A stretch of DNA of 44,589 nt from a virus. Both the position numbers and the translations under genes were made by a program. A model generated the notes under the pieces. The model ran no database searches. It was not told where the DNA came from and worked only from the letters and a program-made list of their open reading frames with translations. The stretch covers positions 1 to 44,589 of IMG/VR virus record IMGVR_UViG_3300022745_000058, one strand, 5' to 3'. This document shows, piece after piece, positions 1-44,589 of this stretch (positions are counted from its first letter, which is position 1; the number at the start of each line of letters is the position of its first letter).

Positions 1-917
1 GGATGCTTGAGCGCTTTGCACACCGCAGAGTTCGTCTCAATCGGGAACGGCTTCCAACGCTTGTCGGGAAGCTGGAGTTTTACGTCCTCTTTACTGCGCC
101 GCACCATCATGTACTTGCGCATCCGCCACTGCAAATCATCCAAGTTGACCGGCACGTTGCGTACTTCGTTGGACCAGTGCAGCCGCGTCTCGTAGTGGGG
201 CTGGCAGGGATTGCCGTTGGCATCACGTGACACCAGAACCTTCCCCCGCACCATGCCGCCGCCCTCGGTATAGTATTCCTCGCGGAAGCTCTCCAAGCTC
301 ATGCGGTCAATGGCGTCCCAATCGCAGAGACGGATGACGTTGTAGCATTCATCCGGCCTGCCGTTGGGGTTGATGGTGCCCGACGCCAGCGTGATACGAT
401 CCACGACAGAAGGCAGCATATCCGGGGCGCAGATTGCGCGGGTGCGCTTGTTGCCCTTGGGGTCTTTCAGCGCGTGGGCTTCGTCCAGGATCAGGTGGTC
501 CCACCGTTCGTCCAGCAGCGCGCCCATGATGCCGTCGTTGCGCAGCAGATCATAGGAGACGATGACGTAGTTGTGCAGCAGCGACACGCCGTCGCGCGAC
601 TTAAGAACGGGGTAGGTGGTGGCCCCCTCGATGTTGCTCCACATCCGAACCTCGCGCTCCCAATTGAGGCGCAGCGAGCCGGGGCAGACGATCAGGGTGT
701 ACTCGGCACCGAAAGAGTTGCCCGACAGCAGGGCTTCCGCAGTCTTGCCGAGGCCCTGCACATCACCAATCAGGCAGTGGCGTCGGCTGATCCTGTACTC
801 CACCGCCGCGTGCTGGTAAGGGTCAGGAACGACGCCGCTCCATTCCGGCCACGGTGCCGTGAAGAACGTCGGTTCTACCGCGCGAGACGCGAGGATATCA
901 GGATCAATATACGTCAT
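1..917 (-). CDS. SNF2-family DNA helicase, N-terminal 302 codons (continues at 44589)
   Basis: This is the N-terminal part of an SNF2/superfamily 2 ATP-dependent DNA translocase, presumably used in phage DNA replication or recombination. ATG at 917 follows the upstream stop by 7 bp. Visible motifs are the Walker A-like GLGKT at residues 55-59, the DEAH box at 145-148 in the context LILDEAHALKD, and motif III SGT at 179-181. Residues 229-233 (VSRDA) are encoded by a copy of the dispersed palindrome. The frame runs off base 1 and continues without interruption from base 44589 once the 11-bp end overlap is counted once, giving about 499 residues. It belongs to the leftward replication operon. 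Confidence 0.9.
   Translation of the reverse strand, partial: MTYIDPDILASRAVEPTFFTAPWPEWSGVVPDPYQHAAVEYRISRRHCLIGDVQGLGKTAEALLSGNSFGAEYTLIVCPGSLRLNWEREVRMWSNIEGATTYPVLKSRDGVSLLHNYVIVSYDLLRNDGIMGALLDERWDHLILDEAHALKDPKGNKRTRAICAPDMLPSVVDRITLASGTINPNGRPDECYNVIRLCDWDAIDRMSLESFREEYYTEGGGMVRGKVLVSRDANGNPCQPHYETRLHWSNEVRNVPVNLDDLQWRMRKYMMVRRSKEDVKLQLPDKRWKPFPIETNSAVCKALKH
219..234. repeat. Dispersed parS-like palindrome, in SNF2 helicase gene
   Basis: GGCATCACGTGACACC, a variant with changes in both outer arms and an intact ATCACGTGA core. Read in the VSRD frame of the helicase. Confidence 0.85.
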
Positions 918-924
918 GGTGAGA

Positions 925-1116
925 CTAAGCCCTCGCGCGCTTGTGGTCAGGGCCGAAGGAGACGACGAAATTCTCGCCGGTCTCCACCATCAAGGAGTTG
1001 CGGGCCGCCTTCGCCAGCGGCTTCGACGGGAAGGTGACGACCTTGCCCTCAGCCTTCACCGGCTCGCGGGTGCGAGCGTTGCGGACGATGTAGACGGACA
1101 GCGGCTGCTTCTTCAT
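925..1116 (-). CDS. Small conserved-looking phage protein, 63 aa
   Basis: I do not recognise this 63-residue protein. It is basic at both ends and contains a beta-rich segment resembling small phage proteins with a VYIVRN start and a K/R-rich tail. ATG at 1116 is chosen over ATG at 1122 because GGGAG lies 7 nt upstream of 1116, whereas it nearly touches 1122. The ORF sits between ligase (overlapping or adjoining its stop) and the SNF2 helicase in the same leftward operon, so a role in DNA metabolism is possible but is only inferred from position. Confidence 0.75.
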   Translation of the reverse strand: MKKQPLSVYIVRNARTREPVKAEGKVVTFPSKPLAKAARNSLMVETGENFVVSFGPDHKRARA

Positions 1117-1118
1117 GC

Positions 1119-2012
1119 TCATTCTCCCATGTCGATAGGGTCACGGAACCCCAGCCAAGTCGGGAAGCGGGGCTTCTCCTTGGACCCGGTGGGGAAGTAG
1201 CGGTACTTCACGATCTTGCCGGGCATGGTATCACGTGATACCCAAAGCCGGGTGCGGGTGGCGTTGTCGAACCCCGTCCCGATGTCGAACTCCACGCCCG
1301 TCTCCAGGTCGCGGACGTTGAAACCGCCGAGGATGCCCTTACCGTGCTTGTTCGCCTTGTGGGTACTGCGCTCAGTCAAGCCCAGCGCATTGACCGTGGC
1401 CTCGTTGGCGTTGTGCATCTGTTCGTAGCAGCCGACGATTTCCGCCTCGCTGTCCATGAACCGCTTGAGCTTCAACAGCCAGCCCTCGCGCACGGTAGCG
1501 CGCCCCAGCTTGTACGGCCCGTTCGGGTCTCGCAGCATGACGCCCTCAAAGCCCTCGCCCAGCCAGAACTCTTCCAGATTGGTCAAGGCCACCGTCGTGT
1601 TGACCACGGGATGATGCACCTGCTTGATGCGATAGCTGCCAAGCCGCTGAACCTTGTCCGAGACGATGCCAAGCCGCTGCCAGTATGCCAGCGCCGGGGC
1701 TGAACAGTCATCAAAGGCGTGGAACACCACGTCGGGTTCGCCGTCCTCGGACATGACGCCGCTCACGGTGGTGCGGTAGCAGTCAGGATGCGTCGGGGAG
1801 CCGACGATCAGTTCGCCGTCCAGCCCGTTGAAATCGTCGTGCCCGAACAGGTCTTGTACGTGCTTGTTGGGGATGCGCTTGAGGCTCCGGCTGTAGACCA
1901 CGCCGCCCAAGACCAAGGCGCGAACCCCGTCCAGCTTGGGAGACGCCAGCACGGGGAAGCGGAGGGCATTGATGTCCTCCAGGGTGGCCGCGAGCATAGG
2001 CTTAATGGTCAA
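1119..2012 (-). CDS. ATP-dependent DNA ligase
   Basis: This enzyme seals nicks using ATP through an enzyme-AMP intermediate, presumably joining Okazaki fragments during phage replication. The nucleotidyltransferase domain shows motif I KLDGVRA with the adenylated lysine at K26, DGE of motif III at 65-67, EGVMLR of motif IV at 156-161 and KLKRF of motif V at 181-185. A small OB-fold domain follows to residue 297, the size of compact phage ligases. The start is TTG at 2012, preceded by AAGGAG at 7 nt; the first ATG, at 1997, is poorly spaced. Residues 258-262 (VSRDT) in the OB region are encoded by the dispersed palindrome. Confidence 0.92.
   Translation of the reverse strand: MTIKPMLAATLEDINALRFPVLASPKLDGVRALVLGGVVYSRSLKRIPNKHVQDLFGHDDFNGLDGELIVGSPTHPDCYRTTVSGVMSEDGEPDVVFHAFDDCSAPALAYWQRLGIVSDKVQRLGSYRIKQVHHPVVNTTVALTNLEEFWLGEGFEGVMLRDPNGPYKLGRATVREGWLLKLKRFMDSEAEIVGCYEQMHNANEATVNALGLTERSTHKANKHGKGILGGFNVRDLETGVEFDIGTGFDNATRTRLWVSRDTMPGKIVKYRYFPTGSKEKPRFPTWLGFRDPIDMGE
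1227..1242. repeat. Dispersed parS-like palindrome, in ligase gene
   Basis: Perfect GGTATCACGTGATACC, read as V-S-R-D-T in the C-terminal part of DNA ligase. Confidence 0.95.
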
Positions 2013-2115
2013 TCTTCCTCTCCTTCATCCGCGCCGCCCAGGGCGTCCAGAGATAGCAAGCTCTTCTACTGCCTTAAGCCCCGCTGCGGATTGGCTACCG
2101 CATACGGGGCTGGCA

Positions 2116-2131
2116 GGTATCACGTGATACC
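2116..2131. repeat. Dispersed parS-like palindrome, intergenic
   Basis: Perfect copy ending one base before the stop codon complement (2133-2135) of the leftward coiled-coil gene, in the 120-bp gap upstream of the ligase gene. Confidence 0.95.
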
Positions 2132-2132
2132 G

Positions 2133-3284
2133 TTAGGCCGGGACGAAGCTCCCGCCCACCTGGGAAGCGACCCAGGCGGCGACGGCGGCCTGTTCCTTGC
2201 CGGTCAGGCGCGAGAACAACTGCTCGATCTTGTCCTTGGTGGGCAGTTCGTCGTGCTTCTTGAGGGCGGCGAACTTCTTCATCTCCTCCTCGGTGATGCA
2301 GCGGAAGCCGTTGCCCTCGGCCACGGTCTTGACCACGTTCTGCTTGATGTCCTTGGCGCAGGACGCCACGACCTGTTCCACGCGCTCCAGATCGGACAGG
2401 TTGCGCTTCGGAGCCGCGCCAGCGTTCGCGCCGTCATGGGCCGCCTTCTGCTCCGGGGTCAGTTCGGGCCGCTTGCCGATGCCGTTGGCCTTCTTGAACT
2501 CGGTGTAGGCTTCCGAGGCCGCCGCCATCTTGTCGGTCAGGACTTCCAGGGTGGTCGCGTCGTTCTCCATGGCGGTCTTGAGCGAAGCCGCCGCCTTGCC
2601 CAGCGTGCCCGCGCCGGTGGCCTTGTCGCCCGCCTGCTTGGTAGCGTCCTCGATCTTGACCAGCAGAGCCGTCGCCTTGGCTTCGGCGCGGTGCTTGCGG
2701 TTGCGCTCGGCATTCTGGTTGCGCATGTCTTCCAGCAGCAGCTTGCCCGCGCCTTCCTTCTCGTTCTCGGCAACGCCGATGGGGATCAGCTTGCGGACGG
2801 TCTCGTAGGACTGCTTGATGTTCTCGGCGCACCATTCGTCGAACTTGATCTTACCCTCGCGGCACCGCTCCTTGGCATCCGCCAGGAGGATGGCAGCGGC
2901 CAGACGCATGTCGTCGGCCTTGCCCGCCATCTGTTCCGCCTTCTCGAAGCGGACGTTGATCTCCTTGGCGTCCTTCTCCAGATTGGCGAGAGTGACCTTG
3001 CGGAAGCGCTCGGCTTCGGCGTCCTTGCTGGCCTTCTTCGCCAGGGCCTCGGCTTCACGCAGCGCCTTCTCGGCAGCCAGTTCGGCCTCGGTCTTCGAGG
3101 GCTTGGCCGGGGCCTTCTTGTCGTCGGCGGCCTTGCCTTCGGTCTTCTTCTTCTCGGCCTTGCCCTTGGCGGGAGCCTTCGCGGCTTCCTGCTTCTTGCC
3201 TTCGGTCTTCTTGGTGTGGGCCGCGCCAGCGAGGGCTTCGGCTTCGGCGAGGGCGGCAGCGCCCTTGGTGTCGGTGTTGGTCAT
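2133..3284 (-). CDS. Ala/Lys-rich coiled-coil protein with DUF3102-like segment
   Basis: This is a 383-residue protein without a firm family assignment. Residues 1-95 are a low-complexity Ala/Lys/Glu tract, probably disordered. Residues about 110-175 resemble DUF3102 of phage and mobile elements: an amphipathic helix, LLADAKERC, then a W-centred segment FDEWCAENI and a helix-turn-helix-like SYETVRKLIPIG. The rest is charged helix with several coiled-coil stretches and a conserved-looking C-terminal domain. ATG at 3284 has GGAAGGAA 8-12 nt upstream and replaces a longer possible start at 3329. It lies early in the leftward operon, between two palindrome copies. A DNA-binding role is inference only. 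Confidence 0.85.
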   Translation of the reverse strand: MTNTDTKGAAALAEAEALAGAAHTKKTEGKKQEAAKAPAKGKAEKKKTEGKAADDKKAPAKPSKTEAELAAEKALREAEALAKKASKDAEAERFRKVTLANLEKDAKEINVRFEKAEQMAGKADDMRLAAAILLADAKERCREGKIKFDEWCAENIKQSYETVRKLIPIGVAENEKEGAGKLLLEDMRNQNAERNRKHRAEAKATALLVKIEDATKQAGDKATGAGTLGKAAASLKTAMENDATTLEVLTDKMAAASEAYTEFKKANGIGKRPELTPEQKAAHDGANAGAAPKRNLSDLERVEQVVASCAKDIKQNVVKTVAEGNGFRCITEEEMKKFAALKKHDELPTKDKIEQLFSRLTGKEQAAVAAWVASQVGGSFVPA

Positions 3285-3347
3285 GGTGGGTTCCTTCCGT
3301 GGTGGGTTCTGTCTGTAAGCAACGACCATCTGGCCTGTCTCCTCTCT

Positions 3348-3363
3348 GGTATCACGTGACGCC
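3348..3363. repeat. Dispersed parS-like palindrome, intergenic
   Basis: GGTATCACGTGACGCC. Flanks TCT and AGA extend the symmetry to 22 bp with two internal mismatched pairs. It lies between the stop of the 62-aa gene and the start of the coiled-coil gene. Confidence 0.88.
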
Positions 3364-3371
3364 AGAAAGCG

Positions 3372-3560
3372 TCAACGGCATTTTGCGGTGTCGGGCTTAT
3401 CCTCGTCGTAAGACCAGCGGATACCGCAATAGCGACAGACCATCTCGTCTACCTCGCGGCGGGCACGACAGGCGTGAAGCTCTTTGTCCAGCTTGACGAC
3501 GATATGCCCAGGGGCGCGTCGAAGCGGGTCAAACCCTTTCTTACGCTTGCCGTCCTTCAT
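3372..3560 (-). CDS. Small basic protein with a CxxC motif, 62 aa
   Basis: This is the first gene of the leftward operon and is not recognised. The protein is basic, with cysteines at CRAR and CRYC and a terminal C, so a zinc ribbon or knuckle is possible (a CxxC plus two more cysteines). ATG at 3560 has a strong GAGGGAGAGGG ribosome-binding stretch. It is transcribed from the divergent promoter region at 3587-3615. Position at the head of an early operon would suit a host-takeover or regulatory protein, but nothing in the sequence shows this directly. Confidence 0.75.
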   Translation of the reverse strand: MKDGKRKKGFDPLRRAPGHIVVKLDKELHACRARREVDEMVCRYCGIRWSYDEDKPDTAKCR

Positions 3561-3586
3561 ACGCCCTCTCCCTCAATGTCGTAGGC

Positions 3587-3615
3587 ACCCTACCACCTAT
3601 GTGCAGGACCGTCAA
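3587..3615 (-). promoter_or_regulatory. Candidate leftward sigma70 promoter
   Basis: On the minus strand TTGACG (3615-3610) is followed after 17 nt by TAGGGT (3592-3587). It would drive the long leftward operon starting at 3560. The -35 is good and the -10 is moderate. Confidence 0.55.
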
Positions 3616-3629
3616 CTTTTTTTTGTCGC

Positions 3630-3658
3630 TTGCGTATCCCAAATTAGGTAGCTAGTAT
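3630..3658 (+). promoter_or_regulatory. Candidate rightward sigma70 promoter
   Basis: TTGCGT (3630-3635), a 17-nt spacer and TAGTAT (3653-3658) lie 28 bp upstream of the 65-aa gene. Together with the leftward promoter this forms the divergent control region of the genome. Confidence 0.6.
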
Positions 3659-3686
3659 ATCGCCCAATCTACCCAAGAGGAAATAG

Positions 3687-3884
3687 ATGTCCACGCAAGA
3701 ACAGATAGCAGAAGTGGAGCGCCGGGCGAAGGTATTGAGCCTGCCCATGGCGTTCATTCTGCATCGCGCCGAAGTCCCGGCTTCCACCTGGACGCGATGG
3801 AAGAAAGGCACCTACGGACCTACTAAGAAAAAGTGGGACGCAGTTATTGCCGCGCTGGAAGATATCGAGCGGCGACTGGCCTAG
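3687..3884 (+). CDS. Small HTH-like putative DNA-binding protein, 65 aa
   Basis: This 65-residue protein is almost entirely helical. Its middle (LSLPMAFILHRAEVPASTW, then TRWKKGTYGP) has the pattern of a Cro/C1-type helix-turn-helix: helix, short turn, then a recognition helix with W and K/R residues. ATG at 3687 follows AGAGGAAATAG. It is the first rightward gene after the divergent promoters and stands 20 bp before the primase-helicase gene. A role as a Cro-like regulator of the divergent promoters is inferred from size, fold pattern and position. It is one candidate for binding a genome operator. Confidence 0.75.
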   Translation: MSTQEQIAEVERRAKVLSLPMAFILHRAEVPASTWTRWKKGTYGPTKKKWDAVIAALEDIERRLA

Positions 3885-3904
3885 CTTGACTTAGGGGGGC
3901 TTTG

Positions 3905-5881
3905 ATGAGTGCTTTGAAACAAGCAGCGCTGGAGTACGCCGCCAAAGGTTGGCCGGTGTTCCCGTGCAATGCCAGCAAGAAGCCGTATGTAGAAAACGGC
4001 GTGCTGGACGCGACGACTAGCCGAAAGCAAATCGAAGACTGGTGGGACACTTGGCCGAACGCCAACATCGCCTTGGATGTGGGCGGCGCTGGAATGGTCG
4101 TGCTGGACTTTGACCCCGGCCACGATTTGCGCGAAGTCGAAAAGAACATCGGCGCGCTGCCTGAGACCAAGCTGTCGCAGACCACCCCGCGCGGCGGCAA
4201 GCATCTGTTCTTCGCCAAGAAGCCCGACGAAGTAATTCCGCCGTCCGTCTCGAAGGTGGCCCACAAGGTAGACGTTCGCTCCTTCAATTCCTACGTTCTG
4301 CTGCCGCCCTCCAAGACTAAGGACGGCTCCTATGCTTGGACCAGCCAGGGCAAGCCTGCGTTCCGCTCCGACAAGCTGGCGGAAGTTGCCAAGCAGAAGC
4401 GCGAGACTTCCGAAGACCGCGACAACTGGCTGATCGAACCCGATCTTCCCGAGAACATCGCCGCTTGCGCTGACTGGCTCAAGAATAAAGCCCAAATCGC
4501 AGTCGAAGGCGTCAACGGCGACCACATGGCGTATTCTACCGCTGCCATGTGCAAGTCTTACGGCATCTCTCCACAGCTTGCCCTTGACTTGATGTGGGAA
4601 CACTGGAACCCCCGTTGCTCCCCGCCGTGGGCACCGGACGAAATCGAACACCTCGAAAATAAAATTCGGAACGGCTACAGCTACAATACTTCGCCGCCCG
4701 GCAACATGACCGCAGCCTACAAGGTGGCGCGGGCTCAAGAACTGTTCCGCCCGGTATCACGTGATACCGACCAGGGCGGCAAGGAAATCAAGGGCGGGCG
4801 TTTCCGTGTCGTCAATCGCCAAGGTATGGACGATATCAAGCCGTCTGAGTGGATACTTCACGACGCCGTCCCCATGGGCGGCTCCGGCTTGCTCATCGGC
4901 CCCCGTGGCACGTTCAAGACTTTCGTTGCCCTGGACATGGCGCTATCCATCGCCAGCGGCGGCAAGGATTACTTCGGCGGGGTTGCCGAGGACTGGCTGG
5001 GCGTGTGGCCTGACGTGGCGAAGCCTGGGGCTGTACTGTTCGCCGCTGGTGAAGGCCGTAGCGGTCTCAAGAAGCGCGTGGCAGCCTGGGAACAGCACCA
5101 CCTGGACGGAGGCCGGTGCGAGAACTTCTACCTGATCGACCCGGTTCCGGGGCCGAACGTAGACGACGTGACCGCCTTTATTGAGGCTGCACTTGCCATG
5201 AACCCCGAGGGATACCGGCTGGTAATCCTCGATACTGTAGGCCGCGCCATGGCTGGGCTAAACGAGAACAGCCAGCAAGACGCCTCGCTATACACGAAGA
5301 TGGTGGAAACTATTCTTCACGAACTCAGCGATAGCGTGCTGGGCCTGCACCATAGCGGCCACGGTACGGAAGGACGTGCGCGTGGTTCTTCTGTGTTCGG
5401 CGCTGACATTGACTTCGAGTTCGTCTTGGAGCGCAAAGACAAAGAGCATGTCATCCGCCTCAAGAACACGAAGCAGAAGGACGCCCAAGAATGGGAGCGT
5501 CCGAAGGTCGTGCAGTTGATCGAGAAGTCGGACAGCCTTGTTGCCGTGGCCCCGTCCAAGCAACTGGAAGAGAAGACCAACGCCGCCGCAGAACAGAAGA
5601 AGGAAAAGAAAGAGCGTGCCAAGGCTGACGATGCTATTGACTTGGGCGTCATTCGCCAAGCCGCTTATGAGTTCTTGAAGACCGCCCCCGGTAAGGAGTT
5701 CTCCGGCGCTCATCTGGCAATCAGCATCGCCGCCGATCCCAGGATCACCCTGGAAGACCGCATCATCCGAGAGCGCTACGTTGGAAAGCTGCTGGTAGAC
5801 AAGCAACACCCGATAGCAACGTGCTTTGATAGTCATAAGAAGGTGTGGCGATATTCGCCGCCGTTCTCGAAGAAGTCATAA
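3905..5881 (+). CDS. Bifunctional primase-polymerase / RepA-like helicase
   Basis: This 658-residue fusion makes primers and unwinds DNA at the phage fork. Residues 1 to about 170 are a Prim-Pol (archaeo-eukaryotic primase) domain: the KGWPVFPC start, catalytic acidic motif LDFDP at 67-71, and a PRGGKHLFF segment. A primase C-terminal helical domain follows to about residue 262. Residues from about 300 are a RecA-fold (AAA_25/RepA-like) helicase with Walker A GPRGTFKT at 332-339, Walker B LVILD at 439-443 and HHSGHG downstream. ATG at 3905 with AGGGGGGC upstream is chosen over TTG at 3902. A dispersed palindrome encodes VSRDT at 284-288, exactly in the inter-domain linker. Confidence 0.93.
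   Translation: MSALKQAALEYAAKGWPVFPCNASKKPYVENGVLDATTSRKQIEDWWDTWPNANIALDVGGAGMVVLDFDPGHDLREVEKNIGALPETKLSQTTPRGGKHLFFAKKPDEVIPPSVSKVAHKVDVRSFNSYVLLPPSKTKDGSYAWTSQGKPAFRSDKLAEVAKQKRETSEDRDNWLIEPDLPENIAACADWLKNKAQIAVEGVNGDHMAYSTAAMCKSYGISPQLALDLMWEHWNPRCSPPWAPDEIEHLENKIRNGYSYNTSPPGNMTAAYKVARAQELFRPVSRDTDQGGKEIKGGRFRVVNRQGMDDIKPSEWILHDAVPMGGSGLLIGPRGTFKTFVALDMALSIASGGKDYFGGVAEDWLGVWPDVAKPGAVLFAAGEGRSGLKKRVAAWEQHHLDGGRCENFYLIDPVPGPNVDDVTAFIEAALAMNPEGYRLVILDTVGRAMAGLNENSQQDASLYTKMVETILHELSDSVLGLHHSGHGTEGRARGSSVFGADIDFEFVLERKDKEHVIRLKNTKQKDAQEWERPKVVQLIEKSDSLVAVAPSKQLEEKTNAAAEQKKEKKERAKADDAIDLGVIRQAAYEFLKTAPGKEFSGAHLAISIAADPRITLEDRIIRERYVGKLLVDKQHPIATCFDSHKKVWRYSPPFSKKS
4753..4768. repeat. Dispersed parS-like palindrome, in primase-helicase gene
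   Basis: Perfect copy, read V-S-R-D-T, in the linker between the primase and helicase domains. Confidence 0.95.
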
Positions 5882-5905
5882 AGCAGTTCGCGCTAAAGCG
5901 CAAAC

Positions 5906-5932
5906 AGAAGCCGGGCTTTTGACCCGGCTTCT
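5906..5932 (+). terminator. Hairpin terminator after primase-helicase
   Basis: A perfect 10-bp stem, AGAAGCCGGG with CCCGGCTTCT, and a 7-nt loop lie 25 bp after the primase-helicase stop. The U-tract is weak (TCATTT). A palindrome copy starts 7 bp later. Confidence 0.75.
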
Positions 5933-5938
5933 TCATTT

Positions 5939-5954
5939 GGTATCACGCGATACC
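5939..5954. repeat. Dispersed parS-like palindrome variant, between convergent genes
   Basis: GGTATCACGCGATACC, one change in the core (CACGCG). It directly abuts the stop codon complement at 5955 of the leftward 89-aa gene. Confidence 0.88.
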
Positions 5955-6224
5955 CTACTCTTCGTCATGCTCGCCTAAGTCATACACGAATTTCACACCT
6001 ACGCCTTCAAGGTCCGCTTTGCTTACGCCTTCGATTGCAGTAACAGCATCTAAGCGGAAAGCCACTCTTGCCGGGCGTAAGTAATGCTCGCACAAGCTGT
6101 CTTGGTATTTCTTAATTTGCGCCAAAGCTGGCCCTAGGGAGCCAAACGTAGCTACAGTAATGTAGGTTATTCTTACGGAGTAGTCCTGCGACCGCTCCCA
6201 CCTTTCAAGCCTTATCAGAAACAT
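5955..6224 (-). CDS. Unknown phage protein, 89 aa
   Basis: I do not recognise this protein. It has a beta-rich first half and an acidic C-terminus ending GEHDEE; the central segment (CEHYLRPARVAFRLDAV) suggests a small alpha/beta fold. ATG at 6224 has an ideal TAGGAGGAAGGA ribosome site that overlaps the stop region of the gene before it, so the two are translationally linked. It is the last gene of a three-gene leftward block headed by a putative regulator. Confidence 0.75.
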   Translation of the reverse strand: MFLIRLERWERSQDYSVRITYITVATFGSLGPALAQIKKYQDSLCEHYLRPARVAFRLDAVTAIEGVSKADLEGVGVKFVYDLGEHDEE

Positions 6225-6234
6225 TTCCTTCCTC

Positions 6235-6546
6235 CTAGCATTCGCAGTAGGGATGTACTTCCCACTGGTAGGGCTTTAGCTCGTCGTACCAGCCGTAGCG
6301 CCACGAAAGCGCAAGCCGCCCGAAATCTAAGCCCTCCGTGACCACCCAAGTGCGCAGATTGCGCGCGGCAGCTTCTTCTTCGCCGCCAGGAACACCGATG
6401 GGGACGATGCTGCGAAGGAAAGCGTAAGACCCGTCTCGGAACAAAACAAGCTCGTCCCGCAGACCGCTATCCACTTCCCCCACATACCTAACCGCCTCGA
6501 GGTCCCCTAGTCCGATGACTTCTCGCAAGTCTATCAACCCTACCAT
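6235..6546 (-). CDS. Unknown phage protein, 103 aa
   Basis: An unrecognised, acidic, Trp/Tyr-rich protein with two C-terminal cysteines (PYCEC). The strong ribosome site TAGGAGGAAGAG precedes ATG at 6546, with the stop of the upstream gene 10 bp away, showing tight operon packing. There are no membrane segments. The context is a leftward accessory block between the replication genes and the non-coding region, a usual place for early host-interaction genes. This role is inference. Confidence 0.75.
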   Translation of the reverse strand: MVGLIDLREVIGLGDLEAVRYVGEVDSGLRDELVLFRDGSYAFLRSIVPIGVPGGEEEAAARNLRTWVVTEGLDFGRLALSWRYGWYDELKPYQWEVHPYCEC

Positions 6547-6555
6547 CTCTTCCTC

Positions 6556-7023
6556 CTAGCGCTTGTACTGGAAGCGGTCAAAACGCCCGCCGTCGCCGGT
6601 CAAATACTTGTCGCCAATCTCCGCGTAGATGCTCATCATGTAGCGCTTGTATATCTGTTGCGCCTTCACACCCACCTCGCCGGTGACCGCGATAGCTTCC
6701 GCCAGCGCCGTTCTGCTGTAGGACTTATCCGGGTTCTCGCGCAGCACCTTCTTTGCCACTCGCACGATATCCTCAATATTACCGTCGATCTCCGCATAGC
6801 TAGACCGGCCCTTCCCTGCCGTCTGCTTAACCTTCATCCCGTCCAACAGATGCTCTTTGCCTGCCTTAGAGACGAAGGCCCAAGCCTCCACCAAAGTCTT
6901 GACGTACACCGGCACCGCGTCGAAGTCCCTCAACCATCTGCCGATCTGCGCGTCCGTCTTGCCGGTCAGGTGCCTAAGCTCCTGCCGCGTAAGATCGGCC
7001 ACCTCCATCATAGACGACAGCAT
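6556..7023 (-). CDS. Putative DNA-binding regulator, 155 aa
   Basis: The first gene of this leftward block. Residues 8-45 (DLTRQELRHLTGKTDAQIGRWL) have a helix-turn-helix pattern with T-x-A-Q-I-G-R-W as a likely recognition helix. The C-terminal half (SYSRTALAEAIAVTGEVGVKAQQIYKRY) forms a second helical, possibly winged-helix domain. ATG at 7023 follows AAGGAGGTAGTA, a near-perfect ribosome site, and is preferred over starts at 7038 or 7083. The promoter just upstream is overlapped by a TTGTACGCCAA-type repeat cluster, so it is a good candidate for an autoregulated repressor. The regulator call rests on pattern and context only. Confidence 0.78.
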   Translation of the reverse strand: MLSSMMEVADLTRQELRHLTGKTDAQIGRWLRDFDAVPVYVKTLVEAWAFVSKAGKEHLLDGMKVKQTAGKGRSSYAEIDGNIEDIVRVAKKVLRENPDKSYSRTALAEAIAVTGEVGVKAQQIYKRYMMSIYAEIGDKYLTGDGGRFDRFQYKR

Positions 7024-7053
7024 TACTACCTCCTTCATGCGCAGTATTAACGT

Positions 7054-7083
7054 ATAATAGGATGTAATGTATCTGTACGTCAA
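7054..7083 (-). promoter_or_regulatory. Leftward promoter of the putative regulator gene
   Basis: Minus-strand TTGACG (7083-7078), an 18-nt spacer, then TATTAT (7059-7054), 30 bp upstream of ATG 7023. The -35 box is inside the repeat CTGTACGTCAA at 7073-7083, which suggests repression by a factor binding there. Confidence 0.65.
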
Positions 7084-7277
7084 GGCTTGTTTTTGGCGTC
7101 AGTGATACCAGAATAATGTAACGTATTCGGAGTACTTGTATTTCCAGGTTGTACGCCAAATAGAGATATCTGTACGAAGAGATTGTACGCCAATTCTCTG
7201 TAACCCGCAGAAACCCTAGTGGTGTAGAAATACAGATAGTTATTTGAGTATTACAATAGTATAATCTTGGCGTACAG
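7073..7277. promoter_or_regulatory. Operator cluster, consensus YTGTACGCCAA
   Basis: Copies: CTGTACGTCAA 7073-7083 (+), TTGGCGTCAG 7093-7102 (inverted), TTGTACGCCAA 7149-7159 (+), CTGTACGAAGA 7170-7180 (weak), TTGTACGCCAA 7183-7193 (+) and TTGGCGTACAG 7267-7277 (inverted). The DNA is AT-rich. The arrangement fits a repressor operator array, or iterons. Confidence 0.7.
7096..7110. repeat. Degenerate palindrome copy
   Basis: GGCGTCAGTGATACC: the right half GTGATACC is intact, the left half is altered and one base is missing. It may be a decayed copy, or chance overlap with the operator cluster. Confidence 0.35.
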
Positions 7278-7523
7278 TTAGAGTGTGTATAATAGGACCA
7301 CCATCTTTAGATGGGGTCCATATATCACTCACTAACGCGATGCAATTTGAAAGAGCCGGGGTCTTGCTTTAAGTAAAACGGAAGCATGACGATTAGTCAG
7401 GGAAATCCGTTGCGGTGGCCTGTCTATCGTGGGGCGGCGGTGGAGTGGGGCGGAGGGATGTTTCCGACTGGCGTCGGATCATGTGTCCGCTCGCTTCGCT
7501 TGCGTCCACTAGGACAAAAGAAA
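7278..7523. other. Non-coding stretch, no gene seen
   Basis: A consensus -10 TATAAT at 7288-7293 points rightward, with TTGGCG only 15 nt upstream, inside an operator copy. No convincing rightward gene follows: the ORF from 7415 has no ribosome site and lies over the leftward terminator. I see nothing else here. Confidence 0.5.
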
Positions 7524-7545
7524 AGCCCCGGTTTTTGCCGGGGCT
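7524..7545 (-). terminator. Leftward rho-independent terminator
   Basis: Stem AGCCCCGG with CCGGGGCT and a 6-nt loop; on the minus strand it is followed by TTTCTTTT. It ends the leftward operon 9005 to 7616. Confidence 0.85.
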
Positions 7546-7598
7546 GATATTCGGGTATCAGGTCGCTTCGCTCTCGGATGCGCAGTCGCTTTGCTCCT

Positions 7599-7614
7599 GG
7601 CATCACGTGATACC
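7599..7614. repeat. Dispersed parS-like palindrome, after stop codon
   Basis: GGCATCACGTGATACC. One base separates it from the stop complement (7616) of the 36-aa gene. Confidence 0.93.
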
Positions 7615-7615
7615 G

Positions 7616-7726
7616 CTACTGCATGATGTGGATCAGGATAGACCAGACGTAGGAGACGGAGAAGCCTAGCAGGACGCAAAGGAACTCCAGAGCGTACAGG
7701 ATGCGGCGCTTAGTGGTCGGAGACAT
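7616..7726 (-). CDS. Small single-pass membrane protein, 36 aa
   Basis: A short protein with a basic N-terminus (KRR) and one hydrophobic segment of about 20 residues (LEFLCVLLGFSVSYVWSILI), so probably an inner-membrane protein with N-in topology. The start ATG at 7726 has GGGGGCG upstream and lies 2 bp after the stop of the preceding gene. It is not recognised. Small membrane proteins in early blocks often act on the host or in lysis control, but this is a guess. Confidence 0.6.
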   Translation of the reverse strand: MSPTTKRRILYALEFLCVLLGFSVSYVWSILIHIMQ

Positions 7727-7728
7727 GC

Positions 7729-7932
7729 TTACGCCCCCACGACGTTCAGGCGGTCTTTTCCTGCCATGATATAGCGAATGCCGTACTTGTCGGTATGAAC
7801 GATGCGCCAGTGCCCAAGGCAGTGCAGGCACAACCTGTCGTATTTGTCTACGCGGCTAGTGACGCGCTCCGTAAGCATCGGAGGCTTAGCGGCGCTGCCG
7901 TGCTGGACGTAATAGGTTGGTCTGACGTTCAT
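7729..7932 (-). CDS. Unknown protein with a CxxC motif, 67 aa
   Basis: An unrecognised 67-residue protein. It is basic, with a CLHCLGHW segment near the middle; CxxC followed by two histidines could bind one metal. The ribosome site AGGAGGGCATC before ATG 7932 is strong. It sits in a leftward block of short genes, separated by 2 bp from the membrane-protein gene. Confidence 0.7.
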   Translation of the reverse strand: MNVRPTYYVQHGSAAKPPMLTERVTSRVDKYDRLCLHCLGHWRIVHTDKYGIRYIMAGKDRLNVVGA

Positions 7933-7993
7933 GATGCCCTCCTCTGTTGGTCCTCAAAGCTGGGCACCCCGAAAGATGCCCAGGTGTTGAAGA

Positions 7994-8284
7994 TCAGTAG
8001 CCGGGGTGCTTCTTGATGCTGATACGAACATCCCCGATGGTGATAGGCAGTATGGGGTGGTTCTTCGTCCAGCAGCGGGCTTTCCTCATGCTGTCGTGCG
8101 CAATCTGCCTGTCCCTCAGCCCTTGGGCCTCGCACACGTCGTAGACTTCCGCCTCCAGGCAGGACAGGGCGCTAGGCTCCGTCCTACGGATGAAATGGGT
8201 GCGGAGTTCTCCTTCGTCCCTCCAGCCGTGTTCGTTGGGCGGAAGCAAGTAATGGGTCTCGATGGTGTAGAACACGCGGGCCAT
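7994..8284 (-). CDS. Unknown phage protein, 96 aa
   Basis: An unrecognised small protein with mixed alpha/beta composition. It contains a CLEAEVYDVCEAQGL helix and a basic C-terminal strand (VRISIKKHPGY). The start ATG at 8284 has GGAGGA 6 nt upstream, preferred over TTG at 8290. The ribosome site lies inside the end of the previous gene, whose stop is at 8287-8289, so translation is coupled. Confidence 0.7.
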   Translation of the reverse strand: MARVFYTIETHYLLPPNEHGWRDEGELRTHFIRRTEPSALSCLEAEVYDVCEAQGLRDRQIAHDSMRKARCWTKNHPILPITIGDVRISIKKHPGY

Positions 8285-8286
8285 GG

Positions 8287-8556
8287 TCAATCCTCCGGGT
8301 TCAGGTGTTCAAGCTCGGAAGAGCCCTTGCGCAGAATGGCGCGCTTGATGCACTTGCCGTCAACGTAGAACCGAAACTCTTTGTCTCCGTTGTCGTGCTG
8401 GCGGTGCGTTACGGAGTGCGTCAAGAACACGTGAGAGTTAGACGAAGAGGTTCCGACGCGAACGGTAACGTCTCCCGTCTGCTTCACTCCGTAGGACTTG
8501 CCCGAAGCGTAGGCGCAGGACTGGATATCGTTCCAGATGGGGTATTGACGAGACAT
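8287..8556 (-). CDS. Unknown phage protein, 89 aa
   Basis: An unrecognised 89-residue protein with a beta-rich middle (VTVRVGTSSSNSHVFLTHSV) and a basic segment. ATG at 8556 follows CGGAGGATTACT. It is the second gene of the leftward block starting at 9005, with a 71-bp gap to the first gene in which I see nothing specific. Confidence 0.7.
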   Translation of the reverse strand: MSRQYPIWNDIQSCAYASGKSYGVKQTGDVTVRVGTSSSNSHVFLTHSVTHRQHDNGDKEFRFYVDGKCIKRAILRKGSSELEHLNPED

Positions 8557-8627
8557 AGTAATCCTCCGTTTGATCTAAGGCGTTTACTTGAGAGCGGAGC
8601 GCGTGGCCCCGCCCTCTGGTAAGCGTC

Positions 8628-9005
8628 CTAATGCCGGAGCTTGGGCGCGGGATGCTCGGCGACGTGCTTACGCGCTTGCTCAATCGCGGTTTGCGCCATA
8701 TCCCGGAAGTAAGAGCCGTAGTCCCTCCCGTCTTCCCGGCTTTTCTTGGCGAGGCCGATATGGTCTCGGAAATCGGCCGGATTTGCGTAGATGGAATTAC
8801 CCAAGTAGTCGGAGCCGATGCGCGCCCCGTCCAGGTAAACGCAAACCCGAAATGTGAAGTTGTATAGTTCGCCGGAGTTGATTTTCTCCTGTATTTCCCC
8901 GGTCTCGTCCCATGACAAATCCGGGAGAATTTCTTCGGCGCATTCGAGCTTGACGGCAAACCGCGCCGTTTTGAACTCCCAAACTTTGTCCCAATGGGTA
9001 GCCAT
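8628..9005 (-). CDS. Unknown phage protein, 125 aa
   Basis: The first gene of a leftward block. It is acidic and alpha/beta in composition: a beta-rich core (FTFRVCVYLDGARIGSDYLG) followed by a charged C-terminal helix (AQTAIEQARKHVAEH). It is not assigned to a family. ATG at 9005 has CGAGGAGGCCAGC upstream. A promoter with an embedded TTTATCC/GGATAAA inverted repeat lies 35-62 bp upstream, so its expression is probably controlled by the same factor as the gene at 42723. Confidence 0.75.
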   Translation of the reverse strand: MATHWDKVWEFKTARFAVKLECAEEILPDLSWDETGEIQEKINSGELYNFTFRVCVYLDGARIGSDYLGNSIYANPADFRDHIGLAKKSREDGRDYGSYFRDMAQTAIEQARKHVAEHPAPKLRH

Positions 9006-9039
9006 GCTGGCCTCCTCGTTTCGCGTTTCGTTGAGATAA

Positions 9040-9067
9040 GATTTATCCTGCTTTGCGGATAAAGCAA
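9040..9067 (-). promoter_or_regulatory. Leftward promoter with embedded TTTATCC-N8-GGATAAA operator
   Basis: Minus-strand TTGCTT (9067-9062), 16 nt, TAAATC (9045-9040). The perfect 7-bp inverted repeat TTTATCC/GGATAAA with 8-nt spacing (9042-9063) covers the spacer and parts of both boxes. The same operator recurs at 42761-42782. Confidence 0.6.
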
Positions 9068-9245
9068 GCGAGAAAATGCACGCCCACCCAAAATTTTTCG
9101 CACCACGCCAGCGAAGCGGCGGAATGCCTAGTGTCTCGCGCGTGAGGCGCGGTGCGTTTCAAAGTCGGGAAAGCTAATCTGAAGCTGGTGTGTTTCGACC
9201 AGCACACGACCAATCGCCAGCGCTAGCGAGCTAACCGCCCGGCTT

Positions 9246-9260
9246 GGTATCACGTGTGCC
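9246..9260. repeat. Damaged palindrome copy
   Basis: GGTATCACGTGTGCC, one base short in the right arm. Confidence 0.7.
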
Positions 9261-9291
9261 CAGGCTGAACGGCGGCGCGTGGCCCCGGCTT

Positions 9292-9306
9292 GGTATCACT
9301 GCACCC
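9292..9306. repeat. Degenerate palindrome copy
   Basis: GGTATCACTGCACCC: left half intact, right half lost. Part of the 16-bp direct repeat with the preceding copy. Confidence 0.4.
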
Positions 9307-9325
9307 GTGAAACCATTATGCTACA

Positions 9326-9442
9326 CCTACATTATGTAGGCAAACCAGCTAAGTCATTGATTTCATTAGATACTACCTGCTTCATAATATACGTTATGCG
9401 ACACAGCATCTGCTAATATACTAGGCAAATCAATGGCTTAGC
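9326..9442. other. AT-rich inverted-repeat cluster, possible origin or regulatory region
   Basis: Three nested symmetries: CCTACATTATGTAGG at 9326-9340; arms GCTAAGTCATTGATTT (9348-9363) and AAATCAATGGCTTAGC (9427-9442), 16 nt with one mismatch and a 63-nt interval; and CATAATATACGTTATG at 9383-9398 inside that interval. This is the most AT-rich part of the 9-10 kb gap. Origin function is a guess. Confidence 0.5.
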
Positions 9443-9797
9443 ATTTGGCAGCCCCGGCTTTCCGGCCTGATCCTACCAACGATCAGCCAAGGCACTGCCA
9501 TCGTAGTTGCAGCAGAAATGGATAGGGGGCGGTTTTCGTCGAGGCACTTCCGGGGGCCGACCGTCGAGGCAGTTTCGGATACTTCCAGATGTCCGCAGAC
9601 CCGCCCACGATTTCCAATAACAATCTGTAGTGCATGGTGTAGCAGCCGACTACCAGTCCGCAGAGCGGTCGGGCGACGTAGCTGCGCTACGGCTACTAAC
9701 GCTCAGCCAATGGCATCACGTGATACCGGGGAGGGTTCTTCCCGATGAGCCAACGATTGCCAATATTAAGCAAACGCAAATCCTAAAAAATTTTCGG
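9443..9797. other. Non-coding stretch with short hairpins
   Basis: CTGATC/GATCAG (9467-9486) and CGTAGC-TGC-GCTACG (9677-9691) are short inverted repeats. ORFs here have no ribosome sites and poor composition, so I call no gene. Confidence 0.45.
9712..9727. repeat. Dispersed parS-like palindrome, non-coding
   Basis: GGCATCACGTGATACC, within the non-coding region upstream of the late operon. Confidence 0.93.
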
Positions 9798-9827
9798 TTA
9801 GACTTTGAAAACCTCCCGAACTATTAT
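9798..9827 (+). promoter_or_regulatory. Candidate late-operon promoter
   Basis: TATTAT at 9822-9827 with a poor -35 TTAGAC (9798-9803) at 18 nt. It would start transcription just before the hairpin series and the terminase genes. Confidence 0.4.
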
Positions 9828-9837
9828 GACTGCGCTT

Positions 9838-9993
9838 GATCCTGCGTTGCCGCCCAATTGACGCAGGATCGGGAAGAGCGCTCAAGCAGCCCTTCCCTGC
9901 TTTCGAGCGCGACGAGGCGCTGGCAGACCGCACGGTAAGAAATAGTCTGCCACCGCTAGGCAGTAGCGGTGTTGAGTTGCCCGGCAGGGCAAC
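9838..9993 (+). other. Series of strong hairpins upstream of terminase
   Basis: Stems: GATCCTGCGT/ACGCAGGATC (9838-9870, loop 13); GGCAGA/TCTGCC (9922-9951); CACCGCTA/TAGCGGTG (9951-9971, loop 5); and GTTGCCC/GGGCAAC (9976-9993, loop 4). They lie between the candidate promoter and the small terminase gene, so they could form a structured 5' leader or a packaging recognition site. Confidence 0.55.
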
Positions 9994-10037
9994 ACTGCCG
10001 CACAAACCAACGCCCCAACCGTGGAAGGAGACGAGCG

Positions 10038-10700
10038 GTGGCCGAATTGAAGATTGGCGAGCCCCACCCCGAGACTGGCAGGCGTGTACGTGCGCGCGGC
10101 CAGCGTCCGAGGGTCACGAAGGAAGGGCCGGAAGACAAGCTGCTGACCCAATCGCAGTTCATGGCGGCTGAATACTTCCTGCAAGGCTACACGAAGAAGC
10201 AGGCGATGATTAAGGCGGGGTATAGCCCGGTGACGGCTGCCCAGCCCAACGCCATGTTCGATCTCCCCCAGGTGCAGCAGCACATCGAGAAGCGCCGGGA
10301 CGAGATGAAGCTGTCCACCGTGCGACTGGAGGAACGTGTCAAGGAGGAGTTGGCGAAGATCGCCTTCTTCAACCTGGGCGACGTGATTGCCATCACCGAT
10401 GACGGCGAGCTTGTCTATGACTTCTCGGAAGTCACCATGGACCAGATGGCGGCCATCGGCGAAGTGACCGTCGAGACCTACATGGAAGGCAAGGGGAAAG
10501 ACGCGCAGGAGGTGAAGCGCATCAAGGTCAAGCCGCATGACAAGAAGGCGGCGCTGGACAGCCTTGCGCGCGTCTGCGGCATGTTCAAGGACAACACGAA
10601 CGTGAGCTTCAACGGGCAGTCGCTTGAGGATCGTTTGCAGGCGGGCCGGGCGCGGCTGGGGCAGGCTCCGATCATCGACGTGGACGCCGAGGAAGCGTGA
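10038..10700 (+). CDS. terS: Terminase small subunit
   Basis: The DNA-recognition subunit of the packaging motor, about 220 residues and of the Terminase_2 type. After a basic tail (RRVRARGQRPRV), residues about 40-120 show the family pattern: LTQSQFMAAEYFLQGY, then KKQAMIKAGYSPVTA (helix-turn-helix), then a long helix with KRRDEMK. GTG at 10038 is chosen because GGAAGGAG ends 7 nt upstream; the open frame extends back to 9969 with no ribosome site. The hairpin-rich DNA just upstream may be its recognition site. The large subunit follows after two or three very small ORFs. Confidence 0.88.
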   Translation: MAELKIGEPHPETGRRVRARGQRPRVTKEGPEDKLLTQSQFMAAEYFLQGYTKKQAMIKAGYSPVTAAQPNAMFDLPQVQQHIEKRRDEMKLSTVRLEERVKEELAKIAFFNLGDVIAITDDGELVYDFSEVTMDQMAAIGEVTVETYMEGKGKDAQEVKRIKVKPHDKKAALDSLARVCGMFKDNTNVSFNGQSLEDRLQAGRARLGQAPIIDVDAEEA

Positions 10701-10948
10701 TGAGCAAGGCGCTCAGCTATTGCGGCGTGCGGGCGTTAGCCGGGAGGGAGATTGCCGACGAGATGTTCGGGCGAGTTCTCCCGGTGGCCTGGATATGGAC
10801 TTCCCGCCCGACCAGGAGATGGCGGCGAATATCGCTGCTGAGCGCGAGGCCCAAGAGAAAAAGTGCGCCAACTGTCCGCACGCGGGCTGCTGTTGGTGAC
10901 GGTTACGGCACCCGACCGCGAAGCGGGCTGGTGATTGGCATCACGTGA
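10700..10948 (+). CDS. Doubtful small ORF after terS, 82 aa
   Basis: ATG at 10700 overlaps the terS stop (TGATG). The first 27 codons look coding, but from about 10780 the frame becomes Arg/Ser-rich and low in GC3, while the -1 frame looks better (see 10795-10899). It ends only at the TGA inside a palindrome copy. Either only a short N-terminal peptide is made, or the two frames are parts of one gene joined by a frameshift. Confidence 0.3.
   Translation: MSKALSYCGVRALAGREIADEMFGRVLPVAWIWTSRPTRRWRRISLLSARPKRKSAPTVRTRAAVGDGYGTRPRSGLVIGIT
10795..10899 (+). CDS. Small Cys-rich ORF, 34 aa
   Basis: It has an acidic helix (PPDQEMAANIAAEREAQEKK) and a Cys cluster CANCPHAGCCW that could bind zinc. 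The ribosome site is only GGTGG at 7 nt. It lies in the frame -1 to the preceding ORF and may be its C-terminal part. Confidence 0.4.
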   Translation: MDFPPDQEMAANIAAEREAQEKKCANCPHAGCCW

Positions 10949-10952
10949 TACC
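10937..10952. repeat. Dispersed parS-like palindrome, abutting a ribosome site
   Basis: GGCATCACGTGATACC, directly followed by the GGAGG of the 48-aa gene at 10963. Confidence 0.93.
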
Positions 10953-10962
10953 GGAGGCGGCT

Positions 10963-11109
10963 ATGCTCCAGCTTGAATGGAAGTGGAACAATCGGAAGTG
11001 GGGCTTCGAGAAGCTGGGCACGATGGTGCAGGGGTTGCGCTATCAGTGGGTGCTTTACGTCGGGGCGCTGCATATCCACAAGTGGCGCTTGCCTCAGTTG
11101 GAGGATTGA
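10963..11109 (+). CDS. Small Trp-rich protein, 48 aa
   Basis: A 48-residue ORF with five tryptophans (EWKWNNRKWG near the start) and a beta-rich C-terminal part (QWVLYVGALHIHKW). GGAGG ends 5 nt before ATG 10963, a very good start. It ends 3 bp before the terL start, so it is packed into the packaging operon. I do not recognise the family. Its short length, good ribosome site and tight spacing make it a likely real gene. Confidence 0.65.
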   Translation: MLQLEWKWNNRKWGFEKLGTMVQGLRYQWVLYVGALHIHKWRLPQLED

Positions 11110-11112
11110 GGC

Positions 11113-12828
11113 ATGGCGACGGCTGACGAGAGGCTTGCAGACGAGCTTGCCAAGTTCTACGCGGACCCGCTCGGGTACGTCATGTTCGTCTTCCCGTGGG
11201 ATAGCGACCCGGCTATCCAGGTGGTGGATTGGGAAAACGAAGACCTGTTCGTTGACCCGAAGACGGGCTTCGTGTTCGATCTCAAGCCGAACTCGGTAGA
11301 GACCGTCACCTACAAGGAATGGATGCAGCCCTACCGGGAGCGGTTCAACACCCGCTACGGTCCCGACAGGTGGGCTTGCGAGTTCCTTGACGACCTGGGC
11401 AAGCAGGTTCGCAAGCGGGGCTTCGATGGGCGCAAGGCCGTCAAGGCTGTCCAGTACGCCATCTCGTCGGGCCACGGTATCGGCAAGTCCACGCTGGTGG
11501 CGTGGATCATCAAGTGGATCATGGACACCCGCCCCTACGCCAAGGGAACGGTGACGGCGAACACGGCGGAACAGCTTCGCACCAAGACGTGGGCGGAACT
11601 CGGGAAGTGGAACAAGCGGTCTCTGACTGCGCATTGGTTCCAGTACAACTCGGGGCGAGGCAACATGAGCCTCAAGCACGTCAAGCATGAGGAGGAGTGG
11701 TATTGCTCCGCTCAGACTTGCCGTGAAGAAAACTCGGAAGCCTTCGCTGGACAGCACGCCGCGAACTCGACTTCGTTCTACATCTTCGACGAAGCGTCGG
11801 CGGTGCCCGACAAGATTTACGAGGTGCGCGAAGGCGGCACGACGGACGGCGAGCCCATGGTCTTCGACTTCGGCAACCCGACCCGTAACAGCGGGCGCTT
11901 CTTTGACGAAATCGAAGGCAAGCTCAAGCACCGCTACACCCACAAGAAGATCGACAGCCGCACGGTCGCAATCACCAACAAGGACCGCATCAAGGAGTGG
12001 AAGGAGGACTACGGCGAGGACAGCGACTTCTTCAAGGTCCGCGTCCGTGGCGAGTTCCCGTCTGCCGGTTCGCTCCAGTTCATGCCGACCGCTTGGGTGC
12101 GCCGGGCGATGGTGCGCGAGCTTGTCCAGGACCGCTTCGCCCCCGTCGTCATCGGCGTGGACGTGGCCCGCTTCGGTTCCGACAACTCCGTCATCTATCC
12201 TCGCGTGGGCAACGACGCGCGGTCGTTCGCTCCGGTAATCGGTGACGGCATCTATCACGGCCTCGATAACGTCCAGCTTGCGCAGAAGGTCATCCAGAAA
12301 ATCCAGTTCTTCGAGGGGCTGGGGATGCAGATCGGTGGGGTGTTTATCGACGTGACTGGTACGGGCTCTGGCGTCGTTGACGTGCTGACCCACTCGGGTT
12401 ACGAGGTGGTGGGCGTCGGCTTCGGCAACAGCCCGGTGTTCCAGCCGGAGTTGTACCGCTACCGCTCTGACGAAATGTGGGGCAGGACCAGGGACGCCAT
12501 CAAGGAAAGCCTCATCCTCCCGCTGCTGCCGATGTTTGCTAAGCTACGCGGCGAAGAGATGGATCGCGGCGTTGCGGACACGGCCACGCGCCTGTTCAGC
12601 GACTTGACGCAGCGCGAGTTCGGCTATACTATCCAAGGCGAAAAGATCAGCCTGGAAAGCAAGAAGGACATGAAGGCTCGCGGGCTGTCTTCGCCTGACA
12701 TTGCGGACGCGCTGTGCTTGACCTACTCCCAGGAGGTTGCTCCGATGAACCTCCCGCACGGGCAGCACCAGAAGACGCAGATGACCGACCATGAGTTCGA
12801 TCCTCATGCCGATGTGAAAGTGGGGTAA
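11113..12828 (+). CDS. terL: Terminase large subunit
   Basis: The ATPase/nuclease that drives DNA into the prohead, 571 residues. The ATPase domain has Walker A GHGIGKST at 120-127 and Walker B FYIFDEAS with D226/E227. The RNase H-like nuclease domain has acidic residues in GVDVARFG (D350), FIDVTGTG (D413) and SPDIADAL (D529). The N-terminal 115 residues form an extra region typical of this terminase type. ATG at 11113 follows the 48-aa gene by 3 bp. It acts with the small subunit and docks on the portal encoded downstream. All catalytic motifs are intact. Confidence 0.95.
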   Translation: MATADERLADELAKFYADPLGYVMFVFPWDSDPAIQVVDWENEDLFVDPKTGFVFDLKPNSVETVTYKEWMQPYRERFNTRYGPDRWACEFLDDLGKQVRKRGFDGRKAVKAVQYAISSGHGIGKSTLVAWIIKWIMDTRPYAKGTVTANTAEQLRTKTWAELGKWNKRSLTAHWFQYNSGRGNMSLKHVKHEEEWYCSAQTCREENSEAFAGQHAANSTSFYIFDEASAVPDKIYEVREGGTTDGEPMVFDFGNPTRNSGRFFDEIEGKLKHRYTHKKIDSRTVAITNKDRIKEWKEDYGEDSDFFKVRVRGEFPSAGSLQFMPTAWVRRAMVRELVQDRFAPVVIGVDVARFGSDNSVIYPRVGNDARSFAPVIGDGIYHGLDNVQLAQKVIQKIQFFEGLGMQIGGVFIDVTGTGSGVVDVLTHSGYEVVGVGFGNSPVFQPELYRYRSDEMWGRTRDAIKESLILPLLPMFAKLRGEEMDRGVADTATRLFSDLTQREFGYTIQGEKISLESKKDMKARGLSSPDIADALCLTYSQEVAPMNLPHGQHQKTQMTDHEFDPHADVKVG

Positions 12829-12831
12829 GCC

Positions 12832-13158
12832 ATGCAGAACTTGTTCGGGGAGGAAGAGGTATCACGTGATACCAACTACGACCACGAAGCCGGGAAGCGC
12901 TACTGCGCCATGCTGGGCTTGCAGTGGGACGAAGACTTCGCCCGCCGCGCTGACGAGATGGCGCACGACAACGACATGACGCAGGCGCAGTTCGATCTTC
13001 TGGTGCGTGAGTACGCCTGGAAGATCGCTTGGCTGTTCTGCCCGCGCACCTATCCCTGGAAGACCCGCGTCAAGCTGGCGCTGCACTTCCTCAACCCGTT
13101 CGCCCGTCACATCCAGGACGTGGCGGCGGAAAACCTCCAGAAGAACAAGGAGACCTAG
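12832..13158 (+). CDS. Unknown morphogenesis-operon protein, 108 aa
   Basis: It lies between terL and portal and is not recognised. It is helical, with a charged first half and an aromatic C-terminal half (YAWKIAWLFCPRTYPWKTRVKLALHFLNPF) that could be an amphipathic or membrane-associating helix. The dispersed palindrome encodes V10-T14 close to the N-terminus. The start ATG at 12832 is 3 bp after the terL stop. It may be a small assembly or head-associated factor; this is inferred only from position. Confidence 0.75.
   Translation: MQNLFGEEEVSRDTNYDHEAGKRYCAMLGLQWDEDFARRADEMAHDNDMTQAQFDLLVREYAWKIAWLFCPRTYPWKTRVKLALHFLNPFARHIQDVAAENLQKNKET
12858..12873. repeat. Dispersed parS-like palindrome, near gene start
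   Basis: Perfect copy, read V-S-R-D-T at residues 10-14 of the 108-aa protein. Confidence 0.95.
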
Positions 13159-13160
13159 CC

Positions 13161-13373
13161 ATGTGTGTCGGTGGTGGCGGTGCGCCCTCTCCCCCTCCTC
13201 CCCCGCCGCCTGCGCCGCCTGCGCCGACCCCGGCTGACCCGGCGGTGACGAAGGCCAAGCAGGATGCCCGCAGCATTGCGGCTCGCGCTGGCGGTCGTGG
13301 TCAGACCTTGCTTGGCGGGGAACTGAACACCGAGGCCGACAACGCGACGGCGAAGACGCTGCTGGGCCAGTAG
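13161..13373 (+). CDS. Gly/Pro-rich small virion-operon protein, 70 aa
   Basis: It starts MCVGGGG, followed by a run of prolines and alanines, then a basic helix (KAKQDARSIAARAGGRGQTLL) ending TAKTLLGQ. Short proteins with an MC-GGG start, low-complexity middle and R-x-TLL tail are common beside podovirus portal genes. Their function is not known to me. The gene follows the 108-aa gene by 2 bp and precedes portal by 10 bp. Confidence 0.7.
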   Translation: MCVGGGGAPSPPPPPPPAPPAPTPADPAVTKAKQDARSIAARAGGRGQTLLGGELNTEADNATAKTLLGQ

Positions 13374-13383
13374 GAAACATACG

Positions 13384-15084
13384 ATGAAGAAGCGCCCTCA
13401 AGAAGCCGATGGTCCGTCCAAGTCCGACGTGCAGAAGGATTTGGATTACCTGAACCGCCGCATCTCCGAGATGGAGACCGAGCGGTCATCTTTCATTTCG
13501 CACTGGAAGGAACTCTCTGAGTTCGTGGACCCCCGGCGTGGGCGCTTCTTCCTCGAAGACCGGAACAAGGGCGACAAGCGCCACAAGAGCATCGTCAACA
13601 ACCACGCCACGGTTGCGCTCCGCAAGGCGACGGCGGGCATGTTCAACGGCGCCATGTCTCCGGCCCGTCCGTGGTTTGAGTACGACCTGATGAACCAGGA
13701 CTTGCTCAAGGATCAGGCCACAAAGGCGTGGCTGGACATGCTCAAGTTCGTCGTCCTCAAGGTACTGGTCTCCAGCAACTTCTACCAGATGGCTCCCGTC
13801 ATGCTACGGGAGTTGTTGCTGTTCGGCACCGGCTGCATGACGCATACGGACGATTTCGAGGACGTGGCCCGCTTCTACACGCACACGTGCGGCAGCTACT
13901 TGGTGGCGCAGAACCATCGTCAAGTAATCGACACCTTCGCTCGCAAGTTCCAGATGACGGCCATTCAGATGGTCTCTCGGTTCGGCTACGAGAATTGCAG
14001 CGTGGGCGTCCAGAACAATTACGACCGGGGCAACTACGGCCAGTGGCACACGGTCTACCACTTCATCGAGCCGAACCCCTTCCACGACCCGTCGAAGCTG
14101 ACTTCTTCGTTCTTCCCCTACCGCTCCATCTATTTCGAGCCGGGCAAGAACAAGAGCGAGAACGTGGGCTATCTGTCGCGCAAGGGCTACAAGGGCTTCC
14201 CCGTTTACGTTCCCCGGTGGGAGACCACCAACGAGGACGTGTACGGCACCAATTGCCCCGGCATGACCAGCCTGGGCGACGTGAAGGGCTTGCAGTTCCA
14301 GGAACGCGAGAAGGCCAAGGCGATTGCCAAGAACAACACCCCGCCGATGCAGGGTCCGACTTCGCTGCGCAACCAGCCCATCGCCAACCTGCCGGGCGGC
14401 TTCACGGGCACCAGCGCCTCGGGGCAGATCAAGCCGCTGTACGAGGTGGACCCGCGCATCCAAGAGATGATGATGGACATCAAGGCGACGGAGGGCCGCA
14501 TTGACGAGGGCTACTTCGTGCCGCTGTTCATGGCTATCACGGAGATGCAGGGCATCCAGCCGAAGAACGAGTTGCAGTTGAAGCAGATCGACAGCGAGCG
14601 ACTGTTGCAGCTTGGCCCGGTGCTGGAGCAAATCCACGGCGAATGGCTGTCCAAGATGGTGCTGCGTGTCTCGCATCAAGTCATCGCGGCTGGCATCATG
14701 CCGCCCAAGCCGAAGCAGCTTCAAGGCCACGACCTGGGCCTCCAGTTCGTGTCGGCTCTCGCCATGGCGCAGCGTTCGGTTGCCCTCGGCTCCATCGAGC
14801 GCACCGTGAGCTTCGCGGGCGCGCTGCGTGTCGGCGGCTGGGACGTGTCCCACAAGATCGACCCCTACGGCGTCTTCGAGGATTACGCCGCCCTCAACGG
14901 CTTCCCGCAGAAGCGCATCGTGGATGACGCCACGGCGCAGGCGCAGCAGCAGGCGCAGTTGGCGGCGATGCAGCAGCAGCAAGCCCTGGACAACGGGCAG
15001 AAGGTGCTGAACATGGCGAAGATGGCTTCGGACGCTAAGCTCAATGACAAGAGCGTCCTGTCCAAAGTCACGGGGAATGCGTAA
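13384..15084 (+). CDS. Portal (head-to-tail connecting) protein
   Basis: The dodecameric portal through which DNA enters and leaves the head, 566 residues, of the T7 gp8/head-tail connector family. Evidence: size, position after terL, the N-terminal helix with LDYLNRRISEMETER, the FVDPRRGRF segment, and the core TAGMFNGAMSPARPWFEYD that is characteristic of the family. The C-terminus is Gln-rich coiled coil. ATG at 13384 follows AGGAAAC. Its stop overlaps the next gene's ATG at 15084. Confidence 0.93.
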   Translation: MKKRPQEADGPSKSDVQKDLDYLNRRISEMETERSSFISHWKELSEFVDPRRGRFFLEDRNKGDKRHKSIVNNHATVALRKATAGMFNGAMSPARPWFEYDLMNQDLLKDQATKAWLDMLKFVVLKVLVSSNFYQMAPVMLRELLLFGTGCMTHTDDFEDVARFYTHTCGSYLVAQNHRQVIDTFARKFQMTAIQMVSRFGYENCSVGVQNNYDRGNYGQWHTVYHFIEPNPFHDPSKLTSSFFPYRSIYFEPGKNKSENVGYLSRKGYKGFPVYVPRWETTNEDVYGTNCPGMTSLGDVKGLQFQEREKAKAIAKNNTPPMQGPTSLRNQPIANLPGGFTGTSASGQIKPLYEVDPRIQEMMMDIKATEGRIDEGYFVPLFMAITEMQGIQPKNELQLKQIDSERLLQLGPVLEQIHGEWLSKMVLRVSHQVIAAGIMPPKPKQLQGHDLGLQFVSALAMAQRSVALGSIERTVSFAGALRVGGWDVSHKIDPYGVFEDYAALNGFPQKRIVDDATAQAQQQAQLAAMQQQQALDNGQKVLNMAKMASDAKLNDKSVLSKVTGNA

Positions 15085-15383
15085 TGGGCACACGTGATAC
15101 CAAGACCCGTGAAGACGCTGAGCGGGAACTGCTGCTTAAGGTGCTGGGCACCCCCGCTGGGCGGCGCGTCGTCTACAACATCTTGGCGAAGGGCAGCATT
15201 TACGGGCACGTCAGCACCGACCCGGCGGCCGCTCAGCGCGAGCTTGGACGCCGGGACGTGGCGCTGGAAGTGCTTCAAGACGTGTTGACCGTATATCCCG
15301 ATGTGTATATATTGATGCAGCAAGAAGCGGCTCGCTTCGATTTGGACTATCCTGTCACCCAAGGGGAAGAGGACGATGGCTGA
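15084..15383 (+). CDS. Bbp19-like phage protein, 99 aa
   Basis: It resembles the Bbp19 protein of Bordetella phage BPP-1, encoded between portal and scaffold/capsid genes. The segment LGTPAGRRVVYNILAKGSIYGH followed by AAAQRELGRRDVALEVLQDV is the recognisable domain (roughly residues 20-72). Function unknown, presumably head-associated. The palindrome copy covers codons 2-6 (GTRDT), directly after the start. Its 3' part contains a strong internal promoter at 15285-15313. The end overlaps the scaffold start by 8 bp. Confidence 0.8.
   Translation: MGTRDTKTREDAERELLLKVLGTPAGRRVVYNILAKGSIYGHVSTDPAAAQRELGRRDVALEVLQDVLTVYPDVYILMQQEAARFDLDYPVTQGEEDDG
15087..15101. repeat. Palindrome copy with one-base deletion, at gene start
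   Basis: GGCACACGTGATACC, lacking one T in the left arm. It encodes G-T-R-D-T right after the initiator Met of the Bbp19-like protein. Confidence 0.85.
15285..15313 (+). promoter_or_regulatory. Internal promoter upstream of scaffold/capsid
   Basis: TTGACC (15285-15290), 17 nt, TATATT (15308-15313), 63 bp before the scaffold start. It forms a sharp AT-rich island in GC-rich coding sequence. Confidence 0.65.
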
Positions 15384-16113
15384 CGAGAACACGGAGGAAG
15401 GCGCGGCTGGCGGCAGCGCCGACCAGAACAATACGGCGAATGCGGCTGCTGCCGCCAACGCCTCCCAGGTCTCCAACGCCCAGCAGCAGGGCGAAGGGGA
15501 TGCCAGCAAAGACGCTGGCACCGCCGAGAAGGGCACTGCCGACGCCGCGAAGTCCGAAGAGGGCAAGGTGGAAGGCGAAGCCAAGGCTTCCGAAGACAAG
15601 TCCGAAGAGGACAAGAAGGACGAAGCCAAGGAAGGTGCCCCTGACGAGTACAAGGACTTTTCCTTGCCCGAGGGCGCGCAGGCCGACCCCGAAGCGATGA
15701 CCGAGTTCAAGGCTTTCGCCAAGAGCGAGAACTTGACCCAGGATCAGGCGCAGAAGTACGTCGATCTCCACGTCAAGGCTATCGACAAGGTTCTTGCCGG
15801 TCAGATGGAACGGTGGAACGCGCAGAAGGAAGAGTGGCGGGTGCAAGCCTTGGCCGACAAGGAACTCCATGGTGTTGACGGTAAGGCCGATGAGGCTATC
15901 GCCGTCGCCAAGAGCGCCGTGGTCAAGCTGGGCGGTCAGGAACTCCAGACGGAGCTTGACCGGCTGGGGGTGAGCAATCACCCGCTTCTCGTCAAAGCCT
16001 TCTTCAAAGCGGGTAAAGCCATGCAGGACGACGATTTCGTCTTTGGTGGCGGCTCTGGAGACACGCGCTCCCCCGCCGAGAAACTGTTTCCTTCCATGAC
16101 GAAGAAGCAGTAA
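15376..16113 (+). CDS. Capsid scaffolding protein
   Basis: The assembly scaffold, 245 residues, located between portal and major capsid. The first 110 residues are an Ala/Glu/Lys/Gly-rich disordered acidic tract. The rest is helical, with the PDEYKDFSLPEG motif (about 95-106) seen in many podovirus scaffolds, then a coiled-coil and an FFKAGKAMQDD helix. ATG at 15376 overlaps the previous gene, with AAGGGGAAGAGG as ribosome site. It is presumably released before maturation. Confidence 0.88.
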   Translation: MADENTEEGAAGGSADQNNTANAAAAANASQVSNAQQQGEGDASKDAGTAEKGTADAAKSEEGKVEGEAKASEDKSEEDKKDEAKEGAPDEYKDFSLPEGAQADPEAMTEFKAFAKSENLTQDQAQKYVDLHVKAIDKVLAGQMERWNAQKEEWRVQALADKELHGVDGKADEAIAVAKSAVVKLGGQELQTELDRLGVSNHPLLVKAFFKAGKAMQDDDFVFGGGSGDTRSPAEKLFPSMTKKQ

Positions 16114-16144
16114 TTCCCATTAACCAGCAAAAGGATCATCTAAG

Positions 16145-17161
16145 ATGGCCGCTCTCGCTACCAACAATCCGACGCTGCTGGACCTTGCGAACCGCACGGA
16201 CCCCAGCGGCAACATCGCCACTCTGGTGGAAATCCTCAACCAGCAGAACGAAATCCTGGACGACATGACGTGGATCGAGGGCAACCTGCCCACCGGCCAC
16301 AAGACTTCGATCCGCTCCGGCCTGCCCACCCCGACGTGGCGCAAGCTGTACGGCGGCGTCCAGCCGAACAAGTCCCGCGTCGTGCAGGTCACGGACGCCA
16401 CGGGTATGCTGGAAGCCTATGCCGAGGTGGACAAGGCGCTCGCCGACCTGAACGGCAACACCGCCGAGTGGCGGCTGTCCGAGGAGAAGGCGTTCATCGA
16501 AGGCATGAACCAGGAGGTGGCCTCCACTCTGTTCTTCGGCAACGAGCGCACCTCGCCCGAGAAGTTCACCGGCTTCGCCCCGCGCTTCAACTCGCTGAGC
16601 GCCGAGAACGGCCAGAACATCATCGACGCTGGCGGCACCGGCTCCGACAACGCCTCCATCTGGCTGGTGGTGTGGGGCGAGAACACCTGCCACGGCATCG
16701 TGCCGAAGGGCTCGAAGGCCGGTCTCCAGATGGAAGATAAGGGTCAGGTCACCATCGAGAATGCCGATGGCAACAACGGTCGCATGGAAGCCTACCGCAC
16801 TCACTATCGCTGGGATGTGGGCCTGACCGTCCGCGATTGGCGTTACGTCGTCCGCATCGCCAACATCGACCGTTCCAACCTGTCGGCGACCTGGACCAAC
16901 GGCGCGTTCGCCAATTCGTCGGCCAACCTGCCCGACCTGATGTTCCAGGCGATGGAGATGGTTCCGAACCTGAACATGGGCCGCGCGGCGTTCTACATGG
17001 ACCGCCGCACCCGCACCACCGTCCGTCGCCAGACGGCGGCCTCCACCGGCAACTCGACCCTGGAAATCGACAACGTGGGCGGCAAGCTCATCACGTCCTT
17101 CCAGGGCATCCCGATGCGCCGCGTGGACGCCCTGTCGTCGGACGAGGCCCGCATCGTCTAA
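16145..17161 (+). CDS. Major capsid protein (BPP-1 Bbp17-like)
   Basis: The shell subunit, 338 residues, probably HK97-fold. The call rests on position after scaffold, length, a start MAALATNNPTLLDLANRTDP and the repeated pattern of capsid proteins in BPP-1-like podoviruses, where the following gene encodes the cement protein, as here. Codon use is strongly biased to C- and G-ending codons, consistent with high expression. ATG at 16145 follows AAAGGATCATCTAAG. The internal promoter at 15285 probably boosts it. Confidence 0.9.
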   Translation: MAALATNNPTLLDLANRTDPSGNIATLVEILNQQNEILDDMTWIEGNLPTGHKTSIRSGLPTPTWRKLYGGVQPNKSRVVQVTDATGMLEAYAEVDKALADLNGNTAEWRLSEEKAFIEGMNQEVASTLFFGNERTSPEKFTGFAPRFNSLSAENGQNIIDAGGTGSDNASIWLVVWGENTCHGIVPKGSKAGLQMEDKGQVTIENADGNNGRMEAYRTHYRWDVGLTVRDWRYVVRIANIDRSNLSATWTNGAFANSSANLPDLMFQAMEMVPNLNMGRAAFYMDRRTRTTVRRQTAASTGNSTLEIDNVGGKLITSFQGIPMRRVDALSSDEARIV

Positions 17162-17173
17162 GGCGAGCGCCCT

Positions 17174-17189
17174 GGCATCACGTGATACC
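17174..17189. repeat. Dispersed parS-like palindrome with extended arms
   Basis: GGCATCACGTGATACC; flanks GCCCT and AGGGC extend the symmetry to 26 bp (17169-17194). It lies 12 bp after the capsid stop and may also act as a weak hairpin terminator. Confidence 0.95.
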
Positions 17190-17231
17190 AGGGCAATCGT
17201 CCGTTCGGAAAATCTTCAAGGAGTACGTCAC

Positions 17232-17699
17232 ATGATCCTGGACAAACTCACGACCTTCGCCGCCGCGCAGTCCGTGGCTGCGGCGGCTGGCACCGCCCTC
17301 ATCGGCGACGTTGTGGACTTGCAGGCCGCCCGCGACATCGGCAACGGCGGCACCATCTATCTGGTGCTGACCACCGACACCGCCATCGTCACGGGCGGTT
17401 CGGCTGGCACCATCAAGTTCCAGTTCGTCTCGGACGCCCAGGCGGCCATCGCCACCGATGGTTCGGCCACCGTCCATATCGACACGGGCACCTTCGCCAC
17501 CGGGGCCTCGGCCTCCGGCTCCATCGCCGCTGGCGGCGTCATCGGTATCTACCCGCTGCCGCTGGAGGGCCGCGCCTACGAGCGCTACCTGGGCATCCTC
17601 GCCATCGTCGGCACGACCACGACCACGGCGGGCAAGATCAACGCTTTCCTGACGCTCGATCCGAGTGCCTGGAAGGCGACCCCCGACGCCGCGAACTAA
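17232..17699 (+). CDS. Bbp16-like capsid cement protein
   Basis: A 155-residue, beta-rich Gly/Ala/Thr protein directly after the capsid gene. The opening MILDKLTTFAAAQSV and the pattern DIGNGG followed by LEGRAYERYLGI match the Bbp16 cement protein that decorates the BPP-1 capsid. It would stabilise the mature shell. ATG at 17232 has AAGGAG upstream. The gene is followed by a GC-rich hairpin. Confidence 0.82.
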   Translation: MILDKLTTFAAAQSVAAAAGTALIGDVVDLQAARDIGNGGTIYLVLTTDTAIVTGGSAGTIKFQFVSDAQAAIATDGSATVHIDTGTFATGASASGSIAAGGVIGIYPLPLEGRAYERYLGILAIVGTTTTTAGKINAFLTLDPSAWKATPDAAN

Positions 17700-17708
17700 G
17701 CTGTCGGC

Positions 17709-17732
17709 GGCCCCCGGCTTCGGTCGGGGGCC
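17709..17732 (+). terminator. Hairpin after the capsid/cement genes
   Basis: Stem GGCCCCCG with CGGGGGCC and an 8-nt loop, then TACGGCTTTAT. With its poor U-tract it is more likely an attenuator that lowers expression of downstream genes. Confidence 0.6.
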
Positions 17733-17757
17733 TACGGCTTTATAAGGAGGGCACAGC

Positions 17758-18114
17758 ATGGCAGGTATGGTGCCGATCAAGGGCGTTGGCGTTGGCAGCA
17801 TGGATTGCTGCGAGCCGATGAAGCAGCCCGAATATGCGTGGGGCACCCGGCTGTGCCTCAACGACGACATCGTGGAAGCGCTCAAGGCGCAGGGCTTCCA
17901 GGTGGGCGACGTGGTTTCCGTGATGGCCCTCGCCGTCGTCACGGGCAAGGACGACCGGCTGGACGACAGCAAGGACCATGACGGGCAGAAGGAGGTTGAC
18001 ACCTCCCTCGATCTCCAAATCACGGAACTGGCGCTTGACAAAGAGCAGACCAGCGGCGATAAAATCAACGCGCTGTACCCGAGCATGGGCGGCGGCAAGG
18101 CAACGGAAGGGTGA
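17758..18114 (+). CDS. Capsid staple-like small virion protein, 118 aa
   Basis: A 118-residue protein after the cement gene. The segment PEYAWGTRLCLNDDIVEALKAQGFQVGDVVSVMALAVV resembles the small proteins encoded next to many phage capsid genes and annotated as capsid staple (P-Y-G-L-R-L-x-L-x-x-E start, then VGD and a beta-strand). The C-terminus continues with LDLQITELAL. ATG at 17758 has AAGGAGGGCACAGC. The assignment is from remembered family pattern and position. Confidence 0.6.
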   Translation: MAGMVPIKGVGVGSMDCCEPMKQPEYAWGTRLCLNDDIVEALKAQGFQVGDVVSVMALAVVTGKDDRLDDSKDHDGQKEVDTSLDLQITELALDKEQTSGDKINALYPSMGGGKATEG

Positions 18115-18119
18115 GTGCC

Positions 18120-18563
18120 ATGGTGAAGGTGATCTTGCGAAACGATTTCTTTGCGGATGGTCATCACTTCCGCAAGCACCCCGATGGCGGCGCCGTCGAT
18201 ATCCCGGAAAACATCGTGGAGCGCGGCCTGCCCAAGTCCGCGAAGATCGTGGACGAGGACTTCGAGCAGCCGGAAGAGCCCGAGGACCAGCGCGAGGCTG
18301 ACGAGGTGACGGCGGCCCGCGAGGAAGCCCGCGTCATCAAGGAGGTGGAGGAGACGCTGGACACGCGCCGCCGTCGCCGCTCCGAGGCTCCCGCCGATGG
18401 CGATATCCTCAGCCAGTCCATCAAGGTCATCTCCGACAAGCTGCCCGAGATGAACGAAGCTGAGCTTCGCAAGCTGCTGGAGCGCGAGCGTGAGGGCAAG
18501 AGCCGCCCGTCGCTCATCGTTCAGATCGAGGCCGCCATCGAAGACCTTGGCAACAAGGAATAG
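18120..18563 (+). CDS. Unknown head-operon protein, 147 aa
   Basis: Beta-rich first 45 residues (VKVILRNDFFADGHHFRKHPDG), then a highly charged middle with RRRRR, then a C-terminal helical domain (PEMNEAELRKLLEREREGKSRPSLI) that looks like a short SAP/HeH-type helix-extension-helix pattern. ATG at 18120 has GGAAGGG at good spacing; GTG at 18111 is the alternative. It is probably a structural or assembly protein by position; no family is firmly recognised. Confidence 0.75.
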   Translation: MVKVILRNDFFADGHHFRKHPDGGAVDIPENIVERGLPKSAKIVDEDFEQPEEPEDQREADEVTAAREEARVIKEVEETLDTRRRRRSEAPADGDILSQSIKVISDKLPEMNEAELRKLLEREREGKSRPSLIVQIEAAIEDLGNKE

Positions 18564-18567
18564 ACGC

Positions 18568-18583
18568 GGTATCACGTGATACC
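18568..18583. repeat. Dispersed parS-like palindrome, after stop codon
   Basis: Perfect copy beginning 5 bp after the stop of the 147-aa gene. Confidence 0.95.
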
Positions 18584-18639
18584 TGTCGGGCGGGCCTGCT
18601 GATGTAGGCTCGCCCTTATTTGTTCGTGGGAGACGAGAG

Positions 18640-19245
18640 ATGCCCATCGGGTTCGACAAAGTGAAGATCGCCAACATGGCGCTGGGCAACATCGGCGTGG
18701 GCGACCGTATCAGCAGCTTCGATGACAGGTCGCCGGAGGCCAGCGCTGCCAAGCTCTGGTACGACCCGGCGCGCATCGCTGCCCTGGAAGCCTACAACTG
18801 GTCCTTCGCGCGCAAGAGCCAAGCGCTGGCGCAGCACGATCTTCCCGCGCCCGAAATGCGCTGGCGCTACAGGTATCAGGTTCCGTCCGACTACGTGGCC
18901 GCTCGCATGGTGGAGAACCCGGCTGGCGTTCATGCCGACGCGGTTCCCTACGAAATCGAAACGGCGGATGACGGCTCGCTGTCCATCGTCACCGACATGG
19001 CGAACGCTAAGTTGATCTACACCTTCGACCAGCAGAACGTGCAGCTTTTCAGCATGCACTTCACCACGCTTATGGCGTTCCAAATGTCGGTCTTCCTCTG
19101 CTACGAACTGGCGGGCAAGTTCGGCATTGTGGATCGCATGCAGCGCCAAGTCACCGCCTTGCGCAACGACGCCCCGAATGCGGATGCTTCCGCCAGCGTT
19201 GGCGTTCCTGAGCGTGACGCCATTTGGATTAGGGAGCGTTCATAA
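18640..19245 (+). CDS. Tail tubular protein A (T7 gp11-like)
   Basis: The adaptor ring joining portal to nozzle in short-tailed phages, 201 residues. The family signature is clear: KIANMALGNIG, then SPEASAAKLWYDPARIAALEAYNWSFARK, then a WRYRYQVPSDY segment. ATG at 18640 is preceded by GGGAGACGAGAG. Its stop overlaps the start of the nozzle gene by one base, coupling their translation. Confidence 0.92.
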   Translation: MPIGFDKVKIANMALGNIGVGDRISSFDDRSPEASAAKLWYDPARIAALEAYNWSFARKSQALAQHDLPAPEMRWRYRYQVPSDYVAARMVENPAGVHADAVPYEIETADDGSLSIVTDMANAKLIYTFDQQNVQLFSMHFTTLMAFQMSVFLCYELAGKFGIVDRMQRQVTALRNDAPNADASASVGVPERDAIWIRERS

Positions 19246-22200
19246 TGCAACGGATTGACCAGCCCTCCTTCGCTCGCGGGGAAATCGGACCCGATCTTTA
19301 CGGACGCACGGACGTGGCCGCGTACAAGGTGGCGCTGCGGACGGCGTTGAACGTCATCGTCCATGCCTATGGCGGCGTCAGCAACCGGCCTGGGCTCCGC
19401 TTCGTCGGCCCTTGTATCAGCCCGACCTACCTGTCGCGTCTGATCGAGTTCAAGTACAACACGACCGACACCTATATCCTGGAGTTCGGCCACAAGAAGA
19501 TGCGGGTCATCCGCAATGACGCTCACGTTCTTCAGACCGCGAAGAACATCTCCGGTATCACGCAGGATAGTCCTGCGGTGGTCACGTCGAACACCCACGG
19601 CTTCGCCAACGGTGACGATGTGTATATTGCTGGCGTGGTCGGGATGACGCTGGTCAACAATCGCTGGTTTAAGGTGGCAAACGCCACCACCAACACCTTC
19701 GAGCTTACCGACCAGCAGACCGGGGCGAACATCGACACCTCGGCGTACGCCGCTTACAGTAGCGGCGGAACTGTATCGAGGGTCTACGAAATCGCCACGC
19801 CTTACGACGCTGACGACCTGGAGGAATTGACCCACGTTCAGTCGGCGAACGTCATGACCCTGACGCACCGCAACTACCCTCCGCAAGAACTATCGCGGAC
19901 TGCGCACGACCACTGGACCCTGGCCGAGATTACGTTTGCTCCGGCGCAGGCGGCTCCGACCGGCCTCTCCATCACCGTCAACAGCGCGGGCACGACTACC
20001 TATCGCTACAAGGTCACGGCCACCAGCCGCGATACTTCCGAGGAGAGCTTGGCGGCGACCAACGCTTCTTCGGTGGCGGGCATCACTGCGACGGCGGCGA
20101 ACCCGGTTGTCTGCACCAAGGCGAGCCATGGCTTCACCGAGGGCGACGAACTATATCTGACCGGCTTCACGCAGATGACGCAGTTGAACGGGCGGCGCTT
20201 CACTGCCATCAACGTGTCCACCAACAACTTCACGCTGCTGGATGAAGACGGCTCCACCTACGCTGCCGAGACGACGGGCGGCACGGCGTTCGCCACCTAC
20301 GTCAAGACCACCACGGGCAACGCTACGCCCGACAACACCATCACCGTCTCCAGCATCACCGGGGCGGCAAGCTACTCCTTTTACAAGGAGACCAACGGCG
20401 TGTTCGGCTTCATCGGCTCCTCCGATACGCCGACCTTCCAGGACAAGAACATCGCCGCCGATACGTCCATCACCCCGCCTCGCTATCGTAATCCGTTCTA
20501 CGGCCCGACGAAGCACCCCGGCACCGTGACCTACTTCGAGCAACGGCGAGTGTTTGGCAACCTGACGGCTAAGCCGGATACCTGCTACTATTCGGTGGCG
20601 GGCAGCGCTTCCAATATGTCGGTCTCTGACCCGGTGCAGGATGATGACGCTATCACCGCCACCTTGAACGCCCGTCAGGTCAACGAAATCCGTGGCTTCA
20701 TCCCCGGCAACGACCTGATCGTCTTCACGGCTGGCGCTGAGTGGAAGGTTAGCTCCGGCAGCGGAAGTGACGCCTTCACCGCGAAGACCATTCGCCAGAA
20801 GCCGCAGTCCTATTGGGGAAGCTCTTGGCGGCAGCCGTTGGTCATCGGCGACAAGATGCTCTTCACCACGGAGAACGAAAGCTACGTGCGCAGCCTTGGC
20901 TACGAAATCTCGATTGACGGGTACAAGGGCAACGACATGACCGTCTTTGCTCCGCATCTGTTCAAGCGCGCCACGCTCAAGGACTGGACACAATCGCTGT
21001 CGCCCGACCCGCAAATCACCTGCATTCGCAGCGACGGCTACGCCTGCAACATGACTTTCAACCCCGAACAGGATGTGATCGCCTGGGCGCGTTGGAAGAC
21101 TGACGGCAAATTCAAGCGGGTGGCCGCTACCCGTCCGTCCTCCAGCTATGTGGACAGCCTTCCCTACTTCGTCGTGGAGCGGCGTGTCGGGGGCAGCATC
21201 GTCCGCTACATCGAGCGGCTGGGCTCTCGCCGGTTCGCCGACGTGCGCGATGCCTTCTTCGTGGACAGCGGCTTGTCCTACGACAATCCGATCAGCATCT
21301 CCGACATCTCGGAGGCCAAGCCGGTAGTCGTCACGGCCATTGCGCATGGGCTGGCGGCGGGTGACGAACTCGATATCTACGACGTGGTGTGGGAGCCGTC
21401 GTTTGACGAGTTCTACAACGAAGAGCAACCGGACCAGCTTAACGCCCGGCGCTACTTCGCTGCTGGGGTGACGACGGATACGGTTACGCTCATCAAGAAC
21501 AGCAATCGCGTGGACGTGACCGGGGCGACGAACACTAACCCGGTCGTCATCAACGCGCCTTCCCACGGCTACGCCAACGGGGCCGCCATCGGCATCTTCG
21601 GCGTGTTCGGCATGACGCAGCTTAACGGGAACGTCTATAAGGTGGCGAACGCTACCGACGATACATTCGAGTTGCATACGCTGGCCGACGCCGCCGTAGA
21701 CGGCTCCGGCTTTGGCGCCTATGTCTCGGGCGGTCAGGTGTACGAAGCCGAGGATGGGTCCGACTTCGCCGCCTACCGAGAAGGCGGCACCTTGCGCAAG
21801 GCGGTTAGTTCTGTTTACGGCTTGTGGCACCTGGAGGGCCGCGCGGTCGTTGCGCTGTGCGACGGCAATGTGGTCTCCGGCAAAACCGTCGCAAACGGCA
21901 CCGTCGCCTTCGACCGCAAGTACAGCCGCATCCACGTCGGTCTGCGCTTCGTTTCCGATGTCGAGACCCTGGACCCCGACCGCGTGACCAACACTTCGGC
22001 GAAGGGCAAGCACGTCCGCGTCCCGCAAGTGGTCGTGCGCTTTAAGGACAGCCGTGGATTGCTCGTCGGGCCTGACGCTTACAAGCTCCGTGATGTCCCG
22101 TTCCGCGAGAATGAGCGCTGGGGCGAGCCGACTGCGTTGGTGACCGGAGACAAGAAGATTACGGTCACGGCCACGTGGAGGGGCAACGGGCGGCAGTTCA

Positions 22201-22277
22201 TTCGCCAGATCAATCCGCTGCCGATGACCTTGCTGTCGGTGGTATCGGAGATTGAGGAAGGTGATGACGCCGAATAG
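19245..22277 (+). CDS. Tail tubular protein B / nozzle (T7 gp12-like) with repeat domains
   Basis: The hexameric tail nozzle, 1010 residues, recognised by FARGEIGPDLYGRTDVAAYKVALRT at the start, GGVSNRPGLRFVG, and the C-terminal region with VSSVYGLWHLEGRAVVALCDG. Four insertions of about 50-60 residues share a pattern: PxVVxxxxHGFxxGDxxxIxGVxGMTxLNxxxFxVxxxTxxTFEL, near residues 105-165, 285-340, 680-740 and 760-820. They resemble small beta domains (UBA E1 FCCH-like) inserted in phage tail proteins. No palindrome copy lies in this gene, which is the largest gap between copies. Confidence 0.92.
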   Translation: MQRIDQPSFARGEIGPDLYGRTDVAAYKVALRTALNVIVHAYGGVSNRPGLRFVGPCISPTYLSRLIEFKYNTTDTYILEFGHKKMRVIRNDAHVLQTAKNISGITQDSPAVVTSNTHGFANGDDVYIAGVVGMTLVNNRWFKVANATTNTFELTDQQTGANIDTSAYAAYSSGGTVSRVYEIATPYDADDLEELTHVQSANVMTLTHRNYPPQELSRTAHDHWTLAEITFAPAQAAPTGLSITVNSAGTTTYRYKVTATSRDTSEESLAATNASSVAGITATAANPVVCTKASHGFTEGDELYLTGFTQMTQLNGRRFTAINVSTNNFTLLDEDGSTYAAETTGGTAFATYVKTTTGNATPDNTITVSSITGAASYSFYKETNGVFGFIGSSDTPTFQDKNIAADTSITPPRYRNPFYGPTKHPGTVTYFEQRRVFGNLTAKPDTCYYSVAGSASNMSVSDPVQDDDAITATLNARQVNEIRGFIPGNDLIVFTAGAEWKVSSGSGSDAFTAKTIRQKPQSYWGSSWRQPLVIGDKMLFTTENESYVRSLGYEISIDGYKGNDMTVFAPHLFKRATLKDWTQSLSPDPQITCIRSDGYACNMTFNPEQDVIAWARWKTDGKFKRVAATRPSSSYVDSLPYFVVERRVGGSIVRYIERLGSRRFADVRDAFFVDSGLSYDNPISISDISEAKPVVVTAIAHGLAAGDELDIYDVVWEPSFDEFYNEEQPDQLNARRYFAAGVTTDTVTLIKNSNRVDVTGATNTNPVVINAPSHGYANGAAIGIFGVFGMTQLNGNVYKVANATDDTFELHTLADAAVDGSGFGAYVSGGQVYEAEDGSDFAAYREGGTLRKAVSSVYGLWHLEGRAVVALCDGNVVSGKTVANGTVAFDRKYSRIHVGLRFVSDVETLDPDRVTNTSAKGKHVRVPQVVVRFKDSRGLLVGPDAYKLRDVPFRENERWGEPTALVTGDKKITVTATWRGNGRQFIRQINPLPMTLLSVVSEIEEGDDAE

Positions 22278-22740
22278 CCGATACCAGATACGGAAGCCCT
22301 GCGCCGAAGACTTAGCGCTCATCGCCGCCAACATGCGGGAGAGCGATAAGGACGAAGCGTGGGCTTCCCACCACTTCACGCCATCGGAAGCCCTGGCGCA
22401 CTCCATCTCGGTATCACGTGATACCGCGTTCGTTGGGGAAGCGGACGGCGTTCCGGTGTGCGCGTTCGGGGTGCAGCCGCCTAGCCTTCTCGGCACGGTG
22501 GCCTGCCCATGGCTGCTGGGCACCGATGGCGTCAACGTCTATTCCAAGCCGTTCTTGAAGTACAGCTTGGAATGGGTTCGCGGTATCAGGCTTGAGTTCC
22601 CCGAGCTTGAGAACTATGTGGACGCCCGTAACACCGCGTCGATACGGTGGTTGCGCTGGCTGGGCTTCACGATCTATAATCCAGAGCCGTGGGGCAGAGA
22701 TGGGCTGCTGTTCCACCGTTTCGACATGAGGAGGGTGTAA
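22264..22740 (+). CDS. Gp13-like / acetyltransferase-fold protein, 158 aa
   Basis: It resembles the T7 gp13-type protein encoded after the nozzle gene, which is related to GNAT acetyltransferases. Visible are the N-terminal IRKPCAEDLALIAANMRESD, the strand FVGEADGVPVCAFGV and the C-terminal NTASIRWLRWLGFTIY, the usual end of a GNAT fold. ATG at 22264 (after GAGGAAGGTG) overlaps the nozzle gene. Residues 50-54 (VSRDT) come from the dispersed palindrome, in the region between the first helices and the first core strands. Catalytic activity is uncertain. Confidence 0.75.
   Translation: MTPNSRYQIRKPCAEDLALIAANMRESDKDEAWASHHFTPSEALAHSISVSRDTAFVGEADGVPVCAFGVQPPSLLGTVACPWLLGTDGVNVYSKPFLKYSLEWVRGIRLEFPELENYVDARNTASIRWLRWLGFTIYNPEPWGRDGLLFHRFDMRRV
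22410..22425. repeat. Dispersed parS-like palindrome, in gp13-like gene
   Basis: Perfect copy, read V-S-R-D-T at residues 50-54. Confidence 0.95.
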
Positions 22741-23204
22741 TGGCGGTAGTCGTTAGGGAGGCGACTGTCTCTGAAATCACGGACAACGAGAACTTCTCGG
22801 TTCTCCGCGCCGAGTACGCAGCGGAGGCTTCCATCAACGGAATGCCCGACCCGTCTGATAAGATGGGCATGTACTCCGAGATTGAGAAGAGCGGGGTATT
22901 CCACGCCTTCGCTGCTTTCGAGGGCGACAAGCTGGTTGGCTTTATCGCCACCATTACCCCGATCCTGCCGCACTACGGTGTGGCGGTCACGGTCACGGAG
23001 AGCCTGTTCGTAGGCGCGAGCTACCGCAAGACCGGCGCTGGGCTGAAACTGATCCGTGCTGCCGAGAAGCACGCGAAGAGCGTTGGGTCTCCCGGCATCC
23101 TGATTAGCGCTCCCTCGGGCGGAACGCTGGCGGAAATCCTACCCAAGATGCACTACCGCGAGACGAACCGCGTGTTCTTCAAGGAGGCGCGCTATGACGA
23201 CTAA
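22740..23204 (+). CDS. GNAT-family N-acetyltransferase, 154 aa
   Basis: A second GNAT-fold protein, overlapping the previous stop by one base (TAATG). The acetyl-CoA region is intact: TESLFVGASYRKTGAGLKLIRAAEKHA (about residues 83-109) with the RxTGxG loop and following helix, preceded by FEGDKLVGFIATI. The C-terminus ends as GNAT proteins do (MHYRETNRVFFK). Substrate unknown; in this position it may be a virion or host-modifying protein. Confidence 0.82.
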   Translation: MAVVVREATVSEITDNENFSVLRAEYAAEASINGMPDPSDKMGMYSEIEKSGVFHAFAAFEGDKLVGFIATITPILPHYGVAVTVTESLFVGASYRKTGAGLKLIRAAEKHAKSVGSPGILISAPSGGTLAEILPKMHYRETNRVFFKEARYDD

Positions 23205-31437: not shown

Positions 31438-33089
31438 TGTCCACCGCAAGGCAGCGTCGTCGCGGAACGACCGCTCAGCACGCTACGTTCACCGGCCTTC
31501 TCGGCGAAATCACCGTCGATACGACGAAGAAGACGTTGGTTGTCCACGACGGGGCCACGGCTGGCGGCTTCCCGCTGCCGACCTTGAACGGCGTCGAGAC
31601 GCTGGGCAACAAGACCCTGGCCTCTCCGACGCTGAGCGGCACCATCACCCTGCCCGGCAACGACAGCATTTCGTCCTCTGGCGTGCTGGCGGTGTATAGC
31701 GGCCAGACGTATGACGTGACTGTCCAGGGCGGTAGCTCTGGCGGCCAAGTGTCGTCTGGCGGCAACCTCACGCTGAACGCGGGCAGCGGCGGATACCTGT
31801 TGCACAAGATCAACGGGACTGAGTACGGGCGTATCGACAACTCGGGCAACGTGACCTTGGGTGGCGCTGCGTCTACCCCCGCCACGCTGATCTCCAACAC
31901 GGCGTCTCAGGTCAACTACCTGCGCATCCGTGGCGCTGCGACCACCGGCAACGTCGGCCTTAGCGCGTTGGGTTCCGACACTGACGTGAGCTTCGACTAC
32001 CTTACTCAAGGCGCGGGCTCGCACACGTTCAGGACCGGAGGCAACGCCGGTCAGTACCCGCAATTCCGCGTCTCGCACACCGTGAGCGCCGTTAACTACC
32101 TTGACGCCACGGGCGGGGCGGTGGGCACGGGCACGTCTCTCATCGCGCGCGGCTCCGACACGAACGTCAGTGCGGCTTACGCGACCAAGGGCGGCGGAAA
32201 CCATTTCTTCTACACGAATTTCAGCGCGCCTCAACTCAACATCGCGCACACCGCAAGCGCGGTTAACTACCTGCAAATCACGGGTGGGACGGGTTCGACG
32301 GGCGGCGCCGTGTCTGCCCAAGGTAGCGGCAGTAACTTGGATATTGGCTGGCAGACTAAGGGTACGGGCGCCCACTACTTCCAGACGAACGGCACCGTAA
32401 ACCAGTTCGTCGTCAACCACGTCGCGAGCGCCGTCAACTACCTGCAAGTCCAGGGCGCTACCACCGGCAACAACGCTAAGATGTTCGGCGTCGGCAGTGA
32501 CACCGACGTATACATGGACTACATCGCCAAGGGTACGGGCGGGCATATCTTCCGCACGGGTGGCGCTGGCGGTCAGTACGCGCAGTTCCGCGTCAACAAT
32601 ACCACCAGCGCCGTGAACTACGTGCAAGCCACTGGTGGCGCCACTGGAGCTTCGGCAATCGTCGGCGCTACCGGGTCTGACACCAACGTGTACCTCGCCT
32701 TGACCACGAAAGGCGCTGGCGCTGTCAATTTCAATACCGGGGGCGGCACGCAGTTCCAAGTGCTCGATACCGTCAGCGCTGCGAACTACCTGCAAGCGAC
32801 CGGCGCGGTGACCGGCGGCAACGTGAACTTCTACGCGGCGGGCACTGATACGAACGTCGGCATCAATGTGCAGGCTAAAGGCAGCGCGGCGGTGCAGCTT
32901 GTCAATGGTAGCGCCGGGTGGATGATGGCTGTCGGCCCCTACGGCGGCGGCAATCGCGTTGCGTATATCCGCAACACCGACACTTCGGTTACCAGCAACC
33001 CCTCGGGCGGCGGCTATCTATACGTCGAAAGCGGCGCCCTGAAATACCGTGGTTCCAGCGGCACGGTTACCACTCTCGCTGCGGCATAG
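31437..33089 (+). CDS. Tail fibre protein with tandem beta repeats, 550 aa
   Basis: The N-terminus RQRRRGTTAQHATFTGLLGE followed by ITVDTTKKTLVVHDG is the short beta domain seen at the start of many fibre distal proteins, including the tropism determinant of BPP-1. Residues about 150-500 are seven or so repeats of about 45-50 residues: SAVNYLQxTGG, then GSDTNVxxxxxTKGxGxHxFxT, then QFxV. These probably form a trimeric beta-prism or helix shaft. The C-terminal WMMAVGPYGGGNRVAYIRNTD may be receptor-facing. ATG at 31437 is in TAATG overlap with the anchor gene. Confidence 0.82.
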   Translation: MSTARQRRRGTTAQHATFTGLLGEITVDTTKKTLVVHDGATAGGFPLPTLNGVETLGNKTLASPTLSGTITLPGNDSISSSGVLAVYSGQTYDVTVQGGSSGGQVSSGGNLTLNAGSGGYLLHKINGTEYGRIDNSGNVTLGGAASTPATLISNTASQVNYLRIRGAATTGNVGLSALGSDTDVSFDYLTQGAGSHTFRTGGNAGQYPQFRVSHTVSAVNYLDATGGAVGTGTSLIARGSDTNVSAAYATKGGGNHFFYTNFSAPQLNIAHTASAVNYLQITGGTGSTGGAVSAQGSGSNLDIGWQTKGTGAHYFQTNGTVNQFVVNHVASAVNYLQVQGATTGNNAKMFGVGSDTDVYMDYIAKGTGGHIFRTGGAGGQYAQFRVNNTTSAVNYVQATGGATGASAIVGATGSDTNVYLALTTKGAGAVNFNTGGGTQFQVLDTVSAANYLQATGAVTGGNVNFYAAGTDTNVGINVQAKGSAAVQLVNGSAGWMMAVGPYGGGNRVAYIRNTDTSVTSNPSGGGYLYVESGALKYRGSSGTVTTLAAA

Positions 33090-33104
33090 GAAAGGAAGAG
33101 AACT

Positions 33105-33485
33105 ATGGCTTTGTTGAAGACCATCAAGTCCGCGTATGGCGCTGCCGCCCCCGCGACCTACCACATGATCGCCGACATGGCGGTGAGCAACCGCGACATG
33201 AGCGCCACCGTTCGCGTTGCCTCCTACATCGACGCCGACACCCGCACGAACGAGAAGGCGGCTATCGTCGCCCTCAAGGATGCGGCCAACGCCAGCGACG
33301 AGACCGCCAGCGCCATCGCTCGCGGCAAGCTCGCCGAGAACCAGCCCATCGCCTGGGCTGAAGTCGGCATCCCGACCGAAGTGTTCAACACGCTGGGGGC
33401 CGATGACGACGGCGACCTGCTGCGGTCCAAGGTCTACGAACACCTCAAGACCCTGCCGCGCTTCTCCGGCGCGCAGAACGTCTAA
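33105..33485 (+). CDS. Unknown tail-region protein, 126 aa
   Basis: A helical Ala-rich protein after the fibre gene. It starts MALLKTIKSAYGAAAPATYHMIADMAVSN and ends LLRSKVYEHLKTLPRFSGAQNV. I do not recognise it. Position suggests a tail fibre assembly factor or small fibre part. ATG at 33105 has GGAAAGGAAGAG upstream. It ends 15 bp before the most symmetrical palindrome copy. Confidence 0.75.
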   Translation: MALLKTIKSAYGAAAPATYHMIADMAVSNRDMSATVRVASYIDADTRTNEKAAIVALKDAANASDETASAIARGKLAENQPIAWAEVGIPTEVFNTLGADDDGDLLRSKVYEHLKTLPRFSGAQNV

Positions 33486-33494
33486 GGTTTGGGC

Positions 33495-33522
33495 GCGTCT
33501 GGCATCACGTGATGCCAGACGC
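33495..33522. repeat. Perfect 28-bp palindrome containing a dispersed copy
   Basis: The core GGCATCACGTGATGCC (33501-33516) has both outer-arm positions changed in a compensating way. Flanks GCGTCT and AGACGC extend it to a perfect 28-bp palindrome between two genes. It may also form a hairpin in the mRNA. Confidence 0.95.
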
Positions 33523-33541
33523 TTCCTTCTGGAGAGATGCG

Positions 33542-33982
33542 ATGCTCGCTTACAACGGACCCTGGACCCTAAAGCAGTTCTTCCCGTTCTACACGTATGG
33601 GCCGACTAGCGCTGCGGTGCTGTCGCTTTCCTGGCACGTCCGTTTCCGGCTCTGGCTGGCGACGGTAATCTGCGGCCCATTCGTGTGGACCGGCCCGCTT
33701 CCCGAAGATGCGGAGCACTGGCAGCCGACGTGGCACGGCGACTGCGTGTCCTTCGCTTTCCTCCTGCGCCGCGTATGCAAGCTGCTGGCTCTGCCCGAGG
33801 GCGCGTTCTCGCTTTTATATTGCACCACGGGCACTCAGCCGGGCGATTGGTCGAAAGGCCACATGGCGCTCGCTGCCGAGACCGACCAAGGATGCTTGGT
33901 GTGCGAAGTCGGCAAGCGCACCTGGAAGCCGTGGAGTGAGTACGGCTTCTTTGATTGGAACCGCGAAAAGATCGGAGACTAA
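33542..33982 (+). CDS. Possible transglutaminase-like cysteine peptidase, 146 aa
   Basis: The pattern WHGDCVSFAFLLRRVCKLL (Cys at about residue 63) followed by SKGHMALAAETDQGCLV (His at about 98) resembles the Cys and His motifs of bacterial transglutaminase-like cysteine peptidases (GDC-x-x-YA..K, then GH-x-V/A-L). A clear third acidic residue is not evident, so activity is unproven. The start ATG at 33542 has GGAGAGATGCG. It lies among fibre genes, so it may process or decorate tail proteins, or act on the host envelope. Confidence 0.6.
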   Translation: MLAYNGPWTLKQFFPFYTYGPTSAAVLSLSWHVRFRLWLATVICGPFVWTGPLPEDAEHWQPTWHGDCVSFAFLLRRVCKLLALPEGAFSLLYCTTGTQPGDWSKGHMALAAETDQGCLVCEVGKRTWKPWSEYGFFDWNREKIGD

Positions 33983-33983
33983 C

Positions 33984-34622
33984 GTGCAGAAAGTTTCTCG
34001 CCATGTGCTCGCCGATAATGCGGTGCGGGAGAACCACATCAACGACAGCGCTGTCACCAGCGGCAAGGTAGCGGCTAAAGCCGTCACCGCCGAGAAGATG
34101 GCGGATGGTACGGCGAATAAGCTGCTGGGCTACGGCAACGACGGCAGGCCCGCTGAGTATTTCCCTCCGGCGCTGATCCAGCACGTCTATGCCCAGGACG
34201 GAACGCTCGCCACCATCAACGGGGCCTCGCAGCAAATCCCCGGCGACAACACCAAGCCGCAGAACACCGAAGGCGTCCAGGTGATTACCTGCGCCATCAC
34301 GCCCAAGTCTGCGGCGAGCAAGCTGCGCGTCCGAGTGCAAGTTCCGCTCCAGGTGGCCGCGTCCAACACTACGCTGGTGCTCGCGCTCTTCCGGGATAAC
34401 GGCACGGATGCCATCGGGGCGGTGTGGGAAGAGGGTGACGCTTCGACCAACTATTGCTATTCGGCGACGTGGGAAGTGGACAGCGGCGCTGCGACCGCGA
34501 CCACCTTCAAGCTGCGCGTCGGCCCGACCAGCAACGTGAATGTGTATCTGAACGGGGGAAGCGGAACCGCTTTCTTTGGAGGATTGCTCATGTCCAGCAT
34601 GTCGGTGGATGAGCTTATCTAA
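33984..34622 (+). CDS. Putative receptor-binding / tail spike accessory protein, 212 aa
   Basis: Residues 1-50 contain ADNAVRENHINDSAVTSGKVAAKAVTAEKMADG, the repeated AV-T-x-x-K-I/M-A pattern found as a triple-helical collar in phage fibres. The rest is a beta-rich jelly-roll-like domain (QVITCAITPKSAASKLRVRV, then TTLVLALFRDNGTDAIG, then LRVGPTSNVNVYLNGG) typical of C-terminal fibre domains. The GTG start at 33984 has GGAG 8 nt upstream and overlaps nothing. It is probably the receptor-binding tip. Confidence 0.75.
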   Translation: MQKVSRHVLADNAVRENHINDSAVTSGKVAAKAVTAEKMADGTANKLLGYGNDGRPAEYFPPALIQHVYAQDGTLATINGASQQIPGDNTKPQNTEGVQVITCAITPKSAASKLRVRVQVPLQVAASNTTLVLALFRDNGTDAIGAVWEEGDASTNYCYSATWEVDSGAATATTFKLRVGPTSNVNVYLNGGSGTAFFGGLLMSSMSVDELI

Positions 34623-34625
34623 GTA

Positions 34626-34641
34626 GGTATCACGTGATACC
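34626..34641. repeat. Dispersed parS-like palindrome, after stop codon
   Basis: Perfect copy starting 4 bp after the stop of the receptor-binding gene. Confidence 0.95.
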
Positions 34642-34662
34642 TCGGACTACAGGGGCAACGAA

Positions 34663-34989
34663 ATGGGGAATGACATAGATGAGGTGTCGCTGACGCTGGG
34701 GGAACTCAGAGGCGAACTTAAGATGATCGGCGGGCAAGTGACGGAGGGCAATCGCTCCCGTCGCGAACTCCATGAGAAGGTCAACACCGTCGTCAACTCG
34801 ATGGCCGAAATGAGCGCGAAAGTGCAGAGCCTTTGCAGCACTGTCGAAACGCTCGCTGAGACCGTGCGCACCCACGAAGAGCTTAAGCAGCAAGGCGCTG
34901 GGATGAAGACGCTGGTTGTCGGCGCTTTCTCCGCGTGCGGAACTCTAGGCATCTTCGAGGCCGCTAAGCATCTGTTCTTCAAGGGGTGA
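34663..34989 (+). CDS. DUF1515-like coiled-coil membrane protein, possible holin partner
   Basis: A 108-residue protein. Its coiled coil (LGELRGELKMIGGQVTEGNRSRRELHEKVN) matches DUF1515 proteins of phage lysis regions. A C-terminal hydrophobic helix (LVVGAFSACGTLGIFEAAKHLFF) is probably a membrane anchor. ATG at 34663 is preceded by CAGGGGCAACGA. Located directly before the holin candidate and lysozyme, it probably belongs to the lysis cassette. Confidence 0.7.
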   Translation: MGNDIDEVSLTLGELRGELKMIGGQVTEGNRSRRELHEKVNTVVNSMAEMSAKVQSLCSTVETLAETVRTHEELKQQGAGMKTLVVGAFSACGTLGIFEAAKHLFFKG

Positions 34990-34994
34990 CGGCT

Positions 34995-35174
34995 ATGCGA
35001 TGGATCAAAGCGCGTTTGCGCGAGCCCTCTAGCTGGAACTCCTTGGCGTTCCTGGTGGGTGTTTGGGCACCCGTGTTCGGCAAGTACGATTGGGCCGTGT
35101 ACGTTGTCGCGGGCCTCTGCGCTACTGTCGGATTCGTGATGAAGGAGGCGTCCAATGCTCCGTCTTCCCCCTAA
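34995..35174 (+). CDS. Putative holin, 59 aa, two membrane segments
   Basis: A small protein with two hydrophobic segments (SLAFLVGVWAPVFG and WAVYVVAGLCATVGFVM) separated by a short charged turn, and a basic N-terminus, consistent with a class II holin that opens the inner membrane for lysozyme release. ATG at 34995 has AAGGGGTGACGGC upstream, preferred over GTG at 34986. It overlaps the lysozyme gene by 20 bp, the usual holin-endolysin arrangement. Confidence 0.72.
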   Translation: MRWIKARLREPSSWNSLAFLVGVWAPVFGKYDWAVYVVAGLCATVGFVMKEASNAPSSP

Positions 35175-35637
35175 CGCAACCCGCGTTGTCGCTGCCTCGG
35201 CTCTGGCTTGCACCATGGCAACGGCCCACGAAGGCATCAAGTTCACGCCGTACTATGACCCGCCCGGCATCCTGACCGTTTGTCGCGGCCACACTGGCGA
35301 CGTGCAGAACCGCCGCTACTCGCTCCAGGAGTGCGATGCGCTCATGGATGCCGACATGAAGAAGGCTATCAACGCGGTGGAGCGGTGCCAGCCGGGGCTC
35401 CCGGTGGAAGTGCTGGCTGCCTTCGGTGACACGACCTACAACGCTGGGCCGAAGATCGCCTGCGACACGACGCACTCCACGGCTGCGCGGATGCTCAAGG
35501 CTGGCGACTTGAAAGGCGCGTGCAACCAGCTTCCCCGCTGGAACAAGGCAATCGTGGCCGGGGTTGCCGTTGAGCTTCCTGGTCTGACGAAGCGCCGCGC
35601 CGAAGCTCAGCAGCTTTGCTTGAAGGGGGCGCTGTGA
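35155..35637 (+). CDS. Lysozyme / endolysin (GH24, T4-type)
   Basis: A glycoside hydrolase 24 muramidase that cleaves peptidoglycan for lysis, 160 residues. The catalytic triad has the T4 lysozyme spacing: E26, D35 and T41 in HEGIKFTPYYDPPGILTVCRGHTG. Residues 8-24 (ATRVVAASALACTMATA) form a weak hydrophobic N-terminal segment, which may be a signal-anchor-release sequence with a Cys at 19. The stop overlaps the Rz gene start (TGATG). Confidence 0.92.
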   Translation: MLRLPPNATRVVAASALACTMATAHEGIKFTPYYDPPGILTVCRGHTGDVQNRRYSLQECDALMDADMKKAINAVERCQPGLPVEVLAAFGDTTYNAGPKIACDTTHSTAARMLKAGDLKGACNQLPRWNKAIVAGVAVELPGLTKRRAEAQQLCLKGAL

Positions 35638-36149
35638 TGCCGAACCCATACGTTCTGCTTGGCGCTTTGGTTAGCGCCATCGTTATCGCAATCTCCGCTT
35701 TCTTCTACGGCGAGCATGTGGAAGGGCTGGACTGGAAAGCGAAGTGGGCTGATCGGGAGCGCGAGCTTGCCGAGGGGCACGCCAAGACCACCGACGAATA
35801 CCGCGAGCGGGAGCGCGTCTTGCAGGACGCCATCGGCTTGCTGGACAAGGACTACACGAAGCAGTTGGAGGAAGCCAACCATGCGAACGATGATCTCCGT
35901 CGCGCTGTTGACGCTGGCGCTCAGCGCTTGCGCATCCGCGCCCAATGCCCTGCCGCCCCCGGCGTGCCCCAAGCTGCCGACCGTTCCGGCGTGGATCATG
36001 GAGCCGGAGCCGAGCTTGCTGCCGACGCTCGACCGGATTATTTCGCCCTCCGAGAAGGGCTGATCCGGGTTGACAAGAAGCTGTCCGCGTGCCAAGCTGC
36101 CCTTCTCTCTGAACGAGCGAATGAGCAACCCCAGCCGGAAGGACGGTGA
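35637..36149 (+). CDS. Rz: Rz-like i-spanin, 170 aa
   Basis: An inner-membrane spanin for the last step of Gram-negative lysis. There is an N-terminal transmembrane helix (LLGALVSAIVIAISAFFYG), then a long periplasmic coiled coil (ADRERELAEGHAKTTDEYRERERV and following). The C-terminal half is rich in Pro/Ala because it is also coding for Rz1 in the +1 frame. It overlaps the lysozyme stop by one base. Confidence 0.85.
   Translation: MPNPYVLLGALVSAIVIAISAFFYGEHVEGLDWKAKWADRERELAEGHAKTTDEYRERERVLQDAIGLLDKDYTKQLEEANHANDDLRRAVDAGAQRLRIRAQCPAAPGVPQAADRSGVDHGAGAELAADARPDYFALREGLIRVDKKLSACQAALLSERANEQPQPEGR
35881..36063 (+). CDS. Rz1: Rz1-like o-spanin lipoprotein, nested in Rz
   Basis: A 60-residue outer-membrane lipoprotein encoded entirely within Rz in another frame, as in lambda. 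The signal peptide is MRTMISVALLTLALSAC, with lipobox LSAC and the lipidated C17. The mature part is Pro-rich (PPPACPKLPTVPAW). Its partner is the Rz product above; together they fuse the two membranes. The embedded position and lipobox make the call strong. Confidence 0.88.
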   Translation: MRTMISVALLTLALSACASAPNALPPPACPKLPTVPAWIMEPEPSLLPTLDRIISPSEKG

Positions 36150-36154
36150 TTTAC

Positions 36155-36196
36155 ATGGCGGCTCCGAAGAAGGGCAAGGGCGGGCGTAAGTGCTAA
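36155..36196 (+). CDS. Very short basic peptide ORF, 13 aa
   Basis: MAAPKKGKGGRKC, preceded by GGAAGGACG at 8-9 nt, immediately after the Rz stop and before the terminator. It is small but has the best possible start context. It could be a real micropeptide at the end of the late operon. Confidence 0.4.
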   Translation: MAAPKKGKGGRKC

Positions 36197-36217
36197 GCCT
36201 CTGAGCCCAGGAAGCAG

Positions 36218-36247
36218 AAAAGGCCGGGGATCGCTCCTCGGCCTTTT
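36218..36247. terminator. Bidirectional rho-independent terminator
   Basis: Stem AAAAGGCCGGGGA with TCCTCGGCCTTTT (one G-U pair) and a 4-nt loop, with U-tracts in both directions. It separates the converging late rightward and leftward operons. Confidence 0.9.
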
Positions 36248-36252
36248 CATTT

Positions 36253-36268
36253 GGTATCGCATGATACC
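36253..36268. repeat. Palindrome variant with altered core, after terminator
   Basis: GGTATCGCATGATACC: both arms intact, the central four bases GCAT instead of ACGT. Same position relative to a terminator as the copy at 5939. Confidence 0.8.
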
Positions 36269-36326
36269 TTACTCGATACAGCGCCGCGTTCGGTGAAGCA
36301 GTCGGGGCGTTTGCTATGGACGTGCA

Positions 36327-36731
36327 TCACATGACGACCTTAATACCGGCTTTACCCTCAAGCTGCTTGACCAGATCGTCAATGCGCTCGCGCATGGTCT
36401 TGCATTTCTTCTTGTGGTAGGCAAGGGTGCGGCGAACATCGTCCATGCTCTCCAGCATCCCAGCCCGCTTCGCCACCTCGTACACGGTCAGGTCGGGGTG
36501 GTAGGCGCGCAGGATGGCGAAAGCGACGGCACCGCGAACCTCGCTGTCTTCCGGCTTCTCCGTCAGGATCGGCTTTGGCGTGTAGTTCGGGTTGTCCCTG
36601 ATCTTGCCGAGGCGTACACGCTTCGATCCATCGGGCAAGCCCTTGTCGGGGATATCGACAAAGCCCTCGCGGTTCTTGCGCGTGTCCTTCTTGTGCATCC
36701 GCTTGCGGGACTGCTTCACCGGCTCACTCAT
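36327..36731 (-). CDS. Unknown basic protein with possible HTH, 134 aa
   Basis: The last gene of the leftward operon. The first 50 residues are strongly basic. Residues 65-115 (VAFAILRAYHPDLTVYEVAKRAGMLESMDDVRRTL) look like a helix-turn-helix or winged-helix segment. It may be a DNA-binding protein; the family is not recognised. ATG at 36731 has GGGAG 7 nt upstream and overlaps the preceding nuclease gene by 8 bp. Confidence 0.72.
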   Translation of the reverse strand: MSEPVKQSRKRMHKKDTRKNREGFVDIPDKGLPDGSKRVRLGKIRDNPNYTPKPILTEKPEDSEVRGAVAFAILRAYHPDLTVYEVAKRAGMLESMDDVRRTLAYHKKKCKTMRERIDDLVKQLEGKAGIKVVM

Positions 36732-37095
36732 AGACGAACTCCCGCATGAGCTTCAAGAACTCGTCGGCGTCCATGACGACCAACCACTTGCGCCGGTCCT
36801 TCCGGTGGAACACCACGGGAGTGGCCTTGCCGCCGCTGTCACGCTCCGCTTGCTCAAGAGCGCCGTAGGCATTGAATTGCTCCGTGCGCTTCACCTCGAT
36901 GTGGAAGCCTTCCATGTCGCTTACCACGTCCGAGGCATCACCACTCTGGCCGCAGAACTGCGAAGTCCTGCGAGCCTGGAAGCCGTGACTGCGCAAGAGA
37001 GCGGCCACCTCGCGCTCGCCAACCTTGCCCTTGAGCTTGGAGGCCGCGCCAATCTGCTTCTTCGTCTTCGGTTGTTTGGTCTTCACCTTAGCCAT
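36724..37095 (-). CDS. PD-(D/E)XK nuclease, Holliday junction resolvase-like
   Basis: A 123-residue nuclease of the archaeal Hjc/phage resolvase-like type. Motifs: KGKVGEREVAALLRSHGF (E27), then GDASDVV with the catalytic D, then FHIEVKRT (E-x-K), followed by a TPVVFHRKDRRKWLVVM beta strand-turn. It would cut branched recombination or replication intermediates before packaging. ATG at 37095 follows AAGGTGCG. It lies between DNA polymerase and the final operon gene. Confidence 0.82.
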   Translation of the reverse strand: MAKVKTKQPKTKKQIGAASKLKGKVGEREVAALLRSHGFQARRTSQFCGQSGDASDVVSDMEGFHIEVKRTEQFNAYGALEQAERDSGGKATPVVFHRKDRRKWLVVMDADEFLKLMREFVYE

Positions 37096-37109
37096 CGCAC
37101 CTTGCTCCC

Positions 37110-37125
37110 GGTATCACGTGATACC
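37110..37125. repeat. Dispersed parS-like palindrome, after stop codon
   Basis: Perfect copy directly abutting the stop complement (37126) of DNA polymerase and 15 bp upstream of the nuclease start. Confidence 0.95.
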
Positions 37126-39315
37126 TTACTTCTTGTAGCGCTCGCCTTCCCAGCAATCCGCACGGACAGGGAAATCCAAAGCCCACTTCATGTTGTATCG
37201 CGAACCAGCCGGGAGCAAGTCACCCCAATCCCCAGGCCGGTCAGTCATGATCTCTTCCATTTCCTTCGCGCTGCCCTTGCCGTAGGGCATCTCGCAAACG
37301 ATTTCGTCGTACACCGACAGCATAACTGGATAGCCGTATTTCCTCAAGCGCAGCATGGCGGGGATAAGGATTTCACGGCTGGCTGCCTGCGTGGCGTTCT
37401 CAGCGAGCTTGCCTCCGTAGGTCTGCACGCGCTTCCACTGGCCTTCCTTCTGCGCCATGTAGGTAAGGACGCGGCGCGGTTTGCAGTCGCACGTTCCGGC
37501 AGCACAGTCCTCGTACTGTTCCGGGTCATGCCACTTGGGCATCTCCATACGAAGCTGGGGATCGAAGTACCAGATGCGCTTGCCATTTGGTAGCCACATC
37601 GCCAACCAAGCGTCAATCACCTCGAAGCGGAAGCCCAGGACTTCGGTCACACGCCCAGGATAAGCAACGGCTTCCACGGCTGCGCTCTCCAGGTCACGCC
37701 ACCAACTTACAATCGCCGGGTGTTCCTCCCGCCAGCCTTTGCAAATCTCGATGACACGCTCATCCGTATGCTTCTCGCTGTCATCGAACTTGCGCCACGC
37801 GCCTAGAGCGCCCTGGTAGCCGAAGGCAAGCTCGCCAGTCTTTCCGTCGAAGCGCTCCGGCCCGAACTTATGCTTGAACGCCTTCTTGTCCTTGCGAGCG
37901 AGGGCTTCGGCTTCCGGCCCCAGCTTGTGGATTTTGCAGCCCATCAATTCGTAGATCGGGTCTTTGCGCCGGAAGGCTTCGATCTTCCACTCTTCCCGCG
38001 CATTGCACGCCAGCAGCACCGCCTCAATCGACACGAAGTCGCCAGCGATGAAGCGGCTGCCCTTTTCGGCTTTGATGTGGTGGCGCGAAGCCTTGCCCAC
38101 TGCATCCATGGCATCGCCGTACATCACGTCCAGCCAAGCCGGGTCACGGTGCGACATATCGGCCACAAGCCGCTCGGGCGGAACGTCTTCAAACCCTTTG
38201 CTGAGGTTCAGCGGTTGGAAGCCGGTGCCCGTCCAACGGCCCGTGCCAGCGCCGTGGTACTTGGTCTGGAAGTAGGCCCGCCCGCTACCGTCGCGCTGGC
38301 GCAGCATGGCGCGCAGCTTCTTGGTGGAGGCTTTGTTGAACTTGCGGCGAAGCTCCAGCGCCCGGCGCGTTTCCGGGGTCAACCGGACGGCGGCCTTTTT
38401 CTTGAGCGCCTTGTCAAGCTCTTCCGTGCTTAGACCGTCGTCGGGTTCGCCGTCGTCTTCCTCGCTCTCCTTGAGAACCTTGTCGATGTACTTGCCCTGC
38501 AAGTTCTCCATAACGCAGCCGTGGCTCTCCAGCCACGCTTTCACCTTGTCGTTCTGCGTCGGATTGAGGCCGGTCATCTTGCGGAACTCGGCAGCCAGTT
38601 CTTCGGCGCGCTTATCCACAATCACGATGGCGTCTTCGATGGTCTTCCGGTCAAGCGGGATGCCGCGCTTGTTAATCTCCTGGTCAAGCTGGAAGACCAG
38701 CAGTTCTTCGGGCGGCAAGTCGCCCAGCAAGTCGCTGGCAACCTGTTCGCCCTTCACGTCGTCAATGCAGTATTCAACGAACTTCTGGAAGTCGTCGGGC
38801 GGTATCTCGCGCTTGGCCGTTTTAAGGTGCAGCTTGGAATACTTGGAGATGAGCCTGCCGCCTTCCGGGTTCTTGCCGGGCAGCCCCATGGCGCGCAACA
38901 GCTTCTCCAGCTTAGAGGGCATGGCGTAGTAGGCAGCGACCGCCATCAAGTCGCGCCACTGTTCGTCTTCAATCTCAGCCCAGCCAAATTGCGGAATGAG
39001 GATGTTCGTGTAGATCGAATACTCGAAGCTGACGTTGTAGGCTTCCACCTCGCAACCGGAGGCGATGGCGCAGTAGAAGTCGTAGGGCATCCGCCCATAC
39101 GCCTCGTAGTCAATGTCCCGCTTCGGCCAGACTTGAGGCCCCGTGAGTTCCTTGCCCGGCCACCACGTCTGGATTTCCTCCTCGCCAATGCCGTAAGCAA
39201 GGCAGATTATTTCGGTGGTGGGGTCTTGCGAATACTTCCAAGCTCCGACCTGGGGAAGATCGGCGTAGCTCTTGGTCTCGAAGTCTAGCGTGAGGAGAGG
39301 GGCTTCTTCGGTCAT
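37126..39315 (-). CDS. Family A DNA polymerase with 3'-5' exonuclease
   Basis: The replicative polymerase, 729 residues, T7/Pol I type. The proofreading exonuclease starts with D11-F-E13 in LLTLDFETKS. Polymerase motif A is GDFVSIEAVLLA, the O-helix region is KHKFGPERFDGKTGELAFGYQG, and motif C is LSVYDEIVCEMP (VYDE in place of the usual VHDE). The first ATG at 39315 is used; its ribosome site is weak, and a 33-aa gene overlaps its upstream region. It works with the primase-helicase, SSB and ligase encoded in the genome. Confidence 0.95.
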   Translation of the reverse strand: MTEEAPLLTLDFETKSYADLPQVGAWKYSQDPTTEIICLAYGIGEEEIQTWWPGKELTGPQVWPKRDIDYEAYGRMPYDFYCAIASGCEVEAYNVSFEYSIYTNILIPQFGWAEIEDEQWRDLMAVAAYYAMPSKLEKLLRAMGLPGKNPEGGRLISKYSKLHLKTAKREIPPDDFQKFVEYCIDDVKGEQVASDLLGDLPPEELLVFQLDQEINKRGIPLDRKTIEDAIVIVDKRAEELAAEFRKMTGLNPTQNDKVKAWLESHGCVMENLQGKYIDKVLKESEEDDGEPDDGLSTEELDKALKKKAAVRLTPETRRALELRRKFNKASTKKLRAMLRQRDGSGRAYFQTKYHGAGTGRWTGTGFQPLNLSKGFEDVPPERLVADMSHRDPAWLDVMYGDAMDAVGKASRHHIKAEKGSRFIAGDFVSIEAVLLACNAREEWKIEAFRRKDPIYELMGCKIHKLGPEAEALARKDKKAFKHKFGPERFDGKTGELAFGYQGALGAWRKFDDSEKHTDERVIEICKGWREEHPAIVSWWRDLESAAVEAVAYPGRVTEVLGFRFEVIDAWLAMWLPNGKRIWYFDPQLRMEMPKWHDPEQYEDCAAGTCDCKPRRVLTYMAQKEGQWKRVQTYGGKLAENATQAASREILIPAMLRLRKYGYPVMLSVYDEIVCEMPYGKGSAKEMEEIMTDRPGDWGDLLPAGSRYNMKWALDFPVRADCWEGERYKK

Positions 39316-39319
39316 GGCG

Positions 39320-39421
39320 TCACTTGAAAAGAATAATGTACCGCTGCGCGAGGTACAAGCCGATGCCAGCGAGAACGGAGATAGCGAAGATCGCAGCGAT
39401 AGCGCGGTGAACCCACGTCAT
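39320..39421 (-). CDS. Small single-pass membrane protein, 33 aa
   Basis: A 33-residue ORF with one hydrophobic segment (AIAAIFAISVLAGIGLYLA) and a basic tail. The ribosome site GAGAGGAG is 6 nt before ATG 39421. It lies between the SSB terminator and DNA polymerase, ending 4 bp before the polymerase ATG. It may serve to couple translation into the polymerase gene. Too short for family recognition. Confidence 0.6.
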   Translation of the reverse strand: MTWVHRAIAAIFAISVLAGIGLYLAQRYIILFK

Positions 39422-39445
39422 GTTCTTCTCCTCTCGAAAGAAAGC

Positions 39446-39463
39446 CGGGGGCCGAAGCCCCCG
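39446..39463 (-). terminator. Leftward hairpin terminator/attenuator after SSB gene
   Basis: On the minus strand CGGGGGC-TTCG-GCCCCCG followed by GCTTTCTTTC. It separates SSB from DNA polymerase, allowing higher SSB expression. A palindrome copy ends the preceding gap. Confidence 0.8.
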
Positions 39464-39466
39464 ACT

Positions 39467-39482
39467 GGTATCACGTGATACC
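39467..39482. repeat. Dispersed parS-like palindrome between stop codon and terminator
   Basis: Perfect copy, one base from the SSB stop complement (39484) and 3 bp from a hairpin terminator. Confidence 0.95.
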
Positions 39483-39483
39483 G

Positions 39484-40140
39484 TTACCGGGCGGCCCGGC
39501 GACGGCGGCCTTCGCCAGCGGGGGCACCGCCGCCCGTGCGACCGACCGGCTTGAACAGCGAGGAACGATCAGCGGCCTTCACCAGCTTCTCGCCGTCAGC
39601 GATTTTCTGCACCGCCGACAGGTAGAACTTGATGGCGTTGTTGCCCTGGTTGTCCTCGTAGCCCGACAGGGTGACGGCAATCTCGACTTCGCAGCCGGGA
39701 TAGATATCGCCGGAGCGGGCCGGGGTGATCTCCTGCACGTCCTCATCGAAGACCTGGATACCGCCGGGGCCGTCGATGCCGTCCTTGTTGTAGATGGTGT
39801 TGGCGCGGATGACGGTGGTTCCCTTGTAGGCGTCACCCTCCTTGTTCTTCTTCTCGCGCTTGCGGGCCAGCACGTTGCCGTCCAGCAGGGGCAGGACCAG
39901 ATCGGGATCGTCACCGGCACCCTTGCCCCACTTGCCGTCCGCGAAGTCCAGCAGACGATCTTCCAGTTCGGCCAGCGCCGGATTGGTATCGGCGGTGCCC
40001 TTCACGGCGATTTCGATCTTGTAGGACGGGACCGACTTCTCGTCGTAGGCGTCCTTGACGAACAGGCTGCCGTTAATCATGCGACCCGAGATGGTGAAGG
40101 TCTCGACGGTCTTGGTTTCTTCGGCTTGATTGCGAGCCAT
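39484..40140 (-). CDS. DUF2815-type ssDNA-binding protein
   Basis: A 218-residue protein of the phage DUF2815 family, related to T7 gp2.5-like single-stranded DNA-binding proteins. Features: SGRMINGSLFVKDAYDEKSVPSYKIEIAVKG, then LLDFADGKWGK, then a beta-barrel region with GDIYPGCEVEIAVTLSGYEDNQGNNAIKFYLSAVQKI. The tail is Gly/Arg-rich (RTGGGAPAGEGRRRRAAR) instead of acidic. ATG at 40140 has AAAGGGA upstream. It coats ssDNA during replication and recombination. Confidence 0.85.
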   Translation of the reverse strand: MARNQAEETKTVETFTISGRMINGSLFVKDAYDEKSVPSYKIEIAVKGTADTNPALAELEDRLLDFADGKWGKGAGDDPDLVLPLLDGNVLARKREKKNKEGDAYKGTTVIRANTIYNKDGIDGPGGIQVFDEDVQEITPARSGDIYPGCEVEIAVTLSGYEDNQGNNAIKFYLSAVQKIADGEKLVKAADRSSLFKPVGRTGGGAPAGEGRRRRAAR

Positions 40141-40187
40141 GGTATTCCCTTTCTCTCGTATCTGCGCTATTGGATGTGCTGTGAAGC

Positions 40188-40733
40188 CTAGGCGCGCAGG
40201 CTTTCCTCGGCTTCGGTCTCGGAGCGGTGGCCGCAGTCGCATTCACCACACTTGCCCTGGCACTGCTTCTCGTCCTCCAGGACCAGCGTCCAGTCGTCGG
40301 CGAACATATCCACCTGAGACGGGTTCCACACCGCCACGCTGCCGTCAGCCGCCTTCATGTCGATGTGCGGGCGGTAGGTGATCGGAGTGCCTTCCGGGTA
40401 GATGCCCAGCAGCGGCGGGCGATTGACCTTGAACTCGCTGCCCGGCACCATGAAGATGAACATGCCCTTGCCGTTCCAGCCTTCGCGGGCCACGCGGCAG
40501 CCTTCCTTGAGGGCGGTCAGGGCCGCGCCGAAGGTCAAGCCGGTGTGCGGCTTCGAGGCTACGGCGGCTTCGAGCGCTTCCTTAACGCGGGCAAAGGAGC
40601 CCACCTCGGGAAAATCGTAGCTCGACCAGCGCTTCAAGTCTTCTTCCGAAATCTTGTCGCAGTCGCCGTAGCCCGCGCCGCTCATGAAAGCGTGCCGCAA
40701 GCACTGGCTGAAAGAGAACAGAAGGTTCGCCAT
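40188..40733 (-). CDS. tad2: Tad2-like (DUF2829) protein, probable anti-Thoeris
   Basis: Residues 65-152 carry the DUF2829/Tad2 domain: LTFGAALTALKEGCRVAREGWNG, then the GMFIFMVP strand, PITYRPHIDMKAADGSVAVWNPSQ and DMFADDWTLV. Tad2 proteins bind and sequester cyclic ADP-ribose-type signals that activate the Thoeris defence effector; some members also trap CBASS signals. The first 60 residues are a helical extension, and the C-terminus has a Cys cluster (CQGKCGECDCGH). ATG at 40733 has GGAAGGATAAGTAA upstream. It lies between the SSB and nuclease genes in the early operon, as expected for an early anti-defence gene. Ligand specificity cannot be read from sequence. Confidence 0.82.
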   Translation of the reverse strand: MANLLFSFSQCLRHAFMSGAGYGDCDKISEEDLKRWSSYDFPEVGSFARVKEALEAAVASKPHTGLTFGAALTALKEGCRVAREGWNGKGMFIFMVPGSEFKVNRPPLLGIYPEGTPITYRPHIDMKAADGSVAVWNPSQVDMFADDWTLVLEDEKQCQGKCGECDCGHRSETEAEESLRA

Positions 40734-41891
40734 TTACTTATCCTTCCTCGGCTTGAACAGGGACTTCGCGTCCCGGATAACGCGCTCCCGAGGATCGCCC
40801 TCGATAGCCACGGTGGTTGCTCCCTCGGGCTTGAAGGCCCAGCGAGCGGTGAAATCCTTGCCGCCCGGCATCTCGTCAATCTGAGCCGGGGTCTTGAACT
40901 CGGGGGCCGTGAAAGCCTTCGCGCCGAACGTCTTCTTCGCCGCAGCTTCGGCTCCATCCTTGAACACGCGGTTGGTGCGCGCGGCCACCTGCTTGACGCC
41001 GGGCACATCCTTACCGGCGCTGAGCCGGCCATGCGCCACCTTTTCGGCGGCCTTGAAGACGATCTTGCCGATCTCCTTCAACTCCAGCAGACGACCAAGC
41101 TGCGCCGGAGTGAGAGCTTCCGCCCCCTTCTCGTCCTTGAGCGCCATCCTCATCAACTCCTCTAGCTCTGCCATCGCGTTCATGAGCGCGGGGCACTGGC
41201 GGGAACGGGCGGGGCAGAAGCGGCAATGCTCGCCAGCGACGGTATCACGTGATACCAGCGCCCGCTCCATCGCCGGAATGCACACGTCCTCCAGCCACTC
41301 GATGAGCGTGGCCGTGCTTACCTTCCAGGTCCGGTGCGGGCCTTCGATATGCCAGCCGCGCGGCTGAACGATGTGGATAACCACATCATCCACATCATCC
41401 CAAAGTTCAAGCTCCTCCAGGATGCCGCAGGCGTAGTACATGCCTTGGGGGTTGCCCTCGGCTTCCACGACAATCCCAGCGCCATGCTTGTAATCCCACA
41501 CGTGCAGCGTCCGCATCCGCAGGTACACGTAGGTGAAGTCGGACGTGCCGAAAAAGTAGCGGTGGATAGTCGGGCAGTGGAACCGGCGCTCAACCCAGCT
41601 ATTGTCTGAGGTGCGCTCGGGGTGCCACTCGTTGACCGAATTGACGTAGTAGGCAACGGCGTTCGCCATCTCGCTCGTCACCATCTGCCCTTCCATGGGC
41701 AGGTTGATGTACTCCCACGGCTCGTAGCCGTGCTTCAAGCAACCCTCGCCCACGGCATGAGCGGCGGTTCCCTCCCTGGCGAAGTCGCTCTCCTCGTCTT
41801 CCACGCCCTGCGACATGATGACGGAGCCAGGGCAGGCAAGCCAGCGGTAAGAGCCGGAGGCACCCAGCGGAGAGTGGCCCATACCGCTCAT
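40734..41891 (-). CDS. DUF2800 / RecB-like PD-(D/E)XK exonuclease
   Basis: A 385-residue phage nuclease of the DUF2800 family, related to Cas4/RecB nucleases. N-terminal LGASGSYRWLACPGSV and AREGTAAHAVGEGCL are the family start; the nuclease core has YFFGTSDFTYV (D) and LHVWDYKHGAGI (D-x-K). The C-terminal Cys set, beginning HCRFCPARSRQC, may bind Fe-S. Start ATG 41891 overlaps the upstream stop (ATGA). VSRDT at about 213-217, just before the Cys segment, is encoded by the palindrome. It probably processes DNA ends in recombination. Confidence 0.85.
   Translation of the reverse strand: MSGMGHSPLGASGSYRWLACPGSVIMSQGVEDEESDFAREGTAAHAVGEGCLKHGYEPWEYINLPMEGQMVTSEMANAVAYYVNSVNEWHPERTSDNSWVERRFHCPTIHRYFFGTSDFTYVYLRMRTLHVWDYKHGAGIVVEAEGNPQGMYYACGILEELELWDDVDDVVIHIVQPRGWHIEGPHRTWKVSTATLIEWLEDVCIPAMERALVSRDTVAGEHCRFCPARSRQCPALMNAMAELEELMRMALKDEKGAEALTPAQLGRLLELKEIGKIVFKAAEKVAHGRLSAGKDVPGVKQVAARTNRVFKDGAEAAAKKTFGAKAFTAPEFKTPAQIDEMPGGKDFTARWAFKPEGATTVAIEGDPRERVIRDAKSLFKPRKDK
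41241..41256. repeat. Dispersed parS-like palindrome, in DUF2800 nuclease gene
   Basis: Perfect copy, V-S-R-D-T frame, between the nuclease core and the Cys-rich segment. Confidence 0.95.
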
Positions 41892-42079
41892 TCTTCGACA
41901 CGCCAATCGTGGGCGAAGGTCCAAGCATCTTCGCCAACAAGCGCGTCCTCAGAGCATTCGGCAAGCAGTGAGGCGACGGGGTAGACGCAGTTCGCGCCTA
42001 GCCGATCCATGCCGTAGCAGTATGCAGCTACCTCTTCCCAACCGCTGGGGACGCCAATCGGCTTATTGTTGTCAGCCAT
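41888..42079 (-). CDS. Unknown protein, 63 aa
   Basis: A small acidic protein with two cysteines (YCYGMDRLGANC, then AECSED) and several tryptophans. It is not recognised. ATG at 42079 has GGAGGGCAGC. The stop overlaps the start of the nuclease gene, so the two are translationally coupled and it may act with the nuclease. Confidence 0.7.
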   Translation of the reverse strand: MADNNKPIGVPSGWEEVAAYCYGMDRLGANCVYPVASLLAECSEDALVGEDAWTFAHDWRVEE

Positions 42080-42096
42080 GCTGCCCTCCGAAAGAA

Positions 42097-42118
42097 TGCC
42101 GGGGCCGAAGCCCCGGCA
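42097..42118 (-). terminator. Leftward terminator overlapping a palindrome copy
   Basis: Minus-strand TGCCGGGGC-TTCG-GCCCCGGCA then TTCTTT. The last 4 bp of the hairpin are the first 4 bp of the palindrome. Confidence 0.8.
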
Positions 42119-42130
42119 TCACGTGATACC
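42115..42130. repeat. Dispersed parS-like palindrome overlapping a terminator stem
   Basis: GGCATCACGTGATACC, 5 bp from the stop complement (42136) of the basic-repeat gene. Confidence 0.93.
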
Positions 42131-42135
42131 AGCGA

Positions 42136-42723
42136 TTAGTCGCCGATCTCGTCTTCCTCGATCTCGCCCAACTCGTAGCGGATCGTGTTGATGAACTTCT
42201 GGCGCTTGTCGGCGGGGATGCCGTCGAGCTTGCCGCTGTCCGAGAACTCGCCGATGATCTCGGCAGTCACCTTCGGGCCGAGGTTCTGAGCGGCGTTGCT
42301 CGCGGCCTTCGCCACGTCATCGGCGGTCGGACCCTTCGGCTTCTCCGGCTCGCTGGCGCCATTGCCGCGACGGCGACGACCAGCGGGCTTCTCCTCGGCT
42401 TCGGCTTCCGGCTCTTCCTTGGCCGCGCCACGGCGACGGCGGGGAGCCGCTTCTTCCTTCGACTCTTCCTTCTCCTCGGCAGCCGCGCCACGGCGACGGC
42501 GGGGCTGAGCGGGTTCGGGCTCCGGCTCCGGCTCCGGTTCGGCCTCGGGGGCAGGGCCGCCCTCGAAGCGACCGGCGGCCTCGGCCAGCACGTCGGTCAG
42601 CATCGCCACGTCATCGGGGTCCAGTTCGACGTTGCCCGGCATGTAGGCCGAGACGGTGATCTTCTTGCGCCCGTCATCGGTGCTTTCCACCGACAGCGCG
42701 CAGACTTCCACGACGTTCTTCAT
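42136..42723 (-). CDS. Protein with three Arg-Gly basic repeats in an acidic linker, 195 aa
   Basis: Residues 1-60 are a small structured domain (VSAYMPGNVELDPDDVAMLTDVLAEAAG). Residues 60-130 are Glu/Pro-rich and contain three similar basic units: PRRRRGAA, PRRRRGAA and GRRRRGNG. These resemble AT-hook/RGG-type DNA- or RNA-binding tails. A helical C-terminal domain follows (VAKAASNAAQNLGPKVTAE). ATG at 42723 follows GGAAGGATCATATA. It has its own operator-bearing promoter. It may be a nucleoid-type DNA-binding protein; this is inference. Confidence 0.78.
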   Translation of the reverse strand: MKNVVEVCALSVESTDDGRKKITVSAYMPGNVELDPDDVAMLTDVLAEAAGRFEGGPAPEAEPEPEPEPEPAQPRRRRGAAAEEKEESKEEAAPRRRRGAAKEEPEAEAEEKPAGRRRRGNGASEPEKPKGPTADDVAKAASNAAQNLGPKVTAEIIGEFSDSGKLDGIPADKRQKFINTIRYELGEIEEDEIGD

Positions 42724-42758
42724 TATATGATCCTTCCTATCCAAACGATGGTGAACAA

Positions 42759-42787
42759 CCTTTATCCGGGAAACCGGATAAAGTCAA
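42759..42787 (-). promoter_or_regulatory. Leftward promoter with embedded TTTATCC-N8-GGATAAA operator
   Basis: Minus-strand TTGACT (42787-42782), 17 nt, TAAAGG (42764-42759). The inverted repeat TTTATCC/GGATAAA (42761-42782), 9-bp stem counting inner bases, fills the promoter. The same operator recurs at 9042-9063. Confidence 0.6.
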
Positions 42788-43503
42788 GTGGAGCTTTCGC
42801 CCCGGTTGCGCGCCGCAGCTTCGCCCTTGAGAGCGACATAAGCAGCGCCGTCCTCGTAGTTGTCGGGGCGGTAGCCATTATGCTCCGCACGAACACACTT
42901 GAGGAGTTCCATGAACAGCCAGCCCTGTTCTTCCGAAAGCTGGTGCCCGGTGACGGCGTTGAACGCGGCCACGGTGGGAGCCATCGAACGCTCGCCTTCC
43001 GGCTTATCGTATTGCGTGGCTCGGTCCTTCATATGCCCAGCAGCAGCCTTGAGAATATCCGTCGCCTGCACCTTCGGCTCGTCGCCGTAGAAGAGGCGAT
43101 TGATGAAGTCCACGGCGGGGGAGCGCCCGTAGCGCTCTTGCTGCGCGAGGCACTTCTCGATCTCGTCCTTGTCTTCGACTTTCTCCATGCGCAGTTTGCC
43201 GGTGCGCCAGTCGTAGTAGACGCGATGCAAGACGGCGCTATCGCTGCCGCGCGCCAAATCGAAGCCGAAGAACGTGGGCTGTTCCTTGGTATCACGTGAT
43301 GCCGAAGCGCCCTCCGTCTTCGCGGTCAGGTACGTGATGATCTCAGCGGGCACGTACATCTCGTCCAGCGGATGACCGCCCACGCCGAACGTCGGCTTCT
43401 CGACCTTCAACCCGACGACGCTCTGACCGCCAACGGCGGCCAAGCAAATGCTGTTGATCTCCCACTCGCAGCCGTTGAGCTTTACCTTGTCACCGACCTT
43501 CAT
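42784..43503 (-). CDS. DUF6378-type phage protein with N-terminal beta domain, 239 aa
   Basis: The C-terminal 90 residues (ILKAAAGHMKDRATQYDKPEGERSM, then FNAVTGHQLSEEQGWLFMELLKCVRAEHNGYRPDNYEDGAAYVAL) match DUF6378, a helical phage domain whose pattern recalls MazG-like nucleotide pyrophosphohydrolases. The N-terminal 60 residues are a beta domain. A second middle part contains FFGFDLARGSD. Residues 68-72 (ASRDT) come from a palindrome copy in the linker. ATG at 43503 directly follows the upstream stop (TAGATG) with AGGAGGAG. A role in nucleotide metabolism is plausible. Confidence 0.78.
   Translation of the reverse strand: MKVGDKVKLNGCEWEINSICLAAVGGQSVVGLKVEKPTFGVGGHPLDEMYVPAEIITYLTAKTEGASASRDTKEQPTFFGFDLARGSDSAVLHRVYYDWRTGKLRMEKVEDKDEIEKCLAQQERYGRSPAVDFINRLFYGDEPKVQATDILKAAAGHMKDRATQYDKPEGERSMAPTVAAFNAVTGHQLSEEQGWLFMELLKCVRAEHNGYRPDNYEDGAAYVALKGEAAARNRGESST
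43288..43303. repeat. Dispersed parS-like palindrome, in DUF6378 gene
   Basis: GGTATCACGTGATGCC, read A-S-R-D-T on the minus strand in a linker. Confidence 0.93.
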
Positions 43504-43698
43504 CTACTCCTCCTGGTCTTCAAGAAAGAACTTGCCTTCGGGACCGCAGTCACCCTCTGGCGCACGGGCGTCTTCCACCCGCGTCTGCGTCACGCCCTCC
43601 TTGCCGCACTGCCAGCGCGCAACCCACCAGCGATGGCGGCAATTGGCGCAGCGCCTAGACGTACTCACGCCACGGCGGGGCTGGAGGACGACAGTCAT
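43504..43698 (-). CDS. Small zinc-ribbon-like protein, 64 aa
   Basis: CANCRHRWWVARWQC gives C-x2-C...C, with a further Cys at DCGPEG, suggesting a zinc-binding ribbon. ATG at 43698 is the ATGA overlap with the preceding gene; the longer frame from 43728 would overlap further. The C-terminus is acidic (FFLEDQEE). Not recognised. Confidence 0.7.
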   Translation of the reverse strand: MTVVLQPRRGVSTSRRCANCRHRWWVARWQCGKEGVTQTRVEDARAPEGDCGPEGKFFLEDQEE

Positions 43699-43901
43699 AG
43701 GGCCGTCGCTATGGTGAAGCGCCCCCAATAGGTGTCATCCGTCTTGCGGATTTCGCCGCTGAAATAGAACGCCTTACCCATGCGCTCCTTCAAGAAGGCG
43801 CAATGCCGGGCCGCTTCGGCGTCAACCTCAGCGCTGTTGTTCGGGTTGCTGATCTTCATCACGCGCCAGCAGAAACTTCCAGCGACTACCCTGCGAGCCA
43901 T
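43695..43901 (-). CDS. Unknown small protein, 68 aa
   Basis: A compact alpha/beta protein (AEVDAEAARHCAFLKERMGKAFYFSGEI, then YWGRFTIATAL). ATG at 43901 has the perfect ribosome site GGAGGTAGCT. Its stop overlaps the start of the next gene. Not recognised. Part of the run of very short genes between the helicase and DUF6378 genes. Confidence 0.7.
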   Translation of the reverse strand: MARRVVAGSFCWRVMKISNPNNSAEVDAEAARHCAFLKERMGKAFYFSGEIRKTDDTYWGRFTIATAL

Positions 43902-43903
43902 AG

Positions 43904-43993
43904 CTACCTCCAGAGCCGGAGATGAGCGGACACAGTTTCCATGCACGCCCACATGATAGGGCACATCCCATGCCGCTCATAACCGTTGCACAT
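43904..43993 (-). CDS. Possible short ORF, 29 aa
   Basis: It starts 3 bp after the helicase stop, with GAGG 6 nt upstream, and ends inside the next ribosome site. Met/Cys/Trp-rich. It has only context in its favour. Confidence 0.35.
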   Translation of the reverse strand: MCNGYERHGMCPIMWACMETVSAHLRLWR

Positions 43994-43995
43994 GA

Positions 43996-44589
43996 CTACC
44001 TCACAAGTCCAGAGATGTCAGCGTCCATCGACTGGTGGAAGTTGCCAGCCTTCCACACAGCGTTGCCGACCACGCGCTCATCCATGCTGCCCGGCACAAT
44101 CGGAATGTGGCCCAGGACGTAGTTGCCCTTCTGACCACGGCGGTGCATGCGGTCCAAGAACTGATCGTTCTTGCCGGGCACCCACCAGAATTCAGCCATA
44201 ACACCATCCTGCGCTGCCGTCAGCGTCCACCCTTCCCCGATTACTGCAAGCTGCCCAAGAATAATCTGAACGTCTTCATCTTCTTGAAAGCGGTCAACCG
44301 CAGCTTGGCGGCGGCGGGTGCTGTCCCTCCCGCGCATGGTCACTAGGCCGTACTTGGTTAGGCGCTCCGTAAGATAGTCCATGACTGTCTGGTGCCACGC
44401 GCCGACTACGATCTTGGTCACGCCCTCCTCAAGAAGCTCTTCGATGTAATCGGCCACGAACGGGGCTTTAGCCTCGCCAAGCTCTCGCATCGCAGAGCCA
44501 ACCGCACCGTCCACCGGAACGCCCCGGTCAAAGGCGTCGGGGTCTATATCGTACAGAGCTTCTGCTTCCGCCCACCCAGGATGCTTGAG
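43996..44589 (-). CDS. SNF2-family DNA helicase, C-terminal 197 codons (continues from 1..917)
   Basis: The C-terminal RecA lobe of the helicase whose N-terminal part lies at 1-917. It includes VTKIVVGAWHQTVMDYL (motif IV region), the GEGWTLT region (motif V) and RMHRRGQKG (motif VI arginine finger), so all SNF2 motifs are present once the two pieces are joined. The reading frame is unbroken at the contig ends when the 11-bp overlap is counted once. TAG stop at 43996. Confidence 0.9.
   Translation of the reverse strand, partial: LKHPGWAEAEALYDIDPDAFDRGVPVDGAVGSAMRELGEAKAPFVADYIEELLEEGVTKIVVGAWHQTVMDYLTERLTKYGLVTMRGRDSTRRRQAAVDRFQEDEDVQIILGQLAVIGEGWTLTAAQDGVMAEFWWVPGKNDQFLDRMHRRGQKGNYVLGHIPIVPGSMDERVVGNAVWKAGNFHQSMDADISGLVR

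Follow-up and report, generated by a model that had tools for sequence, protein, structure and literature searches.

The viral sequence analysed here (44,589 nucleotides, positions 1 to 44,589 of IMG/VR record IMGVR_UViG_3300022745_000058; hereafter the window) carries a genome-wide array of palindromic sites, and in related phages such an array is co-inherited with one gene, found at 2133-3329 on the minus strand of the window. Sequence comparison suggests that the undescribed protein encoded by this gene probably binds the palindrome, and the array looks like a virus-encoded marking and organising of its own DNA. Our leading explanation, which we hold with as much confidence as doubt, is that the palindromes are sites for a phage-encoded protein, most likely the 2133-3329 product, that organises the phage's own genome, with transcription control in second place.

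The palindrome array in the window

The initial annotation had described about 28 copies of a 16-bp palindrome. Indeed, GGTATCACGTGATACC occurs 28 times at up to 3 mismatches, with site starts spanning 219 to 43288; 14 copies are perfect, 8 have one change, 4 have two and 2 have three. The candidate gene and the sites (listed without strand) are as follows:

2133..3329, minus strand: candidate array-binding protein gene (398 aa from ATG 3329; 383 aa from ATG 3284)
219..234: site, 2 changes, within SNF2 helicase gene
1227..1242: site, perfect, within DNA ligase gene
2116..2131: site, perfect, 1 bp beyond candidate binder gene
3348..3363: site, 2 changes; with ATG 3284 as its start, the candidate binder gene begins 63 bp downstream
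4753..4768: site, perfect, within prim-pol gene, encodes VSRDT
5939..5954: site, 1 core change
7599..7614: site, 1 change
9246..9261: site, 3 changes
9712..9727: site, 1 change
10937..10952: site, 1 change
12858..12873: site, perfect, close to an ORF start
15086..15101: site, 3 changes, on start codon of gene 15084-15383
17174..17189: site, 1 change, between major head protein gene and following gene
18568..18583: site, perfect, intergenic
22410..22425: site, perfect, within gene 22252-22740; homologous codons in 10/12 array contigs with the gene
23456..23471: site, perfect
24275..24290: site, 1 change, on a start codon
27041..27056: site, perfect, deep within gene 25866-30128
28244..28259: site, perfect, deep within gene 25866-30128
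30168..30183: site, perfect, start of gene 30154-31437, called fib here
33501..33516: site, 2 symmetric changes
34626..34641: site, perfect, directly after a stop codon
36253..36268: site, 2 core changes
37110..37125: site, perfect, between PDDEXK nuclease and DNA polymerase A genes
39467..39482: site, perfect, directly after ssDNA-binding protein gene
41241..41256: site, perfect, within DUF2800 gene; homologous codons in 9/13 array contigs
42115..42130: site, 1 change
43288..43303: site, 1 change, within gene 42784-43503

A chance origin of the array is excluded, as had been claimed: 100 dinucleotide-preserving shuffles gave a mean of 0.05 such sites and a maximum of 1, and a second estimate of the expectation was 0.14, as compared to the 28 observed. 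The seven single outer-arm variants reported earlier were recovered (six at position 3, one at position 14), the eighth single-change copy (5939) being altered in the core, and the reported 3.8 kb gap corresponds to a site-free interval of 3842 bp over the gene called nozzle here. When six contigs were compared, the information content of the site reached an 18-bp palindrome, TGGTATCACGTGATACCA. The sites had also been said to cover the whole circle; their genome-wide spread holds, but circularity is not proven, as a search of the window for direct terminal repeats 20-399 bases long found none and the SNF2 gene, split across both window ends, is out of frame at a direct end-to-end junction. 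Searches for tRNAs and Rfam families gave no match.

Arrays and site placement in related phages

Searching relatives for the site, a check that the initial annotation had proposed, revealed arrays across a clade of uncultured podovirus-like phages, with a separate consensus for each lineage. In our main comparison set of 14 contigs (13 long array contigs of 31-49 kb, and the arrayless G012) the array contigs carry 9 to 30 sites each, and the site cores of relatives read TGACGTCA or TTACGTAA instead of the window core TCACGTGA. Sites are often kept at homologous places between lineages, and the switch of consensus alters the encoded peptides, with VSRDT becoming VSRET in four genes of G011. 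Across the array lineages the sites drift in concert, and the accompanying amino-acid changes in unrelated proteins point to DNA-level selection acting through coding sequence.

Two contigs, G015 and G058 (the contig of L151), had few or no perfect pattern matches and seemed to be exceptions with the gene and no array, yet de novo search recovered an array from each, with 8 near-sites of TAGATCACGTGATCTA over 19.9 kb for G015 (2e-14) and 9 near-sites of GGTATCACGTGATACC over 52.3 kb for G058 (8e-13). The best palindromes of G012 had an E of 4e-10. Second motifs in G006, G008 and G001 proved to be local tandem repeats. The cultured relatives BcepC6B, HU1, AF, Tr60_Ab31, Carin1 and MZH0603 hold at most 2 near-sites each (up to 4 mismatches of the window consensus), and a prim-pol pattern scan of bacterial genome contigs retrieved 5 relatives, all metagenome-assembled, with 0-2 near sites each. 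Among the literature matches listed, none describes such an array; the match listed for the 14-mer GTATCACGTGATAC concerns the human factor MITF.

Across contigs, 117 of 222 sites are intergenic (8-21% expected per contig), a further 35 are no more than 60 bp away from a start, and 70 are deep in genes. Random re-placement of the deep coding sites led to less even spacing (p < 0.05 in 9/13 contigs), so that these sites tend to fill gaps in the array. When the sites were compared with plain uniform placement, 6 of the 11 contigs that this test reached had even spacing (p < 0.05), the others being G004, G005, G008, G009 and G011. Site spacing is non-random. Some placements recur: the portal-position gene is closely preceded by a site in 8/13 array contigs, and fib in 10 of the 11 array contigs holding that gene, the window's own fib site lying at the gene start. 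Of the 16 wobble-type asymmetries at position 6, 15 are oriented alike relative to transcription, most of them coming from G004, G007 and G009, which are close relatives.

These placements bear on the main alternative of the initial annotation, a stoperator-like array, in which the same phage protein would mainly block transcription elongation and initiation genome-wide, serving lytic timing or immunity during a non-integrating carrier state. We regard this as possible though doubtful. The intergenic and start-proximal excess, the sites before the portal-position and fib genes and the one-way asymmetries at position 6 all favour it, as do the integrase of G003 and the similar numbers of dispersed, genome-specific motifs that the available text on Cluster A mycobacteriophages describes (PMC6550527, PMC9283540). 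However, those accounts give stoperators an asymmetric sequence and an orientation that follows transcription, whereas the array sites are palindromic; nearly a third of the sites (70/222) sit well inside genes, where they tend to close gaps in the array; a tyrosine integrase is absent in 13/14 contigs; and no conserved promoter boxes were found beside the sites. The stoperator comparison survives as a functional analogy.

The candidate binding protein

A strong profile match to the candidate family (E 1.4e-60 or better) was found in 18 records (G000-G011, G013-G017 and G058), all of which carry the array, whereas G012 holds a distant homologue only (E 1e-13) and no such array. The family matched 0/15 outgroup records and 0/5 cultured relatives (five of the six cultured phages were searched), and two queries of 50,697 phage records gave no match. 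The initial annotation had counted array-less relatives against its proposal; phages sharing the head protein show both states, and the site-less ones examined also lack the candidate gene, with 0/25 having sites and 0/25 having the gene among contigs whose major head protein is related and which were picked as not known site carriers. In ORF clustering of the 14 contigs, the only families present in 13/13 array contigs and missing in G012 were the candidate and ORFs antisense to SNF2. In the array contigs shorter than 20 kb (G053-G057), sites are present without a visible candidate gene, which fragments may lose. The 100 bp preceding the candidate gene itself contain a site in 7/11 non-redundant contigs, the comparison figure for genes being 66/483 (p ~2e-4; start codons were the analyst's choice).

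The candidate protein consists of a lysine/alanine-rich N-terminus, a helical core with a predicted helix-turn-helix (HTH; helices 148-155 and 160-175, numbered from ATG 3284) and a C-terminal part. AlphaFold modelled the core with a mean pLDDT of 89.1, placing a short helix at 50-57 and then a helix at 62-77 (core numbering). Pfam, PHROG and PDB yielded no match or no credible relative, Foldseek no DNA-binding-domain fold at E 0.001, and VIA-align a weak match of the core to DnaA domain IV (Z 4.7-5.0). Fold matches to DnaK, DnaA and Spo0J with parS (E 8.9) were judged to be chance helical matches, as were armadillo-repeat matches of the core profile to designed proteins (E 3e-6, 1e-5) judged to be chance.

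Where one phage holds duplicate copies, the presumed recognition helix is 77-92% identical in 3/5 pairs and the rest of the core 43-52%. This helix partly tracks site type, a pattern noticed after the fact; the per-position listing left out three proteins that did not fit, namely the two G002 copies and the second copy of G005. R, the residue at the position distinguishing GGGATC types, is likewise present in the main protein of G002, which is of GGTATC type. Coevolution of the whole protein with the motif is unsupported (Mantel r 0.09, p 0.37), whereas prim-pol and SNF2 distances track motif distance with r 0.45 and 0.40.

The better tracking by prim-pol and SNF2, together with a candidate linked by co-occurrence, could mean that another phage protein binds the array and the 2133-3329 gene is merely co-inherited. 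This is unlikely in our view, since the prim-pol, SNF2, SSB, DUF2800 and TerS families all occur in the arrayless G012, the candidate's helix residues partly follow site type, and its gene is often flanked by sites.

Still less probable is that the sites serve a host protein (ParB, Noc or another nucleoid protein) recruited or titrated by the phage. The initial annotation had compared the palindrome with parS, whose consensus, as quoted there, is TGTTTCACGTGAAACA; the core is identical and 12/16 positions agree. The core nonetheless drifts to TTACGTAA and TGACGTCA among related phages, which makes it unlike a site for a conserved host ParB, and array presence tracks a phage gene. In addition, none of 18 contigs matched ParB_N (PF02195, at E 0.1; control genomes positive 11/14) or the ParA-type ATPase model AAA_31 (PF13614; control genomes positive 14/14). 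Judged by these sequences, the array is not a phage parS system; the parS/ParB/Noc part of the earlier proposal is not supported, and its dispersed array of binding sites stands, with an unrecognised phage protein as the most likely reader.

An RNA element, whose transcript would form a 6-bp stem with an ACGU loop, is most improbable and was rejected: the sense-strand excess of G-U over A-C is weak (32 vs 17, G007 and G009 excluded, p 0.044) and reversed in the window alone (4 A-C vs 2 G-U), many stems are broken (56 other mismatches vs 43 G-U, 30 strand-unclear sites set aside), pair 3 is the most frequent asymmetry, and many sites lie deep within genes.

Proposed genome organisation and known systems

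Returning to the phage-encoded organiser, we infer that the candidate protein binds the sites as a dimer and that their spacing serves genome organisation. Each 16-18-bp palindrome would be read by a dimer through the HTH, and the bound protein with its basic N-terminus may hold phage DNA as an organised nucleoprotein (bridged, compacted or spaced), a role suggested because the sites spread genome-wide, within and between genes. Control of phage transcription, including that of its own gene, would be a by-product or second role. With somewhat more doubt than confidence, we propose that a largely integrase-free clade encodes its own genome organiser, a sequence-specific protein of a new family with an HTH core and a lysine/alanine-rich N-terminus that binds the dispersed, spaced palindromes genome-wide, in which site and reader drift together and spacing is selected.

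To our knowledge, few phage proteins are known that organise the phage genome by site-specific binding at intervals. Here site, spacing and candidate reader are all legible from sequence in the 13 long contigs, several natural site-protein variants suit a binding-specificity test, and a gene family without Pfam or PHROG match gains a testable function.

MatP with matS, SlmA and Noc are cases in which one protein reads dispersed palindromic sites and shapes a genome region; unlike the array, these are host chromosomal systems, and neither sequence nor fold searches linked them to the phage protein. On plasmid RK2, the operators of KorB are multiple and palindromic. There too, as far as the available text describes it, one protein and its operators exert long-range control of a mobile element (PMC11790492). 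KorB is, however, a ParB-family CTPase clamp, whereas the array phages lack ParB_N. The SPbeta repressor MrpR (YopR) is recombinase-like. Its element SPBRE resembles the array as a repeated phage element discovered in silico and bound by a phage protein, in the accessible part of the source (PMC10516654). SPBRE differs in being, as given there, a 15-bp motif in the promoter regions of ten named genes and not genome-covering.

For Cluster A mycobacteriophages (L5, Bxb1, TipsytheTRex), the excerpts available describe one phage protein with about two dozen sites scattered over each genome and a motif that varies between related phages, as in the array (PMC9283540, PMC6550527). Their repressor, with an HTH plus a Stoperator domain, has no recognised relation to the candidate in Pfam, PHROG and PDB sequence searches. 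The same excerpts present stoperators as asymmetric 13-mers along transcription, in promoters and short intergenic gaps of temperate phages; the array, in contrast, consists of non-randomly spaced palindromes, many of them deep in genes, in phages that mostly lack an integrase.

A dispersed palindrome and its drift among relatives

Searching the window (a 44,589-base virus record) for GGTATCACGTGATACC at up to three mismatches retrieved 28 matches. Of these, 14 are perfect; one change is present in 8, two changes in 4 and three in 2. Dinucleotide shuffles gave a mean of 0.05 and a maximum of 1. The count of about 28 palindromes, 14 of them perfect, in the initial annotation is thus confirmed. 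In a comparison of six contigs, conservation was confined to an 18-bp palindrome, and nothing promoter-like flanked it.

The window genes recognized by family or homology searches include terminase, major head protein, T7 gp14-like internal virion protein, lysozyme, Rz, polymerase A, prim-pol, SNF2 helicase, ligase and an Enc34-type ssDNA-binding protein, while the labels portal, spike, nozzle, cement, int1 and fib are positional, given by gene order in annotated relatives. In the first 25 kb of the window, the closest named phages at the DNA level were BcepC6B and HU1, across the head protein gene. Individual features are:

1-917 and 43996-44589, SNF2 helicase gene, divided between the record ends; joining the ends directly breaks the reading frame, so bases may be missing or in excess at this point of the record
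2133-3329 (-), gene of the candidate reader, a protein that may bind the array sites
19245-22277, nozzle gene, roughly 3 kb
31437-33089 (+), Mtd-type tail protein, whose N-terminus matches PF18454 (Mtd_N, of the BPP-1 major tropism determinant) at E 1.4e-14
40188-40733 (-), PF11195 match (E 3e-25) that predicts a Tad2-like domain (Thoeris anti-defence 2); its coordinates overlap the first part of the ssDNA-binding protein gene

In IMG/VR, exact matching located the 16-mer in 53 stretches, with many copies in several contigs. A prim-pol profile retrieved 46 loci. Among the 26 whose prim-pol is 43-55% identical to that of the window (L064-L089), a palindrome of the array kind was one of the best two motifs in 24; the exceptions were L068, whose contig nonetheless carries five sites at up to three mismatches, and L069. 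No such palindrome was listed in any of the 20 loci with a prim-pol about 30% identical (L090-L109). The site consensus varies among relatives, from GGTATCACGTGATACC to GGTATTACGTAATACC, GGGATCACGTGATCCC, GGTGTGACGTCACACC, GGTCTCACGTGAGACC and TAGATCACGTGATCTA.

De novo motif search retrieved an array in 13 of 14 long contigs (p 5e-15 to 2e-70; best shuffled values 3e-4 to 2e-6) and none in the remaining one, G012. GC-rich repeats that scored above the array motif in G003, G004 and G014 were rejected as array members. A general site pattern matched between 5 and 27 times per contig in 15 of 17; G012 had one match, unlike a site, and G015 had none, although a later search detected a variant array in G015. 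Tandem repeats of other kinds were also seen: intergenic, iteron-like 11-bp repeats at about 504-690 of L128 (contig G008), with array sites flanking and between them, and in-gene 15-bp repeats at 17796-18080 of L126 (contig G006), whose period hints at a possible pentapeptide-repeat protein.

A gene that accompanies the array

Members of the candidate reader gene family were present at 23 of the 26 clade loci and at none of the 20 outgroup loci. The clade loci lacking one are two fragments, L066 and L081, and L069, on the contig of G012. With a 17-member profile, 17 clade records scored E 1.4e-60 or better and G012 reached 1e-13; none of 15 outgroup records (ten IMG/VR, five cultured phages) gave a match. 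Six records held a second match, at E 8e-62 to 5e-11 in five and 3e-5 in G013. When the ORFs of the 14 contigs were clustered, only the candidate reader gene and ORFs antisense to SNF2 formed families shared by all 13 array contigs and absent from G012 alone.

A scan with the major head protein retrieved at least 80 loci. From these, 22 longer contigs not known to carry sites, and 3 added after checking, formed a set of 25 (17-46 kb, 10 of them at least 35 kb; head protein 64-74% identical), in which we found 0 site-pattern matches and 0 reader genes. Counted outside this set were the site-carrying head-protein relatives: G011 and G014, with the reader gene, and G053-G057, fragments of 8-19 kb with 1 to 5 sites and no reader gene. 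In G058 (52 kb) the gene occurs together with a sparse array, 9 near-sites in all. Profile, pattern and de novo results combined show that a strong gene match was accompanied by an array in 18/18 records, and that among the contigs of at least 35 kb examined none had the array but lacked the gene.

Members of the family begin with a lysine- and alanine-rich N-terminus whose net charge ranges from +4 to +21; a core of some 110 residues follows, and the C-terminal part varies. AlphaFold modelled the window protein at a mean pLDDT of 80.5 (89.1 for the core), with an all-helical core in which a short helix (50-57) and a helix at 62-77 are arranged as in a helix-turn-helix. Sequence searches found no credible relative and fold searches none at E 0.001; VIA-align placed DnaA domain IV with DNA at Z 4.7-5.0, amid unrelated helical rows. 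We infer that the core binds DNA.

In phages with two copies, the presumed recognition helix (13 residues) is 92% identical between copies in G011, 92% in G008 and 77% in G017, compared with 52%, 52% and 43% for the rest of the core; averages over 19 proteins are 52% and 42%. The helix differs between the two copies in G002 and in G005, and the per-position listing leaves aside three non-fitting proteins of these contigs. Arginine occupies helix position 10 in all four proteins from phages with GGGATC-type sites, and positions 0 and 7 in the main GGTGTG-type proteins of two contigs; the main G002 protein, of GGTATC type, likewise has arginine at position 10. By these helix residues, protein and site appear to vary together in part. 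Mantel tests against motif distance were null for the whole candidate reader (r 0.09, p 0.37) and gave r 0.45 (p 0.014) for prim-pol.

Placement and conservation of sites

Of 222 sites in 13 contigs, a tally that counts each of the close relatives G004, G007 and G009, 117 were intergenic by a simple gene call, against an expectation of 8-21% per contig; 35 fell in a gene's first 60 bp and 70 lay deep in genes. Against uniform placement in 11 contigs (G014 and G007 fell outside this test), spacing was even at p < 0.05 in G000, G001, G002, G003, G006 and G010, and not in G004, G005, G008, G009 and G011. With contigs taken as circles, spacing was even in 12/13 against random placement in the same position classes (G005, 0.055), a null that is generous because it tends to crowd several sites together in a single long intergenic region; when the deep coding sites alone were re-placed, spacing was even at p < 0.05 in 9/13. 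Fisher combined values over 11 contigs were 3e-18 and 3e-13, which overstate independence because the contigs share ancestry. The nozzle gene, identified in 12 array contigs, was free of internal sites in all of them.

Array sites return at corresponding places in relatives even though the encoded proteins are only about half identical. Gene 22252-22740 carries a site at homologous codons in 10 of the 12 array contigs that have the gene, and so does the DUF2800 gene, directly before its cysteine motif, in 9/13 array contigs. A site also sits just upstream of fib in 10/11 contigs (in the window, at the fib start) and no more than 50 bp upstream of portal in 8/13 array contigs. Excluding G005, in-gene sites were read in frame 2 (VSRDT) 67 times, in frame 1 18 times and in frame 0, which contains TGA, 3 times, all in G006. 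With the G005 consensus TGA falls in frame 2, and 4/5 in-gene sites use frame 0; with that of G011 (GGTCTC...GAGACC), the site peptides read VSRET in four genes. What is conserved looks to be the DNA rather than the peptide.

Possible functions and related systems

The gap-filling coding sites speak for a task requiring coverage of the whole molecule. A phage-encoded protein would most likely mark the phage's genome at intervals, for organisation, compaction, shielding or interval-wise roadblocks, and we give even weight to the array serving genome architecture and to its not doing so. A site lies within 100 bp upstream of the reader gene in 7/11 non-redundant contigs, which suggests autoregulation. 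Stoperator-like control of the phage genome is a tentative alternative, which we consider rather doubtful; the head-protein, G015 and G058 checks left the balance between it and architecture unmoved. Lysogeny control is less likely, because a tyrosine integrase was found in 1/14 contigs (G003) and the relatives that a pattern-based scan of bacterial genomes turned up all lay in metagenome-assembled contigs. The ParB-type identity initially proposed for the array finds no support, in its phage-encoded version, from searches with PF02195 and PF13614, which rule out a ParABS encoded by the phages within the reach of these two families.

The nearest systems in kind are the Cluster A stoperators (PMC9283540, PMC6550527) and SPBRE (PMC10516654), with KorB on RK2 (PMC11790492) near by analogy. 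None of them is known to join this protein family and a palindromic site with genome-wide dispersal into coding sequence.
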